Positions 1 through 64,000 of a stretch of 64,000 nucleotides of DNA are shown piece by piece. Origin of the DNA: Immundisolibacter cernigliae. Its GTDB lineage: Bacteria; Pseudomonadota; Gammaproteobacteria; Immundisolibacterales; Immundisolibacteraceae. Location of the stretch: contig NZ_CP014671.1 in the NCBI RefSeq assembly GCF_001697225.1, positions 2,914,001 through 2,978,000 on the forward strand, given 5' to 3'. Every line of letters starts with the position of its first letter. The stretch's first letter is position 1. A model generated the notes under the pieces. That model had not been told where the DNA came from, did not search any database, and saw only the letters and a program-made list of their open reading frames with translations. The position numbers were made by a program, and so were the translations under genes.

Positions 1-594
<594 letters not shown>

Positions 595-1082
595 GGCGAT
601 CCTTGGATTGACCGACAACGGCGCGGGACGGTCATTCTAACGGCTGGCCCTGCGGGTGCCCGGCCACCGCCGCGACCCTCGGCAGCGACCGTTCGTCGAC
701 CGGGCGAGCCCACGGCGGCGTTCGCGGTCCAAAGTTGGTGCGACGGCGTGCCGATGATCCTCATTCCGGTGCGCGCCGGCGCCGGTTCCTGTCGGGTCAC
801 GGGCTTGCAGGCCAATGGACAGGCGCTTTTCAGCGGTTGGCACGCTGCCTGCTATACCGAACCTGGCGGGGGCCGGGAACTCTTCCCCTCCTCCTCCTGA
901 TGGTGACTGGCACACACCATCCCGGCCCCCGCCCTTTTTCTGCGCCCCTCCCTCCCCACGTTAAGTGCGCGGCGTTGCTCCCAGTAAAGCAACGCGCGTT
1001 CTTCGCGTATTGCGACACGCCCTCTGCCTTGCCGCCGACACGCGCAGGCATTACAACTCCGGGACCGTCACCGGAGGCAAGC
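595..1082 (+). other. Long leader region between the mutase gene and the oxoacid dehydrogenase operon
   Basis: No convincing gene lies in this 488-base gap between divergent genes. It holds two plus-strand inverted repeats. The first is a terminator-like hairpin with a T-run (865-938). The second is a 7-bp stem, GCGTTGC at 972-978 pairing with GCAACGC at 989-995 around a 10-base loop. An extended -10-like element (TGC followed by TATACC, 850-858) would place a transcript start just at the first stem, but no good -35 box goes with it. The region may be an attenuated leader of the operon. That is inference. Confidence 0.4.
865..938 (+). terminator. Terminator-like hairpin in the leader of the oxoacid dehydrogenase operon
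   Basis: Bases 865-878 (GGCGGGGGCCGGGA) are perfectly complementary to 920-933, giving a 14-bp GC-rich stem around a 41-base loop. CTTTTT follows on the plus strand. No plus-strand gene ends upstream, so it would act on the leader of the operon starting at 1083. The long loop is unusual for a simple terminator, and termination has not been shown. Confidence 0.45.
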
Positions 1083-2150
1083 GTGAAAACCACCGTCGCC
1101 CGATTCAGCGTCGCGTACCACCAGCTCATCGACGAACACGGCCAGGTGCTCGGTCGGCTGCCACGCATCAGCCCCACGACGCTGCGCCGGCTGTACGGCC
1201 AGATGGTGCGCACGCGCCGTTTCGACGAGCGCGCGGTGCGCCTGCAGCGCACCGGCCAGCTGGGCACCTATGCCTCCAGCCTGGGGCACGAGGCACTGCA
1301 TGTCGGCCTGGCCGATGCCATGCGCGCCGAGGACGTATTTCTGCCGACCTACCGCGAGGCTGGCGCGCTATTGGTGCGCGGCGTGCCGATGGAGCAACTG
1401 CTGCGCTACTGGGGCGGCGACGAGCGCGGCAGCGACTTTGCCGGGCCGCGGCGGGACTTTCCCTACTGCGTGCCGATCGCCACCCAGTGCACGCACGCCG
1501 CCGGGGTCGCCAGCGCCATGCGTCTGCGCCGGGAAAAGCGGGTGGCGGTGTGTTGTCTGGGTGACGGCGCCAGCTCCAAGGGCGATTTCTACGAGGCGCT
1601 GAACCTGGCCGGCGTATGGCGTCTGCCGCTGGTGTTCGTGGTCGGCAACAACCAGTGGGCCATCTCGGTGCCGCTGTCCAAACAGACCGCCTGCGCCACG
1701 CTGGCGCAAAAGGCCATCGCCGGCGGCGTGCCGGGCGTGCAGGTGGACGGCAACGACCTGCTGGCGGTGCGTCAGGTGATGGCCCGGGCACTGGCCCGGG
1801 CGCGGCGCGGCGAGGGGCCGACCCTGATCGAGGCCCTCACCTACCGCCTGGGCGATCACACCACCTCCGACGATGCCCGCCGTTACCGCCCCGAGGCCGA
1901 GGTCAGCGCGGCCTGGAAGCGCGACCCGCTGCCGCGGCTGCGCCAGTACATGGCAGGGCAGGGCCTGTGGAGCACGGTTGACGAGGAAGGCCTGATTGCC
2001 GACTGCGACGGGCAGGTCGAGCGTGCCGTGGCGGAGTATCTGGCCACCCCGCCGCCGCTGCCGACCGACATGTTCGATCACCTCTACGCGCAGTTGCCGG
2101 CCAGTCTGGCCGGGCAGCGTGCCGAAGTGGCCGGGGGCGCCCATGGCTGA
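1083..2150 (+). CDS. 2-oxoacid dehydrogenase E1 component, alpha subunit
   Basis: This is the thiamine-diphosphate-binding half of a heterotetrameric E1 that decarboxylates a 2-oxoacid and passes the acyl group to E2. The thiamine diphosphate motif is visible as GDG at about residues 160-162 ending in NN at 189-190, and the conserved LGHEA segment is near 67. The open frame extends upstream to 735, but the GTG at 1083 has a perfect GGAGG at 1073-1077 with five-base spacing and gives 355 residues, close to the family length. The stop overlaps the E1 beta start by 8 bases, indicating coupled translation. The separate alpha and beta subunits fit either a pyruvate or a branched-chain enzyme. A Leu-type amino acid dehydrogenase and a methylmalonyl-CoA mutase nearby favour branched-chain 2-oxoacids, but the substrate is not proven. 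Confidence 0.93.
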   Translation: MKTTVARFSVAYHQLIDEHGQVLGRLPRISPTTLRRLYGQMVRTRRFDERAVRLQRTGQLGTYASSLGHEALHVGLADAMRAEDVFLPTYREAGALLVRGVPMEQLLRYWGGDERGSDFAGPRRDFPYCVPIATQCTHAAGVASAMRLRREKRVAVCCLGDGASSKGDFYEALNLAGVWRLPLVFVVGNNQWAISVPLSKQTACATLAQKAIAGGVPGVQVDGNDLLAVRQVMARALARARRGEGPTLIEALTYRLGDHTTSDDARRYRPEAEVSAAWKRDPLPRLRQYMAGQGLWSTVDEEGLIADCDGQVERAVAEYLATPPPLPTDMFDHLYAQLPASLAGQRAEVAGGAHG

Positions 2151-3117
2151 GTGCACCCTGGTCGAGGCGGTCAATCTGGCGCTGGCGCGGGCCCTGGCCG
2201 ACGACCCGACGGTGGTGGTGCTGGGCGAGGACGTGGGCGTCAACGGCGGCGTGTTTCGCGCCACCGTCGGCCTGCAGGAGCGCTTTGGCGAGCGCGTCAT
2301 GGACACGCCGCTGGCCGAGAACCTGATCGCCGGCGTGGCCGTGGGCATGGCCGCCGAGGGTCTGCGCCCGGTGGCGGAAATCCAGTTCTCGGGCTTCGTC
2401 TACCCGGCCATCGACCAGCTGGTGAGCCACGCCAGCCGCCTGCGCAACCGCACCCGCGGTCGTCTGAGCTGCCCCATGGTGCTGCGCGCGCCGTGCGGTG
2501 GCGGCATCCACGCGCCGGAGCATCATTCCGAGAGCAACGAGGCGATGCTGGCGCACGTCCCGGGCCTGCGGGTCGTGATCCCATCATCACCAGCGCGCGC
2601 CTACGGCCTGCTGCTGGCGGCCATCCGCGATCCCGACCCGGTGGTGTTCCTGGAGCCGGCGCGCATTTACCGCGCGATCAAGGAAACCGTGGTCGATCAT
2701 GGCGAGGCGTTGCCGCTGGATGTCTGCTTCGTGCTGCGCGAGGGCACCGACCTGAGCCTGGTCAGCTGGGGCGCCAGCGTGCTCGACTGCCTGGCGGTGG
2801 CCGACAGCCTGGCGGAGGCTGGCGTCAGTGCCGAGGTGATCGACGTCGCCACCCTGAACCGGCTCGATGCCGACACGCTGCTGGCGTCGGTGGCCAAGAC
2901 CGGCCGCTGCGTGATCGTGCACGAGGCGCCGTTCAGCGGCGGCTTTGGCGCGGAAATCGCGGCGCTGCTGGCCGGGCCGGGGCTGATGTCGCTGCTGGCG
3001 CCGGTCGAGCGCGTCACCGGTTACGACACGGTGATGCCGCTGGCGCGCCTGGAACACGCCTACATTCCCGGACCGGCGCGCATCCTGGCGGCCGCCCATC
3101 GCGTGCTGGAGCACTGA
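2143..3117 (+). CDS. 2-oxoacid dehydrogenase E1 component, beta subunit
   Basis: This is the beta subunit of the alpha2beta2 E1, which completes the active site at the subunit interface and contacts the E2 subunit-binding domain. The 324-residue product starts MAECTLVEAVN. It shows GEDVGVNGGVF near residue 28, the MDTPLAE segment, and HAPEHHSES in the middle, all typical of transketolase-like E1 beta chains. A C-terminal transketolase domain follows. The ATG at 2143 lies inside the end of the alpha gene, and the E2 gene starts four bases after the stop, so the three genes form one operon. Confidence 0.93.
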   Translation: MAECTLVEAVNLALARALADDPTVVVLGEDVGVNGGVFRATVGLQERFGERVMDTPLAENLIAGVAVGMAAEGLRPVAEIQFSGFVYPAIDQLVSHASRLRNRTRGRLSCPMVLRAPCGGGIHAPEHHSESNEAMLAHVPGLRVVIPSSPARAYGLLLAAIRDPDPVVFLEPARIYRAIKETVVDHGEALPLDVCFVLREGTDLSLVSWGASVLDCLAVADSLAEAGVSAEVIDVATLNRLDADTLLASVAKTGRCVIVHEAPFSGGFGAEIAALLAGPGLMSLLAPVERVTGYDTVMPLARLEHAYIPGPARILAAAHRVLEH

Positions 3118-3121
3118 ACCG

Positions 3122-4234
3122 ATGAACGAACCGGCCAAGATATTCACCCTGCCGGATCTGGGCGAAGGCCTGGCCGAGGCGGAACTGCTGTCCTGGCACG
3201 TCGGCCTGGGCGATCACGTGGTCGAGGGCCAGCCGCTGGCCTCGGTCGAGACCGACAAGGCGGTGGTCGAGGTGCCCTCGCCGCGGGCCGGCGAGATCGC
3301 CCGCCTGTGCGCGCAGGTCGGCGAGCGGGTCAAGGTGGGCGCGCCGCTGGTCGAGTTCGTGGGCGGGGCGAGCACCGACAGCGGTACGGTGGTGGGCGAG
3401 GTGACCGTCGGCAGCGCGGTGCTGCACGAGGCCCCGCAGTCAGTGGGTCGATCCGGCGCCGGCCTGCGCGCCACCCCCGCCGTGCGGGCCATCGCCAAAC
3501 GCCTGGGCGTGGACCTGGGCTCGGTCACGCCAAGTGGCCCCAACGACACCATCACCAAGGCCGATGTCGAGCGCGTGGCGCGTGTCTATGCCGAAACCGG
3601 GCCGCTGGAAGCGCTCACCGGCACGCGCCGGGCAATGGCCGTCAACATGGCCAAGACGCAGGCGGAAGTCGCCACCGCGGCGCTGTTCGACGATGCCGAC
3701 ATCCACGCCTGGCCGGCCGGCAGCGATCCCATGACGCGCCTGCTGCGGGCGTTGGCCGCCGGCTGCCGGGCCGAGCCGGCGCTGAACGCCTGGTTCGACA
3801 GCGAGGACATGGGCCGGCGTCTGCTGAAGACAATCGACGTCGGCATCGCCGTCGACAGCCCGGAGGGTCTGTTCGTGCCGGTGCTGCGCGATGTCGCGGG
3901 CAAAACGCCCGACGAGCTGCGCGCGGGCGTCGATGCGCTGATGGCCGCCGTGCGCGGGCGCAGCCTGAAACCGGAGGAACTGCGCGGCGCCAGCATCATG
4001 CTCAGCAACTTCGGTCCACTCGGTGGCCGCTACGCGGTGCCGCTGCTGGTGCCGCCGGTGGTGGCCATTCTGGGTGCCGGCCGGGCGCGCGACCAGGTGC
4101 TGGCGGTGGACGGCCAACCGGCCGTGCGCCGGGTGCTGCCGCTGTCGCTCAGCTTCGATCACCGGGTAGTCACCGGCGGCGAGGCGGCGCGGTTTCTGAT
4201 GGCCGTCAAGAGCGAGCTGGAACGGGCGGGTTGA
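3122..4234 (+). CDS. Dihydrolipoamide acyltransferase (E2) of the 2-oxoacid dehydrogenase complex
   Basis: This is the E2 core, which carries the acyl group on lipoate and transfers it to CoA. The order is an N-terminal lipoyl domain with ETDKAVVEVPSP (lipoylated Lys near residue 46), a peripheral-subunit-binding domain around 118-152, and a C-terminal catalytic domain ending in FDHRVVTGGEAARF. The catalytic His is present (about 347), but the usual HxxxDG motif reads HxxxTG, with Thr where Asp is normal. I recall this variant in other proteobacterial E2 proteins, so it need not mean inactivity. With one lipoyl domain and 370 residues the protein is short but complete. No E3 gene follows, so lipoamide dehydrogenase must come from elsewhere. 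Confidence 0.93.
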   Translation: MNEPAKIFTLPDLGEGLAEAELLSWHVGLGDHVVEGQPLASVETDKAVVEVPSPRAGEIARLCAQVGERVKVGAPLVEFVGGASTDSGTVVGEVTVGSAVLHEAPQSVGRSGAGLRATPAVRAIAKRLGVDLGSVTPSGPNDTITKADVERVARVYAETGPLEALTGTRRAMAVNMAKTQAEVATAALFDDADIHAWPAGSDPMTRLLRALAAGCRAEPALNAWFDSEDMGRRLLKTIDVGIAVDSPEGLFVPVLRDVAGKTPDELRAGVDALMAAVRGRSLKPEELRGASIMLSNFGPLGGRYAVPLLVPPVVAILGAGRARDQVLAVDGQPAVRRVLPLSLSFDHRVVTGGEAARFLMAVKSELERAG

Positions 4235-4320
4235 TGCCGATTTTATCTGCCGGATAATGCCCCCGATAATCGAACAGCCTGCCGGCCCAAACCTGACCAG
4301 GACATTACAAGGTGAGTCCC

Positions 4321-4926
4321 ATGCACGTCGTTCCCGGTCGGCCACGACGGGGCCCAGGTGCCCTGCGGCTGCTTGCCCTGGGTTTAGCCGCGCTCGTCCT
4401 GCACGGCTGCGGCGGCCTGCTGCCGCGTTCGCACGAGTCGGTCAACGTCACCTGGTCGAATTTCGAGGAAGCGAAGGCCGCCTTTGACCGCATCGAGCCC
4501 GGCGCCACCACCGTGGCCGATCTGAAAGCGCTCGGCTTCGACCCGTACACGTCGCCCAACGCCACGATCCTCACCTATCTGGACCTGATCAAGTATTTCA
4601 TGCCGAACCAGTCGATTCGCCTGGAGGACCTCGATCCGGCGGTGCGCGCCTGCATCAGCGTCAGGGACGCCTGCCGCGGTTTTAGGATGACCGCCGGCGA
4701 AAAGCACAGCAAGCGCTACGGCAACGTGCTGCTGGATCTGTTCAATTTCCGCCGCCGTGCCACGCAGACCGGTTGGCAGTTCACGGCGCTGCTGCTGGCC
4801 CAGGATGACCGCATCACCTACAAGCTGTGGGGCGGAAAGCCGACCCTGGACGGGCAGACGGACAGGCGCAATCCCCTCGGCCCGCTGCAGAGCCTGGACA
4901 ACGTGCTGCCGGTGCTCGTCGAGTAG
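4321..4926 (+). CDS. Predicted lipoprotein of unknown function
   Basis: This 201-residue product begins with an arginine-rich segment, a hydrophobic stretch and the lipobox LHGC, so it should be exported and lipid-anchored. The body has GATTVADLKALGFDP, reminiscent of the start of the small BamE/SmpA fold. The C-terminal half has two Cys residues (ACISVRDAC), a TGW motif and PLGPLQ near the end. I recall similar hypothetical lipoproteins in beta- and gammaproteobacteria but know no function for them. The ATG at 4321 is preferred over the GTG at 4312 because AAGGTGAG at 4309-4316 is correctly spaced. It may be its own transcription unit, 86 bases after E2. Confidence 0.8.
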   Translation: MHVVPGRPRRGPGALRLLALGLAALVLHGCGGLLPRSHESVNVTWSNFEEAKAAFDRIEPGATTVADLKALGFDPYTSPNATILTYLDLIKYFMPNQSIRLEDLDPAVRACISVRDACRGFRMTAGEKHSKRYGNVLLDLFNFRRRATQTGWQFTALLLAQDDRITYKLWGGKPTLDGQTDRRNPLGPLQSLDNVLPVLVE

Positions 4927-4939
4927 CGACGTCGCGCGA

Positions 4940-5965
4940 CTACCCGGCCACCTGCAGCACCTTGGCCCCGGCATGGCGGCCGAACTTGATGTCGGCAAGC
5001 GCCCGGTTGGCGTCTGCCAGCGCATAGACCCGCAGCCTGGGCCGGATGTCGGCCTGCGCGGCCAGTGCCAGGCACTCGCGCACGTCGGCGCGGGTGACGT
5101 TGGCCACCGACTGCACGGATTTTTCCAGCCACAGCTCGCCGGCGTAGTCGATGCCGGCCATGACCGCGGCGTCGGTGCTTTCCTTGCGAATGGCATTCAC
5201 GACCAGCCGCCCGCCCGGGCGCAGGTTGCGCAGCGCCGCCCGCAGCGGCGCCCAGGCCGGCGTGGTGTCGATGATGGCGTGCAGCAACGTTGGCGATTGC
5301 GCATCGGCCGCACCGGCCCAGGTGGCACCAAGCTCCAGCGCCAGCGCCCGTTGCGCCGCATTGTGGGTGAATACGTGGATCGGCGAGCGCGCAAAGCGCG
5401 CCCGCGCCATCTGCAGCACCAGATGTCCGCTGGCACCGAAGCCGGTCAGGCCCAGCGCCTGGCCGTCTTCGAGCCGGCACAACGACAGGGCGCGATAGCC
5501 GACCGCCCCGGCGCACAGCAGCGGGGCGGCCTCCAGATCGCCGAGCGCATCCGGCAGCGGATGCACGAAATCGGCCGGCGCGGTCATGAACTGCGCATAG
5601 CCGCCGTGGGCGTCGCGCCCGGTGGCGACGAACTGCGCGCACAGGTTCTCGCGCCCTTCGCGGCAGTGCTCGCAGTGGCCGCAGGCGCTGAAAATCCACG
5701 CCACGCCGACCCGCTGGCCGGCCCGCAGCTGACTACCAGCGGGCGCGCTGATCACCCGCCCGACCACCTGATGGCCCGGCACTATGGGCAAGTGCGGCGG
5801 TGTGCGGCCTTCGATTTCGTCCAGTTCCGTGTGGCACACGCCGCAACAGGACACCTCGATCAGCGCCTCGCCTGCGGCCGGCTCGGGCATCGGCAGTTCG
5901 CGCGCCTCCAGGACCGCGCCGTCGTCGGCCACTTCGCCGAGCCGACTCAGCAGCATGGCCTGCAT
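4940..5965 (-). CDS. Zinc-dependent alcohol dehydrogenase, MDR superfamily
   Basis: This is a medium-chain NAD(P)-dependent alcohol dehydrogenase of 341 residues. The catalytic zinc site shows CGVCHTEL (C44, H45) and GHQVVG near 64-69, where the usual GHE reads GHQ. The structural zinc lobe has four Cys at about 95, 98, 101 and 109. A Rossmann domain follows (LTGFGASGHLVLQMA). The overall form matches the AdhA/YjgB-type alcohol dehydrogenases. Its role here is unknown; oxidation or reduction of short alcohols and aldehydes is likely. It converges with the lipoprotein gene and is followed upstream by a small gene on the same strand, 20 bases away. Confidence 0.88.
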   Translation of the reverse strand: MQAMLLSRLGEVADDGAVLEARELPMPEPAAGEALIEVSCCGVCHTELDEIEGRTPPHLPIVPGHQVVGRVISAPAGSQLRAGQRVGVAWIFSACGHCEHCREGRENLCAQFVATGRDAHGGYAQFMTAPADFVHPLPDALGDLEAAPLLCAGAVGYRALSLCRLEDGQALGLTGFGASGHLVLQMARARFARSPIHVFTHNAAQRALALELGATWAGAADAQSPTLLHAIIDTTPAWAPLRAALRNLRPGGRLVVNAIRKESTDAAVMAGIDYAGELWLEKSVQSVANVTRADVRECLALAAQADIRPRLRVYALADANRALADIKFGRHAGAKVLQVAG

Positions 5966-5985
5966 GGTGCAGGTGCTGCGGCCGA

Positions 5986-6246
5986 TTACAGCGCCTTGCG
6001 CAGGCGTTCGTAGCCGCGGGCGATTTCCTCGCCGACGAGCTTGGCCGCCGCGAGTACTTCGCGGCCGCTGTCACCGGTGATGACGGCGGCCTGGGCGGCC
6101 TTTTCACGCACTTGCTCAAGCTGTTTTTCCAGCTCGGCCCACTCGTCCTGCGCCTCCAGCCGGGCAAGGTGCGCCTTGACGATCAGTTCGTCGCGCTGCG
6201 TGGCCAGCCGGTCCAGCAGTTTCTTGAGTTCCTCGTTCGCAGTCAT
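5986..6246 (-). CDS. Small coiled-coil protein of unknown function
   Basis: The 86-residue product is rich in Glu, Lys, Leu and Ala, with no signal peptide or membrane segment. It reads as a nearly continuous helix with heptad-like spacing (EELKKLLDRLATQRDELIV, then further EK/LE repeats). The ATG at 6246 is chosen over an upstream in-frame start because GGAGGT lies six bases before it. It may form a transcription unit with the alcohol dehydrogenase downstream. No family with a known role is recognised; a stress-related or cytoplasmic structural protein is possible. Confidence 0.7.
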   Translation of the reverse strand: MTANEELKKLLDRLATQRDELIVKAHLARLEAQDEWAELEKQLEQVREKAAQAAVITGDSGREVLAAAKLVGEEIARGYERLRKAL

Positions 6247-6455
6247 GATGACCTCCGCCCCGGATCGTCGGGGCACTGTGCAGTGGCAGGGCAGGGCTCA
6301 TTAGGCAGCGGTGCGCTGCCGGCTGCCCTGATCGGCCTCAAGCCGCGGGCGTCCGGCTCATGATGTGCTTGCTGCACGGGGTGCCCGTATGACCGCAGTC
6401 AGGGCGCAAGCAGGGCGGATACTGCTCTGATCACGCACCCGATACCGATACCGAA

Positions 6456-7577
6456 GTGGCCAACATGCACCCCGATCTGCCGTATGCCGACGACCTTGGA
6501 CCCGCCCGCGTCATTCACCTGCACCAGCCGGCGCTGGGCCTGGCCGCCACGGTGGTGCTGGACAACCTCGCCTGCGGGCCGGCCATCGGCGGCCTGCGCA
6601 TGGCCCTGGACGTCACCACCGCCGAATGCGCCCGCCTGGCGCGCGCCATGACGCTCAAGAATGCCGCTGCCGGTCTGCCGCATGGCGGCGGCAAGTCGGT
6701 ATTGCGCGCCGACCCGCGCCTGCCGGTGGCGGACAAGGAGCGCCTGATCCGCGCCTTTGCCGCCGCGCTGCGCCATGAACACGGTTATATCGTCGGTCCG
6801 GACATGGGCACCGACGAGACCTGCATGGCCTGGGTCAAGGATGAGATCGGTCGCGCCGTCGGTCTGCCGCGCGCGCTGGGCGGCATTCCACTGGACCAGA
6901 TCGGCGCCACCGGCTGGGGCGTGTGTCATGCCACCGAGGTCGCGCTCGCCGGGCTTGGCCGGCCGCTCGAAGGCGCCCGGGTGGTGGTGCAGGGTTTCGG
7001 TGCCGTGGGTCGGCACGCGGCGCGCTTCCTCGTCGCCCGCGGCGCGCGGCTGGTGGCGGTCGCCGACTCGGCTGGCGCCATCCACCGGCCCGATGGGCTC
7101 GACCTGGAGCGTCTGCTGGCCCTGAAGGCCGGTGGCGGCAGTGTCGCCGGCTATCCGGACGCCGAACGCATCGACGCCGACCGGCTGATCGGTGTGGACT
7201 GCGAGGTGTGGATACCGGCGGCCCGGCCGGACGTCATCCACGCCGGCAACGTCGATCGCCTGCGCGCCATGCTGCTGGTGCAGGGCGCCAACATTCCGGT
7301 CACCGCCGATGCCGAACGCAGCCTGCATGCCCGCGGCGTGTGGGTGGTGCCGGACTTCATCGCCAACGCCGGAGGCGTGATTTGCGCCGCCTTCGAGCTG
7401 CACGGCGCCACCGAAGGCGCTGCCCTGGCCGCCGTCGAGGAGCGCATTCGCGCCAATACGGCGGCGGTGCTGGAACGGGCCCGGGCCGACGCCACCACGC
7501 CCCGGCAGGCGGCCGAGGCACTGGCCCTGGAACGCGTGCGCGGCGCCATGCAGACGCGGCGCTGGGGCGTGTATTGA
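6456..7577 (+). CDS. Glu/Leu/Phe/Val family amino acid dehydrogenase (leucine dehydrogenase-like)
   Basis: The protein reversibly deaminates an amino acid to its 2-oxoacid with NAD. The N-terminal dimerisation and substrate domain contains TLKNAAAGLPHGGGKS, giving the two family lysines at about 68 and 80, followed by GPDMGTDE. The Rossmann domain has QGFGAVGRHAARFL. At 373 residues it fits leucine/phenylalanine dehydrogenase rather than the longer glutamate dehydrogenases. The GTG at 6456 and the ATG at 6465 are both possible; neither has a good ribosome site. A leucine or valine dehydrogenase would feed the nearby oxoacid dehydrogenase, but substrate choice cannot be read from the sequence. 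Confidence 0.9.
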   Translation: MANMHPDLPYADDLGPARVIHLHQPALGLAATVVLDNLACGPAIGGLRMALDVTTAECARLARAMTLKNAAAGLPHGGGKSVLRADPRLPVADKERLIRAFAAALRHEHGYIVGPDMGTDETCMAWVKDEIGRAVGLPRALGGIPLDQIGATGWGVCHATEVALAGLGRPLEGARVVVQGFGAVGRHAARFLVARGARLVAVADSAGAIHRPDGLDLERLLALKAGGGSVAGYPDAERIDADRLIGVDCEVWIPAARPDVIHAGNVDRLRAMLLVQGANIPVTADAERSLHARGVWVVPDFIANAGGVICAAFELHGATEGAALAAVEERIRANTAAVLERARADATTPRQAAEALALERVRGAMQTRRWGVY

Positions 7578-7740
7578 GTGCCGTACCGTGAAGCTGCCGC
7601 CGGCAGAGCCTGTCGGTCGCGTTCCACTGTCGGCATCCTGCTTGCGGCTGTTCGGGCGCGCCACGAGTTGATTGAGCGCAAAACCGACCGTGGGTTCAAG
7701 CGGACACGGACGCGGATGCACTGATGCACCCGTACCCTCA

Positions 7741-7945
7741 GGGAAACGCTGAATAATCCATCCTGGATTTCTCAGCGCCCGCTACCGAAAAAGCTTGTGG
7801 GAGCGCAGCTTCGCTGCGCGATGATCGCCCGGCGCAGCCGGGCTCCCACAGTTTTCCGATGGCTCACAAAATCAGCAGCTTGCAGCCGCTGATTTTGGCA
7901 GCGCATCCCTGCGCTGCGGGAAGCGCTGAATAAACCAGCGCTTCC
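7741..7945. repeat. Hairpin-rich repeat element, copy A (contains a nested REP)
   Basis: This stretch and 8469-8621 are two direct copies of one element. Both start and end with GGGAA(A/G)CGCTGAAT. Shared parts are the AAATCCA/TGGATTT-type hairpin, an AAAATCAGC/GCTGATTTT hairpin, and a terminal hairpin. In copy A the terminal hairpin is GGAAGCGCTG (7919-7928) pairing with 7936-7945. Copy A is longer because a GTGGGAG palindrome (7796-7851) sits where copy B has the loop of a hairpin. It fills most of the 377-base gap 7578-7954; the remaining 160 bases after 7577 show no gene or clear signal. Confidence 0.8.
7796..7851. repeat. REP-like palindrome nested inside repeat copy A
   Basis: The segment starts TGTGGGAG and ends CTCCCACA. 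It contains GCGCAGC/GCTGCGC and CCGGCGC/GCCGG-type internal palindromes. The outer ends match the GTGGGAG-type repeats found from 36.9 kb onward. It occupies the loop of a hairpin that is uninterrupted in copy B, so it looks like an insertion. Confidence 0.7.
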
Positions 7946-7954
7946 TTAGCGCGG

Positions 7955-8353
7955 TCAGAGCACCTTCACGATCACCAGAATGGCCATGATCAGGCCCGGG
8001 AAGTAGGTCAGGACCGCGCCCGCCACGCGCAGCGGATGACGGTCGCTCAGCGACCGGCAGGTCACCATGCCGGCGGCGTGCAGGTAGCGACCCAGCGTGG
8101 CCAGCACGACCAGCCACATCGTGACCGTCCCCGGCAGCATGCGGTCCAGCGCGATGGTGAGCGCCATCAGCGTCGGCACGTACTCGATGGCATTGGCGTG
8201 CGCGCGCACGGCCTTGTGCAGCGGGTGCGTGGGGTCGTCCGGATAACCGAAACTGACTGCGGCCCGGCCACGGTTGATGGACACCCAGAAGCCAAGTGCG
8301 AACGGCAGCAGCCCGAGCAGGCCGAAACAAAGCCAGGTGATTTGTGCGCTCAT
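7955..8353 (-). CDS. MAPEG family membrane protein
   Basis: This is a 132-residue, four-helix membrane protein of the MAPEG family (membrane-associated proteins in eicosanoid and glutathione metabolism). The hallmark RAHANAIEYVP lies at about residues 50-60, after the first membrane helix and a soluble loop. Bacterial members may have glutathione-dependent transferase or peroxidase activity, but most have no assigned role. The ATG at 8353 is chosen over an upstream in-frame start because GAGGGGA precedes it by a few bases. Repeat copy A begins just past its stop, and copy B lies upstream. Confidence 0.85.
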   Translation of the reverse strand: MSAQITWLCFGLLGLLPFALGFWVSINRGRAAVSFGYPDDPTHPLHKAVRAHANAIEYVPTLMALTIALDRMLPGTVTMWLVVLATLGRYLHAAGMVTCRSLSDRHPLRVAGAVLTYFPGLIMAILVIVKVL

Positions 8354-8468
8354 ATTCCCCTCTTGCGGTAGTTGTTCAGGCACCGGCGCGGATGCAGGCC
8401 GGCGCGCCGGATGATACGCCGCACCCGTTTCCGGCCGTACGGCCGGGCCATTGCTGCGGTGCCGGCTA

Positions 8469-8621
8469 GGGAAGCGCTGAATAAATCCATCCTGGATTTC
8501 TCAGCGCCCGCCATCGGAAAAGTGTGATTTTCCGATGGCTCGCAAAATCAGCAGCTTGCAGCCGCTGATTTTGGCAGCGCGTCCCTGCGCTGCGGGAAAC
8601 GCTGAATACTTCAGTGTTTCC
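8469..8621. repeat. Hairpin-rich repeat element, copy B
   Basis: This is the second copy of the element at 7741-7945, in the same orientation and without the nested REP. It has an intact 11-bp hairpin (8511-8521 with 8528-8538, loop GTGTGA). A terminal hairpin pairs 8595-8606 with 8610-8621. The terminal hairpins of the two copies differ in sequence but both pair, which points to selection on structure. Like copy A, it abuts the 3' end of a minus-strand gene. Confidence 0.8.
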
Positions 8622-9242
8622 CTAGCGGCGACGCGCGAACACGATCCATAGCGGATCGGCATCCGGCGGGGAGCGGTCGACCAGCTGCGCCGGGCCAAAG
8701 GCGCCGGTCTGGTCCAGGTAGTGGCGACACAGCCGCAGGCGGTCGGCTGGCGCATGGTCGCGAAACGCCCGCACCGCCTTGGTCGGAAAACAGCGGTGCG
8801 AGTGCGCGATGATGGCCACGCCACCCGGACGCAGCACACGGGCGACTTCGGCGTACACCTCCAGCGGCCGGGTCAGGTACTGGATCGACAGGGCGTTGAG
8901 CACCGCGTCGAAGCGGCCATCCGGCCACGGCAGGCGCGGATCGGCGTTCAGGTCCTGCACCACCGGCTCGGCGAGGCGCGGGTTGGCGGCCAGTTCCGTT
9001 CCGTTCATGCCCAGTCCGGCGACGTGGCCCAGCCGCAGCCCGGGCGGCAGGTGCGACACCCACGACGACATCAGGTCCAGCACGTCGGCGCCGGCAGGCA
9101 GCTGCTCGGCATAGAAGGCCGTGAGCGCCAGCAGGCTGGGCGCATCCAGATGCGTGACCAGGCGGGGCAGGGCATAGAACGCGGCGTCCGGCGTGTCGTC
9201 CAGTCGCGTCAGCAGTTCGGGAGGTACGGCAGCGTTGGGCAT
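8622..9242 (-). CDS. Class I SAM-dependent methyltransferase
   Basis: The 206-residue protein has a degenerate methyltransferase type-11-like fold. It shows VLDLMSSWVSHLP where the SAM-binding motif I is expected, VVQDLNADPRLPWPDGRFDAV for motifs II-III, and VLRPGGVAIIAHSHR as the late strand. Motif I lacks the typical GxGxG. The region before it is longer than in BioC-type enzymes. The substrate is unknown. The gene stands alone between tilS and the MAPEG gene, and repeat copy B reaches its stop codon. Confidence 0.75.
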   Translation of the reverse strand: MPNAAVPPELLTRLDDTPDAAFYALPRLVTHLDAPSLLALTAFYAEQLPAGADVLDLMSSWVSHLPPGLRLGHVAGLGMNGTELAANPRLAEPVVQDLNADPRLPWPDGRFDAVLNALSIQYLTRPLEVYAEVARVLRPGGVAIIAHSHRCFPTKAVRAFRDHAPADRLRLCRHYLDQTGAFGPAQLVDRSPPDADPLWIVFARRR

Positions 9243-9354
9243 GGCAAGCTCGAAGGACTGACGTCAACCTTCAGTCTAGGGCTAGGGCGGATGCCGGTCC
9301 GCCGCGCCTGGCCCGGGTCGATGTGCGGCTGCCGCTGCGGACTACGCCCGGCGG

Positions 9355-10659
9355 TCAGTCCTTTGCCGCTTGCCAGATGATCCGGTAACCCGGCTGTCCA
9401 GCCGCGGCGCGTGCTTGAGTCCGGGGCGCCTGACCGGCCACTTGCAGCAGTTGCGCGCCGCGAAACAGCAGCGGCAGCCGCCCGCGCTCCCAGGGCGGCA
9501 CGGCCATTGCCTGCAGGCGTTTCTTGAGCGTCTTGCCGCCGCCGGCGTCGGACCGGAAGCGCACCTCGACCATCGCCGGTTCGCCCAGCAGCGCTGCCGC
9601 AATGCCGGTGCCAGCGCCGACTTGCGCCTGCAGCCGGCCGATGCCCGGCAGATCGAGCGGGGCATCGAGTCGCCACTGCACGGGCCCGGTGGGCGTTGCC
9701 GGCAGCGGCTGTGGCGTCAGGTGCAGGCGCCCCTGCCAGATGCGTACGGCGTGTTCACCCAGCGGGAGGTAGGGCAGGCGGTCGGCGCCGGCCGTCAGCG
9801 CCTGATGGCGCAACGTCTCCAGGCGCGCGCTGGAGGGCGCCGGAACGCCGTGCACGCGCAGCCAGCCGCGCAGCAGGTTGCGCTGGCGCGCGGCGGGCAG
9901 AGCGGCCAGCTGCGTCACGGCCAGGGTGTCCGCGGTGGCGCCGTCGGCGGCGGCGAGTTCATCCAGCAGTCCCTGCGCTTCGGCGGCGTGGGCGGCGTGG
10001 CGCGCCAAGCCTGCGCTGGCGGCCGGCCAGTGCCTGCCAATCAATGGCAGGACCTCGCCGCGCAGGAAGTTGCGGTCGAAGCGGGCGTCGCCGTTGCTCG
10101 GATCCTCCACCCATTGCAGGGCGTGCGCGTGTGCGTAGCGGGCCAGATCAGCGGCCGGCCAGTCCAGCAGCGGGCGCAGCAGCCAGCCGGGACCGAAGCG
10201 ACGCTGGCCCGGCATGGCGGCAGCGCCGGCCAGGCCCGCCCCGCGCAGCAGCGCCAGCAGCACGGTTTCCGTCTGATCGTCCTGATGATGAGCGGTCAGC
10301 AGCAGGTCACCGGCTTGCATGTCGGCCGCCAGGGCGGCGTAGCGCGCGGTGCGGGCGGCAGCCTCGGCGCTTTCGCCGCGCGCCGGGCGGGCATCTACGC
10401 GCCGCACGTCCAGCGGCAGGCCCAGTGCCGCGCATACCGCCGCGCAGTGGTCGGCCCAGCGGCCGCTGTCCGGATGCAGGCCGTGCTCGACGTGCACCGC
10501 GCGCAGCCGGTGCGGCGCCAGCGCCGCCCGCTGGCCGGCCAGCCAGTGCAGCAGAACGTGGGAATCGCGCCCACCGCTGTAGGCGATGCGCAGCGTGACC
10601 GGTGGGCCGCCAGTCGGCAACGCCGTGCGGATCAGGTCAAGACCGGCGTCGGCGCTCAC
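9355..10659 (-). CDS. tilS: tRNA(Ile)-lysidine synthetase
   Basis: TilS attaches lysine to the wobble C34 of tRNA-Ile(CAU), converting AUG reading to AUA reading; it is normally essential. The PP-loop SGGRDS is at about residues 28-33. The conserved HVEHGL and VEDPSN...RNFLR segments follow in the N-terminal ATPase domain. The central and C-terminal tRNA-binding domains complete 434 residues, the usual length. The start is GTG at 10659. It follows the inserted GIY-YIG gene by 24 bases and would otherwise be next to accA. Confidence 0.95.
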   Translation of the reverse strand: MSADAGLDLIRTALPTGGPPVTLRIAYSGGRDSHVLLHWLAGQRAALAPHRLRAVHVEHGLHPDSGRWADHCAAVCAALGLPLDVRRVDARPARGESAEAAARTARYAALAADMQAGDLLLTAHHQDDQTETVLLALLRGAGLAGAAAMPGQRRFGPGWLLRPLLDWPAADLARYAHAHALQWVEDPSNGDARFDRNFLRGEVLPLIGRHWPAASAGLARHAAHAAEAQGLLDELAAADGATADTLAVTQLAALPAARQRNLLRGWLRVHGVPAPSSARLETLRHQALTAGADRLPYLPLGEHAVRIWQGRLHLTPQPLPATPTGPVQWRLDAPLDLPGIGRLQAQVGAGTGIAAALLGEPAMVEVRFRSDAGGGKTLKKRLQAMAVPPWERGRLPLLFRGAQLLQVAGQAPRTQARAAAGQPGYRIIWQAAKD

Positions 10660-10683
10660 TGCTTGAGCGAAAAAATGGCCGTC

Positions 10684-11532
10684 TCAATTGTCGTTGAGGC
10701 CATGTGCTCGGGTTCCCAGCTTTTGCTTGTGCAGCACTTCGTACGCAACGACTTCCCGCGCGGTCAGCGTTAGGGGCAGCGTTTGAAGGATGGCGAACTG
10801 AAGGTCACGCGCAACATCAGGTCGACTCTCGACGAGTGCCTGCAATTGCTGGTTTCCGCCATGAACTGTGTTTGCGTAGGTTTGCCAACGCCCAAGTAGT
10901 CCCCGCGCGCCGTAAGCCGAACCGACGTACTGATTCCCCGTCTTGGTGTCCAGAATCAAATAGACGCCCGCGACCGACCCGAGCATTCGGTGCCAGTCAC
11001 GGTGCGGAACGGGGTTGTTGATGATCTTGACGAGTTCGTCATAGCTGAGCACAACGTCCATGAAGCCGGGGAATTGGCGGACATAGCCTTGTGGAAGCAC
11101 TTCAACGACGGGCTTTTCGCCTTGGCCGTACTGCTGCACCCAAGTTCGAGTACCGGCGCCCCAATCGATGACAAGGCGATCTCGTAAATCGGTGAACCGT
11201 TCGTTCAGCCGCAATTCGTAGAGATAGAGGTTGACTGTGTTCATGTTCGGGAAGAGGAAGCCGTCGGGCAGCGCGCGGTCGAGAGGTTCCTCAACTCCAA
11301 GTACGTCATATACGCCCACGAACACGGCGTGTGTGCCCGGTCGGCCAAGAAAAGAAACAATTTGGTCGCCCGCGCGGAAGACAGGGCGACGTTGAATCGA
11401 TTGGTAGAACTCGAACTGATCGGCTCGATAAAGTTGTTCGATATCAAACCGTCTGTCTTGATGACGGACGAGTTTGGTTGGCTTGGTTGGATCGAAGCCG
11501 AACGGCAGCAGCATCGAGTGGAGATTGAGCAT
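10684..11532 (-). CDS. GIY-YIG nuclease domain protein, probable acquired gene
   Basis: The 282-residue protein has an N-terminal region of unknown fold (about 1-180) and a C-terminal GIY-YIG domain. In that domain GVY is at 189-191, YVG at 202-204, an Arg at 210 or 215, a Glu at about 265 and an Asn near 280, so the catalytic set looks complete. It probably cuts DNA, but the target is unknown. Base composition is visibly lower in GC than in its neighbours, with A/T-rich third positions, unlike accA and tilS. It sits 12 bases after accA and breaks the accA-tilS neighbourship. No flanking direct repeats, integrase or terminator were seen. Confidence 0.8.
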   Translation of the reverse strand: MLNLHSMLLPFGFDPTKPTKLVRHQDRRFDIEQLYRADQFEFYQSIQRRPVFRAGDQIVSFLGRPGTHAVFVGVYDVLGVEEPLDRALPDGFLFPNMNTVNLYLYELRLNERFTDLRDRLVIDWGAGTRTWVQQYGQGEKPVVEVLPQGYVRQFPGFMDVVLSYDELVKIINNPVPHRDWHRMLGSVAGVYLILDTKTGNQYVGSAYGARGLLGRWQTYANTVHGGNQQLQALVESRPDVARDLQFAILQTLPLTLTAREVVAYEVLHKQKLGTRAHGLNDN

Positions 11533-11544
11533 GTTCGAGGCGGA

Positions 11545-12504
11545 CTAACCTTCCTTGTAGACGCCATAGCCGCGCAGGCGCTCCAGGCGCCGCTGCAGCA
11601 GGCCGTCGGCCGGCATGGCGTCCAGCTCGTCCAGGTGGCGCACAAGCGCGGTGCGCACGGCGGCGGCGGCGGTGTCGAAGTCGCGATGGGCGCCGCCGCG
11701 TGGCTCGGCGATGATCTCGTCGACCAGGCCCAGCTCGTGCAGGCGCGGGGCGGTGATGCCCATCGCATCCGCGGCCAGCTCCGCCTTGCCTGAGTCCTTC
11801 CACAGGATGGCGGCGCAGCCTTCGGGCGAGATCACGGCGTAGGTGCCGTACTGCAGCATCAACAGGCGGTCGCCGACGCCAATGGCCAGCGCGCCGCCGG
11901 AGCCGCCCTCGCCGATCACCACGCTGACGATCGGCACCGGCAGCCGCGCCATCAGGTACAGGCTCTCGGCGATGGCCTGGCTCTGGCCGCGTTCCTCGGC
12001 GTCCACGCCTGGGTAGGCGCCCGGCGTGTCGATGAAGGTGATGATCGGCAGCCGAAAGCGGGCCGCGGTGCGCATCAGCCGCTGCGCCTTGCGGTAGCCC
12101 TCGGGCTTTGGCATGCCGAAGTTGCGGCGGACTTTTTCCTGCACGTCGCGGCCTTTCTGGTGGCCGATGACCAGCACCGGGCGGTCGCCCAGGCGCGCCA
12201 GGCCGCCGACGATGGCGGCATCGTCGCGGAACATGCGATCGCCGTGCAGCTCCTCGAAGTCGGTGAACATGCGCCGGATGTAGTCCAGCGTGTAGGGCCG
12301 CTCCGGGTGGCGGGCCAGTTGTGCGATCTGCACCGGCGTCAGCTTGCCGAAGATGCTGTCGGTGAGGCTGTCGGCCTTGCGCTGCAGGCGCGTGACCTCG
12401 TCCTCCAGGCTGACCGTGCCGCCGCCGGCGGTCTGGCGCAGCTCGTCGATGCGCGCCTCGAGTTCGGCGATCGGCTTTTCGAATTCTAGAAACTGGAATG
12501 CCAT
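11545..12504 (-). CDS. accA: Acetyl-CoA carboxylase carboxyltransferase subunit alpha
   Basis: AccA with AccD transfers the carboxyl group from biotin to acetyl-CoA, making malonyl-CoA for fatty acid synthesis. The 319-residue product starts [20 protein letters not shown]. It has the crotonase-like core with [16 protein letters not shown] and the conserved LHGDR and PGAYPG segments. Length and start match the family. It lies 15 bases after dnaE, the common gammaproteobacterial arrangement. Confidence 0.97.
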
Positions 12505-12519
12505 GCGGTAGGGTCCGGT

Positions 12520-15500
12520 TCAGTCGGCGGTGTCGGCGAGGGCGTCCGCGAAGGTGTCGGCAAAGGCCGGCGCAGGGGCCGGTGAGGGTGCAGCGGCAGG
12601 CCGCACGGCCGGCATCCGGGGCGGCGGATCGTAACGGAATTCGGCCGCTGCAACCCCGGGCAGGGCGCGCAGGCGCTCGATCAGGGCGTCCTCGGCGCGC
12701 ACCTGGAAAGCCGGTCCCAGGCGCAGCAGGCCGCTTGCCGCGTGCGTGCGGCAGTCGACCAGCACCGGGCACGGTCCGCGAAACGCAGCCAGCACCTCGA
12801 CCAGGCGGGTCGGCAGGTCGGCCGGTGCCTGCGCGGTGGCGAGTTCACACCACAGGCTGGCACCCCGCCCGGCGCGGGCCGCCGGCAGCGGCAGCGCCTT
12901 TTCGGCGCGGATGCGAAAGCCGCCGTTGAAGTCGTCCACCGACACCGCGCCCTCGACCACCAGCAGGCGATCGCGCGCCAGCAGGTCCGGGGCGCCGGCC
13001 AGTTGTTCGTCGAACAGGGTCACGTCCAGGCGCGCCGTGCGGTCGTCCAGGGTGACGAAGGTCATGCGCCGGCCCTTGCTCAGCGTGCGGCTGCCTACCA
13101 CCAGGCCGGCAATGCGCACGTTGCGGCCCTCGAAGCGCTGCACCTCGGCCAGGCGGCAGTCGACCAGGCGCCCCAGCTCCGTCTCGTAGGCCTCGATCGG
13201 GTGGCCCGACAGCCACAGGCCGAGCGACTCGCGCTCGGCGGTGAGGCGCTCGGCGGTGCTCCAGCGCGGACAGTCGGCCAGCTGCGGCGTGGCGGCCGGG
13301 CCGGTGTCCGCGCTCGCGGCGCCGAACATGTCGTTCTGGCCGGCATCGGCGGCGCGGCTTTCCTGCTCGGCCAGGGTGTAGGCCTGATTCAGCGTGGCCA
13401 ACAGGGCGGCGCGGTGGCCTTCGAGTGGGTCGAAGGCACCGACGCGGATCAGCGCCTCGGCGGCGCGCTTGTTGACGCGGCGCGGATCGATGCGACGGCA
13501 AAAATCGAACAGGTTGCTGAACGGCCCGCCGGCGGCGCGCGTCTCGACGATGGCCTCGATGGCTGCCTCGCCGACGCCCTTGACCGCGCCCAGGCCGTAC
13601 AGGATGGCGCCCTCGTCGGTGACGGTGAAGGCATGCAGACCGCGGTTGATGTCCGGCGGCAGCAGGCTCAGGCCCATGCGCCGGCACTCGTCGATCAGCG
13701 TCACCACCTTGTCGGTGTGATCCATGTCGGCCGACAGCACGGCCGCCATGAAGGCCGCCGGGTGGTGCGCCTTCAGCCACGCGGTCTGGTAGGACAGCAG
13801 CGCGTAGGCGGCCGAGTGCGACTTGTTGAAGCCGTAGCCGGCGAACTTCTCCATCAGGTCGAAGATCTCGCCGGCGCGCTGCGCGGCGACGCCGTTGGCC
13901 ACCGCGCCATCGACGAAGCCGGAGCGCTGCTTGGCCATCTCCTCGGGCTTTTTCTTGCCCATGGCGCGACGCAGCAGATCGGCCTGGCCCAGGCTGTAGC
14001 CGGCCAGCACCTGCGCGATCTGCATCACCTGTTCCTGGTACAGGATTACGCCGTAGGTGGGCCGCAGCACCGGCTCCAGGCGCGGCTCCAGGTAATCCGG
14101 CCGGGCGCGGCCGTGCTTGCGGTCGATGAAGTCATCCACCATGCCCGATTGCAGCGGACCTGGCCGGTACAGCGCCACCAGCGCCACCACGTCGTCGAAG
14201 CAGTCCGGCTGCAGGCGGCGGATCAGGTCGCGCATGCCGCGCGATTCGAGCTGGAACACCGCCGTGGTCTCGCAGCGGCGCAGCAGGGCGTAGGCCTCGG
14301 GGTCGTCCAGCGGCAGGCGGTCGATGTCGAAATCGGCAAAGGCCGGGTCGCGCTGGGCCAGGGTCCTGATCGCCCAGTCGATGATGGTCAGCGTGCGCAG
14401 GCCCAGGAAGTCGAACTTCACCAGGCCGATGGCCTCGACGTCGTCCTTGTCGAACTGCGTCACCGGGCTGCCGCCGCCGGCTTCGCAGAACAGCGGCACG
14501 AAATCGGTCAGCGGGCCGGGCGCGATGACCACGCCGCCGGCGTGCTTGCCGGCGTTGCGCGCCAGGCCTTCGAGCGACTTGGCCAGGTCGATCAGGGTGC
14601 GCACGTCATCTTCGGCTTCGTAGCGCCCGCGCAGCGCGGCCTCCTGTGCCAGCGCCTTGTCGAGTGTGATGCCGAGCTCGAACGGGATCAGCTTGGCGAT
14701 CGAGTCCACGAAGCCATACGGCAGGCCGAGCACCCGCCCGACGTCGCGCACCACCGCCTTGGCCGCCATCGAGCCGTAGGTGATGATCTGCGACACCCGC
14801 TCGCGGCCGTAGCGGGCGGCCACGTAGTCGATGACCCGGTCGCGGCCGTCCATGCAGAAATCGACGTCGAAATCCGGCAGGGACTTGCGTTCCGGATTCA
14901 GGAAGCGCTCGAACAGCAGGTCGTTGGCGATCGGATCGATGCGCGTGATGTCGAGCACATAGGCCACCAGCGAGCCGGCGCCGGAGCCGCGGCCCGGTCC
15001 GACCGGCACGCCGTTGGCGCGCGCCCAGGCGATGAAGTCGGCCACGATCAGGAAGTAGCCGGCAAAGCCCATGCCGTTGATGACGTCCAGCTCCAGCGCC
15101 AGGCGCTGGCGGTAGGTGTCGGCATCGAGCGTCAGCCCGTCGCTGACGGCGCGCTGCAGGAGTGCGTCCAGCCCGGCGCCGGCCTCGTTGATCAGGTGCT
15201 GCTCGGCGCTGATGCCGCCGGGGGCCGGGAAGGCCGGCAGCATCGGCTCGCCCAGCGTCAGTTCGAGGTTGCAGCGCTTGGCGATGGCCAGCGTATTGAC
15301 CAGGGCTTCGGGCAGGTCCGCGAACAGCACGGCCATTTCCTGCGGCGTGCGCAGGTACTGCTGCTCGCTGTACGGGCGCGGCCGGCGCGGGTCGTTCAGC
15401 ACCCGGCCTTCGGCGATGCACACGCGCGCCTCGTGGGCGTCGAAGTCGGTCGCGGCCAGAAAGCGCACGTCGTTGCTGGCCACCACCGGCGTGCCGGTGG

Positions 15501-16071
15501 CGATGGCCAGCTCCACGGCGGCGGCGACGTGGGCTTCCTCGCCGGGGCGGCCGGTGCGCGTCAGTTCCAGGTAATAGCGGCCCGGGAACAGCGCGCGCCA
15601 GTCGGCCAGCAGCTGGGCCGCCTTGTCGTGACTGCCGGCGGCCAGCGCCTGGCCCACGTCACCGGCCAGTCCTCCGGACAGCGCGATCAGGCCCTCGCTG
15701 TAGCCGACCAGCCAATCGCGCAGCACGCCCGGCCGGCCGGCGCGCTGGCCCTCGACGTAGGCGCGGCTGAGCAAACGGCACAGGTTCAGATAGCCGCCGC
15801 GGTCCTGGCACAGCAGCAACAGGCGGCTGGCGGCGCTGCCGTCGGCCTGCTCCCACAGGGTGATGTCGGCGCCGGCAATCGGCTTGATGCCGGCCGCCTG
15901 CGCGGCCTGGTAGAACTTGACCAGTGCGAACAGGTTGCCGGCATCGGTGACGGCCACCGCCGGCATGCCGCCGGCGCGCACGGCGTCGACCAGCTCGTCC
16001 ACCCGCAGCACGCTGTCGGTGAGCGAGTACTCGCTGTGCAGACTGAGGTGTACGAAGCCCGCGGACGACAT
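12520..16071 (-). CDS. dnaE: DNA polymerase III subunit alpha
   Basis: This is the catalytic subunit of the replicative polymerase, 1183 residues, the usual DnaE1 length. The N-terminal PHP domain opens with FVHLSLHSEYS. The palm domain has PDFDVDFCMDGRD with the catalytic aspartates. The fingers segment, a helix-hairpin-helix region, an OB fold and a tau-binding tail follow. No proofreading exonuclease is built in, as expected for DnaE1. The ATG at 16071 has no strong ribosome site. The gene sits 31 bases after the broken rnhB. Confidence 0.97.
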   Translation of the reverse strand: MSSAGFVHLSLHSEYSLTDSVLRVDELVDAVRAGGMPAVAVTDAGNLFALVKFYQAAQAAGIKPIAGADITLWEQADGSAASRLLLLCQDRGGYLNLCRLLSRAYVEGQRAGRPGVLRDWLVGYSEGLIALSGGLAGDVGQALAAGSHDKAAQLLADWRALFPGRYYLELTRTGRPGEEAHVAAAVELAIATGTPVVASNDVRFLAATDFDAHEARVCIAEGRVLNDPRRPRPYSEQQYLRTPQEMAVLFADLPEALVNTLAIAKRCNLELTLGEPMLPAFPAPGGISAEQHLINEAGAGLDALLQRAVSDGLTLDADTYRQRLALELDVINGMGFAGYFLIVADFIAWARANGVPVGPGRGSGAGSLVAYVLDITRIDPIANDLLFERFLNPERKSLPDFDVDFCMDGRDRVIDYVAARYGRERVSQIITYGSMAAKAVVRDVGRVLGLPYGFVDSIAKLIPFELGITLDKALAQEAALRGRYEAEDDVRTLIDLAKSLEGLARNAGKHAGGVVIAPGPLTDFVPLFCEAGGGSPVTQFDKDDVEAIGLVKFDFLGLRTLTIIDWAIRTLAQRDPAFADFDIDRLPLDDPEAYALLRRCETTAVFQLESRGMRDLIRRLQPDCFDDVVALVALYRPGPLQSGMVDDFIDRKHGRARPDYLEPRLEPVLRPTYGVILYQEQVMQIAQVLAGYSLGQADLLRRAMGKKKPEEMAKQRSGFVDGAVANGVAAQRAGEIFDLMEKFAGYGFNKSHSAAYALLSYQTAWLKAHHPAAFMAAVLSADMDHTDKVVTLIDECRRMGLSLLPPDINRGLHAFTVTDEGAILYGLGAVKGVGEAAIEAIVETRAAGGPFSNLFDFCRRIDPRRVNKRAAEALIRVGAFDPLEGHRAALLATLNQAYTLAEQESRAADAGQNDMFGAASADTGPAATPQLADCPRWSTAERLTAERESLGLWLSGHPIEAYETELGRLVDCRLAEVQRFEGRNVRIAGLVVGSRTLSKGRRMTFVTLDDRTARLDVTLFDEQLAGAPDLLARDRLLVVEGAVSVDDFNGGFRIRAEKALPLPAARAGRGASLWCELATAQAPADLPTRLVEVLAAFRGPCPVLVDCRTHAASGLLRLGPAFQVRAEDALIERLRALPGVAAAEFRYDPPPRMPAVRPAAAPSPAPAPAFADTFADALADTAD

Positions 16072-16102
16072 GGGTGGCCAGGGAGGAAGGCGAACGGGCG
16101 GC

Positions 16103-16779
16103 CTATTCTAGTTGAAGGCCGGATAGATCCTTGCCGGACTTGTCGGCGGCAACGAGCGGCAGGACCGGCCAGCCGGTGTCTGACAAAACCGTGGCTTGCA
16201 GGCCGGCCAGGACCAGCTGCCGGCGCACCGGGCCGAAGCTGCGCCGGTGGCAGGCACTGGCGCCCAGGCGTGCCAGCGCGGCCAGGTGCTCGGCGGTCGG
16301 ATAGCCTTTGTGGCGGGCCAGGCCGTAGCCCGGATACTGCGCATCGAGGGCTATCAGTTCGGCGTCGCGCGCCACCTTGGCGACGATGGAAGCGGCGCTG
16401 ATGGCGGGAATCAGTGCATCGCCGCCGATGATGGTTTCGGCCTGCGGCAGGCCGGACGGGCGGCGGTTGCCGTCCACCTGAATGCGCTGCGGCATGCAGC
16501 CGAGCGCCGCCACGGCGCGTTCCATGGCCAGCAGACTGGCGTGCAGGATGTTCAGGCGATCGATTTCCTGCACCTCGGCGCGGCCGATACCGACGGCAAA
16601 TGCCTCGGCGTGGATCTGGGCCGCCAGCGCCTCGCGCCGGGCGGGGCCGAGCGTCTTGGAATCGGCCAGGCCCGCAATCGGCCGCCGCGGATGCAGGATG
16701 ACCGCCGCGGCGATCACCGGCCCCGCCAGGGGCCGCGACCGACCTCGTCGACGCCGGCCAGAAGATCGCTCAGGTCCAT
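16103..16779 (-). pseudogene. rnhB: Ribonuclease HII gene with a single-base frameshift
   Basis: RNase HII removes misincorporated ribonucleotides and RNA from RNA-DNA hybrids. The start [17 protein letters not shown], with the catalytic DE pair, is in one frame and hits a stop at 16714-16716. The rest, beginning [14 protein letters not shown], is in another frame down to 16103. The break is at a run of four bases, 16729-16732 (GGGG on the plus strand). One more base would give an intact 225-residue protein. The gene overlaps the end of lpxB by 10 bases. A sequencing or assembly error is the most likely cause; real inactivation or slippage on the C-run are alternatives. Confidence 0.88.
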
Positions 16780-17927
16780 CCGGCCACCTCCAGTACGGCG
16801 CGCGCTGCCAGTTCGGCGGGGTCCTCGGTCTGCGGGGGGCGCAGCGCCGCCAGCTCGGCGCGCATGGCGGCGCCGGTGGCCGGTTCCAGCAGGTGGGCGA
16901 TCGCGGCGCCAAGCGCGGCCGGTGTCGCCGCGTGCTGGATGAACTCCGGCACCACCGCGCGGCCGGCCAGCAGGTTCGGGATGGCCACGTGCGGCGTGCG
17001 CACCAGGCGGCGTGCGATGGCGTAGGTCAATGGCGCCAGGCGATAAGCGACCACCATGGGCCGCCCCAGCAGCATCGCCTCCAGCGTGGCCGTGCCCGAT
17101 GCCAGCAGGACCGCATCGGCGGCGGCCATCACCTCCTGCGCGCGGCCATCGATCAGCGTGCAGGACAGGCCCGCGCCGGTGCGGCGCAGCTGGGCCTCGA
17201 CCGCAGTACGGGCGGCCTGATTCACCAGCGGCAGCAGCAGATGACAGGGCCGACCCTGCTCGCGCAGCCACTGCGCGGTGGCCAGAAACAACGGCGCCAG
17301 ACGCCGGTACTCGCCGGCCCGGCTGCCGGGCAGCAGCGCCAGCACCGGCAGCGAATTCGGTCCGGGCGGCGGCAGGCCCAGCGCGGCCCGGGCGACGGCC
17401 GGGTCGATGGGCCGCAGCGTCGCCTGCAGCGGGTGTCCGACCTGCGTTACCGGCACACCGTGCCGCTCGTAGAAGCGCGCCTCGAAGGGAAACAGCGTCA
17501 GCATGCGATCGACCGCGGCGGCAATCTGCTTCACCCGCCGCTCGCGCCAGGCCCATACCGACGGGCTGACGTAATGCACGGTGCGGACGCCGGCCCGGCG
17601 CAGGCGCGCCTCGACCGGCAGATTGAAATCGGGCGCGTCGATGCCGACCAGCACGTCCGGCGGGTCGGCGCGCAGCTGACGCAGCAGGCCGCGGCGGATG
17701 CGCAGCAGGCGCGGCAGATGCGCCAGCACCTCGACGATGCCCATCACCGCCAGGTCTTCGGCCGGATACAGCGCCCTGCAGCCGGCCGCGCGCATGGCGG
17801 GTCCAGCCACGCCGAAGCACTCCACGTGCGGCATTTGCCGACGCAAGGCGCCGATCAGCGCCGCGCCCAGGGCGTCGCCGGAGGGTTCGCCGGCAATCAG
17901 ACCGACCCGCAGCCGGCCGGAATTCAT
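16770..17927 (-). CDS. lpxB: Lipid-A-disaccharide synthase
   Basis: LpxB joins UDP-2,3-diacylglucosamine and lipid X into the lipid A disaccharide at the inner face of the membrane. The 385-residue protein begins [12 protein letters not shown] and contains [17 protein letters not shown] and LPGSR, all family signatures. It lies between lpxA and rnhB, as in E. coli, 19 bases after lpxA. Confidence 0.96.
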
Positions 17928-17946
17928 CGGGCGCTCACCGCCCCGT

Positions 17947-18717
17947 TCACCGAATGATGCCGCGTTGCGACCGGCGCACGAAGGCGGCGATGGTCGCCAG
18001 GTGCTCGCAGTCGCTTTCCCCGTCGAGCACCGCCAGGGCGTCCTGCAGGCGCAGGCCGCTGCGGTAGAGCGTCTTGTAGGCGCCCCGGATGGCGGTCAGG
18101 TCCTGGGCGCTGAAACCGCGCCGGCGCAGACCCTCGGTGTTGATGCCGCGCGGGCGGGCTGAGTTGCCCTCGGCCATGACGAACGGCGGCACGTCCTTGA
18201 GCACCACGGAACTGGCCGCCAGAAAGCTGTGCGCGCCCAGGGCGCAGAACTGGTGCACCAGCGCAAAGCCGCCCAGGATGACGTGGTCCTCGACCAGCAC
18301 GTGGCCGGCCAGCGAGGACGAATTGGCAAAGATGGTGTGGTTGCCGATCAGGCAGTCATGGGCGATGTGCACATAGGCCATCAGCCAGTTGTCGTCGCCG
18401 ATGCGCGTTAGCCCGCCGCCGCCAGCGGTGCCGCAGTTGATGGTGCAGAACTCGCGGATGGTGTTGCCGTCGCCGATTTCGAGCCGGCTGTCCTCACCGG
18501 CGTGGTACTTCTTGTCCTGCGGAATCTCGCCGATGGACGCGAACTGGAAGATGCGGTTGCTGCGCCCGATGTGGGTGCTGCCGGTGATGACCGTGTGCGG
18601 GCCGATCACGCAGCCTTCGCCGATGCGCACCTGCGGGCCGATCACGGCGTAGGGGCCGACCTCGATGTCCGGTGCCAGGCGGGCATCCGGGTGGATGCGG
18701 GCGGTGGGGTCGATCAC
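17947..18717 (-). CDS. lpxA: UDP-N-acetylglucosamine O-acyltransferase
   Basis: LpxA performs the first step of lipid A synthesis, moving a hydroxyacyl chain from acyl carrier protein to UDP-GlcNAc. The left-handed beta-helix hexapeptides are clear throughout, and HIAHDC carries the catalytic His. Starting from the GTG at 18717, which overlaps the fabZ stop as GTGA, gives 256 residues beginning [12 protein letters not shown], the usual length and start. The longer frame to 18738 is less likely. Confidence 0.96.
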   Translation of the reverse strand: MIDPTARIHPDARLAPDIEVGPYAVIGPQVRIGEGCVIGPHTVITGSTHIGRSNRIFQFASIGEIPQDKKYHAGEDSRLEIGDGNTIREFCTINCGTAGGGGLTRIGDDNWLMAYVHIAHDCLIGNHTIFANSSSLAGHVLVEDHVILGGFALVHQFCALGAHSFLAASSVVLKDVPPFVMAEGNSARPRGINTEGLRRRGFSAQDLTAIRGAYKTLYRSGLRLQDALAVLDGESDCEHLATIAAFVRRSQRGIIR

Positions 18718-19169
18718 GAGACGGCCTTGAGCGTGCACATGATCTCGGCCGATGCGACCTCGGTCCCGTCCACACTGGCGCTGCAGGTGAACATCCAGAT
18801 GCCGCGCACGGCGCGCTTCAGATGCACCTCGATGCGCAGCTGATCGCCCGGCTGCACGGCCTGGCGAAAACGCGCCTTGTCGATGCCCACGAACAGGTAC
18901 ACGTTGTCGTCCTGGGCGCTGGTGCCGGTGGAGCGAAACCCGAGCACGGCGCTGGCCTGCGCCATGGCCTCCACGATCAGCACGCCGGGCATGACCGGGT
19001 AGTTCGGGAAATGGCCCGGGAAGAACGGTTCGCTGATGGTGACGTTCTTGATGGCGACCAGCCGCTCGCCGGGCAGCAGTTCCAGCACCCGGTCCAGCAG
19101 CAGGAACGGGTAGCGGTGCGGCAGCAGGCGCATGATCTCGGTGGCGTTCAGGGTTTCCGGCTCGCTCAT
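18714..19169 (-). CDS. fabZ: 3-hydroxyacyl-[acyl-carrier-protein] dehydratase FabZ
   Basis: FabZ dehydrates hydroxyacyl-ACP in fatty acid elongation and competes with LpxA for the same substrate, which explains their joint operon. The hot-dog fold shows the catalytic His in [13 protein letters not shown] and the Glu in VEAMAQA. The 151-residue length is typical. The ATG at 19169 overlaps the lpxD stop as ATGA. The much longer open frame upstream is spurious. Confidence 0.96.
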
Positions 19170-20182
19170 TCGTGTGGATCCTTGGACGTGCGTTCCAGGC
19201 GCAGCAGCCGCCGCGCCAGTTCGTCGAGCTGATGAAAGCGGCCGATATTGCGCCGCCAGCGGCGGGCCTCCTCGGCCGGGATGCCCGAGTACACGCCCGG
19301 ACGGGTGATCGATTGCGCGACCATGGACATGCCGGTCACGGTCACACCGTCGCAAATTTCCAAGTGCCCGACGAAGCCCACACCGCCGCCGATCACGCAG
19401 TGGCGGCCGATGACGGTGCTGCCGGAGATGCCGACGCAGGCGGCAATCGCCGTGTGATCGCCGATCCGCACGCCGTGCGCCACCTGGATCAGGTTGTCGA
19501 GCTTGACGCCGTTGCCGATCAGCGTGTCGTCCAGCGCGCCGCGGTCGATGGTGGTGTTGGCGCCGATCTCGACATCGTCGCCGACCACCACCCGGCCCAG
19601 CTGCGGCACCTTGACCCACACGCCGCGGTCGTTGGCCAGACCGAAGCCGTCGGCTCCGAGCACGGCGCCCGGATGAATCAGGCAGCGGGCGCCGAGCTGC
19701 GTGCCGGCCAGCAGCGTGACCCGCGGCGCCAGGCGTGAGCCGGCACCGACAACGACACCTTCGCCGAGGTAGCAACCGGCGCCGATTTGCGCGCCATCGC
19801 CCACGTGCACGCCGGCCTCGATGATCGCCCGCGCCTGCACCTGCACGTTCCGGCCGAGCCTGGCGTCGGCGTGAATCCGCGCCGACGGATCGACGCCGGG
19901 TGCCGGCACTGGCAGCGGGTGCAGCAAGGCCGCCGCCCGGGCAAAGGCCAGGTACGGATTGTCGGCGATCAGCCGCGGGCCGGCGAACAACTCCCGGTCG
20001 TCCGGCGCCAGCACCACCGCGCCGGCGCGGGTGTCTGTCAGTTGCCTGCGATAGCGGCGGTTGACGAAAAAACTCAGCTGCGCCGCGCCGGCCCTGGCTA
20101 GCGTGGCGACGCCGTCCAGCTCGCGATCGCCATCGCCCTCGACACTGCCACCGACCCGCTGCGCCAGCTCGCTCAGGCGCAT
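19166..20182 (-). CDS. lpxD: UDP-3-O-(3-hydroxyacyl)glucosamine N-acyltransferase
   Basis: LpxD adds the second acyl chain in lipid A synthesis. It has the N-terminal uridine-binding domain, a hexapeptide beta-helix with GADGFG and the catalytic His in QVAHGV, and a C-terminal helical tail. The 338-residue length is usual. It lies 7 bases after ompH. Confidence 0.96.
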
Positions 20183-20189
20183 CCGTCGA

Positions 20190-20702
20190 TCAGGGCTTGG
20201 CCGGGTTCTTGAGCAGCGCCAGCACCTGGTCGGTGACGTTCAGCGCGTCACTGGCGTAGATGACGCCTTCGTACAGGATGAGGTCGTAGCTGTTGGCCTT
20301 GGCGAACTTCTCGACCGCACCGAGCAGCTGCTCGCGCAGCTTGCCGACTTCCTCCGACTGGCGGATGCGCAGGTCGTCCTGGAACTCGTCCTGGGCGTGC
20401 TTGAGCTCGCGCCGGCCGTCGATGATCTCGCGCTCCTTGGCCTTGCGCTGGTCCTCGCTGAGCATCAGGCCGTTCTTGGACAGGTCCTGCTCCTGCTGCT
20501 CCAGACGCTTGGCGCGCGATTCGAGCTGCTGGCGGCGCGGCGTGAATTCGTCACGCAGTTTTTTCTGCACCACCTCGGCCTGCGGCGAGGCCTGCAGCAG
20601 GGCCGACGCATTGACGTAACCGACCTTCAGGTCCGCCGCCAGCGCCGGCGTCAACAACAGGCTGCCCAGCAGCCCCAGTACCCATCCCCGCATCCGTGTC
20701 AT
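20190..20702 (-). CDS. skp: OmpH/Skp family periplasmic chaperone
   Basis: Skp holds unfolded outer-membrane proteins in the periplasm on the way to BamA. The 170-residue product has a signal peptide ending near TPALAAD, the strand [12 protein letters not shown], and two long charged helices (the tentacles) between about residues 45 and 125. The ATG at 20702 has GGAGAAG upstream and gives a normal signal peptide; the longer frame does not. It follows bamA by 32 bases. Confidence 0.93.
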
Positions 20703-20734
20703 CGTCAGGCTTCTCCGTGTGAGCGTGAAAAAAT

Positions 20735-23101
20735 CTAGAACCCGGCGCCCAGGCTGAACTGGAAACGCTGTGTTTCGTCCAGCGGGCCATCGTTGAACGG
20801 CTGCGCAATGGCGATGGAAATGGCGCCAAATGGCGAGATCCACACCGCCGCTACGCCGGTCGAGTAACGTAGCTCACCCAGCTTGACAGGGTCGTCCGCG
20901 CCGAACACGTTACCGGCATCACCAAACACCGACATGCGGAAATTCTTGCTCTGCTGGTCCATGAACGGCACCGGGAAGAACAGCTCGGTCCGTCCCAGAA
21001 TCAGGCGGTCGCCGCCGAAAGGATCACCGTCGTCATCGGTGAAGGCACTAAAGGTGCGCGGACCGAGCGTGTTGTCCTTGAACCCGCGCAGGGTGCGGAA
21101 ACCACCGGCGAAGAAGTTCTCGAAGAACGGCAACTCGGTGGTGTCGCCGTAGCCGTCACCGTAGCCCAGGGTGCCGCTGAGCAGGAGGCTGACTGTGTCG
21201 TTGAACGGGAAATGGTGCTGCTCGGTGAAGTTCAGCTTGTAGAACTGAAGATCGCCGATGGGCGCCGCGATCTCGCCAGAGACGCGGCGCAGCATGCCCC
21301 GGTCCGGGAAAATGGCACGGTTGCGAGTGTCGCGCGCCAGGCTCGCATTCAGCTTGAAGATGTTGTAGTTGTCGCCGTTGTCGTTGATGAAGTCGAGCAC
21401 CTCGGTGGAGGTGAACGCACCGGTACCGATTTTGGTCTTCTCGACCGCCACGCCAAACCCGAAGGCACTGAACTCCGACAGCGGCACGTTGTAGCCCCAG
21501 GAGCCGCCCAGCGAGTCGGTGTCGTACTCGGTCAGATTGGCGTCCGCGGCGTCGGTGGAGCGTAGGAACGCGCTGACCGAGCGTGACACCCCATCCACGG
21601 TGGCATACGGATTCGTGTGAGCGACGCTGTAGACCCGCGAATAGTCGCTGTTGCTGAAATTGACGCTGACGCTGTCGCCGGTGCCCAGGAAGTTGTTCTG
21701 CGTCACGGCGGCGTTCAGCAGCAGGCCGCTGCCCTGGCCAAAGCCGACGCCGGCCGAGATGCTGCCGGACGGCCGCTCCTTGACCGTGAAGTTGACGTCC
21801 ACCTGATCCGGACTGCCCGGCACGGCCGGCGTTTCCACGGTCACGTCCTCGAAGAAGCCCAGCCGCTCCAGGCGCACCCGCGAGCGCTCCACGGCCGCCG
21901 ACGAGAAAGTGGTGGCTTCCAGCTGGCGCATTTCCCGGCGCATCACCTCGTCGGCAGTCTTCTCGTTGCCGGCGAAGCTGATCCGGCGCACGTAGGCACG
22001 CTTGCCCGGATCGACGAAAAAGGTCAGCTTGGCGGTGGCGTTCTGCTTGTCGATTTCCGGTGATGGGTTGACGTTGGCGAAGGCATAGCCGGCCTCGCCC
22101 AGGCGCTCCGAGATGGCGTCGCTGGTCTGGGTCATCTTCTTGCGCGAGAAGGTGTCGCCCGGGCGCAGCTGGACCAGCTTGACCAGTTCCTCTGGCTCGA
22201 CCACCAGGTTGCCGGACAACTTGACCTCATCGACCGTGTACTGCTGACCCTCGGTCACGTTGACCGTGATGTAGATCTCGCGCTTGTCCGGGGTGATGGC
22301 GACCTGCGTGGACTTGATGTCGAAATCCAGATAACCGCGGTCCAGATAGAACGCGTGCAGCTTCTCAAGATCGCCGGCCAACTTCTGGCGCGAGTACTTG
22401 TCGTTGCCGGTGATGAAGCTGAGCAGGTTCGGCGTCGACAGCTCGAAGGCCCCGCGCAGGGTTTCGTCGTCGAACACCTGGTTGCCGACGATGTTGATCT
22501 GGCGAATGCGCGCGACGTCGCCCTCGGCGATGGTGATGTCGATTCGCACGCGGTTGCGCGGCAGATCCTTGACCTCGGTGTCGACCTTCATGCCGTACTT
22601 GCCGTTGGCGTAGTACTGGCGCTGCAGTTCCTGGCGCAGCTGGTCCAGCGCCGACGGCACGAACACCCGGCCGGTGGCCAGGCCCGCTTCGCGCAGGCCT
22701 TTTTGCAGATCCTCGGTCTTGATGTCCTTGTTGCCGGTGATGTTCAGCTCGGCGATCGACGGTCGCTCGACGACGTTGATGACCAGCACGTCGCCGTCGC
22801 GGTCCAGCTGCACGTCGCTGAAAAACTCGGTCTGGAACAAGGCCCGGATGATGGCGCTGGAGCGCTGCGGATCGAAGCGGTCACCCACCCGCAGCGGCAG
22901 CGCGATCAGCACCGCGCCGGGGGAGATGCGCTGCAGGCCGTTCAGCCGGATGTCGCGAACCGTGAACGCATCTTCCGCTGCTGCCTGCGCCGAGGTTTGG
23001 AGTACCTGCAGGCACAGCATGATGGCCGCCAGGCTGCGGAAAAGGATGCGCAGGGAATCGGAAAACAAGGCGTCACCGGGCAGGCCGCAGCCCGCAGTCA
23101 A
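20735..23101 (-). CDS. bamA: Outer membrane protein assembly factor BamA
   Basis: BamA is the Omp85 core of the machine that inserts beta-barrel proteins. The product has a signal peptide ending near SAQAAAEDAF, five POTRA domains over roughly residues 45-440, and a 16-strand barrel ending in a C-terminal Phe (FSLGAGF). The start is uncertain. The frame opens at a TTG at 23101 overlapping the rseP stop, a second in-frame TTG lies 11 codons on, and an ATG is in the hydrophobic core of the signal peptide. None has a good ribosome site. Confidence 0.95.
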   Translation of the reverse strand: MTAGCGLPGDALFSDSLRILFRSLAAIMLCLQVLQTSAQAAAEDAFTVRDIRLNGLQRISPGAVLIALPLRVGDRFDPQRSSAIIRALFQTEFFSDVQLDRDGDVLVINVVERPSIAELNITGNKDIKTEDLQKGLREAGLATGRVFVPSALDQLRQELQRQYYANGKYGMKVDTEVKDLPRNRVRIDITIAEGDVARIRQINIVGNQVFDDETLRGAFELSTPNLLSFITGNDKYSRQKLAGDLEKLHAFYLDRGYLDFDIKSTQVAITPDKREIYITVNVTEGQQYTVDEVKLSGNLVVEPEELVKLVQLRPGDTFSRKKMTQTSDAISERLGEAGYAFANVNPSPEIDKQNATAKLTFFVDPGKRAYVRRISFAGNEKTADEVMRREMRQLEATTFSSAAVERSRVRLERLGFFEDVTVETPAVPGSPDQVDVNFTVKERPSGSISAGVGFGQGSGLLLNAAVTQNNFLGTGDSVSVNFSNSDYSRVYSVAHTNPYATVDGVSRSVSAFLRSTDAADANLTEYDTDSLGGSWGYNVPLSEFSAFGFGVAVEKTKIGTGAFTSTEVLDFINDNGDNYNIFKLNASLARDTRNRAIFPDRGMLRRVSGEIAAPIGDLQFYKLNFTEQHHFPFNDTVSLLLSGTLGYGDGYGDTTELPFFENFFAGGFRTLRGFKDNTLGPRTFSAFTDDDGDPFGGDRLILGRTELFFPVPFMDQQSKNFRMSVFGDAGNVFGADDPVKLGELRYSTGVAAVWISPFGAISIAIAQPFNDGPLDETQRFQFSLGAGF

Positions 23102-24471
23102 GAACGAAACAGGAGCCGCGTGATGTCGTTATAGAAGGCAAGCACGGTGAGTGCCAGCAGGGCCACCAGGCCGATCTGCTGGCCGGCCGCCCGGACCCGC
23201 TCCGGCAAGGGCCGCCCCCGCACCAATTCGGCGGAATAGTACAGCAAGTGTCCGCCGTCCAGAACCGGCACCGGCAGCAGATTGAGCAGTCCCAGGGACA
23301 GGCTGACCAGGCCCAGGAAAGACAGGAACTGCGCGGCGCCCAGGCGCGCACTTTGGCCGGCGAATTCGGCGATCGACAGCGGTCCGCTGATGTTGCGACT
23401 CGAGGCGCTGCCGCTGAGCATGCGCCCGATGACCTCGCCGGTCAGCACGGTCATGTCGCGCAGCTTGCCGAGCGCCTCACCGGCGCTCTCGAGCGGTCCG
23501 TAGCGCAGGCGCAGGTAGTAGTCGTCGAACTGTGCGCTCACCGGCTGTGGCGCCAGGCCGACGCGCCCGATGCGCGTGCCGGCATCGTCGACGGCCTGCG
23601 GTGTCAGGGTCAGTTCGAGTTCGGTGCCCTCGCGCCGCAGGCGCAGGCGCAGGGGCTGCTCCGGGCTGGCGCGCACGATCTCGACCCAGTCGCCCCAGTC
23701 GGCAAGGGGCTTGTCGTTGACGGTGAGCAGAACGTCGCCCACCTGGACTCCGGCCCGCGCCGCCGCGCCATCGGCGATGACCTCGCCGACCTGCGCCGCG
23801 ACGCGCGGCCCACGCCAGGCAAGGCCCAGGCGACGCATCACGTCCGGATCCTCGGCACGGTAGTCGATGCCCGACAAATCCAGCCTCCGCTCCCGGACAA
23901 CGCCGGGTGCATCCGCCGTCTGCACCTGCACCGCCACCAGCCGGCCGTCGATGGCCGCCGGCAAGAGCGTCAGCACGGCGTCTTCCCAGGTGCGCACGGA
24001 CCGGCCATCCACCGCGCGCAGTTCATCGCCACTCTGAAATCCCGCGCTGGCGGCCGGCGTGTCGGGCGCCACCTGTCCCACTACCGGGCGCTGGCCGTAG
24101 GTACCCACCATGAACATGGCCCAGTACAGCAGCCAGGCCAGCAGCAGGTTGGCAATCGGTCCGGCGGCCACGACTGCCATGCGTGCCCACACCGGCTTGC
24201 GGTTGAAGGCCTGGTCGAGCTGCTCGGGCGGCACCGGCGCCTCGGTTTCGTCCAGCATCTTGACGTAGCCGCCCAGCGGCAGGGCGGCGATCACGAATTC
24301 CGTGCCGTGGCGGTCCACGCGCCGCCACAGGGGCTTGCCAAAGCCGACCGAGAAACGCAGCACCCTGACCCCGACCCGGCGCGCGGCCCAGAAGTGTCCA
24401 TACTCGTGCACGCTCACCAGCACGCCGATGGCGACCAGAAACGCACCCACCGACCACAGCAGATTCAGCAT
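23098..24471 (-). CDS. rseP: RIP metalloprotease RseP
   Basis: RseP is the inner-membrane site-2 protease that cuts RseA to release sigma-E when outer-membrane assembly fails, and it clears signal-peptide remnants. The zinc motif HEYGH is at about residues 22-26, two PDZ domains follow, and the second zinc-ligand motif is [12 protein letters not shown]. The length of 457 residues is normal. It overlaps dxr by a few bases upstream and bamA downstream, its functional partner. Confidence 0.96.
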
Positions 24472-25643
24472 CGCGATTGCACCTGTGACGTGGCGATCCG
24501 CCGCGCGGCGGCGTCGGCAGCCAGAACGGTTTCCAGATTCTCGGCCGGGACGGCGGGCAGGGCATCCAGACTGGCGCCCACGACCTCGGCAATGCTGCCA
24601 AAGGCCAGCTGGCCTTCAAGGAACGCCTGGACCGCAATCTCGTTGGCGGCGTTCAGAATGGCACACGCGGTGCCCCCGGTGCCCAGCGCCCGGTAGGCAA
24701 GATCAAGGCAGGGAAAATGTGCCCGGTCCGGCGGCTCGAAATCCAGGCGCGCCACATCGAACAGGTTCAGCGCCGTGGCACCGGATGCCTGACGCTCGGG
24801 CCAGGCCAGCGCGTGGGCGATCGGTACCCGCATGTCGGGGCTCGCCAGCTGCGCCAGCAGCGACCCGTCGCAGTACTCGACCAGCGAGTGCACCACGCTT
24901 TGCGGATGCACCACCACCTCGATGGCGTTGCCGGGCAGGCCGAACAGCCAGGCGCTTTCGATCACTTCGAGCCCCTTGTTCATGAGCGTGGCGGAGTCGA
25001 CCGAAATCTTGCGCCCCATCACCCAGCGCGGGTGGGCGCAGGCCTGGTCGGGCGTGGCGCGCGCCATGTCGGCCACTGGGGTACGCAGAAACGGCCCGCC
25101 GGAGGCGGTCAGCAGCAGGCGGCGCACGCCGCGCTCGGCCGCCGGTTCGCCACAGCGATACCCCGGCAGGCACTGAAACATGGCGTTGGTTTCGCTGTCG
25201 ATGGGAATCAGCGTGGCGCCGCCCTGGCGCACCGCATCCATGAACAGCGCGCCGGCCATGACCAGCGCCTCCTTGTTCGCAAGCAGCAGCGTCTTGCCGG
25301 CCTGCGCCGCCGCCAGGGACGATGCAAGGCCCGCAGCGCCGACGATACCGGCGACGACGACATCGACTTCCGCTGCGCGAACCACCTGCTCCAACACCTG
25401 GTGGCCGTCCAGCACCCGAGTGGCCTGCCCGGCACCCAGGGCTGCGCGAAGTTCCGCCGCCGCGGCCGGCTCGGTCAGCACCGCCAGCGGCGGCCTGAAC
25501 TGCCGACAGATTTCGAGCATGCGCGGCACATTGCGCCGCGCCGCGACCACCTCCAGACGGTACCGGTCCGGGTGCAGCTCCAGCACCGACAGCGTGCTGT
25601 CGCCGATGGAGCCGGTGGCCCCGAGCAGGGCAACGCCGCGCAT
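24465..25643 (-). CDS. dxr: 1-deoxy-D-xylulose 5-phosphate reductoisomerase
   Basis: Dxr makes methylerythritol 4-phosphate, the first committed step of the non-mevalonate isoprenoid pathway, which supplies undecaprenyl phosphate through UppS. NADPH-binding [13 protein letters not shown] is at the N-terminus, and [10 protein letters not shown] and ASGGPF mark the substrate site. The ATG at 25643 gives 392 residues; a GTG one codon earlier is also possible. It starts directly after cdsA. Confidence 0.96.
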
Positions 25644-25646
25644 CAC

Positions 25647-26453
25647 CTAGCCCCGCACCAGCAGCGGCGCGGTCAGCGCAAACAGGGGCGCCGCGGCGAT
25701 CAGGGCGTCGATGCGGTCCAGCACGCCGCCGTGACCGGGCAGCAGATGACTGCTGTCCTTGACCCCGGCGCGGCGCTTGAACAGGCTTTCGGCAAGATCG
25801 CCCACCACGGATACGGCCGCGCAGGCAGTGGCGAGCCCGACCAATGCCGCCAGGCGCAGGCCGTCCAGCCCCAAGGCAAGTCCCGCGACCAGCCCGATCA
25901 GTGCCGCGCCGACCAGGCCGCCGAGCAGTCCCTCCACCGTCTTGCCCGGGCTGACCTGTGGACACAGCTTGCGCCTGCCGAAGCGGCGACCGACCAGATA
26001 AGCGCCGCTGTCGGCCGCCCATACCAGCGCCAGGCACAGCAGCAGCAAGGGGCGCTGCCCATCCGCCAGGCGGGCCAGCGCCAGCCAGGCGGGCGCCAGC
26101 GCCAGCAGGATGATGGCGGCCTGCGCCAGCGGCCGGTCAATCCAGTCCGGCAGGACCGGGTAGCACAGCACCAGCCGCAGCCCCAGCGCCCACCATGCGA
26201 GTCCGGCGGCGAGCGCCACGGCAGTCCACGAAGCCGGCAGCGCATACGCTCCTGCCAGGCTGGCGCCGAGCGTCGCCAGCAGCAGCCAGCGCCGCGCACC
26301 GCTCAGGCCCGAACACAGGCCCGCCCATTCCCAGGCGGCGCGCAGCGCGACCGCCGCGAACACCCCCAGCAGCCACACCAGCGTGCCGCGCCACAGCAGC
26401 AGCAGCACCAGACCGAGCAGGACGATGGCCGTCAGGATGCGCGTTCTAGGCAC
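25647..26453 (-). CDS. cdsA: Phosphatidate cytidylyltransferase
   Basis: CdsA makes CDP-diacylglycerol, the precursor of all membrane phospholipids. The 268-residue protein is almost entirely membrane helices. It ends with the family signature around [18 protein letters not shown] followed by DRID. The GTG at 26453, inside the end of uppS, starts the protein as [13 protein letters not shown]; the longer frame to 26588 would add a non-membrane extension that does not fit the family. Confidence 0.94.
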
Positions 26454-27192
26454 CGGCGCCGCCGAGCAGCAGCTGCTCGCCCGTGCGACCGAAACGCCGC
26501 TCGCGGCCGGCGAACCAGGCCAGCGCCTGGTCCAGCGCGGCGGCGTCGAAATCCGGCCACAGGGTGTCGGTGAAATACAGCTCTGCATAGGCCAGCTGCC
26601 AGAGCAGGAAATTGCTGATGCGCAGCTCGCCGCCGGTGCGGATCAGCAGGTCGACCGCTGGCGCGCGGCCCAGGGCCAGCCGGGCCGCGAAGCTGTCTTC
26701 ATCCAGATCGGCCGGGTCCAGTTCCCCCGCGACCGCTGCGGCCGCTACTGATCGCGCCGCCTGCACGATGTCCCACCGCCCGCCGTAATTGGTGGCCACG
26801 GTCAGGTGCAGGCCCTGGCAGTGGGCCGTGGCGGCCTCGACTTGTGCGATCGCCGCCTGCAGGCGTGCCGGCAGGGCGCTGCGATCGCCGATCACCGACA
26901 GCCGGATGCCGTTTTCCAGCAGGCGCGTTTCCTCGTCGCGCAAGGCGCGCAGGAACAGCTCCATCAGCAGCGATACCTCGTCCGGCGGGCGTCGCCAGTT
27001 CTCGCTGCTGAAGGCAAATACGGTCAGGTAGCCGATATTGCGCCGGGCACACTCCTCCACGATGCGCCGCACCACGCGGGCGCCGACCCGGTGGCCGGCC
27101 ACCCGCGGCAGGTGACGCTGGCGCGCCCAGCGGCCGTTGCCATCCATGATGATGGCAAGGTGCCGCGGCAGTATGGCCTCGGGCGTCGTCAT
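26446..27192 (-). CDS. uppS: Undecaprenyl diphosphate synthase
   Basis: UppS extends farnesyl diphosphate to the C55 carrier lipid used for peptidoglycan and O-antigen. The cis-prenyltransferase start [23 protein letters not shown] and the C-terminal [19 protein letters not shown] are present. The length of 248 residues is normal. Its stop overlaps the cdsA start by 8 bases. Confidence 0.97.
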
Positions 27193-27201
27193 GGCGCCCG
27201 G

Positions 27202-27759
27202 TCAGACGTCCAGCAGGTCGGCTTCCTTGGCCGCCAGCAGGGCTTCGACCTCAGCCACGAAACGGTCGGTGAGCTTCTGTATCTCGGCCTGGCCACGGGT
27301 TTCGTCGTCGGCCGAGATCAGCTTTTCCTTCTCCATCTCCTTGAGCGAGCCGTTGGCGTCGCGGCGCACGTTGCGGATGGCCACCCGGCAGGCTTCGCCC
27401 TCGCTGCGCACGACGCGGATCAGATCCTTGCGCCGCTGCTCGGTCAGGGCCGGCAGCGGTACGCGAATGATCATGCCGGCGGTGGCCGGGTTCAGGCCCA
27501 GGTCGGATTCGCGAATGGCCTTGTCGATGGCTGCCACGGCGGCCTTGTCGAACGGCGCCACCAGCAGCGTGCGCGCGTCCTCGGCGCTGACGTTGGCGAG
27601 CTGGCGCAGCGGCGTGTCCACGCCGTAGTAATTGACATGCACCTGGTCCAGCAGGCCCGGGTGGGCGCGGCCGGCGCGGATTTTCTTCAGTTCCTCATGC
27701 AGCCCGTGGACGCTCTTGGCCATGCGCTGTTCGGCGTCCTTGCGCACGTCATCGATCAT
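27202..27759 (-). CDS. frr: Ribosome recycling factor
   Basis: Frr, with EF-G, splits the ribosome after termination. The 185-residue length and the conserved segments [12 protein letters not shown]-like ([12 protein letters not shown]) and [15 protein letters not shown] match the family. The ATG overlaps the pyrH stop as ATGA, so the two are translationally coupled. Confidence 0.97.
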
Positions 27760-28499
27760 GTCTGTCTCCCGTCCGCGGCCGGCCCCATGAGGGTCCCGAC
27801 CGGCTCTCCGTGCACGATACGCAGCAGCGCGCCGCGACTGTTCATGTCGAACACCCGCACCGGCAGGGCGTGCTCGCGCGCCAATGCCACCGCGGTCGCG
27901 TCCATCACGCCCAGGTGCCGCGCCAGCACTTCATCATAGTCAAGCTGCTCGTAACGCCGTGCGGTGGTGTTGCGCAGCGGATCGACGTCGTACACGCCGT
28001 CGACCTTGGTGGCCTTGAGCAACAGCTGGGCGCCGATGTCGATGGCGCGCAGGCAGGCGGCCGTGTCGGTGGTGAAATACGGATTGCCGATACCGCCGCC
28101 GAACAGCACCACCTTGCCGGCCGCCAGATGCGCCAAAGCCTTGACCCGCACGAACGGCTCGGCGACGCCTGTGACCGGCAGCGCGGACATGACGCGCGCC
28201 GCCAGGCCAGCGCGTTCCAGCACCTCGTGCAGCGCCAGCGCATTCATCACCGTGGCCAGCATGCCGATGTAATCGGCGGTGGCCCGGTCACCCCCGTCGG
28301 CTGCCGCCGGCAGGCCGCGAAACAGGTTGCCGCCGCCGACCACCAGACCGACCTGCACGCCGGCCGCCAGCACCGGCGCCAGTGCATCGGCCACCGCCTG
28401 CATGGCCGGCCGGTCGAAGCCGTGCGGCTTGCCGCCGGCCAGCGCCTCGCCGCTGAGTTTCAGCAGGATGCGCGTGTACTTGGGCGGCGAACCGGCCAT
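27756..28499 (-). CDS. pyrH: Uridylate kinase
   Basis: PyrH phosphorylates UMP to UDP and is a bacterial-type amino acid kinase-fold enzyme, usually inhibited by UTP. It begins [23 protein letters not shown] and the Asp-rich [10 protein letters not shown] segment are visible. It is 247 residues long and lies 6 bases after tsf. Confidence 0.97.
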
Positions 28500-28505
28500 G
28501 GAGCT

Positions 28506-29381
28506 TCAGCCGCGGGCTTGTTTCATCACTTCGGCGACGAAATCGTCGGCCTGTTTCTCGATGCCTTCGCCGACTTCCAGCCGGTCGAAGCCGATCACCC
28601 GCGCATTCGCCTTCTTCAGCAGTTGCTCGACGGTGGTGTCCGGATCCTTGACGAAGGCCTGGCCGAGCAGCGTGACCTCGGCCGCGTACTTGCGCAGCCG
28701 GCCCTCGACCATCCGGGCGCGGATGTCTTCCGGCTTGCCGGATTCGGCCGCCTGGGCGTCGTAGATTTCCTTCTCGCGGGCCAGCACGTCGGCCGGAATC
28801 TGGTCGCTGGACACGCATACCGGCCGACTGGCCGCCACGTGCATGGCGATATCCCGCGCCAGGGCCAGATCGCCGCCCTCGATTTCGACCAGCACGCCGA
28901 TGCGCGAGCCGTGCAGATAGCTGCCGATCACGCCGGATGTCGTCTGGCGGCGCACGAAACGACGCACGCGAATGTTCTCGCCGATCTTGGCCACCAGCTG
29001 CTGGCGCGCTTCCTCGACCGTGCCGTCGCCCAGGGTCAGGGTCGACAGCTGTTCCACGTCGGCCGGCGCCTGGCTCAGCGCAAGATCGCCAACCGCCTGG
29101 GCAAAGGCCAGGAAACCCGCGTCCTTGGCCACGAAATCGGTTTCCGAGTTGACCTCGGTGAGGGCCACGCTGCGCCCGTCGGCGCTGGCCGACAGGATGA
29201 TGGCGCCATCGGCCGCGGTGCGCCCGGCCTTCTTGTCGGCACGCGCGGCGCCGGCCTTGCGCATCAGGTCGATGGCGGCTTCGATGTCGCCCCCGGCTTC
29301 GGTCAGCGCCTTCTTGCATTCCATCATGCCAAGGCCGGTGCGCTCGCGCATTTCCTTGACCAGTGCCGCCGATATGTTCAT
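28506..29381 (-). CDS. tsf: Translation elongation factor Ts
   Basis: EF-Ts exchanges GDP for GTP on EF-Tu. The N-terminal UBA-like domain starts MNISAALVKEMRERTG, and the core contains SETDFVAKD, the EF-Tu contact motif. The ATG at 29381 has GGAGGT at 29389-29394 and gives 291 residues; the longer upstream frame runs through the rpsB-tsf terminator and is rejected. Confidence 0.97.
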   Translation of the reverse strand: MNISAALVKEMRERTGLGMMECKKALTEAGGDIEAAIDLMRKAGAARADKKAGRTAADGAIILSASADGRSVALTEVNSETDFVAKDAGFLAFAQAVGDLALSQAPADVEQLSTLTLGDGTVEEARQQLVAKIGENIRVRRFVRRQTTSGVIGSYLHGSRIGVLVEIEGGDLALARDIAMHVAASRPVCVSSDQIPADVLAREKEIYDAQAAESGKPEDIRARMVEGRLRKYAAEVTLLGQAFVKDPDTTVEQLLKKANARVIGFDRLEVGEGIEKQADDFVAEVMKQARG

Positions 29382-29436
29382 TTGGGATACCTCCGGATCA
29401 GGGCGCCGCTGGTCTTGACCGACCGGGTACCCGAGC

Positions 29437-29464
29437 AAAAAAAGAGGGGTTGAACCCCTCTTTT
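29437..29464 (-). terminator. Terminator/attenuator hairpin between rpsB and tsf
   Basis: AAAAGAGGGG (29440-29449) pairs with CCCCTCTTTT (29455-29464) around a five-base loop. On the minus strand it is followed by a T-run (complement of the A-run at 29437-29443). A partial terminator between rpsB and tsf is known in E. coli and would lower tsf relative to rpsB. Confidence 0.85.
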
Positions 29465-29514
29465 CAAAGAATGAAAAAACGCCCGCGTGGCCAGCGGCAA
29501 CGCCGCGCGCTTGC

Positions 29515-30246
29515 CTAGCTGACCTCGACGACTTCGATGAACTCGTCGCTGCCGCCCGCCGCCAGGGCAGCTCGACCGTTCTGGATGGCCTCCACGGCCT
29601 GACCCAGGTACAGATCGATGGCGCGGATCGAGTCGTCGTTGCCGGGAATGATGTAGTCGATCTTCTCCGGGCGGTTGTTGGTGTCGACCACCGCAATCAC
29701 CGGGATGCCCAGGCGGTTGGCTTCCTCGACGGCGATGTGCTCGTAGCCGGTGTCGATCACGAACAGCGCGTCCGGCATGCCCTTCAGGGTACGGATGCCG
29801 CCCACGCTGCGCACCAGCTTCTCGCGCTCGCGTTGCAGCAGCTGGATTTCACGCTTGCTCAGGTCGCCGGTCTTGCCCAGCTCGAGGCGGGTTTCCAGAT
29901 CGATCAGGCGGTCCACCGACTTGCGCACCGTGCGGTAGTTGGTGAGCATGCCGCCCAGCCAGCGGTAGCTGATGAACGGCATGCCGCAGGCGGCGGCATG
30001 CTGTTCGATCAGTTTGCGCGCCTGGCGCTTGGTGCCCACGAACAGCACCGTGCCGCCACGGGCGGCGATCTTGCCCAGCACGTTCATCGCATCGCGCAGC
30101 ATGGGCAGGCTGCGTTCCAGGTCGATGATGTGGATGTTCTGGCGGGCGCCATAGATATAAGGAGCCATGGCCGGCGACCAGTAGCGGGTCTGATGACCGA
30201 AATGGACGCCCGCGTCCAGCAGGTCGCGCATGGAAACTCCAGCCAT
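29515..30246 (-). CDS. rpsB: 30S ribosomal protein S2
   Basis: S2 binds the small-subunit head and is needed for S1 binding. MRDLLDAGVHFGHQTRYW, LFVGTKRQARK, WLGGMLTNYRTV and IPGNDD are all family signatures. The ATG at 30246 gives MAGVSMRDLL, which lines up with the E. coli N-terminus MATVSMRDML and yields 243 residues. The ATG at 30231 has a better-spaced GGAG, so it remains an alternative. Confidence 0.96.
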   Translation of the reverse strand: MAGVSMRDLLDAGVHFGHQTRYWSPAMAPYIYGARQNIHIIDLERSLPMLRDAMNVLGKIAARGGTVLFVGTKRQARKLIEQHAAACGMPFISYRWLGGMLTNYRTVRKSVDRLIDLETRLELGKTGDLSKREIQLLQREREKLVRSVGGIRTLKGMPDALFVIDTGYEHIAVEEANRLGIPVIAVVDTNNRPEKIDYIIPGNDDSIRAIDLYLGQAVEAIQNGRAALAAGGSDEFIEVVEVS

Positions 30247-30331
30247 AAGCAAAAACGCTCCGCAAGTCTTGAGGTGAGAGCCGCGATACAACGGGCAATC
30301 GTCGGGCGGGTGCCCGAAGTCAGGGGCGCGA

Positions 30332-30360
30332 TTTATAGCACTGATCGCCAGAGGCCACAA
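30332..30360 (-). promoter_or_regulatory. Sigma-70 promoter for rpsB
   Basis: Read on the minus strand, TTGTGG (30360-30355) is followed after exactly 17 bases by TATAAA (30337-30332). This would start transcription near 30325, leaving a leader of about 80 bases before rpsB, where S2 autoregulation would be expected. The map gene diverges from the same gap. Confidence 0.7.
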
Positions 30361-30448
30361 TCGGCCGGTTTACCGGCGTGCACGCCGGCTGCTACATTTC
30401 AAAACCTTTACCCGCCGCCGCTCCGGCCGGCGACGCTTGCCGATGCCC

Positions 30449-31219
30449 ATGACCGTTTCCATCAAAACCCCTCAAGAAATCGACGCCCTGCGCGTGGCCG
30501 GCCGCCTGGCCGCGCAGCTGCTCGGCATGATCGGCGAGCACGTGCGCCCCGGCATCAGCACCGACGCGCTGAACGACATCTGCGAGCAGTACACGACCCA
30601 GGTGCTGGGTTGTACCTCGGCGCCGCTGGGCTATCACGGCTTTCCGAAATCGATCTGCACCTCGGTCAACCACGTCGTGTGTCACGGCATCCCGAACGAC
30701 AAGCCGCTCAAGCGCGGCGACATCGTCAACATCGATGTCACCGTCATCAAGGACGACTACCACGGCGACACCAGCGCCATGTTCTATGTGGGCGAGCCGA
30801 CCATCCAGGCGCGCAGACTGTGCGAGACCAGCTATGAGGCGCTGTGGGTCGGCATCGGCATGGTCCGGCCGGGCATGCGCCTGGGGGATCTTGGGCACGC
30901 CATCCAGAGCCACGCCGAGGCGCGCAATTACTCGATCGTGCGCGAGTACTGCGGGCACGGTATCGGGCGCCAGTTCCACGAGGAGCCGCAGGTGCTCCAC
31001 TACGGCATTCCGGGCACCGGCCTGGTGCTCGAGCCGGGCATGGTGTTCACCATCGAGCCGATGCTGAACGCCGGCAAGCGGCATGTGAAGTTGCTGGCCG
31101 ACGGCTGGACGGTGGTGACCAAGGACCACAGCCTGTCGGCGCAGTGGGAACACATGGTGCTGGTGACCGACAGCGGGGTCGAGGTGCTGACCCTGCGCGA
31201 GGGCGAGACGCCATCTTGA
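30449..31219 (+). CDS. map: Methionine aminopeptidase, type I
   Basis: Map removes the initiator Met from new proteins. It begins MTVSIKTPQEIDALRVAG, closely like E. coli Map. Metal ligands appear in NIDVTVIKDDYHGDT, in GHGIG, in FTIEPM and in WEHMVLVT. The ATG at 30449 matches the E. coli start and gives 256 residues; the ATG at 30443 and the TTG at 30437 are alternatives with no better ribosome site. It diverges from rpsB, as in many proteobacteria. Confidence 0.96.
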   Translation: MTVSIKTPQEIDALRVAGRLAAQLLGMIGEHVRPGISTDALNDICEQYTTQVLGCTSAPLGYHGFPKSICTSVNHVVCHGIPNDKPLKRGDIVNIDVTVIKDDYHGDTSAMFYVGEPTIQARRLCETSYEALWVGIGMVRPGMRLGDLGHAIQSHAEARNYSIVREYCGHGIGRQFHEEPQVLHYGIPGTGLVLEPGMVFTIEPMLNAGKRHVKLLADGWTVVTKDHSLSAQWEHMVLVTDSGVEVLTLREGETPS

Positions 31220-33912
31220 ACGCACCGCCGCCGGCTGCGACCACGCCGCTGTTTGACGCGGCCGAGGTCGGGCGCGCCCTGGATGAACTGGGCGTCACTG
31301 CCGCCACCTGCCGGCATCTGCGCCAGCAGTTCACCGACGGCCTGCGCGCTCACTACGACCGGCAGCCGGCCGGCACGCCCATCGTGCAGGCGCGCACCGC
31401 CTTCGTGGACCTGCTGCTGCAGCGTATCTGGGCGACGCAGATGGCGAATGTGCCCGGCGCCCGGCGCCTGGCGCTGGTGGCAGTGGGCGGCTACGGCCGC
31501 GGCGAGCTGCACGCCTGCTCCGACGTCGACATCCTGGTCCTGGCCGGGCGGGCCGGCGACATCAGCCGCGTGTCGGGCGCCATCAGCGGCTTCGTCACCT
31601 TCCTGTACGACACGGGCCTGGACATCGGCGCCAGCGTGCGCAGCGTCCGTCAGTGCGTGGAAGAGGGCCGGCGCGACGTGACCATCGCTACGGCCCTGAT
31701 CGAGGCGCGGCTGCTGGCCGGCGACGCGGCCCTGTTCGAGCAGCTTGGCCGGCGCACCGGCCCCGGCCAGACCTGGCCGACGCGCAAGTTCTTTGCCGCC
31801 AAGCTGGCCGAACAGCAGGCTCGTTACGACAAGTTCGACGCCACCGCCTACAAGCTCGAACCGAACGTCAAGGAAAGCCCTGGCGGCCTGCGCGACATCC
31901 ACACCATCGGCTGGGTGGCCAAGCGCCACTTCGGCGCCCGCACCCTGCACGAGCTGGTCGATCACGGCTTTCTGGAGCCGGACGAGTACCAGTTGCTGGT
32001 CGAGGGCCAGGAGTTCCTGTCGCAGGTACGAAACGGCCTGCACCTGCTGACCGGTCGCAAGCACGACCATCTGCTGTTCGACCAGCAGCGCGAGCTGGCG
32101 CAGCGTTTCGGCTACCAGGACGGCGACCAGACGCTGGCCGTCGAGCAGTTCATGAAGCGTTACTACCGCACGGTCAAGGGCCTGTCGCGGCTGAACGAAA
32201 TGCTGCTGGCGCACTTCGAGGAGGAAATCCTGCTGGCCCGGCGCAGCGACCGCGCGGTGCCGCTGAGCAGTCGCTTCCAGATTCGCAAGGACTTCATCGA
32301 GGCGCGCAACGAGCGCGTGTTCAATCGCTATCCGTTCGCACTGCTGGAGATCTTCCTGCTGCTGCAGCAGCACGGAAAGCACGTGCGCGGCGTGCGCGCC
32401 GACACCGTGCGCCTGATCCGCAAGCATCTGTACCTGATCGACGATGCGTTTCGGGCCGACATACGCTGCACCAGCCTGTTCATGGAAATCATCCGCCAGC
32501 CGCACGGCATCGGCCACGAGCTGCAGCGCATGCACCGCTACGGCGTGCTGGCACGCTACATCCCGGCCTTCGGGCGCGTGGTGGGACAGATGCAGCACGA
32601 CCTGTTTCACGTCTACACGGTCGACGAACACAGCCTGTTCGTGCTGCGCAACACGCGCAGCTATGCCTTCCCGGACGAGAAAATCGGTGCCCTGGAGCTC
32701 GGTTATGAGGTGTTCCAGAACATCCCGAAACCGGAGCTGCTGTACCTGGCGGCGCTGTTTCACGACATTGCCAAGGGCCGCGGCGGGGATCATTCGGAGC
32801 TGGGCGGTCACGAGGCCTACGCGTTCTGCCGCCTGCACCGGCTGTCCGAACTCGACAGCCGCCTGGTGACCTGGCTGGTGCGCCACCACCTGCTGATGAG
32901 CAAGGTCTCGCAGCGGCAGGACATCGGCGACCCGGAGGTGATCCGCGCCTTTGCGGTCACCGTCGGCGACCAGGTGCACCTGGATTATCTGTACCTGCTG
33001 ACGGTGGCCGACATGCGCGGCACCGGACCGACGGTGTGGAATTCCTGGAAGGGCTCGCTGCTGTCGGCGCTGTATCTGGCCACCCGGCGCGCCCTGCGGC
33101 GGGGTCTGGGCAGCCCCATCGACGCCCGCGAGCAGGCGGCGGACGTCCGCGCCCAGGCCGCGGCGCTGCTGCCGGCCGAGCAGGTGGACCCGCGCCAGTG
33201 CGCGCGATTCTGGGATCGCCTGGACGACGACTATTTCCTGCGCTTCGCGGCCGAGGAGATTGCCTGGCATGCCAAGCACATCCTGCGCGCGCGCGGTGAG
33301 GCGCCGACGGTGGTGGCCACGCGCGATTTCCCGGACCGCGGCAGCACCGGCGTGATGGTCTACACGCGCGATCGCAAGTACCTGTTTGCCGCCATCACCT
33401 CGACCCTGGACCGGCTCGGGCTGGACATCGTCGATGCGCGCATCTACACCAGCCGCGACGGCTACGCGCTGGACACCTTCCTGGTGTCGGATCTGAACGG
33501 CGAGCCGGTGTCGGACCCGTCCCGGCGCCGCGACATCCGGGCCGCCCTGCGCGAGGCCCTGCTCGAAGACCCGCTGTCGCTGCATTCGGGCGGCCGGCGC
33601 GTCAGCCGCCAGCACAGGGCGTTCCGGGTGGCCACCGAGGTGTCGTTTGCCACCGACCTTGGGCGCGATCGCACGGTGATCGAGCTGATCACCAAGGACC
33701 GCCCCGGCCTGCTGTCGCAGGTGGCGCAGGCCTTTGCCGAGAGCGATCTGGTGTTGCAGAACGCCCGTGTCAACACCTACGGCGAGCGCGCCGAGGATGC
33801 CTTTTTCGTCACCGACGCCACGGGTCATGCCGTCACCGACGCGGCGCGCCTGGATCATCTGCGCGAACAGCTGGCGCGCCGCCTGGACGGCGAACCGGCC
33901 ACGCCCGCCTGA
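31216..33912 (+). CDS. glnD: Bifunctional uridylyltransferase/uridylyl-removing enzyme GlnD
   Basis: GlnD senses glutamine and adds UMP to or removes it from the PII signal proteins, controlling nitrogen assimilation. The nucleotidyltransferase domain has GGYGRGELHACSDVDIL. The HD hydrolase domain has ALFHDIAKGRGGDHSELG. Two ACT domains lie at the C-terminus (RTVIELITKDRPGLLSQV in the second). The best start is TTG at 31216, whose last bases overlap the map stop, giving 898 residues; no ATG or GTG is available near the expected N-terminus. Confidence 0.95.
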   Translation: MNAPPPAATTPLFDAAEVGRALDELGVTAATCRHLRQQFTDGLRAHYDRQPAGTPIVQARTAFVDLLLQRIWATQMANVPGARRLALVAVGGYGRGELHACSDVDILVLAGRAGDISRVSGAISGFVTFLYDTGLDIGASVRSVRQCVEEGRRDVTIATALIEARLLAGDAALFEQLGRRTGPGQTWPTRKFFAAKLAEQQARYDKFDATAYKLEPNVKESPGGLRDIHTIGWVAKRHFGARTLHELVDHGFLEPDEYQLLVEGQEFLSQVRNGLHLLTGRKHDHLLFDQQRELAQRFGYQDGDQTLAVEQFMKRYYRTVKGLSRLNEMLLAHFEEEILLARRSDRAVPLSSRFQIRKDFIEARNERVFNRYPFALLEIFLLLQQHGKHVRGVRADTVRLIRKHLYLIDDAFRADIRCTSLFMEIIRQPHGIGHELQRMHRYGVLARYIPAFGRVVGQMQHDLFHVYTVDEHSLFVLRNTRSYAFPDEKIGALELGYEVFQNIPKPELLYLAALFHDIAKGRGGDHSELGGHEAYAFCRLHRLSELDSRLVTWLVRHHLLMSKVSQRQDIGDPEVIRAFAVTVGDQVHLDYLYLLTVADMRGTGPTVWNSWKGSLLSALYLATRRALRRGLGSPIDAREQAADVRAQAAALLPAEQVDPRQCARFWDRLDDDYFLRFAAEEIAWHAKHILRARGEAPTVVATRDFPDRGSTGVMVYTRDRKYLFAAITSTLDRLGLDIVDARIYTSRDGYALDTFLVSDLNGEPVSDPSRRRDIRAALREALLEDPLSLHSGGRRVSRQHRAFRVATEVSFATDLGRDRTVIELITKDRPGLLSQVAQAFAESDLVLQNARVNTYGERAEDAFFVTDATGHAVTDAARLDHLREQLARRLDGEPATPA

Positions 33913-33932
33913 GCGGGGCTGCGGGTATCGCC

Positions 33933-35123
33933 ATGAATCCCGGTTTCGCCGACCTGCAGCCGTACCCGTTCGAGCGCCTGCGCGGCCTGCTGGCCGATGT
34001 CCGGCACGGCGGCGGCCTGCCGCTGATCGACCTGTCCATCGGCGAGCCGCGCCACGCGCCGCCGGCGCTGGTGCGCAGCGCGCTGATCGACAACCTGGAC
34101 GGCCTGGGGCGGTACCCGAAGACGGCCGGCTCGGATGAGCTGCGGGCCGCCATCGCAGGCTGGCTGGTGCGCCGTCACGGCCTGCCCGAAGGCGCCGTCG
34201 ATCCGGCGCGCCAGGTGCTGCCGGCGAGCGGCACGCGCGAGGCACTGTTTGCCATTGCCCAGTGCGTGGTCGACCGCGCACCCGGCGCGCGGGTGGCGAT
34301 GCCCAATCCCTTCTATCAGATCTACGAGGGCGCGGCCTTGCTGGCCGGCGCCCGGCCGCTGTACATCCCCTGTGCCGCCGCTGCCGGCTACCAGCCGGAT
34401 TTCGACGCCGTGCCGCCGGCCGTCTGGCGCGACGTGCAGCTGCTGTACATCTGCTCGCCACACAACCCGACCGGGCGCGTGCTGACGCTGGATCAGCTCG
34501 AGCATCTGGTCGAGCTGGCGCAGCGGCATGACTTCGTCATCGCCTCCGACGAGTGCTATTCGGAAATCTACCCCGACGACGCGGCCCCGCCGGCGGGCAT
34601 CCTGGCCGCCTGCCGGGCGCTGGGCCTGGACGGCTTCGACCGCTGCCTGGTGTTCCAGAGCCTGTCCAAACGCTCCAGCGTGCCGGGGCTGCGCTCCGGC
34701 TTCGTGGCCGGCGACGCACGGCTGATCGAACGCTTCCTGCTGTACCGCACCTACCACGGCTGCGCGCTGCCGGAATATGTGCAGGCGGCCAGTGCCGCCG
34801 CCTGGCGCGACGAGGCGCACGTGGCGGCCAGTCGCGCCATCTATCGGCGCAAGCTGGCCGCCGCGGTGCAAGCGCTCGGTGCCCGGGTGGCGCTGCCGCA
34901 GGGCGGCTTTTGCCTGTGGCTGCCGGTGCCGGGCGGTGACGATCCGGCCTTCACCCGCAGCCTGTATGCGGACCATCACCTGCGCGTGCTGCCGGGCAGC
35001 TATCTGGCCCGCGCCGACGGCGGCGTGAATCCCGGTGCAGGACACGTGCGCCTGGCGCTGGTGGCCGACGAGGCCGCCTGTGCGCAGGCCATGACGCGTC
35101 TGGCGGCCGCGCTGAACGACTGA
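33933..35123 (+). CDS. dapC: Succinyldiaminopimelate transaminase
   Basis: DapC is a class I/II PLP aminotransferase in the succinylase branch of lysine and diaminopimelate synthesis, making N-succinyl-L,L-DAP. The PLP lysine is in SLSKRSSVPGLRSGF, and CSPHNPTGRVL and ASDECYSEIY mark the cofactor site. Length 396. It is followed 30 bases later by dapD, which acts one step earlier in the same pathway, supporting the specific assignment. Confidence 0.93.
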   Translation: MNPGFADLQPYPFERLRGLLADVRHGGGLPLIDLSIGEPRHAPPALVRSALIDNLDGLGRYPKTAGSDELRAAIAGWLVRRHGLPEGAVDPARQVLPASGTREALFAIAQCVVDRAPGARVAMPNPFYQIYEGAALLAGARPLYIPCAAAAGYQPDFDAVPPAVWRDVQLLYICSPHNPTGRVLTLDQLEHLVELAQRHDFVIASDECYSEIYPDDAAPPAGILAACRALGLDGFDRCLVFQSLSKRSSVPGLRSGFVAGDARLIERFLLYRTYHGCALPEYVQAASAAAWRDEAHVAASRAIYRRKLAAAVQALGARVALPQGGFCLWLPVPGGDDPAFTRSLYADHHLRVLPGSYLARADGGVNPGAGHVRLALVADEAACAQAMTRLAAALND

Positions 35124-35153
35124 CTCCCCCCAACCCGACGCAACGGAAACCCC

Positions 35154-35975
<822 letters not shown>

Positions 35976-36087
35976 CGGGGGGTTCGCGCAGCCGGTCGGG
36001 CCACTATCCGGCGCGGCGTCAGCAAGCGTGTTTCACGTCAGCGCGCGGGGAGACGCGTGAACCCCACGCCCGGCATGCGGCAAAAAA

Positions 36088-36858
36088 CTAGTCCAGCTTC
36101 GGCCGGTTGGTGGCCAGGTGCCGCCCGCCGTCGAGTGGCAGCACCGCGCCGGTAATCCAGCGGCTCAGGTCGGAGGCGAAGAACAGCACCGCGTCGGCCA
36201 CGTCGTCCGGACGGCCGTTGCGGCCCAGCGGGTGCAGCTTGGCGAAGGTGTCCAGGAACTGCGCCTGCTTGTCCGGCGGCACGGCGCCCTGCAGCAGGTC
36301 CGTGTCCTGCACCACGCCGGGGCAGATCACGTTCACGCGAATGCCGTGGCCGGCTTCTTCCATCGCCAGCACCTGCGAGAGGTGGCGCAGCGCGCGCTTG
36401 GCGGCGCCATAAGCACCGGCGCCCGGAAAGGCGTGTTCCCCGGCGATGGAGGCGATGTTGACGATGCTGCCGCCGGCGACGCGCATGGCCGGCAGCACCG
36501 CCGCCATCAGCCGCCTGGGGCCCCAGCAGTTGACGTCCATCATCTCCTGCCAGTGCGCCTCATCGGCCTGGCCCAGCGCGGCAAAGCGCATCACGCCGGC
36601 GTTGTTGACCAGGATGTCGATACGCCCGTCGCCGAATCCGGCCGCCGCCTCGGCCAGCGCCTGCACCTGCGCCGGCACGGTCACGTCGGTCGGCACCACC
36701 AGCGTGCGATCGCCCAGCAGACCGGCGGTTTCTTCCAGCTTGTCGCGGCGCCGGCCGGCCAGCACCACGCGGGCGCCCTCGGCATGCAGGCGGGCGGCAA
36801 TGGCCCGGCCGATGCCGGTGCCGGCACCCGTGACGATGGCGGTTCTTTGTTCGAGCAT
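36088..36858 (-). CDS. Short-chain dehydrogenase/reductase
   Basis: This 256-residue SDR has the cofactor motif TGAGTGIG near residue 11, NNAG, and the catalytic Ser (SIVNIAS) with YGAAK. It is a classical NAD(P)-dependent oxidoreductase; the substrate is unknown. It converges with dapD and stands alone, with a REP array upstream of its start. Confidence 0.88.
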   Translation of the reverse strand: MLEQRTAIVTGAGTGIGRAIAARLHAEGARVVLAGRRRDKLEETAGLLGDRTLVVPTDVTVPAQVQALAEAAAGFGDGRIDILVNNAGVMRFAALGQADEAHWQEMMDVNCWGPRRLMAAVLPAMRVAGGSIVNIASIAGEHAFPGAGAYGAAKRALRHLSQVLAMEEAGHGIRVNVICPGVVQDTDLLQGAVPPDKQAQFLDTFAKLHPLGRNGRPDDVADAVLFFASDLSRWITGAVLPLDGGRHLATNRPKLD

Positions 36859-36922
36859 GGCGAAACTCCTGCGCGGGGTGGCCGGGCATTATCCGGCACA
36901 TGCAGCCGTCGGTTCAGTCTCC

Positions 36923-37020
36923 GTGGGAGGCCCGCCCCCGGGCCGAAGGGGTGAGCTGAAGATTCGCGGCGAGGGCGCCGCTCCCACAGCAGGTTTAGGA
37001 GGCCCGCCCTCGGGCCGAAC
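36923..37020. repeat. REP-like palindrome array 1
   Basis: Two full units and one partial unit of a palindromic repeat family. Type a reads GTGGGAGGCCCGCC then a variable GGGCCGAA end. Type b reads GATTCGCGGCGAGGGC then GCCGCTCCCAC. Each is internally palindromic, and the a and b ends are complementary, so neighbours can fold together. It fills the 294-base gap between the SDR and the DsbG-like gene. Confidence 0.85.
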
Positions 37021-37152
37021 AGCCACCAACTCGCTGTTCCCCGCCGCCCGGGCGCGCGCCGCGCGGGTTCCCCGCAGGCGCGGATCGCGTCACGCGCCAG
37101 TCATGCGCGGGCGGCATTCTGCCCGGCCGATCCGTGCCGACCTGGAGCCTTC

Positions 37153-37941
37153 ATGAACCGTCCCGTGGTGGCCATCGCCGCCGTCCTGTCGCTCGCCGCC
37201 TGTGCCCGCCCGTCGCAGCCCGTGGCCGACGCGCCGCCGCAGCCGGCCAGTCCGCCGGTGGTGGAGTTCCTGCGCACGCAAGGCGTGACCGTGCTGAACG
37301 ATTTTGCCGGTCCGTCCGGGCTGCGCGGCTGGGTCATCAAGCGGGATGAACGCGGCGGCATCGTGTACTCCACCGCCGACGGGCAGACGCTGGTCTCGGG
37401 CCTGCTCACGGATGCCCGGGGCGGCAACCTGAGCGCACGCGACGCCGAGCTGCACACCCCGGGTCCGGACTACGGCACGCTGTGGGCGGATCTGGCCCAG
37501 AGCGCCTACGTCGAAGTCGGCAGCAACCCGGCGGCACCGGTCATCTACGTGTTCGTTGATCTGAGCTGTCCCTACTGCCACCAGACCTGGACCTGGCTTG
37601 CCGACTACCGCGAGCGGCTCACCGTGCGCTGGGTGCCGGTGGCGATTCTGGGCGCCGACTCGGCCCCCAAGGCGGCGGCGGTGCTGGCCGATGCCGACCC
37701 CGCGGCACGCTTCGATGCGCTGATGCAGGAATTTCGCGCACCGCTGACGGCAACGCCGGACAGCGCCACGCAGCAGGCGCAGGACGCGCGCCTGGCCGCC
37801 AACCTGAAGCTGATGGAACGGGCCGGCGCCGGCGGCACCCCGGCGTTGGTGCTGCGCAACGCCAGCGGCGTTCGCGTGCGCGAGGGCCTGAACGCCCCCG
37901 GCGACCTCGACCTCATCTTGCCGACGCTGGCGGCGCGCTGA
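37153..37941 (+). CDS. DsbG/DsbC-like thiol:disulfide interchange lipoprotein
   Basis: The 262-residue protein begins with a signal sequence ending in LSLAAC, a lipobox with Cys at about residue 17, so it is probably lipid-anchored in the periplasm. An N-terminal dimerisation-like region precedes a thioredoxin domain with the active-site CPYC at 139-142 and a GGTPAL cis-Pro loop. This domain order fits the DsbC/DsbG disulfide isomerase group. DsbC and DsbG are normally soluble, so a lipid anchor would be unusual. It may assist surface proteins encoded downstream, but that is inference from position. Confidence 0.82.
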   Translation: MNRPVVAIAAVLSLAACARPSQPVADAPPQPASPPVVEFLRTQGVTVLNDFAGPSGLRGWVIKRDERGGIVYSTADGQTLVSGLLTDARGGNLSARDAELHTPGPDYGTLWADLAQSAYVEVGSNPAAPVIYVFVDLSCPYCHQTWTWLADYRERLTVRWVPVAILGADSAPKAAAVLADADPAARFDALMQEFRAPLTATPDSATQQAQDARLAANLKLMERAGAGGTPALVLRNASGVRVREGLNAPGDLDLILPTLAAR

Positions 37942-37986
37942 AGGTCTGCGCCTCGACCTGGCCTGCCGGCACGGCGCGAATCCACT

Positions 37987-38447
37987 TGTGGGAGGCCCGC
38001 CCCCGGGCCGAATCGCCCCTGTGGGAGGCCCGCCCTCGGGCCGAATGAGTGGCGACGAAGATTCGCGGCGAGGGCGCCGCACGCGGGGAGCCCCCCAACC
38101 CCCGTCGCCCTGAGGAGCGCAGCGACGTGAGGGCCTTGCCTTTATTGGGTTGCGGCGCCACCAGGATTCGCGGCGAGGGCGCCGCTCCCACGATGTGGCG
38201 ATGTGGGAGGCCCGCCCCCGGGCCGAATCTTCTGACTAATGCGGCGGATTCGCGGCGAGGGCGTCGCCCGCGGGGAGCCCCTCACCCCCGTCGCCCTGAG
38301 GAGCGCAGCGACGTGAGGGCCTTGCCTTTATTGGGTTGCGGTGAACCACCACGATTCGCGGCGAGGGCGCCGCTCCCACGAGGGCGCCGCCCCCACATAG
38401 CTACCGCTCCCACAGCCGATCTGGCAGGCCCGCCCCCGGGCCGCATC
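37987..38447. repeat. REP-like palindrome array 2 with an internal 72-bp duplication
   Basis: At least eight type a and type b units alternate here, making this the largest array in the window and filling most of the 791-base gap before the PEP-CTERM gene. Two copies of an unrelated block of about 72 bp are interleaved (separate entry). The rest of the gap (38448-38732) holds the PHO-box-like promoter, riboswitch and terminator. Confidence 0.85.
38083..38341. repeat. Direct repeat of about 72 bp (38083-38155 and 38270-38341)
   Basis: The two copies share GCGGGGAGCCCC at the start, GTCGCCCTGAGGAGCGCAGC in the middle and TTTATTGGGTTGCGG at the end, with only a few differences near the start. 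CGTCGC and GCGACG inside each can form a hairpin. The 187-base spacing, with REP units in between, suggests that a larger segment was duplicated. Confidence 0.75.
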
Positions 38448-38459
38448 GCCACCCGAGAA

Positions 38460-38504
38460 CTGTCATCAAACGGTAAGCGCCACGTAACTTTCGGCCACTA
38501 CTGT
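38460..38504 (+). promoter_or_regulatory. Candidate PHO box and promoter of the PEP-CTERM gene
   Basis: Three 7-base units, CTGTCAT (38460-38466), CGGTAAG (38471-38477) and ACGTAAC (38482-38488), are spaced 11 bases apart, as PhoB half-sites are. The first is a perfect consensus half-site; the others are weaker. A poor -10 (TACTGT, 38499-38504) lies 10 bases after the last unit, the usual PhoB promoter geometry. PhoB binding is inference. Confidence 0.45.
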
Positions 38505-38547
38505 GCCCTCAGTCGCCCGGAGGTCCGGGCGGCGCGTGGGGGTCTTC

Positions 38548-38657
38548 GGGCCGCCGCGGGACAAATGCCACACCCGTCGCGAGGCGGGGCCGGAAAGCCA
38601 CGGATCTTGTTGCCCTCGCCTGAGGCCACCAAGACGGCCGGGTTGCCAAAGCGGCCC
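38548..38657 (+). ncRNA. Probable cyclic di-GMP-I (GEMM-I) riboswitch aptamer
   Basis: A closing helix pairs GGGCCGC (38548-38554) with GCGGCCC (38651-38657). Inside, CCCGTC and GGCGGG form a stem capped by the GNRA tetraloop GCGA, as in GEMM-I. AAAGCCACGG follows, then a TCTTG/CAAGA stem, then GGCCGGGTTGCC, which matches the family 3' end. Departures are GCCGGAAAGCC where GACGCAAAGCC is usual, and an extra base in the 5' GGC strand. A terminator follows directly, and the gene downstream encodes an exported surface protein, a typical GEMM target. Ligand specificity (c-di-GMP or cGAMP) is not settled. Confidence 0.72.
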
Positions 38658-38684
38658 CTGGATGCACTCTCCGTTCGCTCAAGC

Positions 38685-38711
38685 GGCCGGCATGTCGCCG
38701 GTCTCATTTTT
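38685..38711 (+). terminator. Expression-platform terminator of the riboswitch
   Basis: GGCCGGC (38685-38691) pairs with GCCGGTC (38697-38703, one G-U pair) around the loop ATGTC, followed by TCATTTTT. Its 5' arm begins GCGGCC, the same sequence as the 3' strand of the aptamer closing helix, so pairing with 38548-38554 could form an antiterminator. The ribosome site of the next gene comes just after the T-run. Confidence 0.65.
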
Positions 38712-38732
38712 CCTTGCGAGGGAGTATCGACC

Positions 38733-39590
38733 ATGCAGACGAAATTGAAATTGACGGCCCTGGCCGGCGCGGTGGCGCTGGCGCTGGGCGCGGGCCAGGC
38801 TTCGGCCAGCATCGTGCCCTCCTCTCCCAGCGGCGACAGCGAGATGGTGCTGTCGGTATGGGATGCGGCGCGCAACACCTCCTACACCCTGGATCTGGGC
38901 TTTCTCCAGGGCACGCTGACGCCGACCGGCGTGAGCTCGCAAAGCGGCATCATCTCCAACAGCGGCGCGCTGGTGATGAGCTTTGCCGCCGACGCCCTGC
39001 TGACGCAGTTCCTGGCCGACTCGTCCGCCTTCGGCAGCCTGGGCAGGGTGCTGTGGAACGTGGTGGGCGGTGACGGGACTGGCACTCTGGCCAATACCCG
39101 CAAGGTGCTGATCACCGCGCGGTCCACTGTCGGGGAGTCCACCATCGAGCTGCTGAACGGCACCCAGATGAACAACATGTTGGGTGCATTCAATGGCTAC
39201 GTGTCGCAGGTCAACACGCTGGCCCCGCACATGACCACGGACAATGGGTCGAACATCGAGGTGGTCGGCGATAGTCTGGGTAACGACTTTGCCTACGCCG
39301 GCGGCGCCGGTTGGAATACCTCTTTCGGCGGTAACGGCAACTTCAACAACGCCGGCGCGCTGGGCGAGGGGCTCAACTTCTGGTCTTTGTCGAATGCCGG
39401 CGGTGCGAGCGGCAAGATCAGCGCCACGCAGTTCTTCGGGGCCGCGACGGCGCCGGCGATCTGGACCCTGGCCAGCAACGGCACCCTGACCTTCGCCGCC
39501 GTGCCGGAAGCCGAGACCTGGGCGCTGCTGGGCCTGGGCCTGCTGGGTGCCGGTGCCGTGGCGCGCCGCCGCAGCCGGGCGCTGGCCTGA
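38733..39590 (+). CDS. PEP-CTERM sorting domain protein
   Basis: The 285-residue protein has an N-terminal signal peptide (KLKLTALAGAVALALGAGQASA) and a Ser/Gly/Asn-rich body. The C-terminus is a PEP-CTERM signal: VPEAETWALLGLGLLGAGAV followed by an Arg cluster. Such proteins are processed by an exosortase and end up at the surface or in the extracellular matrix. No exosortase lies in the window, so it must be elsewhere. The ATG at 38733 has GAGGGAG at 38718-38724. It is preceded by a candidate PHO box and a c-di-GMP-type riboswitch. The function of the body is unknown. Confidence 0.88.
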   Translation: MQTKLKLTALAGAVALALGAGQASASIVPSSPSGDSEMVLSVWDAARNTSYTLDLGFLQGTLTPTGVSSQSGIISNSGALVMSFAADALLTQFLADSSAFGSLGRVLWNVVGGDGTGTLANTRKVLITARSTVGESTIELLNGTQMNNMLGAFNGYVSQVNTLAPHMTTDNGSNIEVVGDSLGNDFAYAGGAGWNTSFGGNGNFNNAGALGEGLNFWSLSNAGGASGKISATQFFGAATAPAIWTLASNGTLTFAAVPEAETWALLGLGLLGAGAVARRRSRALA

Positions 39591-39630
39591 GCGGCGCTTG
39601 ACGGCCTGAGCGGTTGGTGGTGTCCGAAGC

Positions 39631-39835
39631 TTCGGCCCGCGGGCGGGCCTCCCACGGGGGATCGATTCCCCTGTGGGGGCGGCGCCCTCGCCGCGAATCT
39701 TCGTAGCCACTCATTCGGCCCGAGGGCGGGCCTCCCACGGGGAGCTCTCCTGTGGGAGCGGAACCCCTGTGGGAGCGGCGCCCTCGCCGCGAATCCGGGT
39801 GAGCCACCTGTTCGGCCCGAAGGCGGGCCTCCCAC
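39631..39835. repeat. REP-like palindrome array 3
   Basis: Type a and type b units alternate between the PEP-CTERM and PstS-like genes; one b unit is truncated. The array takes up most of the 335-base gap. The remaining 90 bases before 39926 carry the ribosome site (GGAG, about 10 bases before the ATG) but no clear PHO box. Confidence 0.85.
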
Positions 39836-39925
39836 GAGGGCGAGCCTTCCACAGGAAGGCGAATCCTCGGACGCAATGTTCGTTTCCCTGACTTTCTCGA
39901 CATTTCATTCAATGGAGTCCTTGCA

Positions 39926-41452
39926 ATGACCCTGTTCAAACTGAATCCGCTGGCGGCGGCCTGTGCCGCGGCGCTGAGCCTGTCCGCCGGCCAGGCGCTG
40001 GCGCTGACCGCGTTCGAGGCACCGGACGTCGACATCTACCTGTCCGGTGCCTCGGCGCCGCAGAACCTGCTGGGCGAAATCGCCAAGAAGATGTTCGTCG
40101 GGACCGAAGGCACCGACTACTTCGTCTACTACGACAACGGCGGCACGCCGGCGCTCGGCACCACCAGCGACGATGGCAAGAGCTACCGCGCCTACTATGG
40201 CGTGGTGAAGAACGACCCCAGCATCAAGACCAGCCTGCACGGCAAGAAGGTGCTGCTGGTCAACCGCGCCAAGGGCGGCTCGGTGTGGGGCGTGAACCCG
40301 GTGGCGCGCGCCGAGGCCATCGCCACCATGAAGATCGATGCCGCCTCCTGCGTGCTGGACGCCGGCAAGTACCGCTGCCCGCAGGTGGGTAACGATCTTG
40401 CCGTCGATGCCAACAACCGGATACCGGATTTTGGCGTGTCGGACGTCGAGCCGAACATGTTCAAGGGTCCGCTGAACGTCGAATTCGGTGCCACGCAGCT
40501 CGACCCGGAGCAAGCGACCGTGTTCGCCGGCACCCAGTTCGGCGCCAACTCGCTGATGATGGGTATCGTCGCCACCAACGCCGTGCCCGACACGCTGCCG
40601 ATCAGCCACGCCGAGTACGGCGCCATGCTGTCCGGTCTCATCGGCGACTGGAGCCAGGTGGCCGACGGCAGCACCACCGGCGCGGTGGCGGTGTGCCGCC
40701 GCGTGCAGGGCTCCGGCACGCAGGCCAGCTACAACTGGTTCTTCAACAACTTCCCCTGCGCCAAAGACGGCCTGCACGGCACCTCCGCCAGCACGGAGCC
40801 GGCGCGCATGGTGGACAGCGCCGGTTACAACGGCGCCCATGCCGGGACCGCGGCTGACCCGATCCTGATCGATCCGAGCGCGGGCTACACGGTGGTGGAG
40901 AATCCCTCATCGGGTAACGTGCGCGACTGCCTGGCGCGGGCCCAGTCCGGTACGGATCACCAGTTCACCGGCGACGACGGCAAGGTCTACAGGGTCCAGT
41001 TCAGCAAGGCATCGGCCACCAAGGCCATCGGCGTGTTGTCGCTGGACAGCCTGGGCAGCGAGAACGGCTGGTCGTTCCGCGCCTTGGATGGCGCCGGCAA
41101 ACTGACCGGCATCGGCACGTTTGTCTGCAGCAATGCCAATCAGCTCGAGTGCGGCATCGCGCCGGTCAAGGCCAACCACCGCGAAGGGCGTTACGACTTC
41201 GCCGTCGAGCTGTCGTTCCAGTACCGCAACACGACGGTCAACGCCGTGCCGGCCCTGGGCGGCCTCAAGAAAGACGTGGCCGACGAGTTCGTCGAGCTGA
41301 TCGGCGACCCGACCGTGCTGAACACGCTGGCGGCCGGCCCGAAGGAAGCCACCATCGCGCTGCCGATCAACTACGACCCGACTTTGGACACCAACGTCGC
41401 CAAGGCGACTCACTACGGCAACACCTGCGCGCCGCTGCAGAAGTCTTTCTGA
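39926..41452 (+). CDS. PstS-like periplasmic substrate-binding protein
   Basis: The 508-residue exported protein has a signal peptide ending near GQALALTAF. The mature start VDIYLSGASAPQNLLGEI resembles the phosphate-binding loop region of PstS-like proteins. It is longer than a classical PstS (about 330 residues), with inserts rich in Cys pairs. No permease genes are adjacent, so it is unlikely to be a simple ABC uptake component. I recall similar proteins next to phosphate-regulated secretion loci in Pseudomonas. The phosphate ligand is inference. It is a separate unit, ending in a strong terminator. Confidence 0.68.
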   Translation: MTLFKLNPLAAACAAALSLSAGQALALTAFEAPDVDIYLSGASAPQNLLGEIAKKMFVGTEGTDYFVYYDNGGTPALGTTSDDGKSYRAYYGVVKNDPSIKTSLHGKKVLLVNRAKGGSVWGVNPVARAEAIATMKIDAASCVLDAGKYRCPQVGNDLAVDANNRIPDFGVSDVEPNMFKGPLNVEFGATQLDPEQATVFAGTQFGANSLMMGIVATNAVPDTLPISHAEYGAMLSGLIGDWSQVADGSTTGAVAVCRRVQGSGTQASYNWFFNNFPCAKDGLHGTSASTEPARMVDSAGYNGAHAGTAADPILIDPSAGYTVVENPSSGNVRDCLARAQSGTDHQFTGDDGKVYRVQFSKASATKAIGVLSLDSLGSENGWSFRALDGAGKLTGIGTFVCSNANQLECGIAPVKANHREGRYDFAVELSFQYRNTTVNAVPALGGLKKDVADEFVELIGDPTVLNTLAAGPKEATIALPINYDPTLDTNVAKATHYGNTCAPLQKSF

Positions 41453-41498
41453 GCAAACGCACCGCAAGGCCGGCGCAAGGCCGGCTGACCTGAGCAAA

Positions 41499-41531
41499 CC
41501 CCGGGGATGGCGACATCCCCGGGGTTTTTTT
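41499..41531 (+). terminator. Strong intrinsic terminator after the PstS-like gene
   Basis: CCCCGGGGATG (41499-41509) and CATCCCCGGGG (41514-41524) form a perfect 11-bp stem with the tetraloop GCGA, followed by seven T residues. It separates the PstS-like gene from the secretion operon. Confidence 0.95.
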
Positions 41532-41560
41532 GTCTGGCGTGGTGGGTATCAGTCGGCTCT

Positions 41561-41815
41561 GTGGGAGCGGCGCCTTCGTGGGAGCGGCGCCCCGCCGCGA
41601 ATCTCCAGACCACCCATTCGGCCCGAGGGCGGGCCTCCCACAAACAGCGAATCGTGGGAGCGGCGCCCCCGCCGCGAATCCTCCAGCCAATCATTCGGCC
41701 CGGGGGCGGGCCTCCCACAGGGTGGCCAAATCTTCAGGCCACTTGGATTGTGGGAGCGGCGCCCTCGCCGCGAATCCTCCAGCCAATCATTCGGCCCGAG
41801 GGCGGGCCTCCCACG
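41561..41815. repeat. REP-like palindrome array 4
   Basis: About seven type a and type b units lie between the terminator and the FhaC-type gene. With the terminator and a PHO-box-like element they account for almost all of the 452-base gap 41453-41904. Confidence 0.85.
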
Positions 41816-41826
41816 CTGGATTGAAC

Positions 41827-41871
41827 TTGTCGCAAAACTGAAATGTTGCTGTAACGCCCCGCCGCCAGACT
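41827..41871 (+). promoter_or_regulatory. Candidate PHO box and promoter of the two-partner secretion operon
   Basis: TTGTCGC (41827-41833), CTGAAAT (41838-41844) and CTGTAAC (41849-41855) recur every 11 bases, each matching 4-5 of 7 positions of the PHO half-site CTGTCAT. A poor -10 (CAGACT, 41866-41871) lies 10 bases later. The spacing matches the element at 38460. The same bases can also be read as a weak sigma-70 pair (TTGTCG, 17 bases, TGTAAC). Confidence 0.42.
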
Positions 41872-41904
41872 TCCGACTCCCCGAGGGCGTGCCTGGCGCC
41901 GGCG

Positions 41905-43503
41905 GTGTCGTGTTTCCGACCTTTTGCTGTGGACGGCCCCTTGGCGAGCAAATCGATACGACGTGTTCTTGGCGCGTCGCTGCTGGGTGTTTGTGCGCTG
42001 GCCCGGGCCGCCGAGGCGCCGGCGCGCTTCGACGTGTGGGAGTACCGGGTGAACGGCAATTCGCTGCTGCCACAGACCACCATCGAAAAGGTGGTGTACC
42101 CGTTCCTGGGCCCGGACCGCAGTTTCGAGGACGTGGATGCGGTGCGCGGCGCGCTGGAGGAGGCCTACGCCGAGGCCGGTTACCGCACCGTGGCGGTCAA
42201 TCTGCCGCAGCAGGAAGTGCGTGGCGGCGTGGTGCAGATCGAGGTGGTGGAACGGCCGGTCGGCCGCTTGCGCGTCAGCGGCGCGCGCTATTTCTCGCCG
42301 GAGCGCATGAAGGCCGCCGTGCCGGCACTGGCCGAGGGCACGGTGCCGCATTTCCCGACCGTGCAGCAGCAGCTGGATCGCCTGCGCGGCAATCCGGACC
42401 GCGAGTTCTTCCAGGTGCTGCGCGAGGGCCGCAGCGAGGACGAGGTGGAAGTGGAACTCAAGGTCAAGGACCGCTCGCCGCTGCACGGCACGCTGTCGCT
42501 GAACGACCGCTACTCGGCCAACACCGAGCGCCTGCGCAGCACCGTCAGCCTGCGCTACGACAACCTGTGGCAGCGCGAGCACGGCGCCGGCCTGACCTGG
42601 ATCACCGCCCCGCAGAGCCCGGCCGATGCCACCGTATTCGTTGCCACCTACAGGCTGCCCTTCGGCGGCGACCGGCGCGTGCTGGCGCTGTACGCGGTGC
42701 ACTCCGAAAGCGACGTGGCGGCGCTGGGCGGCGTCGGCGTGATCGGCAACGGCGACATCTTCGGCGCCCGCTGGGCGCTGCCGCTGGGCGGCGACGCCAG
42801 TTTCTGGCACTCCCTGACGCTGGGCGTGGATTACAAGAAGTTCGACGAGACGCTGAACCTGCTGGGCGCCGACGCCGTCAACACGCCCATCGGCTACACG
42901 CCGTTCCTGGCCGAGTACAGCGCCACCCGTCGCGACGAGCCCGGTTTCTGGCAGGGCACCGTGGCCCTGCATTTCGCGCCGCGCGGCCTGCTGGGCAACG
43001 ACGAGGCCGAATTTGCCGACAAGCGCTTCAATGCCAAGCCCAATTTCGTTTACCTGAACACCGGCATCGAGCGGCAGCGGCGCCTGCCGGGCGGCTTCGG
43101 CCTGAACCTGAGCATCGACGGCCAGCTTGCCGACGCGCCGCTGATCAGCAACGAACAGTACGCCGCCGGCGGTGCCGACACCGTGCGCGGCTATCTGGAG
43201 GCCGAGGAACTGGGCGACCGGGGCGTGCGCGGCGGCATCGAGCTGTCGCGGCCGATCGGTGGCGTGCCGGGCATCGACGAACTGATCGCGCTCAGTTTCG
43301 TCGAGGGGGCGCGTCTGTGGACGGTGGATGCCCTGCCCGGGCAGGACGATCGCCTGCAACTGGCCAGCGCGGGTGTCGGCCTGCGCCTGAAGCTGCGCAA
43401 GCAGCTGAGCACGGCGGTGGATTTCGCCCTGCCGCTGACCGACGCCTCCACCACGCAGGCCGGCGACTGGCGCTGGCTGTTCGCCCTGGACTATGCGTTC
43501 TGA
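41905..43503 (+). CDS. FhaC/ShlB-type two-partner secretion pore
   Basis: This is an Omp85-superfamily outer-membrane transporter that exports the large exoprotein encoded next. After a signal region (RRVLGASLLGVCALARAAEA) come POTRA domains (FDVWEYRVNGNSLLPQTTIE and the VEVVERPVGRLRVSG region) and a 16-strand barrel. The barrel has the conserved tip motif VRGYLEAEE and a C-terminal Phe (WLFALDYAF). The start is uncertain among GTG 41905, GTG 41929 and TTG 41941; none has a good ribosome site. The exoprotein start is 8 bases after the stop. Confidence 0.92.
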   Translation: MSCFRPFAVDGPLASKSIRRVLGASLLGVCALARAAEAPARFDVWEYRVNGNSLLPQTTIEKVVYPFLGPDRSFEDVDAVRGALEEAYAEAGYRTVAVNLPQQEVRGGVVQIEVVERPVGRLRVSGARYFSPERMKAAVPALAEGTVPHFPTVQQQLDRLRGNPDREFFQVLREGRSEDEVEVELKVKDRSPLHGTLSLNDRYSANTERLRSTVSLRYDNLWQREHGAGLTWITAPQSPADATVFVATYRLPFGGDRRVLALYAVHSESDVAALGGVGVIGNGDIFGARWALPLGGDASFWHSLTLGVDYKKFDETLNLLGADAVNTPIGYTPFLAEYSATRRDEPGFWQGTVALHFAPRGLLGNDEAEFADKRFNAKPNFVYLNTGIERQRRLPGGFGLNLSIDGQLADAPLISNEQYAAGGADTVRGYLEAEELGDRGVRGGIELSRPIGGVPGIDELIALSFVEGARLWTVDALPGQDDRLQLASAGVGLRLKLRKQLSTAVDFALPLTDASTTQAGDWRWLFALDYAF

Positions 43504-43510
43504 GGTGGCC

Positions 43511-46500
43511 ATGACCGAGCGCTTACCGAAGTCGCGGATTCGGCCCGAGGGCGGGCCTCCCACAGGCAAAGATCCGCTGTGGGAGCGGCGCCCCCGCCGC
43601 GAATCTCCAGACCAGCCATTCGGCCCGGGGGCGGGCCTCCCACGGGGTGGCGATTCGGCCCGAGGGCGGGCCTCCCACAGGGAAAAAATCCTGTGGGAGC
43701 GGTCCCCCGGTGGGAGCGGCGCCCCCGCCGCGAATCTTCAGGAGAGCCCCTCCCAGAGCGGATCTCCTTTCTGGCCGGCCCCGCGGCGGCTGCTCGCCAC
43801 CGCGCTGGCCATTTCCGCCACCCTGCAGCACAGCCTGCTGTGGGCGGCGCCGTCGCTGCCGGCCGGCACGCTGCCGGTGCCGGCCGCCGCCTGGGTGGCC
43901 AGCGGCGCGGCCAGCCGCGCGGTCAGCGGCGCCAACATGACCATCACCCAGCAGTCGCAGCGGGCGGTGCTGGACTGGCAGTCGTTCAACCTCTCGGCCG
44001 ATGCCAAGGTGCGCTTCGATCAGCCGAACTCCACCGCGGCGGCGCTCAATCGCATCCACGACGCCAACCCGTCGGTCATCCAGGGCCAGCTCACCGCCAA
44101 CGGCGAGGTGTACCTGATCAACGCCAACGGCATCCTGTTCGACCGGGGTGCGCAGGTGAACGTCGGCGGGCTGGTGGCCTCGGCGCTGGGCATCTCGCAG
44201 GACACCTTCAACGCCGGCCTGCTCAGCGTGCCGCTCGGTCAGGCGGCGTTTTCCTTCGGCGGCGACGCCGAGGCCTTTGCCAGCAGCGAGGTGGCGGTCG
44301 AGGCCGGTGCGCAGATCAGCGCCGCCAATGGTGGCCGGGTGATGTTGCTGGCGCCGCGGGTGCGCAATGCCGGCAGCATCAGCACGCCGCAGGGCCAGGC
44401 GGTGCTGGCCGGCGGCGACAAGGTGTATCTGGCCCTGCCGCAGTCCTCGCAACTGCGCGGTTTTCTGGTGGAAGTGGACCCGCACGCCACTGCCGGCGGC
44501 GGCAGCGTAGTCAACGCGCTCGGGGCGCGCGTGCACGCCGACCGCGGCAATGTGACGCTGGTCGGCTCCACGGTGCGTCAGGACGGCGAGGCCAGCGCCA
44601 CCAGCGCGGTGGGACTGAACGGCTCGGTGCGCCTGTTGGCGCGCGACGGCGCCACGGCCAGCGGCGACACGCTGGTGGCCAACAATGGCGGGGCGCTTAC
44701 GCTGGGTAGCGGCAGTGTCACCGCCGTCACCCCTGTCGACGATTCGGCCACTGCGCGCGACGATGCACCGTTCGCCGCGTCCAGCATCGAGCTGGCGGGC
44801 CGCACCGTGCATCTGCAAGGCGGCGCGCAGGTGCTGGCGCCCGGTGGCAACGTGAGCATCAGCGCCCAGCGCGGCGCGCAGTTCGTGGCCGATGGCGCGG
44901 CGCGCGAGGACGTGCGCGTGCAGATCGACGCCGGTGCGCGGGTGGACGTGTCCGGCCTGCGCGAGGTGCCGGTGCCGGTGGAGCGCAACGTGGTCGGCGT
45001 CGAGCTGCGCGGCGACGAACTGAAGGATTCGCCCCTGCAGCGCGACGGCTTGCTGCGCAACAAGACCGTGTTCGTCGACGCCCGCGTCGGCACCGGGCTC
45101 GCCGACGCTTCGGGCGCGCTGGCCGGCATCGAACGTGGCATAGCCGAGCGCAGCACCTCCGGCGGCGACATCACGCTGCGCTCCGAGGGCGACGTGATCG
45201 TGCGCAGTGGCGCGGTGCTGGACGTGTCCGGCGGGTCGGTGCTCTGGCAGGGCGGCGTCATCGGCACCACGCTGCTGGTGGGCGAGGATGGCCGCCTGTA
45301 CGACATCAGTGTCGCCAGCCCGGATCGGCGCTACCTGGCGATCGCCGGCCGCTACGCGATGACCGACCCCAAGTGGGGCGTGACACGCGAGTACAACACC
45401 CTGCCCGGTCGCTACGAGGCGGCCTATGCGCAGGGCCGGCCGGCCGGGTCGATCAGCGTGCTGGCGCACCGGGCGGTGCTGGACGGCGACCTGCGCGGCC
45501 AGGTGGTTCTTGGGCCGCGCCAGCGCGCCGTGGCCGACCGGCCGGCCGCAGGCCGGCTGATTCTGGGCAATGCCGAAGCGAGCGGCGCGAGCCCCAATTT
45601 CATGCTGCCGGACCTGGCGCTGCTGGCAGCGCCACCGGCGCTGGATGACGGCTTCACCTTCGGGTTGCCCGACGCCCTGACACCGTTGCCGGCCGGCGCT
45701 GCGCAGCGGCTGGTGCTGGACCCGCAGCGCCTGGCGGCGGGCGGTTTCGGCACGCTCGAAGCCTACGTGAACGGCAGCATCGAGGTGAACGAGCCGGTGT
45801 CGCTGGCGCCCGGCGGCTCGCTGCGCCTGACCGGCCGCAGCCTGCAGGTGGCGGCCGACATCAGCGTGCCGGCCGGCAGCATCCGCCTGCAGACGCGGCG
45901 CACGGCCGGCTCGACCGACCTGACCGCCGCCGATCACGCGCTGGAGGTGGCCGGCGGCGTGCGCCTGTCGGCGGCCGGGCTGTGGAGCAACGATCGACTG
46001 GGCGCGCCGGCCGACCAGCTGGCCGCCGATGCCGGCTCGGTCACGCTCGATGCGGTCGCCGATCTGCGCCTGCACGCCGGCAGTGTGGTGGACGTGAGCG
46101 GCGGCGGCGAACTGGACCGCGACGGCGCGCTGCGCGGCGGCCGTGGCGGCGACATCACGCTGTCGGTGGGCCGTTTCAACCTGGGCGACAACGATCCGCA
46201 GACCAGCAGCATGCTCCTGGACGGCGCATTGCTGGGCCACGGCCTGACCGGTGGCGGGCGGCTGCAGGTATCGGCCTCCAGGGTGCAGATCGGCGGCGCG
46301 GCGCCGGGCGAACAGCGCGTGCTGCACCTGATGCCGGAATTTTTCCAGCGCGGCGGCTTCGGCGCCTACCAGGTGAACGGCCAGGACGGCCTGGATGTGG
46401 CCGACGGCACGCGCATCGCGCCGCGTACGCAGACCTTGCGCCCGCTGGGCGAACTGACTTTGTTGCCGACCGGGCGGTCCCTGGCGGACCTGACCACGCC

Positions 46501-49500
46501 GCTGCTGGAAGACCTGCCGCAGCGCCCGGCGGCGGACCTGAGTCTTGCGGCCGGCAGCCTCGCGTTTGGCGACCTGCGCCTGGGCGCCGGCAGCGTGATC
46601 GACGCCGACCCCGGCGCGGCGGTTGCTCTGAGCGCCGGCCGGCAGTTGACCGTGCTGGGGCAGATCAACGCGCCGGCCGGCAGCATTGCACTGTCCACCC
46701 AGCCTGGCGGTGGCCCGGACGATGCCTATCATTTCGGTCAATCCATCTGGCTTGGCGCTGCCGCGGCGCTGCGCGCCACCGGCTACGCTGAGCTGCTGCC
46801 CGATGCCCAGGGCCTGCGCCGTGGCCAGGTTCTGCCGGGCGGCAGCGTCAGCCTGGACGCCGGCAAGGGATATGTGATCGCCGAGGCCGGTTCGCTGATC
46901 GACGTGTCCGGCACTAGCGCCGTGCTGGACATCCAGCTCGCCGATCGCACGCGTGACGTCAAGGTGCCCGGCACGACGGCGACCGATGACGCGGCCGTGG
47001 TGCCGACGGTCATCGCCAGCGGCGGCGGCCGGATCGCCATCACCGCCCGCGAGGGCGGCATCCTGGCCGGTGAGCTGCGCGGCACCGCTGCACCCGGTGC
47101 GGCCGGCGGCAGCCTGACGGTGGTGCTGGAGCGTCCGCCGGTCAGCAACGTTGGCTTCCCCACCGGCCCGGTGCGCCTGGAACTGGGCAGCGCCGTGCCG
47201 GAACTGCCGGTCGGACTCGCTCCCGGAGAGGATGTTCCGGACAACGGCGTGCTGCGCTTGGGCGCGACGCAGGTTGCGGCCGGCGGCTTTGCCGATCTGA
47301 CGCTGGCCAGCCGCGACCGCATCGACTTCACCACCGATCTGGACCTGCGCCTGTCCGGTCGGTTGACGCTGTCGGCGCCGGAATTGGGTGCCAGCGCCGG
47401 CACGCAGGTTTTGTTGGCCGGCCAGTCCATTCAGGTGGCGAATCCTGGCAGCCTGCAGGCGCCGCGGGCAGCCGCGTCCGGCGATGCCGACCTCGAACTG
47501 CGCGCCGACCTGATCGACCTGGCCGGCGAGGTCGCCCTGCAGGGCATCGATACGCTGCGCCTGGACAGTGCCGGCGACCTGCGCCTGCGCGGTGTGCTGG
47601 CCGGCTCCAGCAGCCGGGAGCTGAACGGCCGTCTGCACGGTGCGGGCGAGGTGTCGGTGCGGGCGGCGCAGGTTTACCCGACCACGCTCAGCCGCTTCCG
47701 CATCGAGGCCGACCGGCAGATTTCGATCGCAGCAGCGCCGGCATCGGCCACGCAGCCGCTGTCCGCGGCCGGCGAACTGACCCTGGCGGCGCCGCGCATC
47801 GATCAGGCGGGCACGCTGCGGGCGCCCTTCGGCACCTTGTCCCTGGTCGGTGACGACATCCACCTGCGCGATGGCAGCCTCAGCAGCGTGTCCGGCGCCG
47901 GCTTGCTGGTGCCGTTCGGGCGCACCGAGCTGGGCGGCCGCGACTGGGCCTACGCCCTGGCCGGCGATGCCAATTTGCTGCTGTTCGACACGCTGCCGGA
48001 CAAGGCCATCAGCCTTGACGGCAGCACCGTCGACATCGCCGCCGGCGCCCGGCTCGACGTGCGCGGCGGCGGCGATCTGCTGGCGCACGAGTTCCTGCCC
48101 GGACCGGGCGGTTCGCGCGACGTCCTGGCGCCTGCCAACGTGGCCGGCGGCTTTGCCGTGCTGCCGGGTCTTGGTGCCGGCGCGGCGCCGTTCGATCACC
48201 AGATCGCCAGCGAGGGCCAGTTCGCGCCGGGTGAGCTGGTGTGGTTGGGCGGCGTACCGGGTCTGGCGGCCGGTTTTTACAGCAAGTTGCCGGCCCGCTA
48301 CGCGCTGCTGCCGGGGGCGTTCCTGGTCACGCCGACCACCGCCGTGGCGGATGTGTCGGACACGTTCCAGCTTGGCCTGCCATTGGGCGACTATCTGGTG
48401 GCCGGGCGCGAGGCCCGCGAGCTTGCCAGCGGCCCGCTGGCGGCTGCGCGAAGCAGTATCTATAACGTGCAGTCGGGGGCTGTGCTGGCTCGCCGCGCCG
48501 AATATGCGCCGTTGCGTGCCAGTGAGTTCTTTGCCCACAGCGGCGGCGGGCAGGTGGCCGATGCCGGTCGCGTGTCCATCGCCGCCCGTGAGGACTTGAT
48601 CCTGGCCGGCAATCTGCTCACGGCCGCCGCGGCCGGTGGTCGTGGGGGCGCGCTGGACATCGCCGCGCCGCGCCTGGCCGTGCTCGGCGGGGGCGCGCTG
48701 GCACCGGGCGCCGATTACGTGACGCTGGATGCCGGGCACCTCTCGTCGCTGGGCGTGGCCAGCCTGCTGCTGGGCGGCACGCGCCGGCAGGACGGCGCTG
48801 TCGATGCGCTGACCGTGGTGGCGCAGGACGTGGTGGTCGATACGGGCGGGGCGGTGTTGAGTGCGCCGGATCTGATCGTCGCCGCCCGGCAACAGGTGAG
48901 CGTGCGCAGCGGCAGCCAGCTGCAGGCCGGCGCCGGCGCAGCGCCGGGACGCGCACTCGAAATCGGCGCCGACGGCGATGGCGACGGTGCCCTGCTGCGC
49001 CTGGCCGCCCAGCCGACGGCGCGCACCGTGCGTGTCAACGTGAACCGCGATCGCGGTGACCTGGTCATCGAAGCCGGCGCGCAGTTGGCAGCGAACGGCT
49101 CGATAGAACTTGACGCCACGCGCAACAACACGCTCGGTGGTGACCTGCGGCTGGCTGCCGGTGGCGAGCTGGCGGTCGCCGCTGGCAGCGTGAGTCTGGG
49201 CGCCGCGCCGGTCGGCACGCCGGGGCTGCTGCTGGATGCCGCCCGCCTGGCCGGCCTGGCCGGTGCCGGCGCGCTGGCCCTGCGCAGTTACAGCACGCTC
49301 GATGTCTACGGCGCGGTGAACCTGGGCGGCGCCGGGCTGGCAAGCCTGACGCTGGAAACCGGCAGCCTGCGTGGCTTTCTGGGCGCCGGCGAACTGGCGC
49401 AACTGCAGGCGCGTCGCCTCACGCTCGGCAACCCCAGCGCCGGCAGCGGTGATGCGGCGGTCGCGTCGAACGGCACGCTGCGCCTGCTGGCCGACCAGCT

Positions 49501-52500
49501 GATCCTGGCCGACGGTGGCCGAGCCGGCGATGGCATGGTGGCGGGCACGCAGGTGTCCGGCGTGCAGCGCCTGGAACTGGTCGCCAACGAGCGCCTCGAA
49601 TTCACCGGCCGCGGCCGGCTCGACGTCGCCGGCGATCTGGCCATTAGCGCGGGCTTGGTGAGCGCGGCTGGTGCCGCCGACCACGGTGTGACGGCCACCG
49701 GCGCGTTGAGCACGGCTGCGCTGGCAGCGCCGACTGACGCGCCGACCGGTGGTGTGGGTGCGCGGATCGGCCTCACCGGCGCCAGCATGCAGCACGGCGG
49801 GCGGCTGCGGCTGCCGTCGGGACAGGTCACGCTGGCGGCCACCGCCGGCGATGTGAGCCTAGAGGCCGGCAGCGTGCTGGATGCGGCCTCGGTGTGGCAG
49901 GCCTTCGGTTCCGGTGGGCGGGCCAGCCCGGCCGGCAGCGTCGTGCTGCGCGCCGATGCCGGCGACGTGATGGTGCTGGCCGGCGCGCAGGTCGACCTGC
50001 GCGGCCGGGACGGCGCCGATGCCGGCCGGCTGGAGCTGTCCGCTCCGGCCGGTACGGTGACGCTGGCCGGCGAGCTGCTCGCCAGCGCCACGGCGGATGG
50101 CGCCGGCCGGCGCGGGCAGGGTGGCGAGGCGAGCGTGGATGTCGCCAGCCTGAGCGATTTTTCGGCACTGAATCAGGCGCTGGAGAACGGCGGGTTCGCC
50201 GGGGAGCGGCAGCTGCGGGTGCGCACTGGCGACGTGCTGATCGGCGCCGGCGATACCGTCACCACGCAGCGCTTCGGTCTGGCCGTGGACGGCGGTGGTC
50301 TGACCGTGGCCGGCCACATCGACGCGCGCGGCGGCAAGGGCGGCCGGGTGGCGCTGTACGCACATGACAGCCTGGTGCTGGCCGATGGCGCGGTCATCGA
50401 CGCTTTCGCCACCGACGCGGCGGGCGCGGGCAGCGCCGGTCGCGGCGGGCAGGTGGAACTGGGCAGCGACAGCGGGCTCGATCTGGTGGCAGGTTCGGTG
50501 ATCGACGTGTCGGCCGGCGCCGGGGCGAATGCCGCGCAGGGTGGCCAGGTGCTGTTGCGCGCGCCGCGGGTCGGCACGACAGACGTGGCGATTGGCAGCG
50601 TGGGTAGCGCCATTCATGGCGCCCGCGAGGCGGTGGTGGAAGCGGTCCGCCGCTATGAGGACATCAGCACGCTCAACACCGGCGGTGCCGGCGCGCTGAG
50701 TCTGGCCACCCTGTCCGCTGACAACGCCGCTTTCATGACCAGCGCGGCGAGCATCGCCAGCCGCCTGGGCCAGAGCGGCAATCCGCTGTTCCACCTGCGC
50801 CCGGGCGTGGAGGTGCGCAGCAGCGGTAACCTGACCCTGGCCAGCGACTGGCAGCTGCTGCCGCTGCGTGCCGGCGGCGAGCCGGGCCTGCTGACCTTGC
50901 GTGCGGCCGGTAACGTACTGCTGAACGGATCGCTGTCCGATGGCTTCAGCACGGCGACGACGGCCGGCGTGCTGCAGGCCGGCGAGTCGTGGTCGTACCG
51001 GCTGGTCGCCGGGGCGGACCTGGACGCTGCCGACCCATTGGCAGTGCGGCCGTCCGGCGACGACATCGGCGACATTACCCTTGCCGCCAACAAGATGGTG
51101 CGCACCGGCACCGGCGATATCGCGCTTGCCGCCGCCCGCAATCTGAAGCTGAACGCCAACACCTCGGTGATCTACACCGCCGGTCAGGTGGGTCCGGCGG
51201 TTGACGACTTCACGGCACCGACCATCGGCGGCGTGCTGGCCCAGTTCCCGACCGCCGGCGGCGACCTGCGCATCGCCGTCGGGCGCGATATCGACGCGGC
51301 GCCGGCCGCCCAGTTGCCGACCGCCTGGCTGTTTCGGCAGGGCCGCGTGAATGCCGACGACGGCAGCGCGATAACGGCCAACCGCACCGCCTGGTGGCTG
51401 CGCTATGGCGAGTTCAAGCAGGGTGTCGGCGCGCTCGGCGGTGGCGATGTCGACATTCGCGCCGGCGGTGATGTGCGCAACCTCGGCGTGTCGCTGCCGA
51501 CCAACGCGCGTCTGCCGTCGGCCGCCGGCAGCGTGCCGGATGCAGCGCAGCTGGTGCTGCAGGGCGGTGGCGATCTGGACCTGCGCGCCGGTGGCGACAT
51601 TGGCAGCGCGCTGCTGTTCCTGGGCGCCGGTTCGGGCCGGGTGCGCGCCGGGGGCGACATTGCCTCGGCACGTACAGCGGGCGGTCAGCCGGTCAACGCG
51701 CTGGCCTTGCTCGGTGACGCACGTCTGGCGCTGACCGCCGGTGGCGAGGTGGCGCTGGACGCGGTGGCCAATCCCACCGTACTGAGCCAGGTCAGCGCCA
51801 ATATCAGCGGTGTGGCGAACACCAAGAAAAACTATTTCTTCACCTACGGTGCGCAGGCCAGTGTGGACGTGCAGGCGCTGACCGGCGATGTGCGCTTCGC
51901 GCAGAATCGGCTGGCGGTGTTGCAGGGTTACCCGGCGCATGGCATCGCGTCCAGTGACCAGGCCGCCCTGGGCATGTTGCCGCCGAACCTGGCCGCAGCG
52001 GCGTTCCGGGGCTCGATCGACCTGCTCGGCGATGCCGTCCTGTATCCGGCCCCGGCCGGCTCGCTGATTCTGCAGGCGGCAGGGGATCTGAGCCTGCTGG
52101 GCACGCTCGCCATGTCGGACCTGTTGCCGGCGAGCCTGCCATCGGTAGCGTTGCCGGCGAATGTGTTCGGTTCGGTCAATCGCCTGTCGGTGGCCCCGTC
52201 GGGCGTGCTGGCTCACGGCAATCCGCCCCTGCATGCCGGCGACGCGGAGCCGGCGCGGCTGGCGGCCGGCGGCGCGCTGCGCGGCCAGCCGGGCGCCGTC
52301 AGCCTGGTGCTGCCCAAGGCGGCGCTGCTGGAGGCGGGGGACGACATCGCCAACCTGTGGCTGTTCGGCCAGCACCTGGCAGCCACCGACGTGACGCGCG
52401 TGGTGGCCGGCGGCCAGATTCGCTACGACACGCCGCGCAATGCACTGGGCGCCCTGGGTAGCAGCAGCAACCGCCTGGAACTGGGCGGCCCCGGCCGCCT

Positions 52501-53665
52501 GGAGGTGCTGGCCGCCGATGATGTGGATCTGGGCTCCGGCGGTGGCATCGTCACGCGCGGCAATCTGAACAATCCGTTCCTGCCCGATGAGGGCGCCGCG
52601 GCGCTAGTGATGGCCGGTCTGGGCCAGTCGCCGGCGTATGGCGAGTTCGCCGCCCTGTACCTGGACCCGGCCAGTGCGCTGGCGGCGCCATACCAGGACG
52701 GGCTGCTCGCGTATCTGCGGGCTCTGGGCATCGAGCCGGCCGATGCGCAGGACGCTTTCGCCCGCTTCGCCGCGCTGCCGACCGAGCGCCAGGCACCCTT
52801 GCTGCACGACGTGCTGTTTGGCGAATTGCGTGCCGCCGGACGCCGGGCCGTGGCCGAAGGCGGCGACGACCCGGCGCGCTACCGGCGCGGCTTCGACGCC
52901 ATCGCGGCGCTGTTTCCGGGCGCCGGCAGCGAGCAATCGCCGTACCGCGGCGACATCAACCTGTTCTTCAGCCAGATTCGCACCGAACAGGGTGGCGGCA
53001 TCGACCTGATCGCGCCGGGCGGCCAGGTGAACGCCGGCCTGGCCAGCGTGACCGGTTTCAACAAGAGCGCCAGCGAGCTGGGCATCGTCACCGTGCGCGG
53101 CGGCAGCGTGCGCGCCTTTACCGACGGTGACTTCCTGGTCAACCAGTCGCGCGTGTTCACGCTCGGCGGCGGCGACATCCTGCTGTGGTCCTCGCGCGGC
53201 AACATCGACGCCGGCCGCGGCGCCAAGAGTGCCGGTGCCACGCCGGCGCCGCAGCTGGTGCTGCGTGGCGACCAGTTCGTGCTCGACACCTCGCGTTCGA
53301 TCAGCGGCTCGGGCATTGGTGTGCTGCTGTCGAGCCCGGACATCGTTCCGGGCGACGTGGACCTGATCGCGCCCAACGGCGAGGTCAACGCCGGAGACGC
53401 AGGTATTCGCTCGGCCGGCAACCTGACCATCGCCGCGCCGCGCGTGGTCGGCGCCGACAACATCCAGGTCGGCGGTGTGTCGAGCGGTGTGCCGGTGACC
53501 AGTACCGCCGTGTCCGGCAGCCTGGCCGGCGCCGCCGCTACCGGCAGCACCGCCACCAAGGCCGCCGCCGATGCGGCCGCGGCCGGCGCCGTGTCCGCCG
53601 CCGCCGGCGCGGTCACCGATTCTCTGGGCACGGTGACGGTGGAAGTGCTCGGTTTTGAAGGATGA
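43511..53665 (+). CDS. Filamentous haemagglutinin-like two-partner secretion exoprotein (about 3,384 residues)
   Basis: This huge surface or secreted protein has a signal segment (PAPRRLLATALAISATLQHS, ending near LLWAAP) and a TPS secretion domain (NMTITQQSQRAVLDWQSFNL, VYLINANGILFDRGAQV). Thousands of residues of Gly/Ala/Asp-rich beta-helix repeats follow. A C-terminal region resembles DUF3739 (YFFTYGAQASVDVQALTGDV), then an Ala-rich linker and the tail GTVTVEVLGFEG. The ATG at 43511 has GAGGTGG before it and is the only standard start upstream of the signal segment. The frame therefore runs through a REP array, adding about 85 Arg/Pro/Gly-rich residues before the signal peptide. The probable role is adhesion or another surface function; no enzymatic domain was recognised. 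Confidence 0.9.
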   Translation: MTERLPKSRIRPEGGPPTGKDPLWERRPRRESPDQPFGPGAGLPRGGDSARGRASHREKILWERSPGGSGAPAANLQESPSQSGSPFWPAPRRLLATALAISATLQHSLLWAAPSLPAGTLPVPAAAWVASGAASRAVSGANMTITQQSQRAVLDWQSFNLSADAKVRFDQPNSTAAALNRIHDANPSVIQGQLTANGEVYLINANGILFDRGAQVNVGGLVASALGISQDTFNAGLLSVPLGQAAFSFGGDAEAFASSEVAVEAGAQISAANGGRVMLLAPRVRNAGSISTPQGQAVLAGGDKVYLALPQSSQLRGFLVEVDPHATAGGGSVVNALGARVHADRGNVTLVGSTVRQDGEASATSAVGLNGSVRLLARDGATASGDTLVANNGGALTLGSGSVTAVTPVDDSATARDDAPFAASSIELAGRTVHLQGGAQVLAPGGNVSISAQRGAQFVADGAAREDVRVQIDAGARVDVSGLREVPVPVERNVVGVELRGDELKDSPLQRDGLLRNKTVFVDARVGTGLADASGALAGIERGIAERSTSGGDITLRSEGDVIVRSGAVLDVSGGSVLWQGGVIGTTLLVGEDGRLYDISVASPDRRYLAIAGRYAMTDPKWGVTREYNTLPGRYEAAYAQGRPAGSISVLAHRAVLDGDLRGQVVLGPRQRAVADRPAAGRLILGNAEASGASPNFMLPDLALLAAPPALDDGFTFGLPDALTPLPAGAAQRLVLDPQRLAAGGFGTLEAYVNGSIEVNEPVSLAPGGSLRLTGRSLQVAADISVPAGSIRLQTRRTAGSTDLTAADHALEVAGGVRLSAAGLWSNDRLGAPADQLAADAGSVTLDAVADLRLHAGSVVDVSGGGELDRDGALRGGRGGDITLSVGRFNLGDNDPQTSSMLLDGALLGHGLTGGGRLQVSASRVQIGGAAPGEQRVLHLMPEFFQRGGFGAYQVNGQDGLDVADGTRIAPRTQTLRPLGELTLLPTGRSLADLTTPLLEDLPQRPAADLSLAAGSLAFGDLRLGAGSVIDADPGAAVALSAGRQLTVLGQINAPAGSIALSTQPGGGPDDAYHFGQSIWLGAAAALRATGYAELLPDAQGLRRGQVLPGGSVSLDAGKGYVIAEAGSLIDVSGTSAVLDIQLADRTRDVKVPGTTATDDAAVVPTVIASGGGRIAITAREGGILAGELRGTAAPGAAGGSLTVVLERPPVSNVGFPTGPVRLELGSAVPELPVGLAPGEDVPDNGVLRLGATQVAAGGFADLTLASRDRIDFTTDLDLRLSGRLTLSAPELGASAGTQVLLAGQSIQVANPGSLQAPRAAASGDADLELRADLIDLAGEVALQGIDTLRLDSAGDLRLRGVLAGSSSRELNGRLHGAGEVSVRAAQVYPTTLSRFRIEADRQISIAAAPASATQPLSAAGELTLAAPRIDQAGTLRAPFGTLSLVGDDIHLRDGSLSSVSGAGLLVPFGRTELGGRDWAYALAGDANLLLFDTLPDKAISLDGSTVDIAAGARLDVRGGGDLLAHEFLPGPGGSRDVLAPANVAGGFAVLPGLGAGAAPFDHQIASEGQFAPGELVWLGGVPGLAAGFYSKLPARYALLPGAFLVTPTTAVADVSDTFQLGLPLGDYLVAGREARELASGPLAAARSSIYNVQSGAVLARRAEYAPLRASEFFAHSGGGQVADAGRVSIAAREDLILAGNLLTAAAAGGRGGALDIAAPRLAVLGGGALAPGADYVTLDAGHLSSLGVASLLLGGTRRQDGAVDALTVVAQDVVVDTGGAVLSAPDLIVAARQQVSVRSGSQLQAGAGAAPGRALEIGADGDGDGALLRLAAQPTARTVRVNVNRDRGDLVIEAGAQLAANGSIELDATRNNTLGGDLRLAAGGELAVAAGSVSLGAAPVGTPGLLLDAARLAGLAGAGALALRSYSTLDVYGAVNLGGAGLASLTLETGSLRGFLGAGELAQLQARRLTLGNPSAGSGDAAVASNGTLRLLADQLILADGGRAGDGMVAGTQVSGVQRLELVANERLEFTGRGRLDVAGDLAISAGLVSAAGAADHGVTATGALSTAALAAPTDAPTGGVGARIGLTGASMQHGGRLRLPSGQVTLAATAGDVSLEAGSVLDAASVWQAFGSGGRASPAGSVVLRADAGDVMVLAGAQVDLRGRDGADAGRLELSAPAGTVTLAGELLASATADGAGRRGQGGEASVDVASLSDFSALNQALENGGFAGERQLRVRTGDVLIGAGDTVTTQRFGLAVDGGGLTVAGHIDARGGKGGRVALYAHDSLVLADGAVIDAFATDAAGAGSAGRGGQVELGSDSGLDLVAGSVIDVSAGAGANAAQGGQVLLRAPRVGTTDVAIGSVGSAIHGAREAVVEAVRRYEDISTLNTGGAGALSLATLSADNAAFMTSAASIASRLGQSGNPLFHLRPGVEVRSSGNLTLASDWQLLPLRAGGEPGLLTLRAAGNVLLNGSLSDGFSTATTAGVLQAGESWSYRLVAGADLDAADPLAVRPSGDDIGDITLAANKMVRTGTGDIALAAARNLKLNANTSVIYTAGQVGPAVDDFTAPTIGGVLAQFPTAGGDLRIAVGRDIDAAPAAQLPTAWLFRQGRVNADDGSAITANRTAWWLRYGEFKQGVGALGGGDVDIRAGGDVRNLGVSLPTNARLPSAAGSVPDAAQLVLQGGGDLDLRAGGDIGSALLFLGAGSGRVRAGGDIASARTAGGQPVNALALLGDARLALTAGGEVALDAVANPTVLSQVSANISGVANTKKNYFFTYGAQASVDVQALTGDVRFAQNRLAVLQGYPAHGIASSDQAALGMLPPNLAAAAFRGSIDLLGDAVLYPAPAGSLILQAAGDLSLLGTLAMSDLLPASLPSVALPANVFGSVNRLSVAPSGVLAHGNPPLHAGDAEPARLAAGGALRGQPGAVSLVLPKAALLEAGDDIANLWLFGQHLAATDVTRVVAGGQIRYDTPRNALGALGSSSNRLELGGPGRLEVLAADDVDLGSGGGIVTRGNLNNPFLPDEGAAALVMAGLGQSPAYGEFAALYLDPASALAAPYQDGLLAYLRALGIEPADAQDAFARFAALPTERQAPLLHDVLFGELRAAGRRAVAEGGDDPARYRRGFDAIAALFPGAGSEQSPYRGDINLFFSQIRTEQGGGIDLIAPGGQVNAGLASVTGFNKSASELGIVTVRGGSVRAFTDGDFLVNQSRVFTLGGGDILLWSSRGNIDAGRGAKSAGATPAPQLVLRGDQFVLDTSRSISGSGIGVLLSSPDIVPGDVDLIAPNGEVNAGDAGIRSAGNLTIAAPRVVGADNIQVGGVSSGVPVTSTAVSGSLAGAAATGSTATKAAADAAAAGAVSAAAGAVTDSLGTVTVEVLGFEG
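43537..43738. repeat. REP-like palindrome array 5, inside the exoprotein reading frame
   Basis: Alternating type a and type b units lie between the ATG and the signal-peptide codons of the exoprotein gene. In this frame they have no stop codon and translate as WERRPRRES- and RPEGGPPTG-like segments. Confidence 0.88.
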
Positions 53666-53692
53666 CCGTCATCTGGGCCGGGCGTGTGTCAA

Positions 53693-53723
53693 GGCTCTGT
53701 AACAGAGCCCGCGGAGAATCCGC
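53693..53723 (+). other. Tandem hairpins between the exoprotein and ExbB-like genes
   Basis: GGCTCTG (53693-53699) pairs with CAGAGCC (53703-53709) around TAA, and GCGGA pairs with TCCGC at 53711-53723. No proper T-run follows, so this is more likely an mRNA-processing, stability or attenuation element than a full terminator. Confidence 0.5.
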
Positions 53724-53756
53724 TGCTTTGGTTTCGCCGGACGGGTCAGCCGCTTC

Positions 53757-53860
53757 GTTCGGCCCGGGGGCGGGCCTCCCACGGTTTCGGCTTTGGCTGT
53801 TCGGCCCGAGGGCGGGCCTCCCACATCCACCACTATGGGAGCGGCGCCCGCGCCGCGAAC
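53757..53860. repeat. REP-like palindrome array 6
   Basis: Two type a units and one type b unit between the exoprotein and ExbB-like genes, in the untranslated gap if the ExbB start is 53905. Confidence 0.85.
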
Positions 53861-53904
53861 GACGGCCCCTGTTTTTCCGATCGCCTGTCACGGATTGTCC
53901 GCCC

Positions 53905-55653
53905 ATGTTGCGTTTTTCTTGTGCCCGTTTGTTACTGACCGTGGCGCTGCTGGTGCCGCCGCTGGCCCATGCCTGGTGGCAGCCGGACTGGCAGTTTCGA
54001 AAGCCCCTGACGGTGCAGCCGCCGGCCGAGGAAGCCGGTCTTGCGGCCAGCGACCTGCCGGTGCTGCTGCGTCTGCACGCCGGCAATTTCGGTTTTTTTG
54101 CCGATACCAAACCGGACGGCGCGGACCTGCGCCTGCTGGCGGGCGACGACACGACGCCGCTGAAGTACCACATCGAACGCTATGACCCGGTCACCGGCAT
54201 GGGTCTGCTGTGGGTGCGCATGCCGCAGCTGGCGGCCGGTGCGCCGGCCAGCGCCTATCTTTATTACGGCAACGCGGCGGCGCCCGCCGGTGATGACGCG
54301 GCTGGCACTTACGATGCCGAACAGGCGCTGGTGTTTCATTTCGGCGAGGCGCAGGGCGCGCCGCGTGACAGCACCGCCAACGCCAATCACGCGGCCGAGT
54401 CGGGCGCGCAGGCAGTGGCTGCCAGTCTGATCGGCGGCGGTCTGCGCTTCACCGGCAGCGAGACGCTGCGCGTGCCCGGTTCGGCCTCGTTGGCGATCGA
54501 CCCGGCCAAGGGGCTGACGGTCAGCCTGTGGATCCGGCCCGATGCGGTCGCCAGCGGCGCCGTGCTGGAACTGGGCATTGCCGAGCAGCCGTTGCTGCTG
54601 AGCCTGGCCGACGGCGTACCGCTGGCACGGATCGGCGCGGTCGAGGCGCGCGCCGCCGCACCGCTGTCAGCCGGCGAGTGGCACCACCTGGCGCTGACCG
54701 TGGATGCCGGCACGGCGACGTTGTACGTCGATGGCGCGCCGGCGGGCAGCGCGGCGGTAGAGCTCAAGCCGATCGCCGGCGATCTGGTGCTCGGCGCCGG
54801 TCCGTTGGCGCAGGCGGCGGGTCTGGCCGGCCTGGCGGCGGACATCGACGAGTTCGGCCTGGCCCGGGTGGCGCGTGACGCGGGTTATCTGCGCCTGCTG
54901 GCCCTCACGCAGGGCACCGCGGCGAGTCTGATCAGTTACGGCGAGGACGAGTCCGGCGAAGCCGCCGAAGGGCATGGCTCGTACATCGGCGTGGTGTTGC
55001 AGAACGTGACGCTGGATGGCTGGATCATCATCGGTCTGCTCAGCGTGATGTCGGCAATCTCCTGGGTGGTCATGGCCAGCAAGGCGCGCTTTCTGAGCAC
55101 CGTGCGGCGGGCCAATGCGAAGTTCCTGGAAAGCTTTCGCAGCATAGGCGACGGCGATCTGACGGCTCTGGCGGCGCGCACCGAGTTCGCCGGCTCGCCC
55201 CTGCACCGGGTTTGCGTGGCCGGCGTGCAGGAGCTGACCGGGCGCCTGCACCGCAGTGCCGGTGCGCAGGCGACGGGTCTGTCGCCGCAGGCCCTGGAGG
55301 CGCTGCGCACGCGCATCGACGCGTCCGCAGCGCGTGAGCAGCAGCGCCTGAACGCCGGCATGGTGCTGCTGACAATCGCCATTTCCGGCGGGCCCTTCCT
55401 GGGCCTGCTGGGTACCGTGGTGGGCGTGATGATCACCTTCGCCGCCATCGCCGCATCGGGCGAGGTGAACGTCAACTCGATCGCGCCGGGCATCGCCGCC
55501 GCCCTGGTGGCCACGGTGGCGGGCCTGGTGGTCGCCATCCCGGCCCTGTTTGGCTACAACTACCTCGGCACCCTGATCCGCGACACGACCACGGACCTGC
55601 GCGTGTTCGTGGACGAGCTGGTGGCGGGCATCGCCGAGCAGCACACGGCATAA
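53905..55653 (+). CDS. exbB: ExbB/TolQ/MotA proton channel with N-terminal DUF2341 and lectin-like domains
   Basis: The 582-residue protein has a signal peptide (MLRFSCARLLLTVALLVPPL, cut near AHA), a DUF2341 domain opening with WWQPDWQFRK, and a LamG/concanavalin-like domain around residues 165-335 (LTVSLWIRPDAV, GEWHHLALTVD). An ExbB-type channel with membrane helices follows from about 370, with GTVVGVMITFAAIA and the final VATVAGLVVAIPALFGYN helix. The channel would use the proton gradient with ExbD and TonB while the large N-terminal part faces the periplasm. The frame stays open to an ATG at 53662 overlapping the exoprotein stop, but the ATG at 53905 gives a normal signal peptide. Confidence 0.88.
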   Translation: MLRFSCARLLLTVALLVPPLAHAWWQPDWQFRKPLTVQPPAEEAGLAASDLPVLLRLHAGNFGFFADTKPDGADLRLLAGDDTTPLKYHIERYDPVTGMGLLWVRMPQLAAGAPASAYLYYGNAAAPAGDDAAGTYDAEQALVFHFGEAQGAPRDSTANANHAAESGAQAVAASLIGGGLRFTGSETLRVPGSASLAIDPAKGLTVSLWIRPDAVASGAVLELGIAEQPLLLSLADGVPLARIGAVEARAAAPLSAGEWHHLALTVDAGTATLYVDGAPAGSAAVELKPIAGDLVLGAGPLAQAAGLAGLAADIDEFGLARVARDAGYLRLLALTQGTAASLISYGEDESGEAAEGHGSYIGVVLQNVTLDGWIIIGLLSVMSAISWVVMASKARFLSTVRRANAKFLESFRSIGDGDLTALAARTEFAGSPLHRVCVAGVQELTGRLHRSAGAQATGLSPQALEALRTRIDASAAREQQRLNAGMVLLTIAISGGPFLGLLGTVVGVMITFAAIAASGEVNVNSIAPGIAAALVATVAGLVVAIPALFGYNYLGTLIRDTTTDLRVFVDELVAGIAEQHTA

Positions 55654-55665
55654 GGGAGATTCGCC

Positions 55666-56070
55666 ATGCAGGTCCAGGAAGAAGGCAAGCCCTACGACGA
55701 CATCAACATCGTGCCGATGCTCGATCTCACGTATGTGCTGCTCATCATCTTCATCATCATGACCACGGCGGCGGTGCAGGGCATCCAGGTCAACCTGCCC
55801 AAGGCCAGCGCCACGCCGAGCCTGGGCCAGAACCAGACCAAGGCCATCTCGATCACGGCCGACGGAACGATCTATCTGGACACCTACCCGGTCACGCTGG
55901 CCGAGCTGGAAACCACCCTGCGCGGCTACAAGGCGGCCAACCCGGCGCTGCCGGTGGTGGTCAAGGCCGACGCCAGCATCCAGTACCAGCAGGTGGTGGA
56001 CGTGCTGGACCTGCTGGGGCGGCTGGAAATCTCCCAGCTCGGCCTGGTGACCCAGCGCCTGGTCAAGTAG
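55666..56070 (+). CDS. exbD: ExbD/TolR biopolymer transport protein
   Basis: The 134-residue protein has one N-terminal membrane helix with the essential Asp (VPMLDLTYVLLIIFIIM, D20) and a periplasmic domain typical of ExbD. It lies 12 bases after the ExbB gene with GGGAGA before the ATG, forming the stator pair. Confidence 0.94.
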   Translation: MQVQEEGKPYDDINIVPMLDLTYVLLIIFIIMTTAAVQGIQVNLPKASATPSLGQNQTKAISITADGTIYLDTYPVTLAELETTLRGYKAANPALPVVVKADASIQYQQVVDVLDLLGRLEISQLGLVTQRLVK

Positions 56071-56111
56071 GCGTGGCTGGTGGCTTGTCCTCGTGTCGGG
56101 CGCCGTTGCGT

Positions 56112-56177
56112 TGTGGGCGGCCGGCTTCGGGCCGAATGCCTGAGTCGAGGATTCGCGGCGCGGGCGCCGCTCCCACC
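56112..56177. repeat. REP-like palindrome array 7
   Basis: One type a and one type b unit in the 160-base gap between exbD and the TonB-like gene. It is the last copy seen on the right side. Confidence 0.8.
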
Positions 56178-56230
56178 GGGGCGCTGCCTGCGGCCGATCC
56201 GTCGGCCGGCAATACGATGCTGCGTTCGGC

Positions 56231-56869
56231 ATGAAATCCGTGCTGAGAAAGCTGCTGCCCCTTGCCGTGGCGCTGGCGGTGATCATCGGTCTGGGGCTGA
56301 TCGTGCGCAGTCTGCTGTCGCAGGCGCCGGCCCCCGATCCGCGCCGGCCGCAGGAGGTGACGCTGATCAAGCCGCCGCCTCCGCCGCCGCCGCCCAAGGA
56401 ACAACCACCCCCGCCGGAAGTGAAGGAAGAGGTGGACATCCCGGAACCGGAAGCGGTGCCGGAAGACGTTCCCGAGGCGGCCAACGAGCCACCGCCGGGT
56501 GAGGCGCTGGGCGTGGATGCCGAGGGTGGTGCCGGCGGCGATGGCTTCGGTCTGGCCGCCCGCAAGGGCGGGCGCGACCTGTTGCAAAGCGGTGGCGGTG
56601 ATGGCGAAGCCTGGCTGCGCGGCGAGCTGGATCGGGTGCTGACGGCTGCGCTGAGCAACGACGAGACACTGCGGCGCAAGCGCTTTCGGGTGCCGGTGCG
56701 CATCGAGCTGGCGCCGGATGGGTCGGTGCTGCGGGTGGAGTTGCTGAGCAGCACCGGCGATCGCGAGGTCGATCGGCTGCTGGAGGCCCGCCTGGGCGGC
56801 GTGCGCCTGTCCGATCCGTTGCCGGCCGGTGTGCGCCGCGTGGTGCGCCTGCGCGTCGGGTCGGTGTGA
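56231..56869 (+). CDS. TonB-like energy transducer
   Basis: The 212-residue protein has the TonB layout. A short cytoplasmic start and one membrane helix (LAVALAVIIGLGLIV) come first, followed by a proline-rich spacer (KPPPPPPPPKEQPPPPEV). A Gly-rich link leads to a C-terminal TonB/TolA-like domain (RVPVRIELAPDGSVLRVELL). It would carry force from ExbB-ExbD to an outer-membrane partner. No TonB-dependent receptor is encoded nearby; the FhaC-type pore or the porin are candidate partners. No TonB box was identified in either. Confidence 0.85.
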   Translation: MKSVLRKLLPLAVALAVIIGLGLIVRSLLSQAPAPDPRRPQEVTLIKPPPPPPPPKEQPPPPEVKEEVDIPEPEAVPEDVPEAANEPPPGEALGVDAEGGAGGDGFGLAARKGGRDLLQSGGGDGEAWLRGELDRVLTAALSNDETLRRKRFRVPVRIELAPDGSVLRVELLSSTGDREVDRLLEARLGGVRLSDPLPAGVRRVVRLRVGSV

Positions 56870-56928
56870 TTTGCCGTCTGCGCCGGGCACATGCCCGGCC
56901 GGCGCTGGGTTCAATTTCCGGAGGACAC

Positions 56929-58563
56929 ATGAATTCGATGCGGCCGACGCCTATGTTGCGTGCACGGCGATTGGCGACGGGGATTACGCTGCTGGCCTTG
57001 ACGGGTGTCGCGGCTGCGGACGAGCGCGCCGACCTTGAAAAGCTGCGCGCGACGGTCACCGGCCTGATCGGTGCGCTGGTCGAGCAGGGCGTGCTCAGTC
57101 GCGAGGCGGCCGACGGCATGATCAAAAAGGCCGAAGCCGACGCTGCGCGCACCGTCGCGGCGCAGGCCCAGCAGGCCCCGCCGGCCAGGCCCGGCGAGGT
57201 ACGCGTGACCTACGTGCCGCAGATCGTGAAGGACGAGATTCGCGCCCAGGTGCGCGACGAGCTGCGCCAGGAGGTGGCGCAGGACGTGATTGACCGCGCC
57301 CGTCAGGAGCAATGGGGCGTGCCGGCGGCGCTGCCGGACTGGGTGGCGCGCCTGAAGTTCAAGGGCGACCTGCGCCTGCGCGGGCAGAGCGACCGCTTCG
57401 CCGACGGCAACGCGCAGTTCGCCTATTTCGACTTTCTCGAAATCAACAACGCCGGCGGGCTGGCCGATGCCGGCGCGGACGGTCTGCTGAACACTTCCGA
57501 GGACCGCGACCGGTTGCGTGCCCGCGCGCGTCTGGGGCTGGACGTGACCATCACTGACAGCCTGCTGGCCGGGTTTCGCCTGGGCACCGGCAACACCCGC
57601 GATCCGGTGTCGACCAACCAGACCCTGGGCAACACCGGCAACCGCTACGAGACAGTGCTCGACCAGGCCTTCCTGCGCTACCAGGCGGCCGGCGCCACGC
57701 CCTGGCTGACCGCCTGGGGCGGGCGTTTCGACAGTCCCTGGCTGTCGACGGACCTGGTGTGGGACGGTGATCTTGGTTTCGAGGGCGCCGCCGCCACGCT
57801 GCGGCACGACTTCGTCGGCTCTGGACAGCCAGCGCGTGGCGTGTTCCTGACCGCTGGTGCCTTTCCGCTGCAGGAAGAGGAACTGTCCTCAAAGGACAAA
57901 TGGCTGTTCGGTGGTCAGCTCGGTCTCGATCTGGCCTTCGCCGACCAGTCCCGTCTGAAGGCCGGCCTCGCCTACTACCATTTCAGCCACGTCGTCGGTC
58001 GGCGAAACGACCTTGACGGCATCGAGTTCGACTATACGGCGCCCGAGTACCTGCAAAAGGGCAACACGCTGTACGACATCCGCAACGACGCCGACCCGCA
58101 GTCGCAGTTGTTCGCGTTGGCGTCCGACTACCACCTGCTGGATCTGACGGTGCAATACGACATTGCCCGGTTCGCGCCGTATCACGTGATCCTGACCGGC
58201 GATTTTGTGCGCAACGTCGGTTTCGACGAGGACGAGGTCGCAGCGCGCATCGGCCAGCCCATCGAGGCGAAGATCAACGGCTATCAGTTCATGGCCAGCG
58301 TTGGCTGGCCGCAGGTGACGGCTGCCGGCCGCTGGCGCGTGTTCGGCGGCTACAAGCACCTGGAACGCGACGCGGTGCTGGATGCCTTCACCGATTCGGA
58401 TTTCCATCTGGGCGGCACCGATGCCAAGGGCTGGATTCTGGGCGGCGACTACGGCCTGGCGCGCAACACCTGGCTGACGATGCGCTACCTGAGCGCGGAC
58501 GAGATCGATGGCCCGCCGCTGGGTATCGACGTGCTGCAGCTCGACCTGAACACGCGCTTCTGA
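56929..58563 (+). CDS. Putative outer-membrane porin with N-terminal coiled coil
   Basis: The 544-residue protein has a signal peptide, a helical segment (about 30-120, KLRATVTGLIGALVEQGVLS and further), and a barrel of amphipathic strands ending in a terminal Phe (LQLDLNTRF). It belongs to the putative porin family seen in such secretion loci. The ATG at 56929 has GGAGG a few bases upstream. It probably forms an outer-membrane channel tethered by its N-terminus, but the passenger is unknown. Confidence 0.85.
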   Translation: MNSMRPTPMLRARRLATGITLLALTGVAAADERADLEKLRATVTGLIGALVEQGVLSREAADGMIKKAEADAARTVAAQAQQAPPARPGEVRVTYVPQIVKDEIRAQVRDELRQEVAQDVIDRARQEQWGVPAALPDWVARLKFKGDLRLRGQSDRFADGNAQFAYFDFLEINNAGGLADAGADGLLNTSEDRDRLRARARLGLDVTITDSLLAGFRLGTGNTRDPVSTNQTLGNTGNRYETVLDQAFLRYQAAGATPWLTAWGGRFDSPWLSTDLVWDGDLGFEGAAATLRHDFVGSGQPARGVFLTAGAFPLQEEELSSKDKWLFGGQLGLDLAFADQSRLKAGLAYYHFSHVVGRRNDLDGIEFDYTAPEYLQKGNTLYDIRNDADPQSQLFALASDYHLLDLTVQYDIARFAPYHVILTGDFVRNVGFDEDEVAARIGQPIEAKINGYQFMASVGWPQVTAAGRWRVFGGYKHLERDAVLDAFTDSDFHLGGTDAKGWILGGDYGLARNTWLTMRYLSADEIDGPPLGIDVLQLDLNTRF

Positions 58564-58588
58564 CGCGCCGGCAGCGGAGGACATGCGC

Positions 58589-59227
58589 ATGATCCGGCGA
58601 TGTGGGCTGCTGATGACGACCCTGCTGCTGGCGGCCAGCCTGCCGGCGCAGGCGGAGGCGGTGCGCCGCCCGGCCAGCGGGGCGGCCGGCGCCCAGGTGC
58701 AGGCGCTGCTGCAACAGATATCGGCCGAGCGCGATGCCCTGAAGGCCGACGCCGCGCGCATGAAGGCCGATCTGGAAAAAGCCCGGCAGGAGCGTGACGC
58801 CGCGCAGGCCAAGGTGGACGGCGCCGAGCAGGAGGCGGCTCGACTGCGCGAGGCACTGGCGGCCTTCCAGGCCCAGAACGAGGCCCTGCGCGCGCGTCTG
58901 GGCGAAGCGCAGACGGCAATCGGCGGGCTGCGCGGCGAACAGTCGGCCACCAGCGCGGCGCTGACGCAGGCACGCGCCCGAGGCGAGGCGCTGGATGGCG
59001 ATCTGGCGCAGTGCCGGGCGCGCGTGGACGAACTGGTCGGGCACAACCTGCGCCTGTTCGAGATCGGCAACGAGCTGCTGGATCGTTACGAGCGCAAGGG
59101 TGTGTGGTCCACACTCAAGGCCGCCGAGCCGTTTACCGGCCTCAAGCGCGTGGAGCTCGAGAACATCGTGCAGGACTACCGTTTTGCGCTGGACGACCAG
59201 CGCGTCGCCGCACCTGCTGCGCAGTGA
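58589..59227 (+). CDS. Exported coiled-coil protein of unknown function
   Basis: The protein of about 212 residues has a signal peptide (RRCGLLMTTLLLAASLPAQA), a long coiled coil (about 35-150, rich in Ala, Glu, Gln and Arg), and a compact C-terminal segment. That segment reads LFEIGNELLDRYERKGVW, then EPFTGLKRVELENIVQDYR. Its sharp conservation-like character contrasts with the low-complexity coil. The ATG at 58589 has GGAGG eight bases upstream; the ATG at 58583 is two bases from it. The stop overlaps the next start. Confidence 0.75.
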   Translation: MIRRCGLLMTTLLLAASLPAQAEAVRRPASGAAGAQVQALLQQISAERDALKADAARMKADLEKARQERDAAQAKVDGAEQEAARLREALAAFQAQNEALRARLGEAQTAIGGLRGEQSATSAALTQARARGEALDGDLAQCRARVDELVGHNLRLFEIGNELLDRYERKGVWSTLKAAEPFTGLKRVELENIVQDYRFALDDQRVAAPAAQ

Positions 59228-59895
59228 CGGTGGCGTCGGTCGTGGGGCCGCCCTGGGCGCGGCCGCTGCCGTGGGTGTTGCCGTTCGCGGTGTTCGTCGG
59301 GCTGCTGGCGGCAGCGCCACTGGCACAGCGTGCGGGTGTCGACCCGCGCGACTGGTACGCCGTTCGCACCGGCGTGACGCTGCTGGTCCTCGCTGTGATG
59401 TGGCGGCGTTGTGTCGATCTGCATCGCGCGCCGTACTGGCGCGGTGTGGCGCTGGGCGTCGCCGCCGGTGGGCTGGTGCTGGCGCTGTGGCTGGCGCTGG
59501 ATCAGGACTGGGCGAGTCTTGGCGCGCCGCAGGTCTCCCCCTTCGCGGCCGACGACACGGCCCGGTGGCAGTTCGCCGCGCGCATCGCCGGCGCCGTGAT
59601 CGTGGCGCCGCTGGCCGAGGAGCTGTTCTTTCGCAGTTTTCTCATGCGCTGGCTGGTGCGGCCGGACTTTGCGGCAGTCGATCCGCGCGCCGTGGACCGG
59701 CGGGCGTTTCTGATCCAGGCGGCGCTGTTCGCCAGCATGCATCAGCTCATTGTGGCCGGATTCGCGGCCGGGCTGGTCTACGGCTGGCTGTATCGGCATA
59801 CCGGCAGCCTGTGGATCCCGGTGCTGGCGCATGCGCTGACCAACGCGCTGCTGGCGGCCTGGGTGCTGACGCAGGGCGCCTGGCATTTGTGGTGA
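59224..59895 (+). CDS. CPBP-family intramembrane protease (CAAX protease-related)
   Basis: The 223-residue membrane protein has several helices. The glutamate motif EELFFRSFLMRW and two later His motifs (FASMHQLIV and VLAHALTN) define the CPBP/Abi glutamic protease family. A related subfamily occurs with PEP-CTERM/exosortase genes, as I recall, which suits a locus with a PEP-CTERM protein. The GTG at 59224 overlaps the stop of the coiled-coil gene as GTGA. The substrate is unknown; it may process a component of this locus. Confidence 0.82.
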   Translation: MTVASVVGPPWARPLPWVLPFAVFVGLLAAAPLAQRAGVDPRDWYAVRTGVTLLVLAVMWRRCVDLHRAPYWRGVALGVAAGGLVLALWLALDQDWASLGAPQVSPFAADDTARWQFAARIAGAVIVAPLAEELFFRSFLMRWLVRPDFAAVDPRAVDRRAFLIQAALFASMHQLIVAGFAAGLVYGWLYRHTGSLWIPVLAHALTNALLAAWVLTQGAWHLW

Positions 59896-59914
59896 AGCTT
59901 TTTCGGATTTCCTC

Positions 59915-60817
59915 ATGACGCGTGACAGACGAAGCCTGCCGACGGTGGCGGGTGCGGTGGCCTTGTTGCTGGTGGCCGGATTCGTGGCGCGTGCCCTGAT
60001 GGGCAGCTCGGCGGTCCTGGCGCAGGCTGGTGATGCCCGGCTGACGCAGGCCGAAGCGCAGAGCCTGCTGGCGGCCCTGCCGGCGGCGACCCGCAAGCAG
60101 CTGGCCGAACAACCGCAGGCGCTTGCCGATGCCATGCGGCGCGAGGTGCAGTGGCGGGCGCTGGTGGAAACCGCCAGGCGCTCGCCGCAGGCCGCAGAGC
60201 CGGCGGTGCGGGAGCGCATGCGTCAGGCGGCCGACCTGGAGCTGGTGCAGGCGCACCTGGACGCCATGAGTGCCGTTGCTGACGATTACCCGCCGCAGGA
60301 GCTGGTGGTCGCCACGTATGAGGCCAACCGCGAGCGGTTTAGGGCCGCGCCGCGCTATCGCCTGTCGCAGATCTTTGTGGCCGGACGGCCGGACGATGCC
60401 GACGCGGCGCGGCGCGCGCGTGAGCTGGCGCAGGAAGCCCGCCTGGCCAAGGCCGACTTCGCCGACCTGGCACGCGAGCACTCGCGCCACGCCGAAAGCG
60501 CCGCCCGTGGCGGCGAGGTCGGTTGGGTGAGCGAGCCGATGCTGCGTCCGGAATTTCGCGAGACGGTGACCGCCATGGCGGTGGGGGCGATCAGCGATCC
60601 GGTGCCGGTCGCCGACGGCTGGCACATCCTGAAACTGACCGAGCGTCAGGCGGCGCGCGATCTTTCCCTGGACGAGGCGCGCGCCGACATCGTCAGCGCG
60701 CTGCGGGCGCAGGAACAGCGCCGGCGGCGCGCCGAATACGTCGAGCGCTTGACCGCCGCGATGCCGGTACGCCTCGATGAGCTGATGCTCGGCACGCTGC
60801 AGGTGCCGATCGAGTGA
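59915..60817 (+). CDS. Parvulin-type peptidyl-prolyl isomerase
   Basis: The 300-residue protein has a signal anchor or signal peptide (about 10-35), a helical SurA/PrsA-like N-domain and a parvulin (PpiC) domain from about 145 to 250. The domain shows YRLSQIFVAG, FADLAREHSRH, GGEVGWVSEPML and GWHILKLTERQ. It would fold exported proteins in the periplasm. It ends the secretion operon, 19 bases after the CPBP gene. A PpiC gene at this position also occurs, as I recall, in the Pseudomonas Pdt region. Confidence 0.88.
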   Translation: MTRDRRSLPTVAGAVALLLVAGFVARALMGSSAVLAQAGDARLTQAEAQSLLAALPAATRKQLAEQPQALADAMRREVQWRALVETARRSPQAAEPAVRERMRQAADLELVQAHLDAMSAVADDYPPQELVVATYEANRERFRAAPRYRLSQIFVAGRPDDADAARRARELAQEARLAKADFADLAREHSRHAESAARGGEVGWVSEPMLRPEFRETVTAMAVGAISDPVPVADGWHILKLTERQAARDLSLDEARADIVSALRAQEQRRRRAEYVERLTAAMPVRLDELMLGTLQVPIE

Positions 60818-60843
60818 TGCCGCCGGCCTCGGTCGGGCGCCGA

Positions 60844-61452
60844 TCAGCGCTGCATTTCGTCGCCGGCGCGCAGTTCCTCGATGAACTGTGCCAGCGCTTC
60901 CAGGCGCAGCGTAGGGTTGGTCAGTTCCAGTAACCACTGGCGCCGTGCCGGCGGCAGCGGCAGCAGTTCGGCCAGCCGAAACCCGACCCAGCTGGCGTCC
61001 ATCAGTTCCTCGGCGCGGCCAAAGTCGGGGTCGTACTCCTCCATCGCGTGGCGCAGCAGGTCCAGCAGCGGCCGGTGACGCTCGGCGATGCCGGTGGCCG
61101 GTTCCGCCTCCAGGCGCAGCGCCTGGCCCATGACCAGCTGATCGATGCGCACGCTGCTCGCCACCACCTGCACGCGCTGCTCGCCGCGCACGGTGATGTG
61201 CATCATGCCGGCGGCATCCTGGTCGTGATCCTCGATACGGGCCAGCGTGCCGATGGGATGAAAGCGCGCCGCCTGGCCGGTTTCGCGACCCTCGCTGATC
61301 AGGCACACGGCAAAGCCGCGCTGCTCGCGCAGGCACTCGCGCACCATCGCCAGATAGCGCGGCTCGAAGATGCGCAGCGGCAGCAGGCCGCCCGGGTACA
61401 GCACGCTGCCCAGCGGGAACACCGGCAACGCGAAGGTTTGCAGTTCTGGCAC
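60844..61452 (-). CDS. LON peptidase substrate-binding domain protein
   Basis: The 202-residue protein is a free-standing LON N-terminal domain (TFALPVFPLGSVLYPGG, LRIFEPRYLAM, GTLARIEDHD). It lacks the ATPase and protease parts and may act as an adaptor. The GTG at 61452 has GGGGGA nearby and starts just past the mpl stop; a longer frame runs into mpl and is less likely. Confidence 0.87.
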   Translation of the reverse strand: MPELQTFALPVFPLGSVLYPGGLLPLRIFEPRYLAMVRECLREQRGFAVCLISEGRETGQAARFHPIGTLARIEDHDQDAAGMMHITVRGEQRVQVVASSVRIDQLVMGQALRLEAEPATGIAERHRPLLDLLRHAMEEYDPDFGRAEELMDASWVGFRLAELLPLPPARRQWLLELTNPTLRLEALAQFIEELRAGDEMQR

Positions 61453-61453
61453 G

Positions 61454-62821
61454 TCAGGATCCCCCGCCGGATGGGTTTTTGAGCCGCGCCGCGAGTGTGG
61501 CATGCACGCCGCCGAAGGCGCCATTGCTCATCAGCAGCACGTGATCGCCCGGCCGGGCGGCCTTTGCAAGCGTATCGACCAGTGCGTCGCCGGTACGGAA
61601 AAAGCCGCCGCCGCGGGGCAGCTCGCGCAGCACCTCGTCGATGGCCCAGGCCAGAGGCTGGGCGCAGTGCAGCAGCGCCAGATCGGCATCCGCCAGCGCC
61701 GCGGCCAGCCCCGCCCGGTGGGCGCCGGCGCGCATGGAGTTCGAGCGCAGGTCGACCACCGCCAGGATGCGCGCGGCGCCGACCCGGCCGCGCAGCGCCG
61801 CCACCGTGGCGGCAATCGCCGTCGGGTGGTGGGCGAAGTCGTCGTAGACGGTGACGCCGCCTTCCTGCGCCACCACTTCAAGGCGCCGGCGCACGTTCCT
61901 GAAGCCGGCCAGCGTCGCCAGACCCTGGGCCGGGCTCACGCCCACTTCGGCAGCCGCCGCCAGCGCTGCCAGCGCGTTGTGCAGATTGTGCACGCCGGCC
62001 AGCGACCATTCGCCGCTGCCGATGCGCGCGCCGGCCACGGTCAGCTCGAAGCGGCTGGCGTCCGGTGTGAGCGGCGTGGCCTGCCAGTCGCCGCTGGGCC
62101 CGAAGCGTGTCACCGGTGTCCAGCAGCCGCGCTCCAGAAGCCGCGCCAGGTTGGCGTCGGCGGCGTTCACGATCAGCCGCCCGTTCCCCGGCACGCCGCG
62201 CAGCAGCTGGTGGAACTGCCACTCGATGGCGGCCAGGTCCGGGTAGATGTCGGCGTGGTCGAATTCGAGGTTGTTCAGCACCGCCGTGCGCGGCCGGTAG
62301 TGCAGGAACTTGGCGCGCTTGTCGAAAAAGGCCGTGTCGTACTCGTCCGCTTCCACCACGAACGGCCCGCTGCCAAGACGCGCCGAGACGCCGAAGTTCT
62401 GCGGTACGCCACCGATCAGAAAGCCCGGCGTGAGGCCGGCCCGATCCAGAATCCACGCCAGCAGGCTGGCGGTGGTGGTCTTGCCGTGCGTGCCGGCCAC
62501 CGCCAGCACGTGCCGGCCGGCCAGCACCTGCTCGCCCAGCCACTGCGGGCCTGAGATGTAGGGCAGGTCGGTGTTCAGGATGTGCTCGACCAGCGGGTTG
62601 CCGCGCGACAGGGCGTTGCCGATCACGCACAGGTCCGGCCGGGGCGTGAGCTGCGCCGGATCGTAGCCCTCCTGCCAGGCGATGCCGGCGGCGTCGAGTT
62701 GCTCGCGCATCGGCGAGTAGACGCCGCTGTCGCAGCCGCTGACTCGGTGGCCCAGTGCCTTGGCCAGCTGCGCCAGGCCGCCCATGAAGGTGCCGCCGAT
62801 ACCAAGAATGTGCAGGTGCAT
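61454..62821 (-). CDS. mpl: UDP-N-acetylmuramate:L-alanyl-gamma-D-glutamyl-meso-diaminopimelate ligase
   Basis: Mpl reattaches recycled murein tripeptide to UDP-MurNAc. The Mur-ligase core shows HILGIGGTFMGGLAQLAKAL, the ATP loop AGTHGKTTTASLL, EADEYDTAF and YDDFAHHPTAI. With 455 residues it is complete. The ATG at 62821 overlaps the stop of the membrane protein gene as ATGA. Confidence 0.95.
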   Translation of the reverse strand: MHLHILGIGGTFMGGLAQLAKALGHRVSGCDSGVYSPMREQLDAAGIAWQEGYDPAQLTPRPDLCVIGNALSRGNPLVEHILNTDLPYISGPQWLGEQVLAGRHVLAVAGTHGKTTTASLLAWILDRAGLTPGFLIGGVPQNFGVSARLGSGPFVVEADEYDTAFFDKRAKFLHYRPRTAVLNNLEFDHADIYPDLAAIEWQFHQLLRGVPGNGRLIVNAADANLARLLERGCWTPVTRFGPSGDWQATPLTPDASRFELTVAGARIGSGEWSLAGVHNLHNALAALAAAAEVGVSPAQGLATLAGFRNVRRRLEVVAQEGGVTVYDDFAHHPTAIAATVAALRGRVGAARILAVVDLRSNSMRAGAHRAGLAAALADADLALLHCAQPLAWAIDEVLRELPRGGGFFRTGDALVDTLAKAARPGDHVLLMSNGAFGGVHATLAARLKNPSGGGS

Positions 62822-63327
62822 CAGGAAAGCAGTCCGAACAGGTGGCCGAGCCCGAAGTAGGCGGCGAAGAAGAAGCCCAGATTGACCAGCACGCTGCCGG
62901 GCACCGGAATGTCCAGCGCCAGGCGCAGGATGTGCACCGACACCGCAAAGCTCCACGCCACCAGCGCCAGAATCAGCAGGCCGAGGCCGTTTTCCGGCCG
63001 CGCCAGGGCGGTCAGCGGCAGCGACAGGGCGTTGAACGCCACCCCGACCAGCAGCAGTGCGGTCAGCGTCTGCACGAACCGGGCCGGCCGGCGGCGGACG
63101 GCGAGGGACACATAGACCAGCAGCGCCATCAGGGCCGCTTCGGTGGGACCGTAAAGCAGGGCTCGCGACGCCGGCATGGCAAACGCGGCCAGTGCGCTGC
63201 CCAGCAGGGCGTAGGGAATGAGCGCCAGCAGCAACAGGGTGGGCGAGTAGGGCACGTCCTGCGGCCCACGCCGCAGGCGCAGCAGATCCCCCACCAGCTC
63301 GGCCAGTGCCCGCCAGGGCGGGCTCAT
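62821..63327 (-). CDS. Membrane protein of unknown function
   Basis: The 168-residue product has about five hydrophobic helices after a short cytoplasmic start (MSPPWRALAELVGDLLRLRR). It resembles small YIP1-like or integral membrane proteins found next to mpl, but no defining motif was seen. The ATG at 63327 overlaps the stop of the preceding gene as ATGA. Confidence 0.7.
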   Translation of the reverse strand: MSPPWRALAELVGDLLRLRRGPQDVPYSPTLLLLALIPYALLGSALAAFAMPASRALLYGPTEAALMALLVYVSLAVRRRPARFVQTLTALLLVGVAFNALSLPLTALARPENGLGLLILALVAWSFAVSVHILRLALDIPVPGSVLVNLGFFFAAYFGLGHLFGLLS

Positions 63328-63776
63328 TGCGCCGGCGTGCCGCCGCAATGTTTGCGGATGGCGGCTTCCAGATCGCGCATTTTCTGCAGCCGCTGCTCAC
63401 CCGTGTACCAGTTGCCATCGGCGTCGCGGATGCGCTGCGCCGCCTGCATGGCATCGTGCTGCCGGCGTGCGGCGGCGCACTCGGCGGCGCGCTGTTTTTG
63501 CTCGGCCGCGGTCTTGGCTTGCGCTTCCTTGGCCAGGGCACGTTCCTCGGCGGCCTTTTCGCTTTGGGCGCGGATGGCTTCGAGTTTGGCGTTGGCTTCG
63601 TCCGGCGACAGATCGCTGGGCGGCGGTGGCTCGACGATTTTTTCCGCGCCGCTGGCCGGCGGCCGGTCGCCGTAATGCGTGCGGCCCTGGGCGTCGGTCC
63701 AGCGGTAGATGTCGCCGGCCTGGGCGGCGCCGCCCAGCAGCAACAGGAACAGCGGCAGGAGCCGGGCAGGGTGCAT
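63324..63776 (-). CDS. DUF4124 domain-containing exported protein
   Basis: The 150-residue product has a signal peptide (HPARLLPLFLLLLGGAAQAG) followed by the DUF4124 motif IYRWTDAQGRTHYGDRPP. A charged coiled-coil stretch rich in Ala, Glu and Lys comes next, with two Cys near the end. DUF4124 proteins are periplasmic and of unknown role. The ATG at 63776 and the GTG at 63788 are both possible starts. Confidence 0.8.
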   Translation of the reverse strand: MHPARLLPLFLLLLGGAAQAGDIYRWTDAQGRTHYGDRPPASGAEKIVEPPPPSDLSPDEANAKLEAIRAQSEKAAEERALAKEAQAKTAAEQKQRAAECAAARRQHDAMQAAQRIRDADGNWYTGEQRLQKMRDLEAAIRKHCGGTPAQ

Positions 63777-63784
63777 GCGGCGGG

Positions 63785-64000
63785 TCACGGTGCGAGCTCC
63801 ACTTTGATGGCGATGCGCCGCGCGCTGCGGCCGGTTCGGGCCGTAGACGCTAGCACGCCGCGTTCGCTTTCGCCCGAGGTGGTGACCTCGCCGCCCAGCT
63901 CCAGCCACTGCCCGAGCGGCCCGTGCAGCTGCGTCTGGGCGACCTGGAACGCCACCACGCCGGCTTCGGCCAGTTGCTGCGACTGCGGCGATATATCGAG
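63785..64000 (-). CDS. C-terminal 71 residues of an unidentified gene (runs off the right edge)
   Basis: The visible tail includes VAFQVAQTQLHGPLGQWLEL, then GGEVTTSGESE and RRIAIKVELAP before the stop at 63785. The alternating hydrophobic pattern suggests a beta-rich domain, loosely like secretin-associated or surface proteins, but no family is recognised. The stop overlaps the GTG alternative start of the DUF4124 gene. Confidence 0.6.
   Translation of the reverse strand, partial: LDISPQSQQLAEAGVVAFQVAQTQLHGPLGQWLELGGEVTTSGESERGVLASTARTGRSARRIAIKVELAP

Follow-up and report, generated by a model that had tools for sequence, protein, structure and literature searches.

What does a proton-driven motor do beside a two-partner secretion (TPS) system? 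Type V secretion has been described as proceeding at the outer membrane with neither ATP nor an ion gradient, and what drives it is regarded as open (PMC5422565, PMC8151025). We analyzed a 64,000-nucleotide window (positions 2,914,001-2,978,000) of the single-contig 3.24 Mb genome of Immundisolibacter cernigliae, in which genes for TpsB, TpsA, ExbB, ExbD, a TonB-like protein, Porin_5, a coiled-coil protein, a CPBP protease, and a PpiC parvulin follow one another on the + strand (Table 1). Domain matches bore out the genes, the order, and the shared strand proposed in a first-pass annotation of this DNA, including the PEP-CTERM protein.

Gene content and organization of the locus

By domain content, the locus encodes a type Vb two-partner pair, with a ShlB-type POTRA domain, an FhaC/ShlB barrel, and an N-terminal TPS domain all present. 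This is the only two-partner system in the genome, the other ShlB-type POTRA match being BamA. The exoprotein carries its TPS domain close to the start and DUF3739 close to the end. REP-like repeats code for its first ~90 residues, and no ATG, GTG, or TTG lies between 43511 and the signal sequence, so these residues may be translated; a sister species (G001) has the same repeat-encoded start with a different repeat number. Structural prediction of the last 480 residues by AlphaFold (mean pLDDT 87.7) gave a confident beta-helix up to approximately residue 423 and disorder beyond it. Foldseek searches with this C-terminus returned only weak beta-helix matches, none at E <= 0.001.

The TonB-like protein comprises one transmembrane helix, a proline-rich linker, a conserved G-rich stretch, and a putative TonB C-terminal domain. 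The window protein scored below the Pfam and NCBIfam cut-offs (27.1 bits for TIGR01352), and the aligned protein of a relative passed TonB_2 (PF13103; 38.6 bits, cut-off 22). Homology identifies the pore, exoprotein, channel, ExbD, and porin, together with a probable TonB-type transducer. No plug domain was found in the window, all five of the genome lying outside it. TonB-dependent receptors and other ExbB-family genes are present elsewhere in the genome, and the motor set of the locus is therefore specialized.

REP-like repeats occur at 39.63-39.85, 41.57-41.83, 43.54-43.74, 53.76-53.86, and 56.14-56.18 kb. Because they lie between genes and open reading frame (ORF) starts run through them, some junctions had been misread as overlapping or very short. 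Tight spacing was retained for ExbB-ExbD, porin-coiled coil, coiled coil-CPBP, and CPBP-PpiC, whereas several other junctions proved to be products of over-extended ORF starts. The ExbB start was set from the alignment and the signal peptide, which leaves a gap of ~240 bp after TpsA; the ExbD-TonB gap is ~160 bp. The flanking genes examined are housekeeping genes, encoding GlnD, an aminotransferase, DapD, a dehydrogenase, and EF-Ts on one side and a Lon-type protein and a Mur ligase on the other.

Table 1. Features of the locus, with positions numbered from the first nucleotide of the window
Feature	Position	Strand	Evidence
PEP-CTERM surface protein	38733..39590	+	PF07589 22.5 bits (cut-off 20.7)
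PstS-like (PBP superfamily) exported protein, conserved GSGT motif	39926..41452	+	
TpsB, FhaC/ShlB-type outer-membrane pore with POTRA	41905..43503	+	PF08479 59.8 bits; PF03865 49.1 bits
TpsA exoprotein, 3,384 aa from ATG 43511	43511..53665	+	PF05860 97 bits; TIGR01901 80 bits; PF12545 118 bits
DUF3739 domain, end of exoprotein beta-helix	53168..53497	+	PF12545; AlphaFold
C-terminal tail motif VTVEVLGFEG on disordered tether	53633..53662	+	motif counts; AlphaFold
ExbB: signal peptide, DUF2341, LamG periplasmic domain, then MotA/TolQ/ExbB channel	53905..55653	+	PF01618 96 bits
ExbD	55666..56070	+	PF02472 97 bits
TonB-like protein	56231..56869	+	TIGR01352 23.2 bits; 96-sequence alignment
Porin_5: N-terminal helical arm and ~16-strand barrel	56929..58563	+	PF16930 605 bits; AlphaFold
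Porin arm motif VRVTYVP in unstructured linker	57199..57219	+	motif count, alignment, low pLDDT
Exported coiled-coil protein (PA0697 position)	58583..59227	+	in 52/54 complete neighbourhoods
CPBP/CAAX-type membrane protease, accessory	59224..59895	+	TIGR03008 175 bits (cut-off 81)
PpiC-type parvulin, accessory	59915..60817	+	PF00639; 13/54 loci

Co-inheritance of the motor with one class of TPS

Among 370 gammaproteobacterial genomes, DUF3739 scored above the cut-off in 22, which belong to 16 families (the match to PF12545 in G203 fell below it and was excluded). DUF2341 was found in 28 genomes that included all 22 (hypergeometric P 2.5e-30, uncorrected for relatedness). The ORFs of the six further DUF2341 genomes mostly differed in length from the ~600-aa ExbB fusion; one of 569 aa (G312), read to the contig end, had only a weak, partial ExbB match. 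Full-length Porin_5 (>400 bits) was confined to the same 22 genomes and G349. TPS domains in general occurred in 129 of the 370 genomes; most two-partner systems therefore lack this motor, which marks one class.

A scan of 84,980 species genomes yielded at least 558 encoded ExbB relatives. The neighbourhoods of the best 80 were compared, a choice that leans the set towards close relatives, and 54 with enough flanking sequence were complete, spanning alpha-, beta-, and gamma-proteobacteria, Verrucomicrobia, and Myxococcota. ExbD, TonB, and the porin were encoded in all 54, the coiled-coil protein in 52, and TpsA or TpsB in 53. The first-pass annotation had named the absence of linkage between motor and secretion genes in relatives as the observation that would overturn it; the linkage is instead near-universal. 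Although motor, porin, and secretion pair could adjoin through shared expression and have independent jobs, as their membership in one phosphate-starvation regulon of Pseudomonas aeruginosa would allow (PMC7035377), they co-occur and keep their order almost perfectly across phyla and on plasmids, which makes such mere co-regulation very unlikely. The locus is one co-inherited unit with a unit-specific tail.

Two arrangements recurred. The usual gammaproteobacterial order, with local rearrangements, was PEP-CTERM, PstS-like, TpsB, TpsA, ExbB, ExbD, TonB, porin, and coiled coil, the exoprotein preceding ExbB as in the window. The second, found in Burkholderia, Bradyrhizobium, Dyella, Sphingomonas, and Verrucomicrobia, was TpsB-ExbB-ExbD-TonB-porin-coiled coil, often followed by PpiC and/or TpsA. 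The conserved island is thus larger than previously annotated, with PEP-CTERM and PstS-like genes leading it in many relatives. The PEP-CTERM gene is the first of the island in window-type loci, and at least 10 relatives have full-length homologues of its product next to the PstS-like gene; its sorting signal is matched by an exosortase gene at 436 kb of the genome. The PstS-like gene, absent from the first-pass annotation, is part of the island, its homologues adjoining TpsB/TpsA genes in 12 other loci. A profile of its product built from 13 relatives matched the phosphate-binding protein 5j1d (E 4e-5), and one relative's protein passed PF12849. The protease and the isomerase, which had been counted as parts of the locus, turned out to be lineage-specific additions and were rejected as core components, since few lineages carry either. 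The TIGR03008 protease has no second copy in the genome, and PpiC also occurs in Burkholderia-, Bradyrhizobium-, and Verrucomicrobia-type loci.

The conjugative Klebsiella plasmid pKqq_SB98_1 carries TpsB-ExbB-ExbD-TonB-porin-coiled coil-YbjN-PpiC, with VreAIR-like genes and genes for two exoproteins of ~4,100 residues ahead of it; the locus can therefore move. VreA-like proteins have a TonB-like end. These regulators bear on a possibility that we consider distinctly improbable, namely that nothing is moved by the motor, its job being to stabilize or tether the envelope around the pore or to sense, on behalf of a regulator, tension or the status of the exoprotein. It would fit the VreAIR-like genes of the plasmid, the FecR/DUF4880 regulators that recur beside Burkholderia-type loci, and the PUMA3 protein in which a receptor signalling domain is fused with a TolA/TonB-like domain (PMC2729926), but the flanking genes examined around the window locus include no such regulator and no VreAIR genes.

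Candidate contact sites for TonB

Following DUF3739, a variable Ala/Ser-rich linker leads to a short conserved strand near the exoprotein end, with forms such as LTVEVIGFGD, ISVEILGFGG, and VRVDVLGFGE in other exoproteins. The strict pattern [ILV]xV[DE][VI][IL]G[FY]G[DE] was present in 50 of 62 exoproteins, with recognizable variants in most others. Since the pattern was written after the tails had been viewed, this count is descriptive, and the control is provided by two background counts: the pattern matched none of 2,862 background ORFs taken from these loci and none of 1,961 internal 70-residue windows of exoproteins. The motif was likewise found in none of 12 readable C-termini of TpsA proteins lacking the motor. 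Both exoproteins of the Klebsiella plasmid, which share one pore and one motor, carry it as ISVEILGYGDE. In the model, the tail has the layout expected of a short binding motif carried by a tether. It resembles the TonB boxes that precede plug domains in this genome (LTINITAG, PQITVQDD, RIVITAPE, and LVVTIEAP, picked by eye), a likeness that is suggestive but falls short of proof.

DUF2341-ExbB/ExbD/TonB sets with neither exoprotein nor porin also exist (L068, L080, L081, and L207) and speak against the motor model. The idea that such solo sets adjoin other proteins with the same tail was rejected, as none occurred among the neighbours of L068, L080, L081, and others.

The porin offers another candidate site. 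In its AlphaFold model, N-terminal helices are followed by a low-confidence linker containing VRVTYVP, a further helix, and the barrel; the best structural neighbour was trimeric OmpM1, with DcaP and others scoring lower. The arm motif was found in 70 of 91 porins, and Y95, V96, and P97 were nearly invariant among 45 sequences. Its loose form also matched 71 of 2862 background ORFs and is less specific than the exoprotein tail. Porin_5 matches other than the full-length ones covered the barrel part only, the N-terminal ~150 positions being missing with one weak exception, so that the arm accompanies the motor. Found almost exclusively in porins linked to the motor, it is a second candidate for the TonB contact and competes in this respect with the tail.

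The porin and the PstS-like protein together raise the main rival to an action of the motor on the tail, which is uptake through the porin. The exoprotein would serve as a surface net for phosphorus-rich or other polymer, the porin, energized by TonB through its arm, would import the captured material, and the PstS-like protein would receive it, in a manner resembling haem capture by HxuA-HxuB-HxuC with a porin replacing the TonB-dependent receptor. Consistent with such scavenging, the island includes a PstS-like gene with the GSGT motif, the porin is common to all 54 loci, one solo motor set has PhoX and a second alkaline phosphatase nearby, and phosphate starvation switches on the Pseudomonas homologues (PMC7035377). 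However, Porin_5 lacks a plug domain, no PstS-like gene was detected in Burkholderia-type loci, the most frequent flanking families did not include phosphatases, and the tail motif would be left unexplained. Phosphate control of the window copy was rejected, with Pho-box matches in the window at chance level and no phosphatase enrichment in the flanks. We consider nutrient scavenging unlikely.

Proposed mechanism

We favour a motor-coupled two-partner system in which the motor would control display or release by acting on the tail of the exoprotein, the arm of the porin, or both, a reading that we hold at an even balance. By homology, TpsB exports one giant beta-helical exoprotein, and the dedicated ExbB-ExbD-TonB complex draws on the proton gradient. 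The motor would act at the outer membrane on partners from its own locus, most probably through the two TonB-box-like strands, which are predicted to lie on flexible tethers facing the periplasm. The tail would be the last part of the exoprotein remaining in the periplasm after export, and a TonB grip on it could keep the exoprotein attached at the surface or power the final step of its display or release. The porin may be the outer-membrane anchor of the machine, and within the periplasm the DUF2341-LamG part of ExbB may recognize either the coiled-coil protein or the exoprotein itself. We infer that TonB contacts the tail or the arm directly and that its force is used for display or release. 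Because the pull of TonB is directed inward, a simple "push out" role would be mechanically awkward.

A proton-powered form of type V secretion, in which TonB binds the C-terminal strand, the gradient serves to finish, hold, or release the exoprotein at the surface, and the dedicated porin is the outer-membrane partner, is possible but rather unlikely. Translocation by type V systems works in liposomes without energy, which argues against the motor-coupled reading (PMC5422565). A motor co-inherited with one TPS class in several phyla, together with a substrate tag, opens energized export to a direct test.

Comparison with known systems

The locus type is already known from pdtA-phdA-pdtB-exbB2-exbD2-tonB4-PA0696..PA0699 of P. 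aeruginosa (PUMA3/VreI regulon), and the likeness to PdtA/PdtB-ExbB2/ExbD2 drawn in the first-pass annotation was right: the Klebsiella plasmid relative has the Pseudomonas order, its organization being that described for P. aeruginosa (PMC2729926, PMC7035377). In 2009, an association with TPS genes was reported for several genera, Pseudomonas included (PMC2729926). In P. aeruginosa, one promoter serves pdtB-exbB2D2-tonB4-PA0696-PA0701 (PMC4971064), and in 2020 the motor was called a "still uncharacterized putative TonB system" (PMC7035377). A literature search that covered only a minority of subscription papers retrieved no test of exbB2, exbD2, or tonB4 in PdtA secretion and no use of the name DUF3739. 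The tail motif, the arm-bearing porin, and the near-universal co-inheritance were not found described in the literature searched, and earlier reports may exist.

Both loci encode a giant exoprotein, an FhaC-type pore, ExbB/ExbD/TonB, a putative porin, an exported protein, and PpiC, and the pore-ExbB-ExbD-TonB-porin-coiled-coil set of the pdt/PUMA3 type is represented in the window by homologous proteins. In contrast to the pdt locus, the window locus has its exoprotein gene placed between those of the pore and the motor, opens with PEP-CTERM and PstS-like genes, and encodes a CPBP protease; no VreAIR, YbjN, or LysR genes were found beside it.

Type 9 secretion provides a precedent for a motor resembling the ExbB/ExbD superfamily that is dedicated to a secretion system (GldLM), although its pore and substrates are unrelated to those of the window locus. 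The window porin shares its barrel fold and, in the model, an N-terminal helical stalk with OmpM1/DcaP trimeric porins bearing an N-terminal coiled coil; compared with OmpM1, no SLH domain was found, and the VRVxYVP arm motif and the tie to the motor are its own. HxuC-HxuB-HxuA of Haemophilus influenzae, like the window locus, combines a two-partner system with TonB energy at the outer membrane (PMC5422565). The TonB client of the Hxu system is a TonB-dependent receptor, whereas the window locus has no HxuC-like receptor beside TpsA/TpsB and encodes a motor of its own.

REP-like repeats in the locus

The intergenic gaps of the locus were occupied by REP-like repeats (TGTGGGAGCGGCGCC...GGCGGGCCTCCCAC), which also extended into the ORFs encoding the exoprotein and ExbB. 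In-frame REP-derived sequence preceded the exoprotein signal sequence in both the window and the sister-species locus L087, and the number of repeats at this position differed between the two species with the frame being kept. The REP-derived sequence ahead of the signal sequence may be translated.

Coordinates of features in and outside the locus
Feature	Sequence	Position	Remark
REP-like repeats	window	37984-38447, 39631-39848, 41574-41827, 43539-43739, 53757-53858, 56143-56178	
In-frame REP-derived sequence	window	43511-43780	5' of exoprotein signal sequence
In-frame REP-derived sequence	L087	2902-3300	5' of exoprotein signal sequence
Exported thioredoxin-like gene (DsbC/DsbA-type)	window	37153-37941	directly upstream of locus
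CPBP protease gene	window	59224-59895	
Full-length arm-bearing Porin_5	G349, contig C199	4282-5976	
Region with stand-alone DUF2341-ExbB/ExbD/TonB set	L207	11602-22293	Methylomagnum plasmid

Motor and porin genes in other contexts

Second, stand-alone DUF2341-ExbB/ExbD/TonB sets, from which the porin and a full-length exoprotein were absent, occurred in three genomes (L068, L080, and L081 in G126, G109, and the sister species G001, respectively). The Methylomagnum plasmid set lay near PhoX, another alkaline phosphatase, and RiPP genes. Genome G349, whose assembly is fragmented (about 440 contigs), encoded an arm-bearing porin and gave no DUF3739 or DUF2341 match.

A Pdt-type motor locus encoding two giant exoproteins (L205) was carried by the conjugative Klebsiella quasipneumoniae plasmid pKqq_SB98_1, where arsenic resistance genes adjoined it. 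A K. pneumoniae plasmid also encoded an ExbB relative.

CPBP protease and flanking genes

The CPBP protease was the sole TIGR03008 member of the genome, and the only exosortase gene was located distantly, at 436 kb on the chromosome. Thioredoxin-like genes similar to that upstream of the locus were found near the locus in a few relatives (L076, L080, and L091). The type II secretion genes GspE, GspF, and GspK repeatedly adjoined related loci (flanks of L058-L096 and L100-L159; L206); in P. aeruginosa, Hxc likewise neighbours the corresponding locus.
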